A stretch of DNA of 64,000 nucleotides, from positions 124,001 to 188,000 of the forward strand of contig NW_026570354.1 of NCBI RefSeq assembly GCF_019649055.1, given 5' to 3'. The stretch is from Paramacrobiotus metropolitanus (lineage: Eukaryota > Tardigrada > Eutardigrada > Parachela > Macrobiotidae). The notes beneath the pieces are model-generated. The model saw only the letters and a program-made list of their open reading frames with translations. It made no database searches and was not told the DNA's origin. The position numbers and the translations under genes were made by a program. Shown one piece after another: positions 1 to 64,000 of the stretch; positions within the stretch are counted from its first letter, which is position 1, and every line of letters starts with the position of its first letter.

Positions 1-1024
1 GGACTTTGTTATATTACTTACATTATACAGAATAGTGAGTACGGCAAGTACTGTTCCAATGTAAGCAACTACTTAAACTTATGCCTCAGTAAGAGTAAGT
101 CGCAAGCAGACCTGAACTTGTGACCTTTTTGGGTTATATTCCCCTTTACTGTTCCTAGCTTCGCTTCGGTCTTATAGTGCTAGCCTAAAGCGGTGCACTT
201 TTCTAGTAGTATTTTCAGTAGGTAACAAAATTTGTAATTTATCGACCTTAAGACCTTTGCTGTACGACAACTGGTTCACGAACAGCAAACAAAAAACTGA
301 GAGCGCCATTTTTTTGGGCCACCCGGTACCTTGATTTGTAGCCGGCAGCGGTGCTCTGGTCCGGAGGAAGCCGAAGAACGCGGCCCGGCCGCCACCCGGC
401 CCACCTTCATCGACCGACAGCAAGGAACAGTTACACGCAGCAGAGAGCAGTTACAGACTTACAGTTGATATTATACAACTCCCATCGGCGCATTTAACGA
501 TCAACCGAGCACTTGTTTGCTGTTTTCAAGTTCGGTTCCAAAAAAAGTGGTGATTATACGCTTTCTGGTTGGCTTTGACGCTTTTATTGGTGTTTGATGC
601 TGTCATGCTATGATGCTGCGTCATGCTATGATACTGTTACTCGCTGCTCTTTCTTACGGACCGGAAGTGAGCCTGTCATGTGGGCACAGACTGCAGGGTA
701 TTGCTTTTGCGGAGAGATAGTCTGAGACAGGCTCAGCTAGGATCGCTCAGCGATTTTAAAGCTGCACGTTGTTGCCTGCCTTGTCTTTTCAACACTGTTT
801 GGCTTCCCGACATTATGCTGAGCGACATACTGTACATATAATTGCTGATTAGTGATTACACTGACACAACCTGTTTACCCGCTGATTCCTGACCGACTAT
901 TCACTCTTCTACAGATACAATCTGCTGCGGAATGTTGTGCAGAAACTGTTTTTTGAGAGAATGATATTGTAGAGGCCAGCTGGTTGTTGGTTGTCCCTGT
1001 TTCTGGTTGAGAACCTTTCTGTAG
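1..1024. other. Non-coding or unassigned left edge
   Basis: No exon, RNA gene or repeat partner that I can support. A short GC-rich patch at about 345-420 is open on both strands but shows no recognisable domain and no convincing start. It could be the first exon of a gene lying outside the window. Confidence 0.4.
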
Positions 1025-4000
1025 ATTCCTGCTATCATCTCTTGTACGGTTGAGACTGATCTCTTACACCACTGGTTGCCGATTTCTAACCTAACTTGGC
1101 TTTACATCTGGACTTTGATGTATTTTCCGTCAACACCTTCTCACCGACAATATCCTGGATGAGTTGATGTATCTCATCCTTCTCCAGCCGCACGTGTACA
1201 GTCTGTACGGCCACCGTGTTCCGGCCGCTGATATGGACTCACTGCCAGCCGGAAGCCGTCCCACTGGCCCAGTCACTTACCGGCAAACCATTTCCTGCTA
1301 CAAGACCAAAAGGGAATACTACTTGTACCGTTGTACGGTTGTACCATACTTCAGGCGCGCTGTACTCGTTTGGGCCAGAGCGACCTTGAGAATCGAGCCC
1401 GAAAACCGCAGAGTCGCTGCACATTACTGCTGCTGCTTTCAACTGCTGTGGAAAGGCTTTGAAATCCTTTAGGAATAAGTCAGCTGATTCAGTCAGCGTG
1501 TAATATAAATGCAAAGTGCTGACGTCATAAATTTGATCGAATTTCTAGCGATTTCCGCAGGGAATCACTCGTTGGCTTCGCCCGACAAATGGGTTATTGA
1601 CACAAGTATAATTCATAAGGTAACATAAGAAAACTGCTGGAAATAAATTTCTTGAAACAAAACAGAAATAATTCCTAATTTTTCGCGGCAAAAGAAAACA
1701 CAGAGTTTACAGCAAAGGTAAACGTTCGCACCAGGCGCAAAGCTGATGCTCGTTTTGATGCGGGAACTGGCAGAAATCCTATAAAAAAATCATAAATTAT
1801 TAAGAATTCCTTGTAAAGCATTTCGTAATGCATGGTTTAAATTAATAAACGAGTACTGTACTGCTACCCTGCACTTGTCCAGACTTTTGTACGGTTTGAG
1901 CCTACTGCACTGTAGGCGAGTGAGAGCTAAAGCCGCTCACGTTCAGTCAGCTGCCTGCTCTCTGCACGCAGTTGCAGGCCGTGTATGTGAATCGTGAATG
2001 GGCTGATACAACGTACGTGCGCCTGCACTGCAAAATAAATGGACAAGTGCAGGGTAGCAGTACAGTACATCTTCTCAGTGACATACATATGTGTCACGTA
2101 TTGTAGAACATGGGAAACTCAATGCCTGTACAGATATCTGTACAGGAAATATAGATATTTCGTGGAGAAATTAAAGCTGCATTTATTGAAGTGCAATAAA
2201 CTATAAAGAGCAAAATAATTCTCGTGCGGAACGCGAAGCAGGCGGTCGGTTCTGCTGCCGAAATCATTAGAAATTCCGCCAAAAACAGTAATTTTGCCGG
2301 TATTTTGCACAAGTGCGGAACATTTCTGACCAATACACCACTTTACTTGTCTAAAGTGCCCACTTTTAATATACGTATTCAGGGACCGGATCCACGTTCG
2401 TTGTAAACAAATTTTTCCATGGTGTGAACAGTTGACAACCCGAATCATGATAACGGGTTGCACGCATGCGTATGTCAGTTAACTTCCAGTCACTCTGAAG
2501 GAATGCTAGCGCAGCGCCGCAAATCGGTCTATAATCGCCGGCGGAAAGGGCGTATCAGCTGAGCGACACCCAGCCGCTGCCGACTGGCGAGCGGCGATAG
2601 GGCAATGTCATCAAGGCATGGGTGTGGCCAGCTCACATGCCGTCTGCAGCGCCACCGGAAGTATGTGACGCAGATGGCGCATCCGGATCGGAGCGGAGAA
2701 CCGGGGCTGTATCGTTTATGGTTGAACTGTAATGTTTCTATCGATTTCTTTCTTGCCCTGACTACTATAATTATATACTCGCATTATACCTAATGCAATT
2801 TATAAGTATAAAATTTTATCGGAAACTTTTATTAGAGTTCGACATGTGACTATATCTACAATTTGTAGACGGCTGCCGATCACTTCGGCCGCGATTCACT
2901 TCGTCTTACACTCATTTCGGCCGTCTTCTACGGGATGCTGGTATTTGCTTTTAACGCGAATCGCAAACAATCGAAGGTTTCTGCAAAGGTCTTATGTGGC
3001 GCCACGCTTCCGGTCGCTCTTGTCGTCGCCAAATGTGTTGCAAATCTATCGAACCAATTTCATGTCTCGGTATATAATAAACACAAGAAAAGAGAGTACG
3101 TATAACAAAACGCAAGTACTCGGAGCCCGCGGAGGGGTGAACCGAGCCTTGTCCACATTCAGCATCCCGCTATAATTATTCTGCTGCAGAAACTGCTGGA
3201 AATTTTGTAAAACTAATTAAACTCTTTCCATTTTGCGTGTTAAGGCGCCGGTTAAAATAACACACCACTAACTGCCAATTTTCGCGCGAAGCCCGAAGCC
3301 GACGCACATTTTTACTGCCAAAATTGCTAGAAATTCACAAAATGAATAGTAAATTATTGCAAAGTCCTTGCGCAGCTTTTTTTCGAGCAGTGTTTATTGA
3401 TAAATGAGTAAATCATGTAAATGCATTCGGTAGCAAAAGTGTGTATCGTGGAATATACTGTAATAAAGTTTATACCTATACGCCGAGTATTTATTTTAAA
3501 TTATTAAAGTGGAATACAGGGCTTTTTACGCGCGGAGCGCGGAGCGGACAGTCTGTTTACCGCGAAAGGCGCTAAAAATTGACCAAAAAAGAGTCATTCC
3601 TTGGGTTTTTTGCAAGATCGGCTAATATTTCTATGCGATAGTCCTCCCTTTACTTTTTTGAAGTAGCCTTAAATTTTTAGCCGTCGGCAGATTCACCACT
3701 AACGGCCGCCCACCGCGCTAACCACATTAAACGATCCCAGGGACGCAATGGCAGCCATTACCGCTACAATACCTCCCACTCAGTCACAATTATGAGGAAA
3801 ATAACAGATCGGTCGTACGGTTCGGTACTGTGCAAGTGTCTGAATTGAATACGATTCCCACATGATTATAACTTGATGCACAGTGCACCTGACCGAGGTG
3901 CTTCAGGGCTTTAACCAACTCACGTTAATAATTATTTTTCCGGTACGGACCGATTGTCCGGCGGCCGTCAGTGGTGCCGGTCACAGTAAAGGATGTGGCA

Positions 4001-4589
4001 GAACGTAGAAACATAGCCTCCGGTGGGCGCCGTGGCTCTATCGGGAGACCCATGGAGATAAAAGTAGATTAGCTGCGTCGTTCTACTGCACGCGCCTTCA
4101 GGTCTTCACTGCGCAGGCGCACTGATACTCAGCTTCCCATCGGGAACAGCACAGCCAGGTTACGAGTTCCAGCACTGTCACGTATTGTCAGGAAATCATT
4201 CAAACGGCTGACATTAGGGACAATTCTTCTTCACAATGTGTTCTTCCAGTTGCGTGGAAAGTGGGAAAACCGAGTCCACTGCGCGGATCACATGCATCAC
4301 GATGCAGGCATGCGCTATGCAGCAGTCACTGCAGCGAAGCAATTCAACAGTGCAGGGCGACTGCAGACTGCAGCGCCACCGGAAATGACGAAAACGACCA
4401 ATGCGCAGCTGCATTTTCTTATTTTCCCACCGATTGTACGAGTAGCAGTAAGTAACAGTCCTAAGAAAGACGGATTACGTAGAAAGAGCGGCTGTTTTTC
4501 GTTCGCACAAATACAGAAATATTATGTACCACAAATAATCATCGCACTCTATTACTTCAACAGCTTTAACAGGGCGTCGGGAATAATTA

Positions 4590-5735
4590 ATGGCCATGTC
4601 TACGCGCGAGAACACTCCCGCGCTATGAGTTTTGGCTACGCGCCAGAGCTTTTCCCGTCCAAAAAAATTACGAACAAAAAGTTTAAGCGACAAAAATCCG
4701 CGCAAGAATATCTCGCGGAATACTTTTGACCACTGGAAATTATACGGTTCCTTCGATTCAGTTGTCGAACACACGCCCACATGTGTCAAATTATATTTTT
4801 TCATGAGATGGGGAAGTTAAGAAAAAATCCGAAAGCCATTCTACGCGTGTAGTATGCGAGCAATATTCACAGCGCAAATGATCTGTATCCGCTAGGCAGA
4901 TGCAACCGCCGGGGTATTTCCACCGTATCTGCTGCCGTTACTGTGCAATTGTGACCTTTGACCGTGGTTTTCGTTGGACAATTACGGCCCTGCGATCTGG
5001 AAGGGGTGCCAATGTGCCGGTTTCGATGAAGGTTAAAACCAGTGGCGCAGTTCGTCCTCCCGGGCGTATTTGGCGCTTTGAACCTGCTTGCCAAACAATT
5101 GCAACAGGACAGGTCATAGGCAAAGGACAACGAGCATATTAGGCAGTTATTTTCTCCGTGTAGTTGTCCGTAGACCGGGACGTACTCGATGCCGGATGGT
5201 CAAACTGGAAGTGTAACTGCAGTTCCAGCTAGTCTGTGGGGATTTGTCCCATTGAACAGTAGATCCGCGCAAGACCAGGGATGCCGCAGTTAAACAGCGC
5301 GCAAACGTAGTTGTTGACGCCGGTGAACATGGGCTGTACAGTGGTTCGTCATGCATCCGCATGTGGAAACACGGCCTTGCGAAGAACTGGTCGTTATATA
5401 TCCTGGCACAGAGCCAACTCTGCAGGAAGTTCTAGCCCGCCTTTCTGGGGAAATGCATTGCGCAACAGATAAACTCACTGCGTTAAGCGCTCTCATAACC
5501 TCCGCGTACGATTCACATCTATTTCCCACTTTAAGTTGTGATGCCATAACGGCTAAGAGTTGTGAAAACTCGAATTATCAGAAATGTGAAACGCCGATAC
5601 GGTTAGATTTTGTGTTTCGTTCAATAAAAGGTGACCTTTCCGTAATTATTACTTGCCATATCGTAATAAATACACAGATTGAAACTTTTTGTTAGTAATT
5701 TTTTTGGGCGGGGAAAAACTCTCGCGCGTGGCCAT
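4590..5735. mobile_element. TIR-bounded non-autonomous element, copy 1
   Basis: The left end reads ATGGCCA, a short insert, then CGCGCGAGA. The reverse complement of the right end reads ATGGCCACGCGCGAGAG. Further in, both ends carry a TTTTTCCC-type motif, a run of A, then TTAC(G/T)AACAAAAAGTTT, so the terminal inverted repeat is roughly 60 bases. A related copy lies at about 60110-61860 in the same orientation. The right arm of the inverted duplication lacks it at the matching place, so it is an insertion. No transposase is visible. On the minus strand around 5150-5460, coding-like text resembling about 60560-60870 is broken by stops. The superfamily is undetermined. Confidence 0.65.
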
Positions 5736-6577
5736 TTCGATAATATAATTATACTGTACAGATGCGTTGGCGAAATTGCTGGAGCTGCGGCCAGTGATCA
5801 TCGAGGTGAACGCCACTGTTCGTTTGTCCAGCACCGCAGTGCGCCATAATTAAACATTTCCCTGTTTATGTCGGCCGTATAGTAATTGGTCTTCGGTGTG
5901 ATTGTTATCGAATACTACCATCAGCAATTGTTCTCCCTGATTTGTTCCAGGTATCATTCTTCTCACCGATCGCAGGTGTGTCTTGCGTCTATGACCTTTT
6001 GCCACCTACAATACTCGAAAATAGCGCAAGTCGATCGTCTTGGCACTTAGTCTGTAGAATGAATTACTTGTTTCGCATTCGAATTAAATGAGTGCATAGC
6101 CTCGAGGAATTCGATTCAGCTCATCTGACTGTTAACAGTCACTTAACACCCAAGACGGGCCGGGCCGTTCATTATGATTCGACGCCGAGTGAAGTGTGGA
6201 ACACGCACCTTCGCCATCATTTCAACGCCGCAGCTACGGTATTATTATTATCACACATTATCGAACCAACAGCAGCCAAACTCCACTGGGGAGACTTTTA
6301 AGGCTATTGGAATTTATTTTTGGTATTTTGAAAATGCATATTCTTCTTTAAGACCATTACAGCGCAGACGTATAGCTCTCGTCTTTCCATTTGTATCTAC
6401 AGGGAAAAATTGAAAAGGAATACAAGATCACAAAGCCCCGTGCAGCGGGCGCCGCGTTTCAACCCAACCGAGCAGTCATTAAAAAGCAACAGAAAGTATA
6501 AAGTAAACTGAAAACAATAATCAACCCAACCAACGCAGCCGATCCATTCCGCACGCACCGCCCGCCAACTGTCCCTC

Positions 6578-6925
6578 CTATTCCGGCGTCGAGGTGTCCT
6601 CGCTTCTCGGGCTCGGCTGCGCTCCTTCGCTGCCCAAACGTCGCCGCAACCTATACAGAAAAAACCACAATAATTAGGAAAATATAATTAAAAGAACCAA
6701 ATTAATTAACCGGGGAGCATCTCCAGTTTGGCGCGCCAGTCAATCTTCTGTTCACACCCAACAGAAGAAAAACTTCAGTTAAATTAAATGCACTGCGAGC
6801 TCAAGTAAAATGGCGTACGTCAAGTCGGGCCGGGGCCAGGATGGAGCTGGACGATGCAAGTCAGATGGGCGACGCCGCTTTTCAGCTTCTGCATCTGCTC
6901 CGCGTGCGACTCTGCAAACAGCCCG
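6578..6925 (-). pseudogene. Broken copy of the 3' end of the Asx-like gene
   Basis: The minus strand of this stretch matches three pieces of the gene at 20794-25027: the exon at 24278-24366 (about 6910-6825), the start of the exon at 24434 (about 6766-6725), and the last exon with its stop codon (6650-6578). The rest of exon 6 and the exon at 24657-24836, which form most of the DEUBAD domain, are missing. The intron before the last exon is joined directly to the stump of exon 6. Codons in the first exon have drifted, for example in the segment matching the IVDLTSSNS motif. The 3' flank at 6440-6570 also matches 25030-25190, so this was a DNA-level copy and not a retrocopy. Confidence 0.8.
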
Positions 6926-7705
6926 AACACTTTCGCCTGTCTTTATTTTTTTGCAACTTTTATTCAGCTTATATTCATAATTATTTGACAGTGATCATGA
7001 CCTCCAACAAAAATTAAATTACACAGCTAAAACACTTCATATTCATATTACATATGTAAGAATTATACACGTTGACGTGCCTGAAATCAACACATGTTCT
7101 CGCTGCAAACTTTGACAGTTACAACGAGTGGTTTAGTACAGGTGATGCCATTTGAAGTGCCCATTTTGTCGCCGGTGCCTGTCAGGATCTAAAGATGACG
7201 AGCTTCGACGTTCGTGAAGTGGTGGGGAGGGTGACGCGACAGCCAGCGTGTGCTGCCGGAGGAGAAGGCAACGTGACGCGGCCGTCGGCCGTCGACGCCA
7301 TGGTCCACATCAGCAGCGTTGCGCCTCCTCATTCGTGCCTCTGTCGCTGCCTCTGACTGAGGAACGGATGACCTTTCGGCGACAATCTTGTGTTGGGACT
7401 GGCAAAGCCCGGCTGGCAAAAATCGCAGACGTGTACTAGTGTACTGATTCATACTGTTTTCTTGTGTCAGCAGATTGTCTTCAGCAAAATTTCCCTTACG
7501 GAATTTCGTTGACAAAATTTCGTTTACAAAATTGCGTTTCTGTAGCAACTGGTCGCGGAAAGCCAGATGCGGCTGCCATGAAAGATGTTGCACGGCAACA
7601 CAATGCTCGATGTCCCGGAAACGCGTGCCACGTGCTGGGCTTGGATGGCAGATGATTAATTGTTTATCGTTCATTTTCTGCGTACAAGGACGAAATGCGG
7701 CTTCC

Positions 7706-9299
7706 ATGGTCAATGATCAGTACTTCTATGGCAGACTGCAGTGTGTAGCCGTGTTGCTGGTCACCTGTTGGCTGCTGTCTCTGACTGGCTGCCCATCGGC
7801 CGCCTGCCCGACGCATACGGCGGTACCGAAGGCCGGCCGCAACGCCAACGCCACGCACCCCTACAGCATCGCCACCTGTTAGTGCATCCCATGAGGCATT
7901 ACCCCAATGTTTTCATAGTGCGACACAGGGCATCGTAGGCTGCATAGGCATCTTACCGTAAGAACCGTTACTGAATACACACTACTCGCAATCATCTGTG
8001 CCAGGATTTCGGCCCGTCGCCTTCTTAACGCATATCATTTCAGACTCATCCAATTTAACTGCTTCGCCATAACTGCAGCAGCATCCTCACAGTACGGGGA
8101 GTGTTGACCAACTGCTGACCTTCTATCATTTTCCTTTGCTAAGCCCAGTGGGGCGTGGCCACTCAGGAGGCTATCACCATGGAGGCGACATGGTTACATA
8201 GGCTGGCTGGTCTTCGTGCTAAATAAATTTTACGTTGACTGGTTTACCAGCCGGTGTCAAAACCCTGGCACAGATAAAATTAATGCACTAATGCCCAAAA
8301 AACTCAGGAGTACACATCCGTGCTGGGCTTATATATTGTAATTAACTATTATGCCTTAGCAAATTACTGTAACTGCTTCGTCTTGCAGTGGACCGCATCG
8401 TGGAGGAAGCAACACACGACCCGGACAGTGATGTGATTGCTCTGGCTTTTGACGGGCCCATCCCCACCGCCAATGGCAACCAAGCGCAACTGGTCCGTGT
8501 CGACTCCGGCGCCAGTGCCTCCGTCGTGTGCGCGGCGCACAGTCTCCCCTACACCTTTCCGCAGCACCTCCCCGAATTCTCCTGGACGCACCGGCAGCGG
8601 CCGCTGGCCTTCCTCAGCAACGGCCGCCTCGTCAACGTTCACCCCGGCACCTTCGACCTCGAGCATTCCGTGCAATCCCGCCCGGCGCCGGCATCCCCCT
8701 TCGCCGACGTCAGCGTGACCTTGACCTTTAGAAACGCCTCCTGGCAGGCCAGCGGCGACGTGACCTGCACCCAGCACTGCCTCGGGCCCTTGACCTTGCT
8801 GCCGGCGCTGCTGGAGCCCGCTGCCGCGCCCCTCTGCGCCAGCCACACCCAGCACTTCCGGCTGCTGGTCTTCCCCTCCGCCGGCGACCTCTTCCCGGTC
8901 CCCCTGGCCAACGTCAGCGTGCTTCGCGGGGCCGACGTCCAGATGAGCTGCGTGGCCAACGCCCGGGATGTCGCCCATACAGACACCCTGACCTTTGTGT
9001 GGTGCTTGAACGGCCGCGTGATTGCCACCCGCGGGGAGCACCCGTTGCGGGCGCTGGCCGGCGACGTCGTGAGCCGGCACGGCGGCTTCCCCTTGCACGG
9101 CATCTCCACGGCTCGTGAGTTCACGTTCGGCGTGGCGTACAACCGCACGGCGACGACGGTGAGCAGCACGCTGGTCGTCTACAGCGTGGACCTGCACACG
9201 TCGGCGCGCGTCGAGTGCTGGGTGCGGCCCGACGCCAGTGAGGAAGTGTGGCGCCGGCAGACCGCCTACCTCCATGTTCTCACCACTTTGGCCGCTTAA
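7706..9299 (+). CDS. Secreted protein with two Ig-like domains
   Basis: Two exons, 7706-7877 and 8389-9299, joined in phase 1 by a GTTAGT donor and a TCTTGCAG acceptor, give about 360 residues. The chosen ATG is followed within ten residues by a hydrophobic stretch (VAVLLVTCWLLSLTG), a likely signal peptide. A longer in-frame start at 7475 exists but would bury it. Exon 2 shows two C...W...C patterns typical of Ig folds. In the first, the Cys of VVCAAHS, the Trp of FSWTH and the Cys of VTCTQ can be picked out. In the second, they are MSCVAN, FVWCLNG and VECWV. Several N-glycosylation sequons fit an extracellular protein. No transmembrane segment or GPI signal is evident at the C-terminus, which ends LTTLAA. 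I do not recognise a specific family. It is the first gene inside the inverted-repeat arms. Confidence 0.75.
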
Positions 9300-10306
9300 T
9301 CGGCCGGCTGGATCTGGGTATGGCGTAGTCGGTTGTTAATTGATTTTGCCAGATGGCCAATGCCCATTTCGCTACTGTAATATTTCAGTAAAGATAATAT
9401 ATTAGCGGGTTGAAAAGGTAGCACGTCAATTCGCCGACCGGCAGCTTGCTTTTCTGCTAAATTGATGACCGACGTTCCGCCGAAACATATATTTTTTGTT
9501 GACCGGCAACTTGCTTTTCGGTTCGCTATGTTGGTTTTTGAGTTTTCTTAAATTCTTGTTATGTTCTTAGGTTTCCTGGTTTTCTCGAGCCAGCAAAATG
9601 TCGTTAGCAAGTTGTCGGTTAGCGAATTGTCGGTGTGCCGGTTGAATCACAGTCTACTGGCTGGTGCTTGTAATTTCGCGGATATCGACGAACGTTGTCT
9701 AAGTGTGGCTGCTGATAGTGTCGCGCACATTGTATGTTGAGTCTGCCTAACGACCTCAACCAAGCTGGCCAAGCAGGTACATAATGAACCGCCCGTCTTG
9801 GCAAAATGCTCACTACCGCGCGTGGGTGGCAGCTTGTGCACGAGTTTCTTGCCGCGCGCCGCCAGCATCAACTTGCCGTGGTTATTGACCAGAAACAATA
9901 CAGGTCTGATTTTTGGTATGCAGTTGCACTATCGGTCTTCATGCTCTTGAAGCTACAGACTACAGAAAGCGCGATGCATAAGTTGGTACAATTATTATGC
10001 TTAATGCGAACGACTTAGGGCTGATAATATTTACTGCTTTATTAATTAATCTCTAAACTCTGTACTGTGTGAACCGGCGCAAAATTCTCCGTTGCTTTAC
10101 CCGACCATCAAAAAATGATTAGACCGGCACGGTGCGTGAAAAATCACCAGAAAAATCACAAAAAAACACAAATAAAATTCTGCCAAACTGAACCGCAGAC
10201 AACAACCCGCTACCGATCCGCGAAAGATGAGAATAAATACTTAAAAAATCGCTGCGGAGTGCGGACGCGGCACAAACCAGAGAAAAGACAGAAGCCGCGG
10301 AGCCCT
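9300..10306. other. Intergenic, nothing assigned
   Basis: AT-rich spacer between the Ig-domain gene (+) and the 3' end of the F-box gene (-). Short open frames at 9619-9898 and 9806-10018 lie on opposite strands of the same DNA with no domain and no clear splice partners. The motif GACCGGCA(A/G)CTTGCTTTTC occurs twice near 9440 and 9500, a small direct repeat. Confidence 0.45.
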
Positions 10307-12756
10307 TCACCAGCGAGAGGTGCGCGTCTCCACGAGGGCCTTCAGCGGCGCCATGTAGTCCTCCTCCGCCTCCTGTGTGACAATTCCCTCCAGAGCCCCG
10401 TCGCAGCGCAATTCCCACTGCTGGGCGCCCTGCACCAGGCAGGCCAGCAGCAGCGGCGCCGCCCGCTCCACCTCCACGCCCTGCAGGGCCATTCCGCACT
10501 GCGCGTACAGCGGGGGACCGGCGTTGCGGCGCAGCGCGTGCTCCAGCGCACACACCGTCTGCAAGCAACACAACCTCAACACTCCCCTGTCCATGGTATA
10601 GGTTATTCGTATGATCTCTTCTGTTGTCGACTATGCTGAGAACGATCGATTTCATGAAACAGAACGAAGAAAATGGACCTACTTTGCCCAGAGTGTCCAG
10701 CAGCTGGCGCTGACGTTCGCCCAGTGGCTGCTGGTTGGCTCGCATTTCCGCCAGCCAGTCCGCGGCGCGCTGCTGGTCATCCGTCGCCGCTGTCCACGCC
10801 AGCCCGGCCTCCAGCAGATCCCACACCTGCCGCAACAACCCCGTGCTCGTCGGCTCGACACGCGCTACGGGAATGTTCACCGGCGTGTCCATGCGGCATT
10901 GCAAACGCTGCTCCTCGTATTCACAACTGTCGACGTCCAGCAGGTCGACGCGGCACTGCAACAGCACAACCTCCTTGCCCGGCAGTCGACGCAGCGCCTC
11001 CGCCAAATCCCCCACTGCGCAACCCATGCCCGAGCGCGTCTTGTGCGGACAGGCGTCGACGGACAGCCGGCACGTCAGCCGCGGGAGAAAGATGGTGGGC
11101 ACACGCTCACGCATTCCCGGGCAGTGCTTGGCCAAATCGCCCACTTTCAGCAGGCTGTCCAGATCACCGTTGCGGAGGACGACACGGTGGACGGAAGAGC
11201 GAAAGGCGTGGAGCAGGCTGGCCAGCAGGGCGTAGTCGTCGCGGCCGTTAACGACGAGGTCGGCGGCCAGCGGGGCCGACTGCAGGACGGCGTCAAAGAG
11301 GGCGCACACCGGGCGCAGACGCGTCCACTCCATCGCGTCCAGATGGGAGAAGACCGCGGAGAGCAACACCACCGGCAGCTGCTGCAGTCCCTCGCCAGCG
11401 GTGGCCTCCACGGCCGCGGGCACCTCCAGCATGCGGAGCATCCGCGGCAGCGCCAATGGCAGACGCAGCGCAGCCTCCCGGAAGCCCATCTGCAAACGAA
11501 GCAGTTACACTCTTTGTAGGGTAGTCAGCAAAAGCCAGGCCTCCCCACTCACCCACGAATTGTTCCCGTCTGTGCGTTCCATATACAGCCATGTGCCGCC
11601 CTCATCCAGCCGACGAAGAAACTCCAACGGCGGCCAACGCCGGTTCGGACGGTACAGGCAGCGCTCCATCAGGCAGCGCTGCGTCTCCTCCGCTGCAGCG
11701 GCACATTTCGCTGGCAGCTGCAGCCGGCTGAAAACGAACGTCTCCGGACCGACCAAGAGCTCAGCGTAATCCTCCCCGTAATAGCGCCGCAGCTCCTCTT
11801 CCCCGGGTGGTCGGCCGTGCGCTCCCGCCAGAACGCTACTCCCGCTGTCCCCGACGGCATCGCAGCCTGGGTAACGGATCCGAGCGGCCGGGACGACCTG
11901 CAAGGGCCCCGTTGCCCGGCCCGCGGCGTCGTACAGCCGCACTAACGCGGCGTCCATGCGACGGTAGCCCTCCTTCACCGTCACCACCAGCTCCGCCCCC
12001 AGCCAGGTCCAGGGTCCGCGGGGGTGGGCGCGCCACAGGACCTCCAGCTGCGGCGGCCCCCAGTGTTCCCGCAGATCCCAACTGTGCTGCATCCGGAAGA
12101 GGCGGCCGAATGGGACGAACTGACGGCGGCGATCCGGGCAGAGGAAGTCGATGAAGAGACCGCCGACGGCTGCATCCACGATCCGCCCGTACTGCAGCTG
12201 GCCGTCGTCGCTCCACACATCGACGCTATCGCAGCGATCGTCCAGGTTAGCAGCATGCTCCCGCGAGATGCGCTGCAGGGATGCCAGGCTGATGCGACGG
12301 CGCTGCAACCACAACGAGGCCAGTGAAATATGTAGACCGATTCACGTGTTTTAATGTCCTGTCAGTTGTTTCCCGATACAATACAGACACCAGTACTATT
12401 CCTACTTGCACCAGTACATGAAAACGAGCAGTTCACGGTGGAGAATCTAATCAAGCTATCGTTCCAGCAGAAACCAGCTGTGCCGAGTTCGCGGTCTGCG
12501 AGATACTGCACCTTAACTCTGCTGTCAGTCACAGAGTCACTAGACTCACTGCTGACGCCTACTCACTGTTAAGTTTAACCGGTGCATTACATGATCCTTA
12601 AAATACTCTGTACGCTCATGCACGCTAAACACAAACAGACAGGGAGTACACAAACACAGACGGAAGAAAGGGAAAGGAAACGCTGCCAATGAAAACGTGC
12701 TACGTGGAGTCTGCGGACTGCCCAGCACTGCGCTCACGTACCTTTCCCAAATCCAT
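10307..12756 (-). CDS. F-box protein with N-terminal Tudor-like module
   Basis: Four exons read on the minus strand: 12756-12742 (five codons, MDLGK), 12302-11553, 11489-10683 and 10558-10307, all joined in phase 0, total about 607 residues. The intron between exons 2 and 3 is only 63 bases with a good GTGAGT donor. Exon 2 carries a small beta-rich module around DSVDVWSDDGQLQYGRIVD and GLFIDFLCPDRRRQFVPFGR, similar in style to Tudor- or agenet-like domains. Exon 3 holds an F-box (LPVVLLSAVFSHLDAMEW, then LRPVCALFDAVL), the SKP1-binding motif of SCF ubiquitin ligases. The rest is conserved-looking but unassigned. By family knowledge it would act as a substrate adaptor; the substrate is unknown. 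The tiny first exon is the least certain part; the other joins are strong. Confidence 0.75.
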
Positions 12757-12798
12757 TTCCAAACGAGCAAGAAAAAAAGCAAGATCAGAACACCAAAC

Positions 12799-12837
12799 TG
12801 CGCTTAAACTGTTTGGTGACCAAACAGTTTAAGCGCA
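12799..12837. repeat. 39 bp perfect palindrome with one-base centre
   Basis: Two 19-base arms (TGCGCTTAAACTGTTTGGT and its exact reverse complement) flank a single G. It lies just upstream of the F-box gene's first coding exon. No other copy was seen in the window. Confidence 0.9.
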
Positions 12838-14537
12838 AGAGCTGGATCCTGGAGAAATATCGTGGAGAATCCGGAGAAGTAAATAAGGGGAAAGCCGCGC
12901 CACAAAACACTCGAAACTGCAAACTGGCGAGCAAGCTTGCAAGCGAGACAAAAATGATGGACAATTTCCAGCGAGTTTGGACAGGTTTCACTGCGCTTGT
13001 GGAAAGCTGGCTTGAACGAAAATGGTGAGCCGATCATCGCTACACTGTCGCAAGCCGCCAAGCCGTCGTCAAAAAGTTCACGTTTTCAGTTTTCTATCGT
13101 TGATTCAGACTTTCCGCTTTCGTTCCGTTGTTTTGTTTCTTTAATTCGAGATGGACTGATAACTGAAAATATTTGCCAGGTAATACGCAAATTTGCCAAA
13201 ATAATGATAAGGATCTGGAAGGTTAGGACGGAAATCACGGAATGTGCAAATGAAGATATACAGGAAGTACGAGATTGTACTCGGTTGTTGTACAGATAAC
13301 AGATGAATGTTTTTCGCAGTACATAATAATTATTTATTTTTAATTATGAATTTATATAATTATTTGAAATAATAACGATTGTATTGTTAATTACAGTCAC
13401 AGTGTACACTGTACATCAGTAAAGCGCAGATACTGTACTCGTACTGTACGTGTATCTGTGTGTCAGTGCGCCCGTATTCGGAGTAAGATACCGTGCACTT
13501 AAACCGGTTTTCCTGTTTTCCTGATGCTTTTTTGAAATTTTGACATTGCTCTGATGTGATCACAATGACCGCATCACTGCACTTAAAATTTAATATTATT
13601 ACTTTTGTTATCAGATTGGTAAGTAAATCACATGCCCGACACTGACAAATGCATGAATCATCGCGTGCGGTCATTTAGGCGTGATCAGCTACGCGCGTGC
13701 GGTGCGCCGGTAGCGTAGCTGCGGCTAAACGCGTACGCTGTCACGGCGGTACAGCGTATGGCCCACTTTTAGGCAAGTGGAACAGAGAGAGTGTTCACTT
13801 GCTCACTCCGTCTGTTTCCCTTCTACATTCCGGCCAAATCAGAGCGCATCAAACGTCTGCGTCGAAACAAGCAGCGATTTTATCGCGAGCCGATCGCTCG
13901 TTGGCCGTGCAGCATTTCTAATTCGATTCTTTCCACATTTCCATTTCCCCTTTTGTCTTTCCTGGACTTCCTGCGCTTTTTTTTTGTTGAAGCAATTATT
14001 CCTAGCTGATTTCCTGTTGGCCGCCGTAATATTTTGGCAGTGATTGTGAAGAGTCAGATTAACACACCTCTCCGCATCCGGGATCTGGTGAGTAATTCTG
14101 TCATGGTAATCATTTTTTGTGGCGGTCCTTGAATTTGATGAGGTGGGTGCGATCACGGCGCTGCTTGTTGATGCGACAAAATTCAGGCTTGATTACGGTG
14201 TACGGAAGTGTGAATGAAGGTGCCGGCAATTTATTTGTTTATGCATGTGTGCAGCTGACGCGGAAAAATAACAGTTCGAAATTGTGATTGATGTGCGCCG
14301 TACGGTGACGGCTAAATCCGGCTGTTGTGCGAGCCGACGCGGTTTGAACTCGTTGTATAGCGTAGGAATAGTACAGGGAAGTGGCGCGCGTCAGCAGCTA
14401 ATTACCCGATGTTTCGTTCGATTTTATCCATTTTTATTACCAGGAAAGGAAACTGAATATTATCGTTCGCGAGGAACCGATGGAAAATCATATTATTAGC
14501 AGGATTATTTATAGATAGTATTTTTTTGCAGAGGATA
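12838..14537. other. Intergenic region between F-box and Shisa-like genes
   Basis: This spacer separates divergent genes (F-box on -, Shisa-like on +), so it should hold both promoters. A run of T and CAG at 14522-14531 directly before the Shisa-like start exon looks like a splice acceptor, implying an upstream 5' UTR exon I could not locate. Open frames here overlap on both strands and have no domain. Confidence 0.45.
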
Positions 14538-17500
14538 ATGGCGTTGCGTGTGGACGTGGCGAAAATGATGGAGAAGGCTGTGGCTGTGATTGTCATGTGC
14601 GCAATTTTAGCGCCAGGTACGTGCAAAAATGTAGGAATTTCGTTACTCTGGGAATCTGTTACAAATTGCTGATTTAAGTGATTTGTGAGTGTAAAGCCGG
14701 GGGATTTACAGGCAGATTGTGCGTCTTTATTTTGACAGGCGCCTGATGAGTGTTGCAGTTGACAGGGATTTTTTTAATCTGTTTATTGATTTAAAGTGAA
14801 CAGCTTGGATATTAGAGCGTTTAGTCACTTTACGTGTATCAGCGGCTTAGCAGGAATACACGAAAATTAATAACTTATTTACCGCATTTTATTAAGAACT
14901 AATAAATTGTTAACCGTATTTTTTATCAATAATTATTCAGTTATTTACAGTGTTTTCTATGAATTAAATTAATAACTATTTTATTATTTTGTCGATAAAT
15001 TATTTAACGCGAGGTTCCCAGTGGAAATTCATTTTGGGGTTTATAGCTCATTGTAAAGAATAAAGTCTCCTCTATCAGAATATGGCGCTATCATGTATGT
15101 GAAAAAATTGTTTACGTTAAAAAACAATTTTCCGTTATGAGTGTCGAAGGGGGAAGCGCTGTTCAACAGAGAGAAAGCGGCTAGCGCTGCTTTTAGGCAA
15201 TCCGAGTTATGAATCCGGTCTTTTATGGTCAAGAGCGATGGATGGGATTCTGATCCAAAGCTATTGTTAGCGCAGGTGAAGTAATCAGCCGTTTCAAAGG
15301 AATGCTGAGCCAAAGCTGTTAGTGACAGGATGGTGTGATAACTTAGTTGACCGACGGCTATTGTCTTTGCATGCGGCGTGCGCGTCTGCTCACTCTGCCG
15401 TCTCCAGCCCTGCTGTCTCTGCATTTGCTTTACTCAGCGCTCCAGCTGAAGATTTTCTGTAGTGAAGGTAGCGCAACAAAACGCGGTAGACTTTAAACGC
15501 GTTTTGTGAGAAATCAAACTTAATTTCACAACAAGTCAACGCGTTATAAAAAGGTTACTCAAAAAGGTTCAATAAATCGAACACTACCTGCTGAGCTTGT
15601 TACACATACCGTTTTTCGATATCACGTAAGCTTTAAGAGTTATAGCAGAAAATGTTCAGGGGCGGCACCACCCCACCACCCCTGGATCGGTTTTTTACAC
15701 TTTAAATTTTTAATAGCAACGATATTGGGATTTCCAATGTGTGATAAGCTTTTACACTGTTTCCGCACCAAACAGCGTTTCCAGAAATTTTTTTGAATGA
15801 ACAGTAATCTCTAAATTTCAACCTGAAATTTTTGACTTTAAAATCGCGTAATTAATTTACAGTGAGTAAAATAAAGCTTTTTCTAACGCTGTAGTGTAGA
15901 AAAATCATTTTCCTGATGTATCTTCAAGTGAGTTTGATATGAAGTCGTGTTATGACTGTGTTATATGAGTTTCCGCAAAGGGACCGAACCACTGGGAACC
16001 TCGCGTTAAATTATTGCCGTAAATTACTGGGAATATTTTTATCAGTAATTCTTCAATTAGTAACAGTATTTTATTACAAATTTGTCCAAAAATATTTTTT
16101 TATGTTTTCCGCAGCTTTCTAACAATTTTGTTGGCGTGTTTTTGAGAGGGATAATTGGATATTCGCTGTTGTGAGCACTGCATGACATAATTAGCTGAAT
16201 TGTCGCCAACATGACAGTGTGACAATCAACTGTCCCGCGCGCTGCTGCCACTGCATCTTTTCAGCGCAGTTGGCATTTTTCAAGTCGCTGTGCATAGAGT
16301 TTTTTGTCCGGTTATTGTTGCCCGGTGGTCTCGTTGTCTTTTGCCACACTCGAAAAAGGTCAAGAGCGGTGTATTGTGCGTGGAGGAACGCTGTTTGTGA
16401 CGTTGATGGTAGCGTTCGTCTTTAGATTGTCGGTTAGGTAGCGTGTCTTGTCCGAGCGGAAGTTCGTTAGCTGGTTGAGTCGCAGAGACGTGTGCAGTGC
16501 GCAGATTCCGGTTGCTGGACAGCCAGATCAACACTCGAGGATAATCCGTCCTGGGAATCAGTTGAAGGGATGCGTGATTACCGGGCTGTTTGTGTATGAG
16601 TACGTGGAGTGATGTTGCTTTAGGTTGAGTGAACCCAGATGAGGCAGCCGCTTGAATATCGATTCATCGATTGGCAGCCCGTTAACTGTTGTAGGGGAAA
16701 ATTCAGAAAATAATTGGGGTTGGTGTGAGAATGTGCATGGCCCCGTTTCCTTTCTAACCGGCAAAGCAAACCGGGCCGCAGCGCTGTTGACTTGGCCGCC
16801 AACGCGTCCAGGCTTTTGCAATTAACCTCCTGCGAATGTGGCGCATTGAGCTCGCATCCGTTGTTGCTGTATTAATCATCCAGAATTTAATCAGCAGGTT
16901 GAATTATTTTTCCCTTTTAACTAATAGTTCAGGATTTAATCTGGTTTAATTTAATTTAGAAGGCAGACATCGTGCTGGAATTAATCGTAAATTAAATATG
17001 AAATAAATGGGTAGTAATTGTATGTTTTCTTGTTTGGGCTTGCGAATGTCAGTGTTTTTGACCTATATTTGTTTTGTCTGCAGGAAGTGCAGTGGCGATG
17101 CAGTGTGGCGGGGATGCAGCTGGCACTGCCTTCAGTTGCCCGAACTTCGCCTCGACGCTCGTGCAGACGGTCAGCGGCGGCTCCGGCGACCTGTCCTACT
17201 GCTGCAAGTCGGCGGCCCGCGGGCCCTACTGCTGCGACTGGAAGGACTACGGCGCCTACCTCGTCGGACTGGATCCTCACGGGTCAGTCGCATTAACAGT
17301 TGAATTAATTGCATTTAATTGCGTCGCATAATTAATTTTAATTTTTGCCGTGTAGCACACTTAATTTTATTTTTAATTGCTGGAGTACAAATTAATTTAC
17401 CTATTTTTTTCTGCTGTCGCGTAATTAATTGTATTTTTGTAGTGAAGGGAAAAAATTAATTTTAATTGTGGGTTTTATTTTATTATTAATAAAAATTCGT

Positions 17501-17972
17501 GGTTTATAGGCTGGCACTTCCGGTGGGCGCGATCATCGGGATCGTGGTGGGCGCGGTGGTGCTGATGGTCCTGTTCTGCGTGTGCTGCTGCTTCTGCTGC
17601 GGCCTGTGCTGCTTCCGCGGCCGCAAACGCACCATCACGCAGCACCACACCGTCGCATTCGGTAAAGTCGGCCGCAACGCCTAACTCCCATCGCAAGTCA
17701 AAGCACGGCTTCTCTTTCCTCGCTCAAACCGCACACACCGTCTGTTTCCTCTTTTTGTTACTGCACTTAACGGGGCTGCTGGCTGGGGATTGTTTTTCCG
17801 CTTAATCTGCCTGTTTTTCCTTAACCGCCGTGATGTGCTGTTCTAACTGTTGCTTTTTGTCTTTTCCGCATTGGGCGGCGCTGCAGCGCCCCGTCAGCCG
17901 ATGACCACGACCGTCGTCGCCGCCTCGCCGCCCCCCTATAATCCCCACTTTGCGCCCCAATCCAAGATGTGA
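14538..17972 (+). CDS. Shisa-like single-pass membrane protein
   Basis: Four exons, 14538-14616, 17084-17282, 17510-17661 and 17887-17972, joined in phases 1, 2 and 1, encode 171 residues. Exon 1 is a signal peptide (KAVAVIVMCAILAP). Exon 2 is a Cys-rich ectodomain with paired cysteines (YCCKSAA, YCCDWKD), the hallmark of Shisa proteins. Exon 3 is the transmembrane helix (AIIGIVVGAVVLMVLF) followed by a Cys-rich juxtamembrane stretch and basic residues. Exon 4 ends in a proline-rich tail with a PPPYNP motif, a WW-domain ligand seen in Shisa, WBP1 and VOPP1 relatives. Known Shisa proteins retain receptors such as Frizzled and FGFR in the ER or modulate AMPA receptors; which role applies here cannot be read from sequence. 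Intron 1 is about 2.5 kb. All splice sites are canonical. Confidence 0.88.
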
Positions 17973-18217
17973 AACATCCGCGTCTGCGAACTCTTCTTGC
18001 CGGAGAAAATTGTTGTTAAATTTGTGTAGAAACTAGAAACTGATCGCGCAACGGGAGTCTCATCGAATGTTGTTAATGTTTTTTTTATTCCTCTAACAAA
18101 AGTATTCCGACTTGTACATTTGATCGTGGATGACTGTGAAATTATTACTCGAATAGCCATTCAACCAGACGAATTAATCTCCAAGAAAAAGAAAAATAGC
18201 GTCGCGGAGAAAAGCAA

Positions 18218-18223
18218 AATAAA
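18218..18223 (+). terminator. Candidate poly(A) signal, Shisa-like gene
   Basis: AATAAA about 245 bases after the Shisa-like stop codon. The NIFK-like gene converges from the other side, so the two 3' UTRs probably abut or overlap. Confidence 0.4.
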
Positions 18224-18253
18224 TAAACAAAAAATTGCGGATAATTATTCTTA

Positions 18254-18259
18254 TTTATT
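18254..18259 (-). terminator. Candidate poly(A) signal, NIFK-like gene
   Basis: TTTATT on the plus strand reads AATAAA on the minus strand, about 70 bases past the NIFK-like stop codon. Confidence 0.4.
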
Positions 18260-18329
18260 GGCTGACTGTTTTTTTGACGACGAAAGCTCGGGTGCAAGCT
18301 AAACTAGCGCTTCCGGAGAACGAAGAGGT

Positions 18330-19729
18330 TTATGGACTGTCGACGTCTTTTTCGGGGTGGGTATGGTCGCGGCCCCGGTGGCGGTTGGGCGTGAAGGAGA
18401 GGCCGCGGTGGCGCTTCTTGTGGCTGCGTTTGGCGGTGCTGGAACGGGACGGGCTGCGCGTGGAGGAAGGGCGCTTGCCGCCGGAGCGCGAGGACTTCTT
18501 CAGCGGGGAGCGGTGGCTGGAGGTCTTGTGGCGGGGCAGGGGCTCCGCGTCCTGGGGGGTCTTGCTGAAGACGCCGGGCGGGACTTGTTCCGCCGCCAGA
18601 TAGGAGCCTGTATGCGGGAGAAAGCGAGTTACAGTAAAATGAATTTAACTGCACACCACCGCTTCAAGATGCATAGCTCTTAGCGCAAACGAGCGATTTT
18701 CTTGAAAGTAACCTTTATTTCTTCGGAAAACATTTTCCTATCTCATAGAAATTACGTTTCACGGAAATCCCTACGATAAAGGTTTCAAATGAAAAAAATT
18801 CAGAAACTTCCGGCGCCGGACGCAGTTGCAACCGCCCGCAGCGGCAGCGTAACACCAATTCCATTTGGACAGTTTGTGAAATTCCAGTTTTGCTACTTTC
18901 GTTTCCGTAGTTTCTCTGCACTACTTAATTAAAAAATTTGAATTAAAAAATGAAGAATAAAGTGCAGAAATCATTTTAAGTTGCAAATGCGTCGTTTGGA
19001 AAGAGTCTCACGAGAAACCAAGCGATCTGCTTTCAGGACGTGAATGACAAATCAAAGCTGGAAAATTTACTAATAATTACAAAAATGCAGTAATTAAGCG
19101 AAACTAAGGGCAATTAAATAGTTACATTTGAAGAGCTGGTTGTACACCGGCAGACCAGCCACGTCCAGGGCGGCGCGCTGCGCGTCCTCGGCGCGGGTGA
19201 ACTGGATGTAGGCCACTTTGTGGCGGCGGTGCTCGCGCTGCTCTTGCCCTCCGAGCGGTCGCGGTGGCGACGACTCTTCTCCTGCAACCATCCGACGGTG
19301 TTTCCTCAAACATTATTCTTCGGACAACATAACTTTAGTGATTAAATACCTTTTTGTGCAGACCGGAACTGTTGAGGAGACGGACGCGCTGGATGCGGCC
19401 GTACTTGGCGAAGAAGCGGCTCAGCTGGCTCTCGCTGAACCCGTGCGGAATGCGCTGCAGCTGCACCACCCCGGGGATGCTGCACGCCGCCTCCATCGCC
19501 TGTGCAGGGAAAAGAATAAGCAAACTTTTAAAACTGTATGATTCTAAGCTGAAGAGAGTGAAGGACGGACCATCTTCTGGCGCAGACGGATGTAGTCGTG
19601 GAAGTGCTGCGGGTCCGATGCGCGGATGAAGGGCAGGGTGAGGGGGTTGGTCGCCGCCGCGCCAGGGCCGCTGGCCAGCGCCGCCGCCGCCTCGTCGCGG
19701 CACGACGACGAGCTGGAGCTCAGCGACAT
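18330..19729 (-). CDS. NIFK-like nucleolar RRM protein
   Basis: Minus-strand exons 19729-19571, 19499-19350, 19273-19126 and 18607-18330 join in phases 0, 0 and 1. The RRM starts at PGVVQLQRIPHGFSESQLS (RNP2-like) and runs through FFAKYGRIQRVRLL, then VAYIQFTRAEDAQRAA (RNP1-like) and NQLFKCSYLAAEQVP. This order, with PGVV before and a Cys-x-hydrophobic segment after the RRM, resembles MKI67 FHA-interacting nucleolar phosphoprotein (NIFK) and yeast Nop15, which work in 60S ribosomal subunit assembly. The C-terminus is a Ser/Arg/Lys-rich tail of about 80 residues, as expected for a nucleolar protein. Two oddities: the first donor is GTCCGT, and the in-phase acceptor of exon 3 is eight bases inside a better-looking GCAG site whose use would break the frame. 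An ATG at 19775 opens an acidic alternative N-terminus that is out of frame with the RRM. Confidence 0.75.
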
Positions 19730-19775
19730 CTCCGGAGGAGACGGACTCCACCTCCGCGTCCGATTCCGTCGCCAT

Positions 19776-20793
19776 TTCACACAGAGTGACAGAGGTACAG
19801 TTAGATTAATTCAAGGTGCAGCAAGTCCCTGATCAACAGCAGCAGCGAGGGAACAAGAACGTCGCAGTCAGCAATACGGCGACCCAGATGCGAATCACAC
19901 AGGCAGATGATAGATCAATCAGGTTGATGTTAGCTGTCGTCAATCAGCACTGATTGTGAGCAGGATGCACTGGGATAAAATCATCAAAGCCTCAAAGGAT
20001 AATGGATCAACGAAGCTAATCACCAGTCAGTTAAAAGCCTCGCTCTGCTGCCTACGCTCGCAGAGTGGATAGAACGCTATCCCGCGATTCCTGCCTGCAG
20101 GCACGCACACGCACCTGGCACTGCTTTCACTCTCAAGTCTGAACGCACACCAAGGCTGCGCTAACCTGTCAACTTCAATGGGAACAATCCAGTTTACTTA
20201 ACTCCCTCTCTCGTTAGTATGTACTAGTACAGGATCGCCAAGAACCGGAAAATCGTTCAAGTTGGTTAGAAAAGAATGAGAAGATGCTTAGAACCTGCCA
20301 AAAATCAAAATGGCTGCAAAAAAATAAAAAATTATAAATTTTTCACGAAATACCTGTGCTCGTAGCCTCGTACAGAAGACAGATGTGTGCTACACTGCGC
20401 GGTCAAGGTCGATGTATTCCACCTTCCATTTCGGCTGACACCACTGGAAATCCCATCATGATCAATGAGCTAGCCGTACGGTGAAATGTGCATCACAGCA
20501 CACTAAGCACTGGAATGGAAATCATTTGAATTTGGCATTGATTTCCGCTTCCGGTTGTCAACATTTCACTTTATTTTTATTTTTGGCGCTCTCTAATCGG
20601 GAATTCTGCACGTTGTAACTTGTTACTCGCTTGTGCATGATTTTCTGGAAATCTTTTTGAGCTTCTCAGTAACCAGACATTTATATTTATAATCTTTTTA
20701 TGGACTGCATGGAATTGCTCTTTTAATTTTGTTGTTGTGAATGCGGAGTGAGGAGCGTTGAGAGAAAGCGATTGGAATTTAGCGCGATGCCCG
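19776..20793. promoter_or_regulatory. Shared upstream region of divergent NIFK-like and Asx-like genes
   Basis: About 1 kb between two head-to-head starts. It probably holds both promoters and 5' UTRs. I see no clear TATA box or repeated operator-like motif and no coding exon. Confidence 0.4.
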
Positions 20794-23700
20794 ATGCGTC
20801 CGCACAGCGCCAGTGCCATGCAGCAGACCCGCAAAGCTCCCTTGATCGTCAAGATCCAGCGCAGCGCCCGCAGCCACACAGCCCTGCCCGCCTCTCTGCC
20901 CGCCGCGCCCCCTGCGCCGCGTTTCCTGGCCAGTCAGGCCGCAGGGCCCGAGCTGCACATGGCGGACCTGGAAGCGGGCCTGCCTGACGCGCTGCCACTG
21001 CACCGCGACGCAAGTAATGCTCCTCTGAAAAAAGCATCTTTTTCGTAGTTCTGCTCGTTGCTCACTGTGCCTTCTGTCTACAGGCTGCTAACCCGGGGAT
21101 CTCTCTTTTTATTAGTTCTTTATAGGGTCAGTGATCGTAATTTCGCTCTTCTTCCACTGCTTTCTCTCAACGTTCGCCAGATTATTTTTATGCAGTTAAT
21201 TTTAAATAATTAATAAAAAATTCATTTAATAATGAATGTTTTTAGTAAATTAATTAATAATTCGATTTAAATTAATTTTAAATTTATTATTAATTGAATT
21301 TGTGTTTGCAGCGATGAATGAGCAGTCGGCCCCCGGCACCCCCTCCGGCTACCAGTCCCCCGAGCTAGGCATGCCCCCCCACGGCCCCTACATCCACTAC
21401 TCCCCCGAATCCCCGCCCCCCACGCACCCCACCTCCCCCTCGCCCTCCGGCATGCGCGCCGCCTCCACCAGCCCCGTGGCCCCCGCCAAACGCCCCGCCG
21501 GCCACCCCTCCCCCCAGCGCCGCTCCCCGCGCGGCCGCCCCGCCTCCGCCCGCGACCTGGCCTTCGCCGAGGACATCCCGCTGAATCTGCGCCACGATCT
21601 GCCCTGCCCCAACGACCAGGAGCTCATTGAGTCGGTGCGCCAGGGCTTCGGCGCGGGGCCGGGGCGGGGTGGTCAATGAGCCTCCCGGGGTTCGGGGACT
21701 TCTTCGGGGCCTCCGCCGGGCGTCCCCGGGCGGGGATCGACTCGCTGCTCAGCCGCTACAACACCGCGCGCCTGGAGGTGCCCTTCGCGGGGGACGCCGG
21801 GGAGGCCCCCTTCGAGGCGGCCGTGGTCAGTCCCACCATCCTGGGCATCATGGACTTCCACGAGGCCGACCTGGCGCCGCTCTTCGGCCAGCCGGGACCC
21901 GCGCCGCCCCGCACCATTCGGCCGCGACAACACTTTATGGTAATTATTATCGTGGCTCCGAAAAATCCTCATAAAATTATAAAATTTATGAACAGTTTTA
22001 TTGATGGCTTATGCCTATAGTAAAATGGTTTAGAGTTCTATTTCAAAGGTAATAATTTAAAACGGTCATCGTTTTATTTTTGCCTTATTTGTAAAACCAA
22101 CGTCCTCTGAAAATTTAAATATGAAATAAAAACAAGCTTATTTTTGCCTTGAATAAAAGTCTGTTTTTATCTTTTAATAGAAAGTTACCGCAATAAAATG
22201 AAACACTTCAAAACCATTATTTTTTTTATATATAAATAATCCACTTCTACAGTTCTAAAGCAAAAAAATACTTCATCGGAATAATGCACCTCCAAGCCAT
22301 GGTTTTAAAATATTATACAATGGCTTTAAAATTTTGGTCGGTTTTATAAAGGGAAAATATTCCACTAAAATAAACCACTCCACAAGTGAATCAATAATTC
22401 AACAAAATACTACGGTATAAATCTGGGTAATTCGTTTCAGTTTTTGTCTATGGTCAAATAATGTTTTTTTTTGCAATTAAAAAAGAAAAAAATGCAGAAC
22501 AGATCGAGTGTCCGATTGGATGAAGTTTCGTGTATAATTTGTAGAACTCGCAGCGTGACCCGTCCACGTTAGTGGCGGAACGGCGGATGACAGCCGGCGG
22601 GGTCTTCCCCGACACCCTGGACACTACGGACATGCCCAGCCCGCTGCCGGTGCTCTCCAGCCAATCCGGGACCTCCTCCCCGTCCTCCAGCGGGTACGCC
22701 GACATCCCGCCGCCCCTCATCGTCCCGGCCAGCGCGCCCCCACCCCCTCCCGTATCCCAACCCATCGGCGACGAATCTCCTCGGCAATCGCTGCGGCTGC
22801 TCATCAAGCGGAAGGACGGCGAGCTGTCGGTCAGTCCGGGCAGCAGTCCCACCAAGGTGGCCTCCTGCAGTCCCGTCAAAGCGCCGGAGAAGACCGAGAC
22901 CATCAGTCAGGGTGTGACGACGACGCCGCCCAAGATCGGGGTCACGCGCCATCAGGGCTCGCCGAAAGGCACCGGCAGTGCCGGCTCGGTGAAGGTGGTG
23001 ACGAGCGGGACGGCGGAGATCCCGCTGGCGGACCCTCCGGCCGCGCGGACTCCGCTGCCGCCCACGAAAATGGTCAAAATGGAGAAGAGATTGGAGAAGG
23101 TACCGAAAATCCGTGAAATTTAATTTATAAAATTCAGCGTTAATTTTAGTACATTTAATAAAACATTACTACATGCAATAATAAGTTGTTTGATAATAAA
23201 TCTGCAATTAATTAGCCAATTTATTGGACAAATTTTATTAATAATTAAGTGAAATTACTAGTAGTTAAATCTGCAATGAATGAAATTTAGTGAAGTGTTT
23301 ATTATTATTTAAATTATTTTCGGACAAGTTATTGGTTAGTTGGTACGTTGAGTAATTTTGTGTGGGTTGCGAGGTAGGTGGTGAAACGGTTGAAGGAGAG
23401 CCAGTCGGCGGAGAAGGAGGAGAAGAGCAGGAAAGACAAGGCGCCGGTGAAGAGCCCGGCGCCGCAGACGCAGACGCCGTCGCCCGCGGCCGCGTCCAAA
23501 CCGGGCAGCAGCGGTCACAGCAGCCACTCGGCCAGCACCTCCCGCCCGCCCAACACGCCCACGCCGCCTCCGGACGGCAGGAACAAGAAGGTGGCGTCGC
23601 GCGGCAGGGGCCGCCCGCAGAAAATCACCTACACCGCGCCCACCGGTACGAGCCAGTCTTTCCTTTCGATTTAAAAATAGACACGTTTTTTAACTTTGGT

Positions 23701-25027
23701 AGACGAGAATTAACAGGTTATACTCAGGTGTCTCCTTTAAATATTCTATTATTTTAATGGGGTTGGCAATTGGCACTTACGGCAATTCAATTGCTTCATA
23801 TGCGCAAAAATGAGAACAAGGCATTTTCAGTTGTAATTTTTATGTGGTAATGAATACCGAACCATTGCTGTTTTTTTTTAAATTTTGTAATTGTGGAGGG
23901 AATACTGTGAAGGTCATTTATTAGTTTATACACCGCACCGACCGAAGGGTGCTTCACGTTGGGAAAGATTTCTGTTTTTTTCGTGAATATCCAAGCAGAT
24001 AAATCATTGTGTTTTTGGACAGAAATGGAAAATCAGTTTTCGTAAGTATTTTTTTAAAAAATGTATTTTTGGTCATGTACTTGGATAATTTTTGAATGTG
24101 AAAATAAGATTCAGTTTTTTTAATTGTAAATTTATAATTATTAGTAATTTAAAATCTGCGTTTTTTTAATTGTGTAATTTTCTTAGGGTGTCAGTGTTAT
24201 CAACAATAAATATGAAGATAAACCTAAGAAAACTGCATAAAATCAGTTGAAGCATAATGTGTTGTGGGTGCTTGCAGATTCGCAGGTGGAGCAGATGAAG
24301 AAGCTGAAAGCCGGCATCGTCGACCTGACATCCTCCAACTCCATCCTGGCCACGGCCCGACTTGACGTACGTTATTTTATTTGAGTTGGCAGTGCATTTT
24401 AATTGAAGTTGTGTGTATGTTGGGTGTGAACAGAAGATTGACTGGCGCGCCAAACTGGAGATGTTGCCGGCGGCCGTGCAGCACGAACTGGTCAGCATGC
24501 TGCCGGCCACGTGGCGCGGCGAGGACGCCGAGGGCCGGATGAGGTGGGCGGAACTGTCGGCAACGAGAAAATATAAAAAATAAATCGAAAAAAATTAAAT
24601 GGACATTTATTTAGAATTTTGTTGAATTTTGAGCGTGATTTACGGTGTTTGTTTAGTTTGTTGCCGGGTTTGTTGAGCAAGACGGACATGGAGTGGCGCA
24701 AGCAGGTGGAGGAGTACCAGAAGAACCTGCTGAGCGGCGAGTACGACACGGAGGTGCGCCGCAAGTACGTCGACCACGCCCTCGCCCAGATGGACCCCTG
24801 GAAGGTGCAGAACTTCGAGCCCCTCTACGGCGACCTGTCAGTATTGGCGGATCTACCGTTTTATTTCTTATTTGTTTCTCCGTAATAACTTTTTCCATGA
24901 TTGTGTGTATTTATTGTAATTTTCTGATAATTGTGGTTTGGATTTATTGTGTAGATTGCGGCAACGTTTGGGCAGCGAAGGAGCGCAGCCGAGTCCGAGG
25001 AGCGAGGACGCCTCGACGCCGGAATAG
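20794..25027 (+). CDS. Asx-like protein with AT-hook and DEUBAD/ASXH domain
   Basis: Exons 20794-21013, 21312-21939, 22554-23099, 23378-23645, 24278-24366, 24434-24543, 24657-24836 and 24955-25027 give about 704 residues. Exons 2-4 are Pro/Ser-rich, probably disordered. Exon 4 carries an AT-hook-like RGRGRPQK. Exons 5-8 hold the DEUBAD/ASXH domain: IVDLTSSNSILATARLD, KIDWRAKLEMLPAAVQHELV, WRKQVEEYQKNLLSGEYDTE and MDPWKVQNFEPLYGDL, matching the pattern in Asx/ASXL proteins, which activate the BAP1/Calypso H2A deubiquitinase. The protein ends 22 residues after the domain, with no PHD finger, and no HARE-HTH domain is visible at the N-terminus, so exons may be missing or this is a reduced paralogue. 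Exon 2 needs one extra base near 21655-21675 (a G-rich run) to stay in frame. The acceptor of exon 3 could equally be at 22545. Confidence 0.78.
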
Positions 25028-28000
25028 GGAACAAACAGGACGGACAGTTGGCGACTGCTTCGTGTCAGTGGATCGGTCTCCGTTGGTTGGTTGATTATTT
25101 TTATAATTTACAATTTTCTGTTGCTTCTTTTAATGACTGCTCGCGATCGGTTGGGTTTGTGCCCGACGGCCGCTGCATCGGGGCTTTGTGATCTTTTATT
25201 CCTTTTCAATTTCTCGCTGTACATACAAATGGAAGGACGAGTAATGTTACGTCTGCGCTGTAATGCTTGTAAAGAAGAATATGCATTTTCGAAACACCAA
25301 AAATAAATTCCAACAGCCTTAAAAGTCTCCCAAGTGCAGTTTGGCTGCTGTTGGTTCGATAATTTGTGATAATAATAATAATAATACCGTATCTGTAGCT
25401 GCGGCGTTGAAATGATGGCGTAGGTGTGTGTTCCACACTACCCTCGGCGTCGAATTATAATGAACGGCCCGGCCCGGCCCGTCTTGGGTGTGAGCAGTCA
25501 GACGGATGAATGGAATTCCTCGAGGCTGTGCACACATTTAATTTGAATACGAAACAGGTAATTTAATATAAAGACTGACTGAAAAGACGATCAATTGGCG
25601 ATATTACGCTGGCGGCTACGGGATGCCAAAAGTACCGAAGAAATTACATTTTGCAGATGAATAGCGCCACGATTAATAAACGGGAATAGCCCTTGCCGGG
25701 TTCACTAATAAATTCACGGTACGAGTACAGTATTGTAGGTGGCAAAAGGTCATAAACGCAAGCCACACAGTGCGATCGGTGAAAAGAGTGATTTCTAATG
25801 GAGAAATTATATTATTGTGCTGCTGAAACCTATACCGCGTTTCGCAGAAAGCGGATTAATGTTTGAGCGACAGTAGTTGTTTAATTGCTGTTAACAGCAC
25901 TGATATTAGCTACCGTCGTATACAGTATATATATATTTGTGGCAGTGCGATTAATTACTCTGTAGTTTTTCCGCCATCGATATTGGAAACGGTTCGACCT
26001 TATGGCTGCAATTTCTGTACCTGCTGCACCGTCTGCATCGGAGGCCCCGTACAATATACGTCGCCAAATGCTGTGTTGCGCTACACGGAGGTGACCTTTC
26101 TACCGCCTTCCAGTTAATTATTCCCGACGCCATGTTAGATCTGTTGAAGTAATAAAGTGTGCTGATTATTTGTGGTACTCGTATTGTTTCTGTTTTTATG
26201 CGAAGGAAAAGCAGTATACGTAATGGCGGTAATGCGCATGGGTCGTTGCCGTCATTTCCGGTGGCGCTGCAGTCTGCAGTCGCCCTGCTCTGCTGCATTG
26301 GTTCGCTGCAGTGACTGCTGCATAAGTGCACAGTGCATGCCTGCACTGTGATGCATCATGCATGTGATCCGCGCAGTGCACTCGGGCTTTCCGCTTTCCA
26401 CGCAACGGGAAGAACACTTTGTTCAAGAAGATTAATTTATCCCTAATGTCGGCCGTTTGAATGGTTTCCTGACACTACGGGACAGTGCTCGTGCTTGTAA
26501 CTGGCTGTGTACATGTTCTTCCCGATCGGAAGCTGGTAGCAGTGCGCAATGAAGACCTGAAGGCGCGTGCAGTAGAACGATACGTTGATCTCCAGGGTCT
26601 CCCGGTAGAGCCACGACACCCACCGGAGGCCATGTTTCTACGTTCTGCCACCTCCTTTACTGTGACCGGCACCACTTACGGCCGTCGGCCAATCGGTCCG
26701 TAACCGACAAATAAATATATCTTAACGTGAGTTGGTTAAAGCCGTGATCGACAGTGTGTTTTTTAACCGGCGCCTTAACACGCAAAATGGAAGGAGTTTC
26801 ATTACTTTTACAAAATTTCCAGCAGTTTCTGCAGCAGAATAATTCCCTGTCTTTTGGGTGTCCGGGTCCTCGGTGCCCCTCCCGCCCAAATCCCGAGCGA
26901 GTTAAATTCGCCTACGCCCTATGGGGCGGATTATTTTAGACCAAGGCATCCCCGAGACGGCAGATTTTTATCACCAAGTTTTTGTAGAATTTTCCTGGAG
27001 CATTCCTCTGGAATGGCTCCACTAGAACATTTTCTCCCGCACGAAATTAAATGGCCTCCAACGATCTGAGAGGATCTGTGTATTTATGCATGCACCACAT
27101 GTAGAATACTAGGGATAACGTAAAAATTTCCACGGTTAAAACCTGCGTAAGTTGACAAAGACACAGTCACATGATATGTCGAACTCTAAAAAAAGTTTCC
27201 GATACACTTTTATTCTTATGAAAATTAATGCATTTCATAATGCGAGCATACACAGTACTTGTATCTGTATAGTAGTCAGGACAAGAAAGAAATGCATAGA
27301 AACATTACAGCTAGTTCAACCATAAACGATACAGCCCCGGTTCTCCGTTCCGTTCCGGATGCGCCACCAGGACTTCGTCATACACTTCCGGTGGCGCTGC
27401 CGACGCCATTTGAGCTGGCCACGCCCCCGCCTTGATGACATTGTCCTATCGCCGCTCGCCAGTCGGCAGCGGTTGGGTGTCGCTCAGCGGATACGACCTT
27501 TCCGCCGGCGATTATAGACCGCTGCGCGGCGCTGCGCTGGCATTCCTTCAGAGTGACTGGAACGTTAATTGGCACACGCAGGCGTGGAACCCGTTATCGT
27601 GATGCGGGTTGTCAACTTTTTACAACATTGCAAAATTTTTTTACACCGAACGTGGATCCGTTCCTTGGATAGTTCTTAATTTTTGTTCTGATCTCCAATT
27701 TTTAGCGTCATAATGCTGATTCCTGTCTGACGTCGAGTTGAAGGTCGCCTTGTAATTATTGAAATTGGGCGGGACGGAATCGAGATTCGACGAGTGCACT
27801 ACTCTGGTTTGTGCTCCGTGTCGGTGGCTCCCAGTCGCTTGTTTGGCGTTATTCTTTAAATCTATGTTGTACTTTTATTACTTGTACTATTTGTTACTTT
27901 TTTATAGGATTTCTGCCAGTTCCCGCATTAAAAACGAGCATCAGCTTCGCGCCTGGTGCGAACGTTTACCTTTTCTGTAAACCCTGTGTTTTCTTTTGCC

Positions 28001-28590
28001 GCGAAAAATTAGGTATTACAGTATTTCTATTTTGTTTAATAAAATTTCTAACAATTTCCGCAGTTTTCTTAGGTTTCCTTTTGAATTATACTTCTACCAA
28101 GAGCCCATTTTTCGGGTGAAGCCAACTAGCGATTCACTGCAGAAATCGCTAGAAATTCCATCAAATTTATGACATCGGCACTTCGCATTACACGCTTACT
28201 GAATCAGCCTACTTATTCCTAAAAGAGTTCAAAGCATTTCCACTGCGCTGACTGCACCGGCCCGTTGCGCATCCGTCCTATCTGTATCTACCTAGTGGTA
28301 ACTGGTAAGAAGTTTTAATTCTACTTGACCTCAAAACTAAGAATTTACTGGCTTATAAAACATTTTGTGGCACAGTGTGTCAGCTTTAATTTGCAGCGGC
28401 GTACAAAATAACCGCGTGTACTCTGTGTGCGCACGGTCCGTGTCGCATACGACCACTGATCGATCGTAATTGCAAAGTACTGTACATCAAAGTCCAGATG
28501 TGAAGCGAGATAAGGTTGCAAATTCGAAACCAAGTGGTACAACAGATCAGTCTCAACCGTACAAGAGATGCTAGGAGGCGAGTGTAACGT
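24255..28590 (-). repeat. Right arm of the large inverted duplication
   Basis: Reverse-complement partner of 1025-6930. It starts in the intron before the DEUBAD exons of the Asx-like gene, contains the intact 3' end of that gene and continues through about 3.5 kb of non-coding DNA. The part beyond 25028 has scattered short open frames on both strands, none with a domain. The 27670-27890 stretch has no partner in the left arm. Confidence 0.85.
25302..25307 (+). terminator. Candidate poly(A) signal, Asx-like gene
   Basis: AATAAA about 275 bases downstream of the stop codon at 25027. The matching place in the inverted copy, near 6325, still resembles it. Confidence 0.35.
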
Positions 28591-29350
28591 GCTACGTTTG
28601 ATAAGCGGCATTATTTGCCGAATCGGCAGTGAAAATTGCCAAATAGCCAGTCAAAATACTGGCTGTTGCCGCCGTAACTTCACTGGTGACGGCAGCAGTC
28701 GAATTATAATAGAAGTGTACGGTGGACGGCGCTTGGTTTGGCCTCGTATACTGAAACGCTCTACACTGCTGGAGCAGAATTAGTTTGCTGTAAGGCGGCT
28801 CTCCAAGCCAAACACAAATCTACTGCTGGTTAGAAACTTAAGAAATAGGGAAATGGAAGGTCCGAAACCAACTTTACAAGCTGCAGTACGGTTCAAACTT
28901 CACACGTTTATTCATAAGCACAGTCCCACTATTAGCAATTCAATTGCCGTCACGTAAGACGTAAGAAAGACAACTCAGTTAATTAATTAGCGACATTTTC
29001 CAATTCACCGCATCATTCCACAACAATTACCATTAGTCAGCGGCGTGCTGAGTCTCACCGTAGTCCATAGACTCCGTGCACAACAGCATCATGTAATGCG
29101 AAACTCTGGAATACAGTAAATTTCCGGCACAAATATAAGCACAATATAATGCCTGACTAATGCTTAATGTCTGATCTGTCATGGTTAACCAAGAAAATAT
29201 CCGGCGCACAGCTTCTTAAGAAGCTGGCCTGCAACTGGATGAAACAGTTTTCGCAGAATTCGCCGCAAACTATTTCATCCCGTTGCAGGCCAGGATTTGC
29301 GGGCGGTAGTCTTAAGTCTTAGGTGCCGAATCCGTCCTTCCACCGGCACG
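28591..29350. other. Intergenic with one hairpin
   Basis: Mostly featureless. The palindrome CAGCTTCTTAAGAAGCTG is at 29209-29226, overlapping an inverted repeat at 29224-29293 whose outer arms are CTGGCCTGCAAC and its complement. Confidence 0.5.
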
Positions 29351-29529
29351 ATGGCCGCATTTATTCCCCAACGCGCAGATGCTGCGGCCTGCAGTGTGCC
29401 GACTGCTCTCCCAGATCATGAGGGTCTCTTTCGGCTGCGCGTTCCCAGTGACGAAGTGCTGCATTACAACGTGCAGCCGGATGAGGTCTTCGTGGTTTCC
29501 GCAGCAACTGCACGGAGGAACCAGGGATG
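29351..29529 (+). CDS. Possible orphan first exon, unassigned
   Basis: An open frame starts at ATG 29351 (MAAFIPQRADAAACSVP) and runs about 60 codons to a CCT|GTAAGT donor, with GC-rich codon use like the real exons nearby. I found no partner exon downstream and recognise no domain. It may be a gene fragment. Confidence 0.25.
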
Positions 29530-30194
29530 GTGCCCTGTAAGTTGTCCCTTTTAATCCACCTAACGAAATTCAATGTTAACGTTCAGTTCTTTCGCGTAGT
29601 TGTTTGCCGATAAGTCGACAAAATCTGGCCGTACAATCCGACAACTGGTCATGCTCGCATTAAGATCAACTTGATTCACAGAAAATGCACATTGTAATCA
29701 TTTTAATTAGTGTCAATATGCGGAAGCTGACCGATATGTGCACTGGTTGCTGCCGAATAAAATGTACATTTATTGAATTACCGCACCGTCGGTTTTCGCT
29801 GATCATAGAAAAAATTATGCAGTGTAATCACTGTAGTGGTTGCGAAGACCGCCGTGAATTTATCACGGTTGTGCAGTTGATAAATTAAGTGAAATTTTGA
29901 TCAAATTTCAACTGTTTGTAGATCCACGTGATATATGTCAAATTATTCATAAGCCGTCAACCTATCGGCGCATTTGGAACCCAACTTACCCAAACCCCAG
30001 AAACCGATCATCCGCAACGCGGAAAGCAGCTTGCTTTCACTAGAAAATCCCCATTTCAATGGACAGCACAACATAATAATTATGCTGTCAAACACAGACA
30101 GATGAAAAAAGAGTATAGACGGACACAACGTCTGTCTTAACTGACACGGTCCGTTAACTATATCGCTAGTGGTTTCTAACTTTCTGGAACCTTT

Positions 30195-30823
30195 TCAGGA
30201 ATTTGACGAAAACCGACTGGCACCATGTTGACGCCGGTGGCATACACCGGCCGAGGTCACGGCTTCGCTGAACTCCGGTTGCGTGTTGGACACACCCAGC
30301 GCCGACTGCCCGGCGGCGCAGATCAGTTGGAGGACCCTGAGCGACGCGGCCGGATGAAGTCGATGCGGGAGCGCAGAACCCAGGCGTGCCTGTCGCGCAG
30401 CACGTGCCGACATTAGAGGGTGTTGTCCACCTTCACCTTCGCCTGCATCGCGTCTTACGCGTCCAGATCTCCACCGAAAAGGTCAAGCTGCCCGGGGTGC
30501 CCGTGGCCGTGATCATTTCCGGTTGCGGACAGATTGACGACGTCTCTGATGTCAAAATGTCGCCGGAGGTCGTCGAGGATACTTCGAAGGTCGCCCGGTG
30601 TGTCCGGATTCACGCAGACGTCATAGTACGATCGCCGGGGCAGTATGCTTTCTCTCGGTAAGATCACGTTGCCGTCGAACTGAAGCGAGAAAAAACTGCG
30701 TCCAATGGTAAAGTGGTGGGTGTCTGAAAAAGCTGGTCGGCGCTTGCTTGGCGGCCACCGGCGCAGACCCCAGTCGAGGCTTTTCAGTTCATTCCCGAGA
30801 AGACGACAATCCGCAGTGGACAT
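30195..30823 (-). pseudogene. Coding-like minus-strand stretch, unassigned
   Basis: GC-rich DNA with protein-like text on the minus strand, for example FTIGRSFFSLQFDGNVILP, SYYDVCVNPDTPGDLRSIL and FDIRDVVNLSATG around 30510-30740. Further downstream, similar-looking text continues only after changes of frame (a DAMQAKVKVDNTL segment near 30410-30450). It reads like a decayed gene or element. I do not recognise the family. Confidence 0.3.
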
Positions 30824-32415
30824 CGGAGGCGTCGGGGATGCATCTGCACAGAACTATGCTGCGTTTCTTAATAAAACGGAGCCGGGGAAAAGCGCCACCA
30901 TTGCCGCCGGCACCTGCTGGTTTGGTTGGTTGTTCGGACCTGCGAGATTTGTTCAGTGTATCTGCACGCGGAAACGGAAAGACTATTTGCACTGTTACAT
31001 GTTGCGCTACGCGACTGCGACCTTTGTGCAGCGCTCAAGTTTCTTTATGCCTGTTCTGTCGGCGCATGTACAGATACTGTACATTTCCAGCGCCAAGTGA
31101 CATACCTAGCTTATGTCTTACGACAAAATGTGACGAAGGAACATCCATAACTCTGCGCGCAATGACGCAGTCGCAAACTATCAGTTGAAAATAAAACGCA
31201 CTGCAACTTATAGAGCACTTTAAGGTGTGCAACGAGGCGACCTATTAACGCTCATTATTTGAATAAATGAATGCGTTGGCGTTCAAGTGACTAAACGGAA
31301 ATGATCCCATAGAAGTCTATCTTCGGGAAAACGCTATATACAGTTTCCTTTGGTCGCAATCCTGTACAGAAGTTTACCCACCTGTCCGTTCAGCAGAATT
31401 AGTGCGATCAACAGTGCGCTCACGATAACGAATACAGAGTATTTGTAGGATTCGGGATGTGGTGTCGCGAGCCAATCAAGACAGAGTAATTAGTGTAGTG
31501 AAAAGAAGCTACATTCCAAGTTAATCTAATAGCTACGCATGATCAGCAAAGAGTCAAAGGCAACAGGTACAAGATATTTACAATTATAGACTATATTTAC
31601 CCGTACATACGGTATTATCACTGAAAAATCCTCTCCATTTACCACTACATGTACAAATACACAGTTCACAAAATGCACACTCTCAGCATTACCACCTCGA
31701 ATCTCTTCGAAAATGGCATCGTATGTCGGGTGGTGGAGAAACCTGGTGTCCGGAGTCTTTCTCGTTAATTGTCAGTTTAATCTTAGTGAATGTACTGTCA
31801 CAAAGTTAAAGGTCACGGCTGATATCTACGTTAGGAAGCGAGCTTAATCGGACTTACTAAGCAAGCAACGCAATGAAGCCACGGTCCCTCCACTATAAAA
31901 AAAAGCTGTACTGTCTAAGAATGATGAAATTACGCGACTGTCTGCTGTATATTTTGTCCTCGACATTTGCCTGTGGCGGCGATCCTGCCTTTGCCTTTGG
32001 TGGTCGGCGGTGGCCTTTGATAATTATTACTAATTCCGTATTTCCAAAGACGCAAAGGCAAACCAGCTGCAGCAAAGTGCTGTAATAAAGTAACGAGCCG
32101 TTACAGAATATCAATAAAAATTAAATCTGTTGTCAGGAAATATGACCGCCATCATTTTTAAAAGAAACATATTCATACTACGAAGTACTTACAATCCACT
32201 GAAGTACCTAACATGCAATGATGTGAATTCCCTAAGCTTTAATAATTATTCCCCATGATGCGCTAAGAACTAATAACGTGTGATCCTTTGTGGTACTGTA
32301 TTAGTTCGCTTTCTGTGCGAAAGAAACGCAGCTTCTCTTATACGTAATCCGCCTTTCCTGAGACTGCTATAACTAAGTACTGTGTTCTGTTCCGTTAAGC
32401 TTTTACTGGTGTAAT
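30824..32415. other. Intergenic, nothing assigned
   Basis: No supported gene. Open frames at 30705-31188 overlap each other in different frames and lack domains. Confidence 0.4.
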
Positions 32416-35400
32416 ATGCGCTCAGGAGCTGTCATACTAATTCTCCTAATACTGACATCGTGCTGTACTGATCGCAATCTGCACTACGTCCGTGCTCTTC
32501 ACCTGCAACGGCGTGGTCACGAAAGAGACGGCAGTTTCGACGGTTTCAATCACTTCGGTGGCTTGGCTGTGCAGTCTACGTGCTGGATTTACGAGGATGC
32601 TGTTTTTCCCAATAAAACACTGGCCAACCGAATGATCGTCGGTATGAATAAGCGGCGCTCCGTGAGGTCGCGTTAATTCTGAAGAAAAAAAACATGGTCA
32701 GCATGCTCTTAGTACAACCACCCACGGTTGACGACTAAGTGTGGCAATTGACAATTAAGTTTGTGGCTAGCTGCTGGTTGTCTCCGTCCATTTCGAATGC
32801 TGCTTACTTACATCAACATGGTTGGTCACCAAAACAGTATTATCGGACACCTGAATATTGTTTTCTCTACCTCTCTAAACGTTCGTTTGGAGGTTTCATC
32901 AAAATCCCAACGATGCGCGAGTGTTCGAGTTTAATGCGCAAATTCTATGGAGACAGCCACCTGACGCAAATTAACCGACAAGTGTAGATATATATAACAG
33001 CACAGCATTCCTCGTCGTTTCTAAACGAACGCGAATTGTCATCGAGCGAATTAAGCGTACATCCTAAATTCGGTCAGCGAAATGGACAAAACGGTTGTAA
33101 TTTGGTTAACGCAATGGTAACTGCTTCTCTCTCAACAGGAAAAGGATGGTGCATCCCCCACAGTGAAATTACAGCCTGCGAAGCGCTCAACTTGACGCAT
33201 ACGCACTCCAACATCCGCTGCGAAGTCTGCGATGTCCGCGCGCAGTCCTGCTGCTACGCCCCCTTCGGCACGCGATCATTGGCAGCATTTCTGCTGACAC
33301 GAGCTGAGGAAGGTACGTGAACGTATGTGACCAATGTAAACTAAGAAAGCTCGGAAAGGTCACCGGCAACCATTACAACCAGGCTCTACATAATTTGCGT
33401 AGACAGCCTAAAATACCTATCAACTTAACTGGGATTAAAATTTGATTACTGTGCTGTGGTGGATAATTAGAGCCGCCGGAGAACTGTTGTCAACCGTCAC
33501 CGGGACCTCCAACTCTCCCGACGTTCCCGACGCTAACTCCTCCCACCGACAAACCGGCGACGTCCACTCCGGTAACTGTCACCTCGAGCGTCTCTCCCAA
33601 GACAACGACCACGCCACCGGTAACCGCGTCGTCCACCACGCCGTCCCTGCCAACCTCCACCGGGACACCCGCAACGAAGCCCACCACCCCGCCACCGGTG
33701 CCCCATCGACACCGTCGGCCCCACCACCCACGGTCACGTTTGCGCCCACCACGAGCGAGGGCTACACCACCGCTGTTCCGCCACCGGCCCCAACGCCCTC
33801 CGGTAACGACACTAGGCCCTGCAACGACACCCTCCCGAATCCTCGGTTGCCGTTACCACCCAACTGCGGGATGGCGCTGGACCCGCAGTACAATACCAAT
33901 GGACTGTGTTTCCTTGTAGACCTCGGTCTCTACCGTCCGGCGTCCTGCAATTCAGACAAGCGGGCTTCTTGGGCAAGCGATGGCCATCATGTGGGTGTCA
34001 TTTTCAACGCCACCATGGTCTTAACGGTGTCCGGCAACGGGATAATGTAAGTCCTTCGAGAAACGGCTCTTTTACTTGTGCCAGTGAAACACTAACAGCA
34101 GCAGTGTAGTCTTCATAAGCTACATCGGTTCAAAAGGATGTTGCACGGTTAAACTGTTTCACAAAACGGCATAAAAAATTTTCGACATTCTGACTGCAGT
34201 AAAGTACAGTAAGGGCTTAACTATCGCAACAAAGTTACAAACATTTACTTACTTGCATGTTGAAACGGCCCGGTACATGGTGTCAAAAACGGGATACATG
34301 CACTAACACTTTCGCTTTCGCGCACTCCGAATCACTTTTTTGGAATACTCTATGTCATTCTACAGCTAAATAATTTGTATACATTGTTCTGAACACAGTT
34401 TGTGCGCGCAACATCCGGTTGCCGAGATATGGTGAACTGAAATGGTAGAAACGTTTACCAAAAGTCTGTTTATTACCCAATCTTCTTGAAACCTGTGAGC
34501 AACTCATCACAGCAATGTATACAAATCGTTTAGCTGTAGAATGACATAAAGTAATCCAAAAAAGTGATTCCGAGTGCGCCAAAGCGAAAGCTTTAGTGTA
34601 TGAATACCATTTTTGACGCTATGTACCGGGCCATTTCCCTTAAGGGAAGTGGGCCGGTACTTGGTACCAAAGTCGTGTACATGCACGAAATCTTTCACTT
34701 TCGCGCATTCCCAAACCGTTTATTCTTTTGCTTTATGACATTCTGTAGCCAAATGATTTATATGCACAGGCGAGAAAACCGTTTGTGCGCGCAACATCCG
34801 GTTCGGGAGTTATTGCTTTTAGAAAATTCCCAAAAGTTTAAATGCATTCAGGTGTACCAAAAGTCTCATTATGGACCGATCTCCTTCAAATTTTGCACGT
34901 AAATGCACATGGCCACGAAGATCGTTTTTACACCGATCCACTGTTCTAGCATGTTTTTCAAATTTTAAAATGAATTTCAAAAATTTTAAAATTCATTTTA
35001 AAATTTGAAAAAAATCATGGAAGTCTGGATCGGTGTAAAAACGATCTTCATGGACATGCGCATTTACGTGCAAAATTTGAAGGAGATCGGTCCATAATGA
35101 GACTTTTGGTAGACCTGAATGCATTTAAACTTTTGGGAATTTTCTAACAGCCGTAACTCCCGAACCGGATGTTGCGCGCACAAACGGTTATCTCGCCTGT
35201 GCATATAAATCATTTGGCTACAGAATGTCATAAACCGAAACAAAAATGTGTTTGGGAGTGCGCGAAAGTGAAAGTTTCCGTGCATTCACACAAATTTGGT
35301 ACCATGTACCGGGCCACTTCCCTTAAGATCGGCGTTTACGCGTATACCGATGTCCTGAGCTTGTACCGGAGTAAATTCTATTTCTCCACAGTGATTAGCG

Positions 35401-36666
35401 CAACTTTACTGAACTTTGCAGGCGCGACGAAAACACGCGGAATGCCGTGATGGACGTCGCCGTGAGATACCCCTTTAAGCCTCGTGATTCCGATAAAGAC
35501 ATCAACGCCCAGGATCACTACATCCCGGTGAAGCGGTTCTTCTTCCAGGACGACGACTTTCGCATGAGCGATCGAGCGGCCGAGCGGCGTCTCGTGCTCC
35601 TGCAGCTGGAGGAGCCCATCGACATGCGGCGCGCCTGCCCGGTGTGTTTCTCCGATCCGCGCAAGGACACTGCGCTCTCCGATGGCAGCCGCTATATGGA
35701 CAACGAGTACACCGGGTTGTGTGAGCTGTACGGACACTCCAAGAGCGTCTGGGCGTATGACTGGGTCATAGGGGATGAGGCCTACGTAGATTTTGCCAAA
35801 ATCCCGACCCACATACCGCAGCTGCCATGGGACATCCGCTCGTGCGTCAGCAAATACACGGAGGGCATCAAACAACAGTACCAGCCTCCACGCTATCTCC
35901 GCGGACCATCCCTGACGGGCTTCTGTGCCGGGGCACCCCTCCGAGCAACGGCGTGCATGGTCAGTAAGGCAGCGAGCAGCATTGCAGGTTTCCTGCTTTC
36001 CACTGTTAGTGTCTTTACTTGCTAATAATGGCTGTTTATTTGCTTTTTTTAGTTTGGCATTGGCACTCCATTGTAAGTACAGTACTTACATGCAGTATCG
36101 TGATGCTACGACGTTGACACATGGCTGTGCATAAGCACTTCTAGTAGTACAGTACAGTACTGAATTTGTACAGCAATGAAGGTACGAGCTATAAACATTG
36201 TACGATTAGAACTTTTCAGCCGGAAAACTGACATCATTCGGCAGCCTACACATACGGCACGCCACGAAATCGCCCGTTAACGTTGATTACCGCACAATAT
36301 GTCACACGCGTGTCATTTTCTGTTTCATCTCTATAAAAACTTCCGGCTTCTAAACAGTTTGTAGTGCGGACGTTGACCAACGATATGTTGTAGGATGTGT
36401 CGCGACAACACAACGGCTGGATTCAGACTGACTGGTCTGCAGGTCGATACGGAATGCCGCGGTAAGGTCACCTCATGACACTTCACTATTGTGTCAGTAA
36501 TTTCGTAGGCATAACCTAATTATCGTATGCGCTGACTGTTTATGCAGAAAATAAAGCTTACGGAGCCATTATCGAAGATGTTATCGATACAGCCACGCTT
36601 CGCTGGCTGCAGATGGTCACCGAGTATGGCAATGCCACCAGCACGCCGAAGACACCCTGCACCTAA
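32416..36666 (+). CDS. CLIP-domain serine protease homologue with mucin-like linker, catalytically dead
   Basis: Seven exons: 32416-32641, 33139-33312, 33471-34046, 35422-35959, 36053-36072, 36394-36461, 36548-36666, phases 1,1,2,0,2,1; about 573 residues. A signal peptide (AVILILLILTSCC) is followed by a CLIP-like disulphide knot with Cys in STCWIY, GWCIPH, TACEAL, IRCEVC and SCCYAP. Exon 3 opens with a Thr/Pro/Ser-rich mucin-like linker. The rest is an S1 chymotrypsin-type fold: VLTVSGN stands where VLTAAHC is usual, RRLVLLQLEEP for DIALLKL, and FGIGTPL for GDSGGPL, so His, Asp and Ser are all replaced. The end, CRENKAYGAIIEDV then WLQ, matches the C-terminal helix region. Such homologues are non-enzymatic cofactors in arthropod immune and clotting cascades; the role here is inferred. 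Exon 3 lacks one base near 33700 (a C run) to stay in frame. Intron 3 hosts two MITEs. Confidence 0.75.
34258..34643. mobile_element. Palindromic TTAA MITE, copy A
   Basis: About 385 bases whose two halves are imperfect inverted copies. Inner landmarks such as TTGTGCGCGCAACATCCGGT, and both ends, ...GGCCCGGTACATGG and CTATGTACCGGGCCATTTCCC, match copy B. The right end shares its TTAA (34640-34643) with copy B; the left end is degenerate. It lies in intron 3 of the protease homologue gene. No coding capacity. Confidence 0.75.
34640..35326. mobile_element. Palindromic TTAA MITE, copy B (full length)
   Basis: Bounded by TTAA at 34640-34643 and 35323-35326. The ends GGGAAGTGGGCCGGTACTTGG and CCATGTACCGGGCCACTTCCC are inverted repeats, and the inversion continues across the element to a centre near 34985 (AAATTTTAAAAT-type sequence), so it can fold as one long hairpin. 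TTAA flanks are characteristic of piggyBac-like elements and some other MITEs, but no transposase is present to decide. Related partial copies are at 41150-41340 and 55440-55778. Confidence 0.85.
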
Positions 36667-37481
36667 GCGGCTAAAAACAAGCCTACAAATGGGGCTTTTC
36701 CTCCTGGCTATCTACCGTACAAGGTGCCCATTCGTGCTCAAAAACATCCTGGCTGTTAACTGGCCTCTACAGTTACGATGTCGTATCACGAAGTACTCTG
36801 TACTCTGTAGTACCGCTGATTGTTATTAAACCTTACAGCCGTACTTATACCGTTATCGGTTATTGCGGCTTCCCACTAATGATCGGTTGTGGGAATGGGC
36901 ACGTGCTCCACTACATTCAACTGCCATCAGTCCTAATGTGTCTTGTGTTTGCAATTAGCATGGACTGCTCTGCATGACATTGTATTTTGACCACTGAAAA
37001 AGACTACAGAACCCTGTGGAAGAAAGATATGTACGGGCCTGCGACGCACAGTAATTAATTGTCCAAGATTATTAACTTCGAGCGCTAACCAACAGATTAA
37101 ATGTCGCGAAATCGCGCAATAAAATTTTGTACGAGTATCCATTGGGCAAATTAATATCTCTCATTACACATCAGGTCGCAAAGCCATCAGTTTACATTTA
37201 TAAGAAGCCGCGCAACAAAAATGCAGAGTATACGAAAAGAGAATAAGTCTACAAAAGGCAGTGATTGGCAGTTGGCAAGATGGCCAAAGGTCAGCAGCTG
37301 TGGACAGCGCAGGCGTTCCTGCCGCAGCAACGTTTCACCGGCGAGTTAAGCAACAATATCACCTGACACTGACGGACAGACGGCAATAACGAGCAATGAA
37401 AAATGTCAGAAAATCCATGCTAAATTCTATTTTGGTGTCTTTCCGCGATCATTTTAGTGGCGTCTCTTTGCAAGGTGCTCC
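36667..37481. other. Intergenic between convergent genes
   Basis: Spacer between the 3' ends of the protease homologue (+) and IGFBP-Kazal-Ig (-) genes. No feature seen. Confidence 0.5.
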
Positions 37482-39469
37482 TCAGAGTTCGCCGTGGCGG
37501 GCGTTAGACTGCCAGCGGCGTTCGCGGCGGGCACGCGTGGTGCCCATGAGGTTGGGGTGGAGGCGGGAGTCCTTGGGGGGCGGGATCTGGCCCTCGGCGG
37601 GGATCTGTTGGCCCTTGCGGTAGATCTTGACGGCGGCGTGGATGTCCTTCTGGCCCAGGTCGTTCTTGGCGATGCAGCGGTAGTTGCCTTCGTCCGTGCG
37701 CTTGGCCGACTGGATCAGCAGCCAGCTGGTCACCTCGAACTTCTCCGGCCCGCCACGCAACTGCACCGAGAAGTGCTCGTCGTCGCCTATTAACAAGGCA
37801 ACACGACTATTTATTCAAATAAAGTAAACGGTCACGGCAACTAGAAATGTGTAAGCGCAGCGGTTATTCAGCCAGGTACAGGGAAAGGTCACGGAAGCAA
37901 TAGAATATATATACAAGCACAACGCTGCTATTTAAAGCGTACTGGGCAGGGATTTCTCCACGTGGTCCTTGTTGACGAAGGTCCACATGATGGTGGGCAC
38001 GGGGTTGCCCATGGCCTCGCAGGCCAGCGACGTGTTGTCGCCCTCGTAGATGTGCGCGTCGTCGGGGGCGCTGGCGATCCACGGATCTACAGGTCAATAT
38101 CGTTCAGAATCAGGTTCAACTGCACGCGCTCAATTTTTTGGCGAACAGTCCGCATTGCGTAGAAAACACAACATACACACAGCGATCAAATAAACCGTAA
38201 TGTACAGACTACATATGTACGTACCTCCTTTGCAGGGTCCTTCGCGGTCGACCATGATGCGCTGCTCGCTCTCGTGGGCGTCCTCCAGCAGTTGGCAGAG
38301 GTTCTCGTACGTCTCGCCGTTGCTGCCGCAGATCATCTTCTGCTCCTTGCAGATGCACACCTGCAATACACACATCATTCAGAGTATGTGACATATACTC
38401 GTCAATTCGTAATAGAGAATAGATTGTTGCATTTTTAACATTGATCCTCTTATATGATCAGGTACGCGCAGGCGCAGCAAGCAGCTAGAAATAATCCAAT
38501 AATGTGTCAGTTACATCAACTTACATACCGAAATTAAGCATTTTGTGCGTGATTTGTACATACGTAACGCATTCACTATACTTATACGTAATAAGTAACC
38601 ATCTCATTTTACATTTTTCACTGCCAACTTTCGCCTCAAAAATATATGTACAAGTGCTGTATGGTTTTAACTTTTAGCCCTTAATGATCAGCCAACTTAA
38701 AAGTAAATTTGTGGACATATTGCTTAAGGTGCGTAAGAAAGTAAAAAGGCGTTCAGGAAAAAAAACTGAATATTAATTTTGCAGTATTTTCAACGTCACA
38801 GAGACATTAAATATAAAGGTTAATTGCATTTAATTGGGAAGGTGGGACTGTTTGTGGGGAAACTCTTATGCCAAGAAAAGAGAGCGCAAGTTGTTTGCTT
38901 ACATCACACAGGCAATTGCTAGACAAAGTTCAGTGGCGGAAGCACAGTGTTACTTCCACGTCACCCATCAACGGTTGCAGCAGTAGCACAGCGATTCTAG
39001 ATCTGTGGGGATACTGCAAACTTTACAGTGGCATTTCGTTCTGTATCCCCATTCCCCACAAAATGACAGTAATCAGTTCTGCCACCTCTCAAACGTTCAT
39101 TCAGACAAACGGTCTGCTGATACGGAAGAAACCAGAATAAAATATTTTGTTAATTCCGCCTTATTATTTCACTGGAAGCCTTACCGCGTCCTGTTCAGGG
39201 AGATCCACCCGGTGCCGGCACTGCAGATTCTCGCCGCACGGTCCGTACTGCGTCGGCCCGTTGTCGCCGGCGCGGTCACAGCGGTCCCCCTCGAGATTGC
39301 CGCACACGTCGCAGCAGCCGCAGCTGTCCTTGACCACGCCCGCCAAACACTGCTTCCCCACCAGCGGCGCGCACTGGGCCTCCTCGCACTTGGGACACTG
39401 CAGGGCGTGGACGGCCACGTAACTGCCGCCCACCAGGCACACGGCCAACACCACCGTCGGCCACACCAT
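37482..39469 (-). CDS. Secreted IGFBP-Kazal-Ig protein (IGFBP-rP1/KAZALD1-like)
   Basis: Four minus-strand exons, 39469-39185, 38360-38225, 38086-37943 and 37786-37482, phases 0,1,1, encode 289 residues. Exon 1 is a signal peptide (TVVLAVCLVGGSYVAVHA) plus an IGFBP N-terminal domain with its CGCCDVCG core motif. Exon 2 is a Kazal/follistatin-like domain (ICGSNGETYENLC). Exons 3 and 4 form one I-set Ig domain: the Cys of LACEAMGNP, Trp of IMWTF and Cys of YRCIAKNDLG. The order IGFBP-Kazal-Ig is that of IGFBP7 (IGFBP-rP1), IGFBPL1 and KAZALD1, extracellular proteins that bind insulin/IGF-like ligands or matrix. The C-terminus is a basic tail. Every exon except exon 3 has a broken duplicate elsewhere in the window, which suggests a rearrangement-prone locus. 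Confidence 0.9.
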
Positions 39470-40330
39470 TTTAAGCGTTAAACGAAATCAGCGTATAATA
39501 TATTATGTATGTATATTCCACCTCCCAAACAAGACTGTTTCCCAGTAACGGACTAGCAACAGTTGCCTTATTGAAGATTCAACAGTTAAACTGCTCCTTG
39601 CCGATCCGACAGCCAGCGCTCGTGACCGAGTAAAAGATGTGCCTGGCTGCGATTAGCCTCGCTTCTCTGTTTGACTTTGCACAGCGCCAACTCTTCCAAG
39701 ACAGAGCAGAGCGGTTGAACAAACAGCCAGTGATGATGCATTGCGGCCGACTGCAACTGTAACGGCCGCGTACAGTACACTGTACAGCACGTCGGCGGTG
39801 TCCAGTTGCGCTGCCATAGGCTGGAATCAAATTTTCATGACTGTTGTACAGTTATCATTATAAGATACGCGCGTACAGTACTACATAATATCGCAGCCGG
39901 TCTCTTGAACTGAGCTATTTATAAGTAGTTATGGGGATGCCTCGGAAGAAGGCTGGATATTTATATATACGGCAGCAGATGCAACGCATGTATCGACATG
40001 CACCTCTCTTTCCCGCCGCGTCTGCTTTCTCAGTTTTAAACTAGAGCGTAATGGGCTAGCTGCAGCATCTCTCGCCCGCAGTGCCCCGCACTCGTCTTCG
40101 ACATCCCCGCATCACATCACATCAGTTGCGCGCCGGCCCACTTCTCCGAGTATCTTACAAGAATAGCTTGCTTTCGGCTGCAGCCATAATAACGGCGGTG
40201 CTGCTTGGGGTTTGCTACCATTCCTTCTGCAGCGTTGACGAAACAGTACTCCTTCAGAGCACAGTAAAATACTGTACAACAGTACAAATTATAACTGCCT
40301 TACAACTTGCAACTTATTAAAAAAGCCATA
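39300..40330. repeat. Upstream block of the IGFBP-Kazal-Ig gene, master copy
   Basis: The start exon and about 860 bases 5' of it. The block recurs in the same orientation at 43846-44960, and its outer part recurs again at about 52600-53130. Conserved landmarks include a GATGATGCATTGCGGCCGAC stretch, a GGTCTCTTGAACT motif, the GCAGCAGATGCAACRCATGTAT motif and TTCCTTCTGCAGCG. In the master copy it must contain the promoter. Confidence 0.8.
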
Positions 40331-41149
40331 TACCCTTCAATCGACAATAAAAGCCTGATGAAGCAGGGAAGAAACTGCAAACCTGACAAAACTGCGCTCG
40401 TAAGCAGCTGTGTTTTCCGTAAATACAGAAAAACTGACTTATGATGTCCGCCCGTATTATGTATGTACCTCCATAAGAAATTACGATAAGGCCAGGTTCA
40501 AAATAATTATCATTTTAGTCACTACAAATTATGCTTAGAACATGCGGCTTTAATAGATAATTATGTAGCTTAGCAACAAGTCAACAACACATAGTTAGTA
40601 TAATAAAAACGTCCAGTTGATCAGCTTCATGAATTTTTTTTAACCGTGTGCAAGTGCTTACTTGTCGTACTTCCGTATGCATTGTTTGGTTTCTTATTTT
40701 CTACTAAGAGCTACATAAGTACTATTGAGTAGTTTTATGAAAGCGTCCAGTTTACCACTACAAGATCCGCCCAGTAAGTAGCATCAGTAACATCAGCAAC
40801 AGGTTACAATACGGAATTATGCATAAATTAATGCGTATGCTGTACCTACTTTGTGCATGGTGTAGTGTACGGTTAGTACTGACGCGTATGCGCTGACGCG
40901 TATGCGCTTACTTCCGGTCGGTTTTATTGTACATGGCTTCCTTTTTAACGAAGACTGAAAAAATAAATTTAATACTGCAAACGTGTTAAATGTTGCAAAC
41001 GTGTTAAATGTGGTTTTGTTTAAGTGAAACCAACTCTTGATATTGTTATCGTGCTATTAAAATTTAATACTGGTCTTTAGTACGTAATGCTAACGTTTTA
41101 TGTACTAATCGTATTGCTACCTGTACTGTACGCAGATACCAGCCAATGA
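40331..41149. other. Intergenic, AT-rich
   Basis: Part of this stretch (about 40480-40700) still resembles about 45130-45370, so the duplicated block may extend a little further in diverged form. No gene seen. Confidence 0.4.
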
Positions 41150-41340
41150 TTAAGGGATTTGGCCCGGTACATTGCACCAAATTAATGTACACCCATGGGA
41201 ACTTTCGCTGTCGCGCACTCCCAAACACTTTTTTTGCATTGCTTTATGGTATTTCAGAAATTTTAAAATTCATTTCAAAATTCGAACAAAATCGTAGAAG
41301 TCTGGATCCGTACCAAAACAATCTTACGCATACATTGATC
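41150..41340 (+). mobile_element. Truncated TTAA MITE, left end
   Basis: Starts TTAAGGGATTTGGCCCGGTA and follows the left half of the 34640-35326 element, including CACTCCCAAACACTTTTTTT and TTTTAAAATTCATTTCAAAA, with an internal deletion. Confidence 0.7.
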
Positions 41341-41394
41341 ATACAATGGGCCTTTACTGCACTCAATAGCTTCATTGTCACATCAATCGACGCC

Positions 41395-41625
41395 GATCGG
41401 TTGGTTCGGCAGAAAGGTGGATGCCTTAGAAAAGGTGGACGTGCTCCGGCAGAAAGGTGGATGGCTCGTCCACCAATCTGCCGACCTTCGGCACAAAGGT
41501 GGATATGGTCCGGCAGAAAGGTGGACGGCTCATCCACCAATCTGCCGAAGGTCGGCAGATTGGTGGATGCGATTTCATTGAACATCCACCATCCACCCGT
41601 CCACCTTTCTGCCGGCTACAGACGT
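41395..41625. repeat. Palindromic minisatellite
   Basis: An array of the motif CGGCAGAAAGGTGGA and its variant TCGGCAGATTGGTGGA in both orientations. At 41532-41568 two 17-base arms (ATCCACCAATCTGCCGA and its complement) flank AGG. Confidence 0.8.
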
Positions 41626-43051
41626 GATATACGAGTGGAACTGTCAATTAAATCCTGAGCTTCCTGGTTCCTTGTGACAGTCTTTTGATGGCGGTTACAA
41701 ATAGAAGAACGCATGCTTGATTAACAAGTGTAATGTGCTCTTTAAATTGTGAGGCGATGCCGATGGCCACGGTATTACAGGGCGCTTAACGTGCGACCAT
41801 CTTCGCGTATTACGTAGCCCATGCTCTTTTCCCTTTTTGGCGCATTGCAAAATTTCTGTAGTTATTGGCTTCAAAATGACACACTGCCAGTACGTCTGCA
41901 ATCCCGGCGAGAATTACGAATGTCACGTTTATTGGAAAAACAGCGAGCTAACCAATCACCCCGTAACGGGGCTCGGCTGTTCTTATTAGATGTACTAGTA
42001 ATTCTCTGTAGCGGCTATACAGAGTATGTATCTTGTCAAAACAAAAATGAGTATCTCTGCTGAATTAGGGTTAATGCCTATTACGACCTACTCGTACTAA
42101 GTAGTAGAAAGCGGTCGTCTTAAAGGAAGCGGAAGTGTTAAAGCGGCAGTGTTAAGCCACCTTGCCGGCGTGGTTATCGGATGGGTACGTATTTGCAATG
42201 AGAATTTGTATTTGTCAAATTTGTTATGAATCGCATTATTATGTACATTAAATGCTTTGCTCCATAGTTAAAGGTCACGCACGCTTGGGCATCACGAAGC
42301 TCGACAGCGAGTACAGTCTGTATCCAGCCAAGTACATTACAAGTACCTGAGCAAAAACAGCGAAGTGAAACTAAGGAGCTGTTCGGCTTTACCTGATAGC
42401 TCATTCTGGCTGCGACAATCGGGCTTAATGGCCTGTAGTATTACTCCGAAGGCGCAAATGCCAACCACTTCCTCCCTCCAACGCCAAACCCACACCGAAT
42501 CCCGCGTGAACTACGCCTGGACAGGCTGGAAATTCGGTACAGTAAAATAAGATTGCTTATTTCTTACGAACTGGCCAGTATCAGCACAAGAAAAGCACGA
42601 TCAACTAAGGAAGGTAACAAAATAATTAATAAAAAAGAAAACGATAAAATAAAAAATATTACATAATTCTAGAGCATTAATAAATTTTAAGTAATCAGTT
42701 GTGTTGTCACGCTAATATATATAACCGCGCAGTCATCTTTAACACAGTTCATCTAGATGAATTGTGTTAAAGATGACTGCGCGGTTCAGAATTCTTTCCC
42801 AGTTCTGGGAAAGTACAGTATAACAAGCAGTGTAATTATCCTACCGCTTGTGATTTTGAAATAAACACTGCTTGCTTTTTTGATGACTACCACACCTGCT
42901 GAGCTAACACCGTGGACTGTAAAGTTTATTTTATTTTTTTCGTCTCATTCTTGCTCTTGTACGCAGAACTAGCAGTCTTATGTCCCACCTCTCTTATGAC
43001 TACTGACTACGACTCGGACTACTTATAACCATTTCGTCCGTCATTATAATT
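41626..43051. other. Intergenic with a 64 bp palindrome
   Basis: No gene found. A palindrome at 42723-42786 has arms beginning AACCGCGCAGTCATCTTTAA, a TCTAGA centre and one mismatched pair. Confidence 0.55.
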
Positions 43052-43116
43052 GTTTGCTATGAGCCAAAGAGTTGTCATAATAATATATTATGACAACTCT
43101 TTGGCTCATAGCAAAC
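43052..43116. repeat. 65 bp near-perfect palindrome over a start codon
   Basis: Two exact 31-base arms (starting GTTTGCTATGAGCCAAAGAG) around ATA. The right arm is the first codons of the protease-homologue copy that starts at 43090; the left arm is their inverted copy placed just upstream. Confidence 0.9.
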
Positions 43117-43815
43117 ATCTTATTGACTCTCTTCCTGACTTCGTCCAGTACTGATCGGAATGTTCACCCCGGCAGTGGCAACACGTGTTGGATTTATCGG
43201 GATATTAAGTTCCCAAATAAAACACTGGAGACCCGCCTAATCATAGGTACGTACGAACGGTACGATGGTACGAGGAGAAGCTTCGCGAGACCGCAGCGGG
43301 CGCACTTTGGAAAAAAGAGCAGTGCCCTTAGTGCAACCACACACGGTTGACGGTTAGGTGCGAATAGCGAGCGCTTGTCTCCATCGTCTTACGCGTTAAA
43401 CAATGAATACGCCCTACTGTACTGGTGGCCTACTTCGTAGTGTATAAGAAGGGATCGTTATAAGCAGTAAGCACTACGGTTAAACGGAAACGTTCGTGCC
43501 TCGTTTTCTAACCAAAATGAAAAGGGACGAAGGATCTTCATATCGACAACGACACCATCCCGTATCCTCCGCTGCCCTTACCACCCCGATGCGGCTGGGC
43601 GCTGGACCCGCAGTACAGTGTCAACAGGACGTGCTTTCTCGTAGACATTGGTCTCTTCCGCCCGGCTTCCTGCAACTCTAACGGAAAACCGTCTTGGACG
43701 GGGGAGGCCCTCCAGCTTGGTGTCATTATCAACGCCACGTGGCATTGATAATGACACCAAGCTGGAGGACCATGGTGCACCATGGTCTTGACGGTCTCCG
43801 GCAACGAATTTCTGT
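43090..43815 (+). pseudogene. 5' part of a second protease-homologue gene, broken
   Basis: Exon 1 (43090-43246) keeps a signal peptide, the CWIYRDIKFPNKTLETR segment and the same phase-1 donor as the gene at 32416. The CLIP exon is absent. An exon-3 remnant at about 43550-43815 carries LPPRCGWALDPQYSVNRTCF and FLVDIGLFRPASCNS and ends with the same phase-2 GTAAGT donor. A fold-back insertion at about 43738-43786 interrupts it just after INAT, so it cannot code through. Its 3' half probably lies inverted at 46427-47490. Confidence 0.8.
43709..43786. repeat. Fold-back insertion: 60 bp palindrome plus 18 bp palindrome
   Basis: 43709-43768 is a palindrome centred on GCCACGTGGC with one mismatched pair. 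It is followed by ACCATGGTGCACCATGGT (43769-43786). In the intact gene the bases on either side of this insertion are contiguous (...AACGCCAC|CATGGTC...). Confidence 0.9.
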
Positions 43816-43845
43816 AAGTCTTAGGTTGTTTTGAAGTGGTTTTGA

Positions 43846-44002
43846 GCGCGCCGCAGCTGTCCTTGACCACGCCCGCCAAACACTGCTTCCCCACCAGCGG
43901 CGCGCACTGGGCCTCCTCGCACTTGGGACACTGCAGGGCGTGGACGGCCACGTAACTGCCGCCCACCAGGCACACGGCCAACACCACCGTCGGCCACACC
44001 AT
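43846..44002 (-). pseudogene. Copy of IGFBP exon 1, truncated
   Basis: Starts with the same ATG and signal peptide as the gene at 37482-39469, apparently identical at protein level through VVKDSCG, then breaks off into unrelated sequence before the core CGCC motif. The upstream block to about 44960 came with it. The high identity suggests a recent copy, or gene conversion. Confidence 0.85.
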
Positions 44003-45050
44003 TTTAAGCGTTAAACGAAATCAGCGTATATATATGTATATTCCACCTCCCAAACAAGACTGTTTCCCAGTAACGGACTAGCAACAGTTGCCTTATTGAA
44101 GATTCAACAGTTAAACTGCTCCTTGCCGATCCGATCGCGACAGCCAGCGCTCATGACCGAGTTAGAGATGTGCCTGGCTGCGATTAGCCTTGCTTCCTCT
44201 GTTTGACTTTGCTCTGCGCCAAATTCCAAGACGCCGCTCAACTTCTCAACCAGGCAAGCGCAAAGCGCTTGAACAAACAGCCAGCGATGATGCATTGCGG
44301 CCGACTGCAACTGTAATCTGTAACGGCCGCGTACAGTGCAGTACGTCGGTGGTGTCCAGTTGCGCTGCCATAGGCTGCAATAAAAATTTCATGGTGTACG
44401 GTAATTATAATAATGACTGTTATATGCACGTATAGTACTGCATAATATCGCAGCCGGTCTCTTGAACTACACTAACCGCAGTAACCGGTAAGCTATTTAT
44501 AAACGGTTATGGGAAAGCCTAGCTATAGGAAAATGTCTGGATATTTATATACAGATACGGCAGCAGATGCAACACATGTATCCACATGCACCTCTCTGCT
44601 CCTCTCATTATTCCAGTCGCGTCTGCGTTACAGTGTTTGCGCCGTTTTTAAACTGGAGCGCATTCGACTGCCCTCACCAGCATCCGTCGTAGCTGCATAA
44701 CACGTATCCTACATCGCCCGCTTTCGTCTTCAACGTCCCCACATCGCATCCGTTGCGCGCCGCCGCCGCGCTGCCGGCCCATTCTCCGATTATCTTACAA
44801 AAATAGCCGGCTTGTGCCACAGCCCATAGTGAACGGCTGCGCTGCTGGCTGCCATTCCTTCTGCAGCGTCGACGATGAAACAGTACACATTCAGAGCAAA
44901 ATAATTACAGTAAAATATTGTACAAAATATAACTATGCCTTGACAGTTACTGTATTAAAAAGCCATTTGCCCTTCATTCGACAATTAAAGCCTGAAAAAG
45001 CAGGGAAGAAACGGCAAACGTAACCGACCAAAAAAAGCGCACATAAACAG
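44003..45050. repeat. Second copy of the IGFBP upstream block
   Basis: Collinear with 39470-40400 with indels; see the entry at 39300-40330. The near-start portion is almost identical and the distal part more diverged. Confidence 0.8.
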
Positions 45051-46426
45051 CTGTTTTCAGTGTCAGCGAATTCAAAACATGTAATATTATTATTAACAAT
45101 GTACGTCCGTATTATGAATTATTCAAATACAGTATCTGCGTAAGAAGTTACGATAAGGCCAGGCTTGTAATTTAATATTAGCCACTGAAAATAAATTATT
45201 ATTTGCTTATAACGTGTTGTTTTAACAGATAATTAGGTACTTAGCAACAACACATAATTAGGTGCGTACAAAACCGTCAGTCGATCAGTTGCGTGAAATT
45301 TTATAAACTCGCCAGCAAGTATCCGTAACTGTAAGTACTTTACTTATCATACTTCCTTATGCACTGTATAATGTTTTGTATATGTACTGTAAGTACAGTG
45401 TTTCAGGCGCTGATAAAGTTTCATTAAGCCTACCAATAAAACCGCCGCGCAAAATTTACTTCCGGTCGTATGTACATGGACACCTTAACCAAAAATTAAT
45501 AAAATAACGGAGTTTTTCTTCAAAAATCGTATTTTTACTGGAAGCGCATACCAAACATTATAAATATAATAATTAATTTTATGTGACTACCAATATCATG
45601 GGGAAATTATAATTTTGCATTTCTGTGGGTTTCTGTGGGTGATAATAATTTCTGAAATTGCATATTTAGCGTAGCAGTACTGCAGCATTAAACAGAACTG
45701 GACGTAACACACACCGTCAGTGAATGCATGGCGCAAAACAGCAAAAAATCGAAATGCCAATCAGTGGGCGTGACCTACTTGTCTGTGCTTCCAGTTCTGG
45801 TGACAATATTGTGATGGCCAAGTCACAAGTGTGCTATCATCTAGGCTTCCTGACTGTTTCCTGACGGCGATGCCAGATTTCGATCGGTTGGTTTTGAAGG
45901 TGGTACCTGCCTGTTTCGGCTGATCACCTGCTATCCGCAGATATGAACTGCAAACCGGAGTTTCGAGGCTGCGCTTTCTATTTCACAAACACACTGACCT
46001 TTCGGTTTATATCAAGTGAGCTCACAACGGCTGTTCGGGGTATTCGGGGACACTAAGGAATTCAGTATGCCGTATGCAGCGGAAGCAGAGATACTAAACG
46101 GTATGCACTGTCACATCCTAACTGCTATTTAAATATTGTAAGGTGGTTGATAATTATTGTATGAAAGTTCAGTGGGACACAATGCCTGAGACTGCAAGGA
46201 TGCTGATAATATGCAGTACAATTGCCTGCGTCTTATTTGATGATCCACTGCTTCCCTTAATGGTCCAATTGCAATCGTATTTTTTTCTAGTATATTCGCA
46301 TTTTCGCGATATCTCCGTCCAGAATTTAGCTAGGATGGTTTGGACCTGTTGTCAAATGCACTCTATTTAAATTTAACGGGATATCAAGCTAGGAGAAGCC
46401 CTAGCCTCATGCTCTGTTGGATTACC
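45051..46426. other. Intergenic, nothing assigned
   Basis: No supported gene. Parts may be introns or 3' flank of the inverted protease-homologue fragment that follows. Confidence 0.4.
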
Positions 46427-47490
46427 AGTCACTCATGGTGCACACTGTCTTTGGAATACTGGTGGCACTGCCATATTCGATCACTGGATCCATCGCAATG
46501 TGGACACGTCGATATTAACGTCTTCAATAATGGTGCCAAAATCTTTATTCACTGTATAAACCGACACTAAATAAGGCACGATATAATATGCCTATTAAAA
46601 TGCTAAACAAAAAATAAATCAGGCCCGTGTACTTACTAATGATTACTTACCTATCGAGAGCTATTTTCGAGTTTTAGCATTACTCATCAAGGGAAACTCG
46701 CTACTCAAAAGCCTTAACGTAACTCTCATAAAAAGTAGTACTAAAAAACGTACATTTTGTATAAATCCCGAGTAAATCCCTCACTAACCATTCACTCACT
46801 AATTATGTGTTGCTGTACAGTGTACATGCATGATACTTGTACTATGTGACGATGTCGATACATACAGTGCCGCTGCAGTTCCTTTCTAAAAATCACAGAA
46901 ACAACCATCACTAGTACGAAGTAAGAATAAACAGGAAATCAAGAAACGTTAATAATCTAGTTTTGGCGCTTTACGTACCATGCCCATGCTTGCGCGGAAG
47001 ACCCACCGGCACAATACCCCGTCAGCGACGGTCCCTGGAGATAGCGTGCCGGCACGGTGGCGTCCGTATATTGGTATATATATGCTTGTCGGTACAGGAG
47101 CGGATATCCCATGGTGGTTGGGGTATGTGGGGCGGAATATTTGCGACGTCTTTGGCAGGAGAGTTGACGGGCCAATTAAAGGACCAGACGATGTCGGAGT
47201 GTCCGTACAGTTAAATCACACTGCCCGCTGCAGGCGCGATTCAGATAGCGGCTGGCGTCGGAGAGCGGTGCGTCTTTCCGTGGATCGGAGAAACAGACCG
47301 GGCAGGCGCGCTGCATGTCCGTGGGCTGCTCCAGCTCCAGCAGGACGAATCGCCGGTCGGGGGAGCGATCGGTCGTATGAAGGTCATCGTCCTGGAAAAA
47401 GAGTCGCTTCACCGGGACCGGGATGTAGTGATCGTTGGGACTCCAAACTTGCGTGGAATCACGCGGCGTAGAGGGCTATTTCCCGGCGAG
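46427..47490 (-). pseudogene. 3' part of a second protease-homologue gene, inverted and broken
   Basis: On the minus strand, about 47460-46978 matches exon 4 of the gene at 32416-36666 (RLFFQDDDLHTTDRS, RACPVCFSDPRKDAPLSDAS, IPPHIPQPPWDIRSC, GPSLTGYCAGG) but only with changes of frame, and ends at a CATG|GTACGT donor in the same place. At about 46556-46490 the last exon is recognisable (FGTIIEDVNIDVSTLRWIQ, then a stop earlier than in the intact gene). An RRFVLLELEQP segment shows the same missing catalytic Asp as the intact gene. Confidence 0.8.
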
Positions 47491-48937
47491 GTACAATTCG
47501 GCTTTCCGCGTTTGTGAGTTGCGTCTGAAGAATGAAACAGCATTAGTCGCTATTGAGAATATGATGGTAACCTGTTTGCGTGCAAAAGCAGATAATTAGT
47601 ATAAACCATCAAGCATGTCAGTTTGGTGGTCATTACGCGTTTGGAAAGCGGTAAAAGGGTGCTATCTGCTTGTACGTGAGGCGATTCTGATACACATTAG
47701 CAAATGTGCAATTTACTCCCTTTGGCTGCTTCTTAACACTGGATGGCGGCGCAACTTCACCTCGATCCAAGTTCGCCTGTATTGGTCTCTTAGCGGTGCG
47801 ATTTCTTCGTATTTTGCCTTCCTTTAATTACTAGCGTGTCGATAATTGTGTTTAAAATAAATCTGCACTGAGTCAAATGTGTTTGGGCCTTCAATTTCCG
47901 TGAAACTAAACTAACCAGACACAAGTGATTTTCGCTCAGTTACGCTATGCAGATTTTCCGATGTCAACTGACTCAATTGCCTGACTTTCTTTCCTACTTT
48001 CGACATAGTGACATACCATAGCGTACTGCGTAACTGCGCTCTTTCCATCTTTATCTGAAAGCGATTTATTCCTGATTTCATTTTCCAATTTTTCTGAAAT
48101 CGTAACGAACGAAAAAATGTCGTTTTGACTTGGTAGCGCAGCAATTACAGTACCACTGAAGTACGGAATTATGGAAGCATAATAATATTGGACTATGTGC
48201 GAAAACAAGCTGCCAGCCGTGCCGAATTGAAGCTGCCTGGCGAAAATCTTTCGATTGGTCGGTTTATTTCATTTCTAATTAAACCGACCAATCGAAAGAT
48301 TTTCGCCAGGCAGCTTCAATTCGGCACGGCTGGCAGCTTGTTTTCGCAATCGCGTCATGACTTGACTGATCGTTTTCGTTTTCGTTTTCGCAATCGCGTC
48401 ATGAATATTATGACTGCGTTTGGCTTGTTCGTGCCGGTTAAAAGCTGCATTTCAGTACAGTACTTCATGCGTGACAGTGCGAGAGTAACCAGTGTAATGA
48501 ATGTACAGTACTTGCCCACATTAAAGGTGAAAAAATTAATACTGCAGCAATCATTGAAGCATTACGAGTGCGGATGTCCTTGGTGGACGTACTCAGTGAC
48601 AGGAAGAGATTCGCTGAAGTAGTGTAAGTACTCGTACTTACACGTACAAGTACGTACTGATTAGCAGTGCAAACCGTGCAATATTATTGATACTGTATTA
48701 CTGTATAATGCGGCAGTTGTGGTAGCAACCCTATACTTGACTACTCTCACCGAGTTAGTGTCCCAAAGAGACTTAATTAACACTTATGTAGTCGCTATAA
48801 ACCGTTAAATTGCGAATGCACTTGTCACCGTGCACTGATGTGGTAAGATCTTTCATCCCCTTCAGAGTATTATCCTGCAGCCCGCGCTGGACAGCGAGTA
48901 TATTAATTATCCCATTACCTGTTACCAGTAGAAGTTG
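47491..48937. other. Intergenic with a long hairpin
   Basis: 48198-48348 is a hairpin with two exact 69-base arms and a 13-base loop. Next to it TTTTCGCAATCGCGTCATGA occurs twice (48341 and 48381) around a short CGTTTT repeat. No gene seen. Confidence 0.7.
48198..48348. repeat. Hairpin, 69 bp perfect arms
   Basis: Left arm 48198-48266, loop 48267-48279, right arm 48280-48348, with no mismatch that I can find. Confidence 0.93.
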
Positions 48938-50295
48938 ATGGATGTGCTGTATTTCATCGCGCCATCGCTAAACTTGATTCTGTTACACGGATTGCTGTTG
49001 CTGGCTGTGGGATTGCCTTGCTACAGCTGGTATGTACCTGATTCTAAAGTACGCTATAATCCACTGACCACCTACAGTCCGTCGGCATACGAAACTCGAC
49101 CGGGAGCTCCAACACCCATGCCAGGTACGTATATAAACTATTAACTTCAAAATACAATTCCACAAAAGCGCATGCTCGCAACCTTCGACCATATGCGAGG
49201 AGGAACTCGAAGTTAATACCAAATATTCGAGAAACCACGCCCCTGTCGAGTCAACATCAACAACCCCCTTGAGCCTGATTTTTGCACAGAGACCTAGCCA
49301 AGCGGTCAAACAAGCGATGCAGCAGATTAAGCGTTCCAGCTTAACCGTTATTTTGGCACACGTTCAACGGAATGTCGCTTTTATTTAGAAACTGTTTTGA
49401 GCGTCTCTTGCTTTAGTTTCCTGCAAATTTGCAGGGGTTGTGACTTGCCGTGACCTTTTGGTACAGGGAGCGGCCATAACTGCCCAGCTGACAATTTTTG
49501 TTTTAGTTTTCTTCGTCAGTTATTTAAAGATCTGCAAATCTACAAAGAGCGGCTTCGTGCCGACATGTTCGAGATACTATACATTCGTTCAAAGCTTTTG
49601 TAACGGTAGCTGTTTCGCTGCACACAGAAACCTCGAAGGCCATTTGCCGCCGACACAACTGGCGGAAGTGGCTCAATTGGTAATCTACATAGTGAAACAG
49701 ACGGAAATACACGCACGCTACCAATTACGTGACTGCTTGCAGAAACAACTCTGAAAGGGAGTGGAAGCGGCAGTGGAGGCAGCGGAGGTGGTGGAAGTGA
49801 TGGAAGCGGTTCCGGCTCCGGACCCGATGCAAGTGGCAACGGCGACGCCGGTTCGGACGGTGGTGATTCCGCCAATGCGAATGGTGGTAGCAGCAACAAA
49901 GGGAGTGGCGCGGCCGGTGCTGCGGGATCCGGACAAAAAGCCGGTGATGGATCAGCCGGCGCAGCGGATGCAGATGGCACGGGCAGCGGTAAGTTGTGTT
50001 GGCACTGTGTAACAGCGACCGAATGTTACCGCACTGCTGACCTTTAAGCGGTATTTCTGACGGCGTTCCCGGCAACTTGTTAGCGCGCCGAAACCGGAAC
50101 TACCCGTCTCCTTGTGCTACCGTCACTGTACTGTTGCGCTAGGATTGACTGCACAACGGCCTCCACTTGTGACTTTTGAACCTTCGCATAATGTTATACA
50201 CAGGAATGACCACCGCTAACACACTAACTGAAAATGTTGCAGGCGGAGATCAGACGATGCTGCATGTGGGCAATGGCATAGTGGCCGGAGTTACG
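48938..50295 (+). CDS. Gly/Ser-rich membrane protein, copy 1
   Basis: Exons 48938-49124, 49743-49988 and 50243-50295 join in phase 1 at both introns. Exon 1 gives a hydrophobic N-terminus (LNLILLHGLLLLAVGLP), then a YSWYVPDSKVRYNP segment and Pro-rich end. Exon 2 is an 82-residue Gly/Ser/Asp/Asn-rich stretch ending GAAGAAGSGQKAGDGSAG. Exon 3 (GGDQTMLHVGNGIVAGVT) starts a likely transmembrane helix. The 3' end is uncertain: the matching donor is a poor GTCAAC, and reading through reaches a stop at 50367 without the Lys/Glu tail seen in copy 2. I do not recognise a family. The architecture suggests a secreted or type I surface protein with a flexible stalk. Confidence 0.55.
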
Positions 50296-50367
50296 GTCAA
50301 CGCAAACGTGAAGAATCAACCCAAGCATCTATCTCAGTTTTTTTTAGTGAGCAAATATGTTAATTAA

Positions 50368-51084
50368 TATCTTACGAAGTAGAGCTGTGTTCAGTACACA
50401 AGAGAAAACAGTGACGGACTCGTTCGCGCTCTTGTGTGTCTACGTACAGTATCTAACACTGATATGAATGTAGGTAGGTAAATAAATACAACTGCATAAT
50501 ATAAAACTTCATATGAAATTGTAGTGAAAACGAATCAACAGTACATGAAGAAGATCAGAAAAAGATCAGTATAAGAAAAAGATGTATTAAGAAAAAGATC
50601 AGTATTACGCGCGGCCTCCCCACAGTCTGGAGATCTCACAAACCAAAAACTTTTAAAAAAAACCGGTACCACAGTTAGATCGGCCGGGGTCCAGAACTGC
50701 GTCACATGCTTTTGTTTCTGAATACGTCCTATCAGAATCGTGCCGGCACGATGCCGAAAACGATCCAACCCAGGTTCAAGGTGACCTTGAAACTTAGAAA
50801 AATTTTGCCTGGATACAATACGTAATTATCAATTAATTAATACGCAAATTAAACGGAATAAATTGAACTTAAGTACTTTCGTACAACATCAACCACAAAT
50901 TTAAGAAAGTAATTTAAAGTCAACCTATCGATTTTTGTTGTCAGCACATTTGTAAAACAACGGTAGGCTTTAACCACAAGGACAGTGCGCTACACTTAAG
51001 TACTCGTATGGTAAGTTTATCTGCCTGTTCGATTTTGGTAGGACACTCTTCTAAACAACTGCTAAAAGCAAAGAGCCGCATTTA
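50368..51084. other. Intergenic
   Basis: Lys-rich text around 50545-50615 (repeated AAGAAAAAGATCAG-type units) might be a decayed tail exon of the preceding gene. Nothing else supported. Confidence 0.35.
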
Positions 51085-51440
51085 TTATTTAAAGCGAGTG
51101 AGTTACCGAGCTACCACTACCGTCCAGCGATCGAGCACATTCACGAATTGAGTTAATGAGCCACCACAACTGTCCGGCGAGCAAAATTGCTAATTGACTA
51201 AGGGCGTGACGGAGCTACCACTGCGTCTGTCCAGGAAGCGGAGTCGCTAACTGGCGAAGTGACTGAGTTACCGAGCTACCGTTACTGTCCACTGTCCAGT
51301 GAGCAAAATTGCTAACTGAGAGAGCGAATTACCGAACTATCAACACTTACTAGTGAGCAAAACCGCTGATTGCCTCAGTGAGTGAGCGAACTATTATCAC
51401 TATCCAGTGATCAAAACGGTGCATGAATGAGCAACCGAGC
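51085..51440 (+). repeat. Satellite of about 58 bp units
   Basis: At least six degenerate units of the form GAGTTACCGAGCTACCA...TGTCC...GTGAGCAAAATTGCTAACTG. The same family appears in the opposite orientation at about 59560-59767 and 63846-64000. Confidence 0.75.
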
Positions 51441-51454
51441 AGTCCGAGCTTTTC

Positions 51455-51640
51455 GTTGATTCGGGCCGTGGATCACAAGAAACGCGGAGGCAAAGCCGCA
51501 GCCGTTTCTTGTATTATATATTAGCGTGTCACTACCTTGAACCGCTAAATCTCGAAAACAAAACAGACAGACTGCCAATCACGATCCGGAAAACAAACCA
51601 CCACATAGTGAGGCCTTGTAAACGGTGCAAGCCACAACAT
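51455..51640 (+). repeat. Satellite-associated repeat, copy 1
   Basis: Matches the reverse complement of about 59190-59380 (landmarks AATCACGATCCGGAAAACAA and TAGCGTGTCACTACCTTGAA). It includes the short hairpin AAGAAACGCGGAGGCAAAGC...GCCGTTTCTTG, repeated alone at about 51985-52025. Confidence 0.75.
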
Positions 51641-52206
51641 AAACGGCAGCACCGCAGCTAGTCACGAGATATTTGTTTACGAAGACACTTTGCCGCCAGT
51701 TCTTAATTCAACTTGTTCCCCACCTTTCGTCGCGGGATATTTGGTCGCTAGGACATCACATTCCACTGTGACATTTCGCCCCGAGGTCTGTCGGACGCCA
51801 GATGGAACAAGTAGTTCCATTTATGCAGAAGTATTCAATCCAGCGGAGAGAAACCGCTTTTAAAGAACCGGGAATCTAAGAAACTGAATAAAAGATCTAA
51901 GAAAACCTTAATTTGTTACAATACTTGGACACTTAAGAAAACTGAATGAAATCCTTTGAATAAACCGGCCGTAGACTGGGGTTCGCAAGAAACGCGGAGG
52001 CGAAGCCGAGGCTGTTTCTTGTATAAATATAATACATATATGCATAGAGAATTTGCCGCAGTGCACTGCAAAGGAGTAAAGGGAAATATGATACTTACAG
52101 CGGAAAACCAAAGCCGCGCTGAAAATCAAATAAACAGTCAGCATTAACACAGAGGCAAATTCAACAGGAAATCAAGAAAGGTCTAACGCGACTGAATGCG
52201 TTTCTT
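51641..52206. other. Intergenic
   Basis: Contains the lone hairpin repeat at 51985-52025. No gene seen. Confidence 0.45.
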
Positions 52207-52592
52207 ACCATGCACCACCTTGCTCGCGGAACTCCGCCGGCACAAAATCCCGGTAGCGACGGCCCGTGGAGATAGCGTGCCTTGGCCGGCACATTGACTT
52301 GCGCATGCTTGGCGGTTCATGAACGGATGTCCCACGGTGGTTGCTCAATGTGGTGCTGCATACCTGAATAATAATCGTTGGAAGGGGCATATGGATTCGG
52401 CGGATCCCAGGTAAAGGAGTAACTGTTGCCGGTGTGTGCGTACAGCTCACACTGTCCACTATAAAGGCGATTCATGTAGCGGCTGGCATCGGAGAGCGGT
52501 ATGTCCTTCCGCGGATCGGAGAAGCACACCGGGCAGGCGCGCTGCATGTCCATGGGTTCCTCCAACTGCAGGAGGACGAGCCGGCGGTTGAG
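52207..52592 (-). pseudogene. Third protease-homologue fragment (exon 4 only)
   Basis: The minus strand matches the last two thirds of exon 4 of the gene at 32416-36666: RRLVLLQLEEPMDMQRACPV, FSDPRKDIPLSDASRYMN, GQCELYAH, IEQPPWDIRS and FCAGGVPRARWCM up to a CATG|GTAAGA donor. Frame changes lie between these pieces. Upstream it is fused at about 52592 to the IGFBP upstream repeat, giving a chimeric open frame (52317-52736) that is not a real gene. Confidence 0.8.
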
Positions 52593-53130
52593 AGGGCGAT
52601 GATGCACTGCGGTCGACTGGAACTGTAACTGTAGCGGCCGAGTACTCGTACGTCTGCGGTGGCCAGTGGCGCTACCATAGGCAGCAGGCAGTAGGCTGGG
52701 AGAATTTTCAGTTTTAACAATTAGAATTATATGCACGTACAGTACTACATAATATCGCAGTCGATTCTTGAACCAGGCTATTTATAAACGGTTATATGCG
52801 TATGAGTATGCCTCGCAAGATATTTATATAATTATATTGCAGCAGATGCAACACATGTATCTACATGTACCGGTACCTCTCTTCTCCTCTCATTTCAGTC
52901 GCGTCTGCGCTACTGTGTTTGCGCCGTTTTAACTGGAGCACATTCAGCTACAGCATCCCGCCGCCCGCGTCGCCCGCATCCGTCTTCGTCTCCACATCGG
53001 TTGCGCGCCGCGATGCCGGCCCACTTCGTCCAGCATCTTACAAACATAGCTTGCTTTGCTACAGCCAATATAGCGGATGTGGCTGCTTACTGCCCTTCCT
53101 TTCTGCAGCGTCATTGAGACAGCACTCATA
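52593..53130. repeat. Third, shorter copy of the IGFBP upstream block
   Basis: Matches about 39735-40240 and 44285-44870, from GATGATGCACTGCGGTCGAC to TTCCTTTCTGCAGCG, more diverged and shorter than the other two. Confidence 0.8.
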
Positions 53131-55016
53131 AAAAGAAGAAGTCAGCTACAATAAAATATTGCGCAAAATACGTATAATTAGGCATTGTTAGTAATAGACA
53201 GCCATTTGCTGCAATTAAAGCCAGCTGTTGTTTCATTGTTTTTCGTTGTATTATTCTACTACGGTAACTTATCGGTTATTTGATTCTAAATGTAAAGGGC
53301 ATTTGCTTGTACAAGTTTGTTTACTGCTCTGTATTAAGACTTTGTGGGATATTAGTTGTACTGTAACCGTAACCTGGGCCCTTTTACAATCCAAAATTAT
53401 ATTGTTTAACTGCCGATTTTGAAGCCAGCTGACTACTAAAGCCTGACAATGCCAAACCAAAAATACAGTAATCTAGATAATGGAGCACCAAACCAAACCG
53501 ATAAAACACAAAAAACCTAAGAAACAAAAACAAAGAACCAAGAAACAAGAAACTAGAAACACTAAGTAATGTAACAAAAAAAGCTAGATAATGTAGCATG
53601 TATAATACGTAACAGATAATCATAAACCATGGTAAGGCTAGGCTCAAAATTTTATTTTAACTACTGCAAGTTTGTTTTAGAACTGACAAACTTGTTGTTG
53701 TTGATGCTGCACGAATGTACAGCGTGGCCTCATAAACAGCACACAATAAAACAAAAAATCAAAACCTGAATAAAGTATAAAATTATTAAACCGTAATTAG
53801 TACTTACAAGTAGTAAAGTGAGCAAGTAGCTTTGCCACAATAGCGATGTACAGGAATTTTTATCAGGCAGGTACTTGACGTTTTACAGTACAGTACTCTG
53901 TACTTCTGCTTACACGATTATCTAGTGCCGTAAAATTTTGTTAAAACCATTAAATTTTGGATTGCACGTTATTATACGCACGTAACTACGTAAGTATGCA
54001 GACAAGGAAACATTATTAAGGTAAGTACATACGTATTTAGAACAAATCTTGTAGTTTAGCAACAGCAAATATTTTCACAAGCGCTGAATTAAGAAGAACA
54101 CTTATTGAACGGCTGTGTTACTGCTTAAATGAACTACAGCATATTATAGTTCAAGCTTAAGTATTGTACTTTCCTGGCGTTTTGCATGTGAATGCAGCAG
54201 CAGCAGCAGTAATATGCAGCAGAAACTGTTCTCAGTGTCATACTATAAATTTAATAATAAACAGTGACACATGGGCCAAAACGTCTCATTACGTAAATAT
54301 ATGTACAACGCAAATAATATTATGCCAAATTAATATAAGTCAGTAATAGCGTCATAACACGTATTTAATGATCATTTCTGTAGGATACTTTCGCAACGGT
54401 ACGGGCTGATGTACAGAATCGTTCTCATGGCGGAATAAGCAGTGATCGAATTACAACCAGTGATCGGTATCATTAGCACTGTCTGTAAGGTAACGAGATT
54501 CAACCTTGAAGAACAGCCATAAATTTAGTTTAGTAAAGCAGCAAGAAAAAGATTTAAAAATTGAAGGTTTCGTTGGCAGAGCACAAATGACCCAAAGGTC
54601 AGCAAATAAAAACTTAAGGGCTGCTGTGCTTCATAGTTAGGCTTTTCCTAGAGTCCTTGACCTTACCCTGAGCAAACTGCAAACTAGTTAACAATTCATT
54701 TTGAAGAACTGAATGTGCAACCGAGATAAGAAACGCAAAGAATTTTGACAACATTTTTCTTGAATTACCAGTGTGCAGCAGACGTACAGCGGCGGGCCTG
54801 TTGCCTCCGAATTAATGAAATAATTAGAAATACCTTATTAGAATCTTGGGATGATGTGACAGTGATGTGACCCGATGCTCGGCATTAAGGAACGACAGTT
54901 GCTGATCAGTCCTTTCAACCTCCATTTTTGCGTCATACTCTTATAATGCAACATTGACAGCGCAAGAACGCAACTGGGAGCGAATGTTTAATCGCGATAG
55001 TAGGTAGCATCAATTA
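53131..55016. other. Long gene-free stretch
   Basis: About 1.9 kb of AT-rich DNA without a supported exon, RNA gene or recognised repeat. Confidence 0.5.
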
Positions 55017-58000
55017 ATGGGCTTGGCCTCCCTATACCTTCTTGTGTCAACACGATCGTGGCGCAGTGTGGGATGCTTATTGCTGTTGACGCCGTGTTTG
55101 GCTTGGCACGTGCCCGGTGATCATGAGGGTATCGATTTGCGCGTATACAACTTTGTCCCCGGAAAGACCGCCGCGCCCGCCGACTGGAATACCCGACCAA
55201 TTCCGCAATCGCCTCCTCCTAGACGTAAGCCCCCAGAAACACTCGCATTATTAACCGTACTGCAAGTGGCCAAGCTTTTTAAGAAATATCACAAGAAAAC
55301 ATAATATAACAACCATTCTGTAATAAACACATACACCCAAATCACAACAAGAGCTTGCAACATAGATTAGATCTTAATTACGCATTACTTCTATCTGAAC
55401 ATTTCTCCCCCCCCCCCCATCGAAATAATGACATAACCGTAATTCATGTGAAAAGACGATCTTTGTGCACATGTGCGCGTTTCCATGCAAAGTTTAAGGG
55501 CGGAGTTTAAAGGATCGATTTATTCGACTGCTAATAAGGCTTTGGGTTCACTGGGATGCATTTAAACTTTTTGGAAAATTCTTACATTCATAACTCCTTA
55601 ACCGGATGTTGTGCGCACAAACGGTTTCTGCTTCTACAGTGGCCTAGACAAATTATCTGACTGCAGAAAGTCATAAAACAATTAAAGCAAAGAAGCTAGT
55701 TTGGGCGTGAGCGAAAGTGCTCGTTTTCGTGCATGTACAAAAATTTGGTATCATGTACCGGGCCACTTCCATTAAAGCATTGAACCATTACACCAAAGCA
55801 TTAAAAGAACAGAGGAGGTGAAAATCGATAAAGGAAAAAATCATCAAGAATGGGAATGGGAATCCATTACTGAATCGTGGGTCCGCAATTACTGCCAGTG
55901 CCGGCTTTTCTACGGAGATAGAGATTATGAGATGGCGCACTCCAGAAATGCAGTAGTTCCCGACGCTGTACATATTTTTTCTTTTGACTTTGTGTTACAC
56001 AAACCGGTGCAGAAGCTGGTAACGTCCAATTACGGATTCAAAGAAAACTCGCCTTTTGCAGTTGTAGTACTACCACAGTACTACGGAGCCGTAACATTAT
56101 AGTCTCCGGCGCCTAGTATACAATACTCGTATTACTGTACGAGCAAGGTGGATAGATAGGTAGGTTCTACCCTTTACACCGTGGTACGAGTATTACTCGT
56201 AATCAGGCGTTCGAATTCAGGCACACTCAGGCTACTCGTCGCTCTTTGATAATCGATAAAGAACAGCGGACAGACTGTCGAAGACAAGTAAGTAATAAGC
56301 GGCATGAAAGTACCCAAACTGGTCAGATTGTTCATGGTAATTTTAATCTGTTAATTTTTCATTTCATCGTTTCTAAAAAATAACAAGGTTATCAATAAAG
56401 CAGTAATATGTACTCGTTATATTAGCCGGCTTTGGTTACTCATTAACGGTTCGGCCAAGTATACTTTTGGCTTTGCCTTTACCACCGCAAAAACCGTCGC
56501 CGTTAGCTAACCGTCCCAAAATACATTCTCAGCTGCCGTTGACTAAAATCTGACCTCTTGTGTCTGTTGATTTAGATCAACAGAACGCTTAATAAAAAAG
56601 TGTGCAACCAATACTGCCACTGTGCCACGCAGCACGCCACGCAATGCAGGACGAGCACTACGACGAAAGTGTCACGAAACATAGGGTTGATAAAGACAGC
56701 CTAAAGAGGTATTGTGGTGTCGCATACCTCTCCAGTTCGTTGTCGTCGCTTGTCGATAGACGTTGTAGCAAGATCTGTTCCCTAGATCTAATATGTAAAG
56801 GAAGTAAAACTTTCTCTAGGTTAGCTAACACACTTGGTTAAATAATTTACGAAACTAGTGCTATCGAATGGTATAATATGTAAATAAAATTGCAATGGTA
56901 TTAAAGCTTGTCAAGGGCGAAACCTAAAGAAATTAGAAATTGTAATTTAAGCAACGGCACAGTCTTGGTCTAACACTGCGGGCTTATTGTCTCCCTGTGA
57001 GTTTCATGTGAGCGAGGTTTAAGAGCTCTATTTTGACAGCACGGACGCTTTCCTCGTACGGAAACTTGGCTTCCACTGATTAAGCAATAAAGTCGAAACG
57101 GGCGCACTTTCCTAACCCATACACCAACCAACGTGCGTATCTGTACTTCTGCGACACACTTCCTCTGTAGACGCGTTGCGGTTGTGCATAAAAATATGAT
57201 TGTTAGGTATGAATGGTGTTATTAAAGGGTAGGTTGCGAGACCCAGTGGTGGCCTTAGACGATGGCTTTTACCAGCATTTTTAATACACAAGTGTTTGCG
57301 CTGCTTGCATTCTGCATTCCGCGGTGACCTTTATAATACGGCAACTTTATCGTTACATCCACACAGACAATTACAAAAAGCATTTCCAACCTGGAGTACG
57401 AACTGCATTGACACTTTTGTTGTCGTTACATACAGCACCTAGTTCTACCAAGACAGTGACTGCTGCTCCTCCCAATAATCCCAATAATTACGTTAGCACG
57501 GGCGGCACTGACGCAATCGGTAATCACGTAGAGCAGCGCAATCGAATTTCTCCGCTTGGCTTGTAAGTGCATCATTCCTTGTTGACAGGGACACCTGGCC
57601 CAGGAGGAAGCGGTGGTGGCGGTGGTGGTAGCGGTGATGGTTCCACCGTTCCGGCACGGGAGACGGCAGTGGCGGCAGTGGCGGCAGTGGTGGAGCCGGC
57701 GGGGATGGGACGTCAGGCGGTCAGGGCGACGGCAGCGTCAGCGGCAGCGGCGGTGTGAAAGGTTCCGGTGCGGGTGGTGCTGCTGGGTCCGGACAGAAAA
57801 CGGGAGTGGGAGCAGCTGGCAATGGGACCTCCGATGAGGACGCTGCAGCAGGTGAGGATGCAGGCTTTGTCTAGGTTCGGCCAAGATTTTGAACGTGACC
57901 GTACTGTACCAACCAATTGTTTCGCATGGTACTGTCGCTAGATTTCCTGTCGGTTTTCCCAGTAATCGTTATATCGTATCTTAAACGTCTAAGGCTGAGA

Positions 58001-58274
58001 ATTTTTGCACGCTACCCGGTAGTGTTTCGTTCATTGCAGGCGGCGACAGTACGATGATGTACGTCGGCATAATCGCAGGCGTTACGGTGAGCATTAATCG
58101 TTAACCGGCAAATCGACTTTGTTTTCGTTTTGCCGAAAACAACTGGCAAGCACAAACTTTTTCGCTGCAGGTTGTTGCGGGCGCTGCCGCGGAGGATACT
58201 GGTACTGGAAGCAGCAGCAAGCCAAAAAGAAGAAAAAACCAGAGGAAGAGGGCGATGAGGAGTCCGAAGATTAA
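55017..58274 (+). CDS. Gly/Ser-rich membrane protein, copy 2
   Basis: Exons 55017-55224, 57589-57851, 58040-58086 and 58171-58274 parallel copy 1 (phases 1,1,0). Exon 1: hydrophobic segment (VGCLLLLTPCLA), then WHVPGDHEGIDLRVYN and a Pro-rich end. Exon 2: Gly/Ser repeat ending GAGGAAGSGQKTGVGAAG, close to copy 1. Exon 3: GGDSTMMYVGIIAGVT, start of the membrane helix. Exon 4: GYWYWKQQQAKKKKKPEEEG then DEESED and a stop, a short charged cytoplasmic tail. Exons 2 and 4 each need one extra base (near 57650 and 58195, both GC-rich) to stay in frame, so this is either a pseudogene or affected by consensus errors. A Thr/Pro-rich open stretch at about 57419-57562 with good splice sites may be an optional exon. 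Family not recognised. Confidence 0.5.
55440..55778 (-). mobile_element. Truncated TTAA MITE, right half
   Basis: Follows the right half of the 34640-35326 element (CCGGATGTTGTGCGCACAAA) and ends ATGTACCGGGCCACTTCC. Lies in intron 1 of the second Gly/Ser-rich gene. Confidence 0.75.
55779..57418. other. Intron 1 interior of Gly/Ser-rich copy 2
   Basis: No supported exon. Open frames at 55818-56102 and 56602-56841 lack domains and homologous partners. Confidence 0.4.
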
Positions 58275-58429
58275 AACCTCATCACTTTCACAGAAACCGA
58301 CCTGTGGCTTATTATTTGCAAGTTTGATTATTGAAATGCTTGCAATCCTTCAAATAACGCCTTATGTAACCAGGTTAGGAGCAGACGATGCCTTTTTTTG
58401 CGGCAGAATTTTGCGGCAGCCAATAGGTG

Positions 58430-58984
58430 CAGAACGCCGACGAGAGAAGCAGCGCATCATGCTCCACCGGATAGGACCCTGCAAAGGAGGTAATGAATAT
58501 GTCCGACTTCTTTGATCGGCGCCGCTTTGTTTTGTGCTTTATACCTAATCTCAACGATACCACAAATAATTAAGCGCGATAATTAGTATATTCTGCCTAG
58601 GACGCTTTCATCGAAACCATGGTGCCTGTAAACATTGTTGTTTCCGTAACCTTTCGCTGTATGTGAGTAAACAGTCATGTTGATTTATTAATAGGCGACG
58701 ACGAGCACTTCTCGGTGCAGTTGCGTGGCGGGCCGGAGAAGTTCGAGGTGACCAGCTGGCTGCTGATCCAGTCGGCGAAGCGCACGGACGAAGGCAACTA
58801 CCGCTGCATCGCCAAGAACGACCTGGGCCAGAAGGACATCCACGCCGCCGTCAAGATCTACCGCAAGGGCCAACAGATCCCCGCCGAGGGCCAGATCCCG
58901 CCCCCCAAGGACTCCCGCCTCCACCCCAACCTCATGGGCACCACGCGCGAGCGCCGCTCGCCATGGGGCGCTTTGGGGGATTAA
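58430..58984 (+). pseudogene. Partial IGFBP-Kazal-Ig copy (exons 2 and 4)
   Basis: About 58440-58489 matches the end of the Kazal exon (KQRIMLHRIGPCKGG; QRIM..R.GPCKGG in the intact gene) with its phase-1 donor. 58695-58984 matches exon 4 nearly perfectly from DDEHFSVQLRGGPEKFEVTS to PNLMGTTR, then diverges and stops. Exon 1 and exon 3 are missing, so the Ig domain is halved. The copy is on the opposite strand to the intact gene. Confidence 0.85.
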
Positions 58985-59186
58985 GCTGAAAAGACAGTAT
59001 ATGCGGCACTCGCAGAAGGTTATACGCAGGGATAATTTAAATGCAGCACGCTTTTCTGGGCTCTTCATTGTTGTCTGACCGTTAGGCTATACTGCTGCTT
59101 AACTCGCCGGTGAAGCGTGGCTTCTGCAGTAACAGCTGTGTTGTTCGTTGCCGCAGCTGCTGATGTTGTGGCCGTTTTGCCGACTG

Positions 59187-59380
59187 TCACTGGTTTATGT
59201 AGAACTTACAAGGCCTCACTATCTGGTGGTTTGTTTTCCGGATCGTGATTGGCAGTCTGTCCGTTTTGTTTTGGAGATTTAGCGGTTCAAGGTAGTGACA
59301 CGCTAATATATAAACAAGAAACAGCTTCGGCTTCGCCTCCGCGTTGCCTGTGGTCTGCGGTCGGTTCATAACTCCATTCG
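59187..59380 (-). repeat. Satellite-associated repeat, copy 2
   Basis: Reverse complement of 51455-51640; see that entry. Confidence 0.75.
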
Positions 59381-59559
59381 CAGGTTTTGGATTAGTTTAT
59401 CAAGTAGTTAGCATCTTACATTCGGCAAAGCATAATGGGTAAATTGTGAAAGCGTAGAAACGGAATTTTTATTAAAAATCAGTTTATCATTTTCACTCCG
59501 ACGCATTCCATTTTTTTCTACAAATGCTTTGTTTATACGAATAAACTGGACAGTAGCGG

Positions 59560-59767
59560 TAATTGTGTCACTCAGTCATTCACTCATCTAGCAAGCTCTA
59601 TTCAGCGGCACTGGTGCTAGTCCTGTCACTAAATCATTTATCCGATTCCGTGCACCGGACAGTAGTAGTTCGGTCAGTCACTCAATTATCTGTGTTCACT
59701 GGACACTGATGCTAGTTCTGTCAATCACTCACCTACACGGCTCTGTACACTGGACAGTAGTAGCAAG
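59560..59767 (-). repeat. Satellite, left flank of the hAT-like insertion
   Basis: Same roughly 58 bp family as 51085-51440, opposite strand (ACTGGACAGTAGTAG...TCACTCA). It ends with GTAGCAAG (59760-59767), the 8 bp target duplication. Confidence 0.75.
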
Positions 59768-60109
59768 TAGTGTTGCCGCAAGTGCTCGAAATTGCATGCG
59801 AAAGAATTCCGATACCAATTCCGAGTACTCGGAATTCAAATTCAAGTATTTGCAATTCCAAGTAATCTAAATATATTTTTTTAGATTTTCAAATACAATA
59901 TTTGAAATTTAAAAGGCCGCAATTTGAATTCCGATTACTCGAAATTCAAAATGGGGCAATATAATTCGAGTATTCGAAATTTAAACTGCGGTAAAATAAA
60001 ATCCGAATATTCGGAATTTAAACGTGACTTTTCTGGATTTCGATTTCTTTGAAATTTAATTAGTACTAACAGAATAGACTGGAATCATGATTATCTTACA
60101 GTAGACTGC

Positions 60110-61860
60110 GAGAGAATATCTTGCAGAATACTTTCGACCACTAGTTATGGCAAAAACTGGAAATTGTACGGTTTTTCAGTTCATTTCTCGAACATACGTC
60201 TACGTACGTCGAATTCATCATTTCTTGAGATGGTGAATTTAAGAAACAGAACCGACAGTTATTGTATCGTTTAGTAACAGAGCAATATTCACAGCGAAAC
60301 TGATCTGTATCCGCTGGGCAGATGCAACCGCCGGCGTACTTCCACCGTATCTGCTGCTTTTGCTGTGCAGTTATGACCTCTCAGCGTGGTTTACATTCAC
60401 GGATTACGACCCCGCGATCTGGGAGGAGGCGCCAATGTGCCGGTTTCGATCATGGTTAAAAACCAGTGGCGCAGTTCGTCCTCCCGGGCGTAGTTGGCGT
60501 TTTGAATCTGCTTGCCCAATAACAGGTCATAGGCAAAACGAGTATACAGTCATACTAGGCACTTATTTCCTCCAGGTGATTGCCCGTAAACTGGGTCGTA
60601 CTCGATGCTGATCTGACCCTTGCTGTCCAGATGCCAGATGGGCAAACAGGAAATGCCACTGTAGTTTCAGCAGGTCTGGGCATTTGACCCGTTGAATAGT
60701 AGATCCGGACAAGACCGGGGATGTCACAGCTGTACAATGCGCAAACATAGTGGTGCGTTAAACAATCCGTTAAACCGGTAAACGTGGACTGCACAAGGTT
60801 TTCTCCATGCATCCGCATGTGGAAACGTGGCCTTGCGAAGCACAGGTCGTTATTTTGGTACAGATCCAACTCTGCAGGAAGTTCTAGGCCGCCTTTCTGA
60901 GGAAATTAAATTGAGCAGCAGATAGGTCCATGCGTTAAGGAGTCTTAGCTGCAAATTCGAGCCGCTTGTTTTCGCCATGCTCATATCGTTCCTTTCTGCG
61001 GAGGGACTGTTTGAGTAAGCGGGAATCGGTGTGTCGGCAGGCTGGGGCGTGGCTTGGACTGGTTGCGATGACGTTTGGGCTGTCTGATTGAACCGTTCAT
61101 GGCGCCTTTCTTTCGACGGCCGACAGCGGGGCTTAATGGTTCCGCGAGGTCTGACTCTGAACGTCGTAAAATCAGGAGCGAAAGCGTTGCTTACAGTAGG
61201 ATGCTCTGGCTCTGGCAAATCGGCTTCTGCTGCGGCTTCGGGAATGTTCGGCTGCCCTGGTGACATCCATCACGCCAACCACAAGCTTAAGACGCACCAT
61301 CGCCTGGCAGTAACTTTTCAGGGTTATTGTAATGCTTTTCTTTGTGGGAATTGAATTCCGCCGGTGTGGGCGGTAAGCGCCAGCTTTCTTTCACACCGGC
61401 TTCACTGAGCTGTAAGGGAACGTAAGGATGGTAATATGACTACTATCCACAAGAAAGCCTTCCCCGGGAACGTGTCATGAAGCGGATGCGTCGTTGATGC
61501 TTTGGCATTGCCGCCAGGATTTATAACGACTTGATGCACTTGATGTGTTCGCTGGCTCTTTTGCTCCACTGTTTCCCACTTGAAGTTCTGACGCCATAAC
61601 GGCTGAGTTGTGAAAAGTCCAATTATCAAAAAATGTAAAACGCCGGTAAGGTCAGATTTTGGTTTTACATCACTAAAAGGTGACCTTGCCGTAATTATTA
61701 GTTGCCCTGTCGTATTGAATACACAATTCAAACTTTTGTTAGTAGTTTTTTTGTGCGGGGAAAAACTCCCGCGCGTAGTCAATACTCATAGCGCGAGATG
61801 CTCTCGCGAGCATCTCGCGCGTAGCCGAAACTCATAGCGCGGGAGGCTCTCGCGCGTAAC
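60110..61860. mobile_element. TIR-bounded element, copy 2, nested in the hAT-like element
   Basis: Collinear with 4700-5735 in several blocks (about 60115-60240, 60300-60530, 60590-60870 and 61565-61775) and has extra sequence at about 60910-61560. The right end has tandem CGCGCGAGA/TCTCGCGCG motifs (61765-61860). The left end is truncated or diverged. Confidence 0.65.
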
Positions 61861-63599
61861 CATAAACATATGTAATACTGAGGGCGATGTGAAACAGCAA
61901 CGGTTATATGCACCTCCCACCCAGGTTTGTTAATTATTTTAGCTACATAAGCACCCCTTTTTACACCATCTTTATTTCTTACAGGTACCCATTTTAAAAA
62001 TACTGTGATATTGCGTTATGTAACCATAGCCCTGCATCGTCATTGTTATAATTATTATCAATTGCACAGTTGTTATGAACTTACGACCATAAAGCATAAT
62101 AGCCAATGTTAAGCACAAAAAATGGCCAACCTTCTGAAAGCGGTGATGCGAAATTAAGAACATAGGTGGGAAAAAACGTTACCGTTTCGGATAGAGTTTC
62201 TCCTTTTTTAACAGTAAGGAACATCCATATTCTAGCAACCGTATTTGGCCAGTGCACGGAATAACTGAAACTCCGCACGAGTAATTCTCGTGCATTCCGC
62301 AAGCATAGTAAATGAGGCCATATTTCTGACTAGCGCATTAAAAGCTGATCTGGATCATTTTTGTTTCTGAAAGAGCGGTATGTGAGCTACATTTAAAAGT
62401 TAACCGGCTTTTATCGTTGCAACCTGTCATGCAGCCCACAATTTTAACCAAAAACTCTCATAAAAACCAAATAAAAAATCCGGAATTTTTTGGGAAACTA
62501 ACAATACGAAAAGTCAGACATCTTTCTCTGTTGGCTGGTATACGGCCAGTGCAGCGAACTATGGTGCGTAAGTTATGATTCATAGAGATAAGAACGGGTA
62601 TGTTAAAAAACGGAGCTGTGCAGCGCGGTATCTTGAATACGTGCGGTATGGTAGTTTTGACCATTTCGAGCGTAAAGTTCCGGATCGTGATGACACACGT
62701 TACCAGTCGTTATCTCCTGCGCATTATGCACAAAAAACCAAGTGGCGTCTATAGCCACATCTAGAGTTATATAGAGCTTTAAAATCATCCAGCATTCTTT
62801 TCCGGTTGGTACCACCGGCCGGTACTGCTGATGAAGTCTGGGTATATACAGCTCTGGGCGGTCAAGTTGGTGCAGTTTTAAAAATAAATTACAAGTATTT
62901 CCAACCCGGTTTTGCTTTTATTTTTACACTTTTTTTAGTGTAAAAGTAAAATACAGGATTTACATCCTGATGTACAAACAGGAGGAGCAATGCGGATGTG
63001 GAACAACGATACTTGAAGTGGTGCATTTGTATTTAATGCATTTCAGTTGCTGCTGTATCAGGTAAAGGTGAACTACATGTAACAAGTTGTTCTTCCCTCC
63101 CAATCACCCTCTTTTGTGAAGAGCAGGTTATTTTAGCAAGGACGCCGGGGCCGGTTGCGCCGATGACCTGTGTTCCGGTGCTGGTGCCTTCACCCAATCC
63201 CCAAAGAAAAGCTGACCAAATTTTTATGCGTCGTCGTTGTAGTTGCCGCACGCAGCCGTTGACTGCGCTAACTTTGAGGTTTGAGTCAACATCGCTGGTC
63301 TTTACATTTGCGACGGTGAAAGCCAGAACAGGGGTAACTTCAAACGGAAAACTATTTTTGTTGTAATTTTCGATATGGAGAGTTTATTGTGCGCCGAACT
63401 GATAAATGTATATCATCGTTTAACAGTCAACACACCAGGCGGGTGCCAAATAGGCAAAGGCTCTTTCTTAATTCTCTAAGAAATTTCCTTTTGCTCCTAC
63501 TTCCCTTAAAGTAATTATCGCAGTACAACTACCAGTTCCGTAGTTTGTAGTTTGATGGTACATTGTAATTAAAATCGAAATTTTAAATAAAACTTTTTT
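61861..63599. other. Interior of hAT-like element, unassigned
   Basis: Short open frames only; none has a recognisable hAT transposase motif or other domain. Confidence 0.45.
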
Positions 63600-63837
63600 A
63601 AAAACCAATTATTTAAAATTCATATGATATGCATTGCAATTCCGAATACTCGGAATTCTAATGTCGGAAATTAGATTTCGAATAATCGAAATTACAACAG
63701 CGTCCATTTAAATTGCAATTACTCGGAATTGGAATGCCTGCAATTGCAATTCCGATTACTCGGAATTCAAACGGTAGTGTATTTGAATTTCGAATACTCG
63801 AAATTCATTTTAGATTGGAGCACTTCCGGCAACATTA

Positions 63838-64000
63838 GTAGCAAGGCATAACACTACACTACACGTAGTGTACATTTTGCCATGGTAGTAGTTCGGTCAC
63901 TAACTAACGTACGCAGCGATTTTGCTCACTGGACTCAGTGGAGTATGGTGGTAGTTTGGTCACGCACTCACGGTGCATACGATTTTGCTCACTGGGTAGT
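63838..64000 (-). repeat. Target duplication and satellite, right flank
   Basis: Begins with GTAGCAAG and continues as the same satellite in the same orientation as 59560-59767 (GGTAGTAGTTCGGTCACT...GATTTTGCTCACTGG), running off the window. Confidence 0.75.

Follow-up and report, generated by a model that had tools for sequence, protein, structure and literature searches.

Genes and inverted arms of the locus

The window analyzed here comprises 64,000 nucleotides of contig C134 of the Paramacrobiotus metropolitanus assembly; coordinates below zero lie to its left and give the position on C134 minus 124,000. In the window, a gene-bearing spacer of 17.2 kb (6,986–24,204) separates two inverted arms. 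The right arm, first noted at 24,205–28,578 on the plus strand, carries the predicted 3′ end of an Asx gene together with downstream sequence, and the in-window part of the left arm (1,028–6,985, minus strand) is an inverted, decayed copy of it. Just inside the left arm stands an Ig-like gene (7,700–9,300, plus strand; start inferred from the open frame). The remainder of the spacer contains open frames with a weak F-box match below the Pfam cut-off (10,119–12,341, minus strand), open frames with a partial RRM match just below the cut-off (18,304–19,805, minus strand), and open frames without a Pfam match (21,254–22,020, plus strand). A domain match above the Pfam cut-off was obtained for Asx only, the Ig, F-box, and RRM matches falling below theirs. 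The initial annotation had placed five genes inside the arms, a count with which the open frames roughly agree; Asx, however, is not enclosed but straddles the border.

Two upstream Asx exons were recognized as open frames on the plus strand, at 22,568–23,104 and, with a GRGRP motif, at 23,378–23,647. Four further plus-strand exons are predicted within the right arm: exon a (24,278–24,366), in which the ASXH domain starts; exon b (24,434–24,543), also ASXH; exon c (24,657–24,840), encoding the ASXH core, with a donor at 24,837 or 24,841; and exon d (24,955–25,027), the last exon, with a stop at 25,025–25,027. When the predicted exons are joined across 24,205, a full ASXH domain is obtained (E=7.7e-16). 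A genome search returned this single ASXH match, and on the evidence of this domain the right-arm gene belongs to Asx/ASXL. The predicted reading frame ends shortly after ASXH, and neither HARE-HTH nor PHD_3 was matched genome-wide in an exon-by-exon search for which PHD_3 had no positive control and the HARE-HTH controls were bacterial. The inner arm boundary at 24,205 lies upstream of predicted exon a, in agreement with the earlier proposal that one breakpoint falls within an intron of an Asx-like gene. Because the predicted Asx gene crosses the inner edge of the right arm, this arm was taken as the probable source.

Self-comparison of the window connected 1,028–6,985 with 24,205–28,578 through nine collinear inverted blocks of 79–96% BLAST identity (E≤1e-18 in all nine, <1e-50 in five), and the inverted duplication first proposed from the letters was thereby recovered at the same arm positions. 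These in-window positions stand, but the full size of the arms does not, as the homology continues outward on both sides. In a comparison of the arms and flanks with the 40 kb left of the window, from which satellite left of −30,800 was excluded, the best 110 pairs contained four further collinear inverted blocks linking 28,672–30,570 to −5,651..−8,974. Their right-arm sides (28,672–29,495, 29,496–29,740, 29,868–29,952, and 30,449–30,570) lie in a previously missed extension of the right arm (28,579–30,830, plus strand), in which direct arm-to-arm matches reach 30,570. All thirteen inverted blocks are in collinear order. The left copy reaches at least −8,974, and the probable start of the entire left insert is near −10,917. 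The outermost block sits inside a dispersed element (about 30,035–30,830) with relatives on contigs C318, C84, and C235; it was counted as arm because identity between its two arm copies (85%) exceeds their identity to the C318 relative (75–76%), and its location makes the outer end of the duplication uncertain. Off-order matches joining 26,256–26,278 to 2,660–2,638, 29,224–29,258 to −6,180..−6,146, and both 34,776–34,864 and 35,102–35,189 to about −21,800 were not counted as blocks.

In genome-wide searches, each scoring its best 40 candidates, the arm blocks matched each other, and the remaining matches listed were to elements that interrupt the left arm, to short dispersed repeats (within the right arm, for example, 25,285–25,386 and 26,795–26,914), and to one new site on the same contig, C134:118,116–118,349, left of the window. 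The locus is an inverted segmental duplication, with collinear inverted homology at two sites, and is distinct from a dispersed repeat. As a background control, four arbitrarily chosen 50-kb stretches of other contigs were searched for inverted pairs separated by over 3 kb at E≤1e-10. On the top six chains of either orientation, no inverted pair was found in any of the four, and one contained a direct chain. Judged on these four stretches, the arms exceed the genome background of local inverted pairs. The neighborhood itself is duplication-rich, since the adjoining 50 kb of C134 (30–80 kb) hold 13 such inverted pairs, alongside 12 direct pairs. Within a listing of inverted pairs over 3 kb and direct pairs over 1 kb apart, one inverted pair of this region, 37.2–38.3 kb with 58.4–59.2 kb, has five genome matches, all on C134.

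Divergence of the arms and decay of the left copy

Across some 3,700 aligned columns, the gap-free identity of the arms is 88.6–89.8% depending on scoring, corresponding to about 11% divergence, and the aligned blocks contain 100 gaps. The upper value (89.8%, K2P 0.109) is slightly inflated by scoring; 88.6% was obtained under each of two tolerant schemes. For single blocks, gap-free identity lies between 84 and 97%. Inner and outer blocks are indistinguishable in their mismatches (271/2,550 versus 103/1,134; Fisher p=0.16), an equality that fits one event. The arms have therefore diverged, as had been noted at the outset, and have done so fairly evenly.

Sequence exchange between the arms would be expected to leave a different pattern in the case of NAHR-competent inverted repeats, whose long near-identical tract is absent here, the longest exact arm-to-arm match being 46 bp. 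Identity of at least 97% was reached in 26 of 3,585 hundred-column windows, and in none of the 3,485 windows of 200 columns or the 3,385 windows of 300 columns. The best 60-column window is unexceptional, its identity being equaled or beaten by the maximum in 1,958 of 2,000 permutations of the 3,684 aligned columns. The variance of window identity is slightly raised (reached by 35 of 2,000 permutations), and the lowest-identity windows listed are 24,208–24,287 and 25,542–25,603. Gene conversion between the arms was considered and set aside, as permutation revealed no exceptional high-identity window; the raised variance was not counted as evidence. Signs of recent conversion or flipping are lacking, a conclusion drawn from the fairly even divergence, the exact runs of at most 46 bp, and the absence of any 200-column window at 97% or above.

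Damage is concentrated on one side. The left arm is longer than the right mainly because of insertions, the largest of which, a 6.7 kb insert at −5,650..1,027, splits it. About 4 kb of this insert, as searched in its part to the left of the window, consists of multi-copy elements, one nested in another, and one of these elements is 98–99% identical to four other copies. A small repeat of 0.2 kb with 29-bp inverted ends (1,853–2,068) also occurs in the left arm only; its six best other copies are 98–100% identical, and this near-identity marks it as a recent insertion. A further multi-copy element of about 1.1 kb (4,597–5,734), with relatives on many contigs, is likewise confined to the left arm.

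The left copy of Asx has decayed. Its exon a differs in 13 of 91 columns (24,278–24,368, two intron bases included) and is frameshifted by four inserted bases. Exon b is reduced to its initial 30 bases, which show no differences, and exon c is absent. Exon d keeps its acceptor, frame, and stop, with 5 of 73 columns differing, and 57 of 535 columns differ in the 3′ flank. Selection on the left copy was considered, and these exon and flank differences gave no clear constraint. A search of 38 kb on the left gave no convincing match for the upstream exon at 22,568–23,104 (best E=0.056). A protein match of the exon at 23,378–23,647 (E=0.001) was rejected as a left-hand copy, being low-complexity, unmasked, and located inside the left Ig gene. 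The left copy thus looks like a dead, 5′-truncated, frameshifted fragment without most of ASXH. The two Asx copies have 51 21-mers in common, introns and flank included. That the left copy might control Asx through antisense or hairpin RNA would be speculation. No Rfam match was obtained in the window at the gathering threshold, and mitochondrial COX1 gave no match.

The probable insertion site and a permuted piece of the Asx intron

A relative of the spacer Ig-like gene lies at −12,044..−10,986 on the plus strand, so that two Ig-like genes bracket the left insert. If −10,917..6,985 is removed, the two genes, both on the plus strand, stand head to tail about 0.8 kb apart, with 1.5 kb between the matched stretches. 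A comparable pair occurs on contig C117, where two Ig-like genes, both on the minus strand, follow one another head to tail, their matched stretches lying 0.7 kb apart; another close pair, on C143, is convergent. The two genes of the locus are 72.9% identical to each other and 72.1 and 72.6% identical to a C117 copy, and their grouping as sisters is weakly supported (FastTree 0.753, IQ-TREE 51).

Some 70 bp beyond the left Ig gene, where the insert has its far end, a stretch at about −10,917..−10,520 is an inverted relative of the Asx intron at about 23,763–24,127 (plus strand). It was found as two collinear hits (E=3e-5 and 0.001), and its ends in the source vary with scoring from 23,873–24,109 to 23,514–24,127. 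None of 300 dinucleotide shuffles reached its score. In forced alignment it scored 75, compared with a best of −48 among 396 control pieces of the contig; the controls were unmatched for base composition, and the ends of the tested piece had been chosen from the hit. Its gap-free identity is 73–82%, compared with 88.6–89.8% for the arms, but this measure says little here, as up to 84% (145/172) is obtained when unrelated pieces are force-aligned, and the score comparison constitutes the test. At the level of sequence, the piece is homologous to the intron beyond chance. The adjacent intron inside the arm is also poorly conserved: at 24,208–24,271, 45 of 60 columns are identical, the lowest value found.

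The ends of the insert accordingly map to about 24,127 and 24,205 in the source, some 78 bp apart. The order of blocks in the copy is permuted relative to the source and the insert ends are adjacent there, an arrangement that rests on one short, more diverged piece. Because the insert ends are so close in the source and the internal order is permuted, the copied DNA may have been a circle opened within the Asx intron. A genome search with the intron matched only the intron itself and missed the known relative; given this insensitivity, a distant dispersed family or other copies are possible. A second small out-of-order match lies nearby (32,267–32,369 to 4,453–4,558; 74%, E=1e-9). The putative joint of the circle, at −10,520..−9,088, holds dispersed repeats, judged from the listed part of 356 matches, and showed no convincing match to the source flanks. 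The junction sequences of the insertion are too diverged to be read for microhomology or short indels.

Origin of the duplication

Taken from the anatomy of the locus, the predicted gene structure, the direction of copying, a single event, and a circle can be joined in one account. In this account, one event would have copied the 3′ end of Asx with its downstream flank, from about 23.8 kb to 30.6 kb or further, and the copy would have been inserted, inverted, about 17 kb away between pre-existing head-to-tail Ig-like genes. The copied segment would have passed through a circle opened inside the Asx intron, so that the copy would be a circular permutation, starting at source position 24,127, ending at 24,205, and having the far end of the source segment in its interior. 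It would have lacked the upstream Asx exons from birth. Later drift may then have shifted the frame of exon a, removed exon c and the greater part of exon b, and added the multi-copy insertions, leaving a copy that would now be inert and arms without sign of continued recombination. A single inverted insertion of an Asx-tail copy between the Ig-like genes, most likely by way of a circle and followed by decay, is somewhat favored as the explanation of the locus. The circle step is uncertain, and the more specific reading, a germline segmental duplication in which a DNA circle bearing the 3′ end of Asx would have been cut out and reinserted the other way round, is put forward tentatively, at slightly below an even chance.

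The same copy could have been inserted as a linear inverted segment, the piece at −10,917 being an older, separate copy of the intron or the outcome of a later rearrangement of the left arm. The piece is indeed more diverged than the arms, many later insertions lie within the insert, and another small out-of-order match occurs nearby. We nevertheless regard insertion without a circle as rather unlikely, since the boundary of the piece falls within about 78 bp of the inner boundary of the arm in the source, the piece lies right at the outer limit of the insert, about 70 bp past the Ig gene, and conservation is similarly low in the adjacent intron segment of the arm. An inversion with staggered breaks is less probable again. 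Here the spacer would have been inverted once, and fill-in of the overhang at one break would have placed the Asx tail at both breakpoints. Such breaks are described as a well-known origin of breakpoint duplications in the Drosophila literature (PMC4965816); they would yield one intact and one truncated gene copy, and the plain inverted order of the 13 blocks would suit them. The Ig-like genes would, however, have had to be far apart and in opposite orientation in the ancestor, and the intron piece at −10,917 would be left unexplained, although it may be a separate event. If both inversion breaks had been staggered, a match between the spacer edge and the right flank would be expected; the spacer gave nothing against the right side at E≤0.01 and nothing convincing at E≤1.

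The initial annotation also suggested that recombination between the arms could flip the enclosed cluster, so that both orientations of the spacer would segregate. Inverted arms of kilobase size, an intact left copy of exon d, and the 26 hundred-column windows at high identity are in keeping with this. A flip need not break Asx if the crossover fell outside exon c, as left exon d keeps its acceptor, frame, and stop. The suggestion finds no support in the arms themselves, which are about 11% diverged, contain 100 gaps, carry insertions on one side only, and have no identical tract beyond 46 bp and no exceptional high-identity window; a living switch is accordingly judged highly improbable, and inversion polymorphism, viewed from one assembly, is possible but unsupported. 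Nanopore assemblies can carry fold-back chimeras, and a single assembly was available, yet an assembly or haplotype artefact is given hardly any weight. The earlier argument that divergence speaks against a simple artefact is strengthened by the 100 gaps, the one-sided insertions, and the 17 kb spacer. Duplication of a haplotype was rejected on the single ASXH match found in the genome and on the lack, over 38 kb on the left side, of a convincing match of the upstream exons.

Local inverted duplications of some age can easily be mistaken for inversion breakpoints or for potential inversion switches. In this case, the arrangement of the pieces points to a third route, circle reinsertion, and the fairly uniform divergence of the arms speaks against a living switch. 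If circle reinsertion is correct, the locus would be a fossil trace of duplication through circular DNA in a tardigrade, an animal that is known to survive DNA breakage. Its interest lies in this circle signature and in the apparently short Asx.

A changed block order is a published signature of circular intermediates, according to PMC7450558 and PMC7188851. The examples given there include human segmental duplications (PMC7450558) and eccDNA-mediated duplications (PMC7188851), the latter source also citing the case of cattle color-sidedness (Durkin 2012). As in these cases, a segment with block order permuted relative to its source appears to have been inserted as one piece. The tardigrade locus differs in that the copy, inverted and old (about 11% diverged), lies 17 kb from its source along one stretch of chromosome, and in that the joint of the circle falls among repeats and cannot be read. 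A full-text literature search pairing tardigrades with inverted duplication listed a single paper, which concerns fly genomes.

The staggered-break inversions of Drosophila resemble the locus in that duplicated sequence flanks a gene-bearing segment, with one intact and one truncated copy, but the permuted intron piece and the head-to-tail Ig-like genes do not fit the pattern outlined in PMC4965816. Recurrent human inversions, among them FLNA-EMD (HsInv0389, PMC3961182), likewise involve kilobase-sized inverted repeats around genes. In that report, the refined breakpoints of inversions mediated by inverted repeats lie in high-identity stretches, with 99.9% identity over 782 bp in one example, whereas the present arms have exact runs of at most 46 bp and no sign of conversion.

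With respect to the gene itself, the complete ASXH (DEUBAD) domain is shared with the Asx/ASXL family, but the predicted frame ends soon after ASXH, and the unmatched HARE-HTH and PHD_3 are weak negatives. An Asx that ends just after the BAP1-partner domain recalls the ASXL forms with a truncated C terminus that have been discussed in relation to cancer (PMC5644247), although the N-terminal domain is kept in those forms.

Predicted length of the Asx gene

The Asx/ASXL family gene at window positions 22,568-25,027, whose exons were predicted from sequence, appears to end directly after its ASXH domain. A genome-wide search, which provides a weak negative, returned no match for either HARE-HTH or PHD_3. 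If the gene truly terminates after the ASXH domain, it would represent an unusually short Asx.

Further inverted repeats on the same contig

Two additional inverted pairs were identified on C134, the contig that carries the window. The first joins 37,244-38,296 with 58,419-59,208 and includes one 318-bp block at 94.7%; all five of its genome matches (5/5) are located on this contig. The second pairs 33,219-33,783 with 65,675-66,476, the latter lying beyond the right edge of the window. Additionally, a large palindrome of 689 bp occupies 34,639-35,327; aligned with its reverse complement, it shows a 90.6% match. A small inverted match (74%, E=1e-9) was also observed between 32,267-32,369, a site beyond the right arm, and 4,453-4,558, a piece of the left arm; this match is out of order.

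Repeated sequences and an expanded gene family

A direct repeat of 70-73% connects 15,260-15,908 in the spacer with -1,657 to -113 (negative coordinates lie left of the window), within an insertion in the left arm, and the latter side occupies the same place as a multi-copy element. Ig-like proteins constitute an expanded family genome-wide, with 64 matching stretches at E<=0.001 and clusters on contigs C117, C143, C116, and C227; some copies are broken, among them the one left of the insert, the inverted left copy. Farther left on the contig, at contig positions 84,001-92,870, a satellite array with a 163-bp unit comprises at least 54 copies with 95% matches and runs to the edge of the sequence examined. 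One copy of a dispersed repeat is located at -10,442 to -10,229, and its relatives form arrays on C60, C38, and C7, where the unit is spaced at approximately 93 bp.
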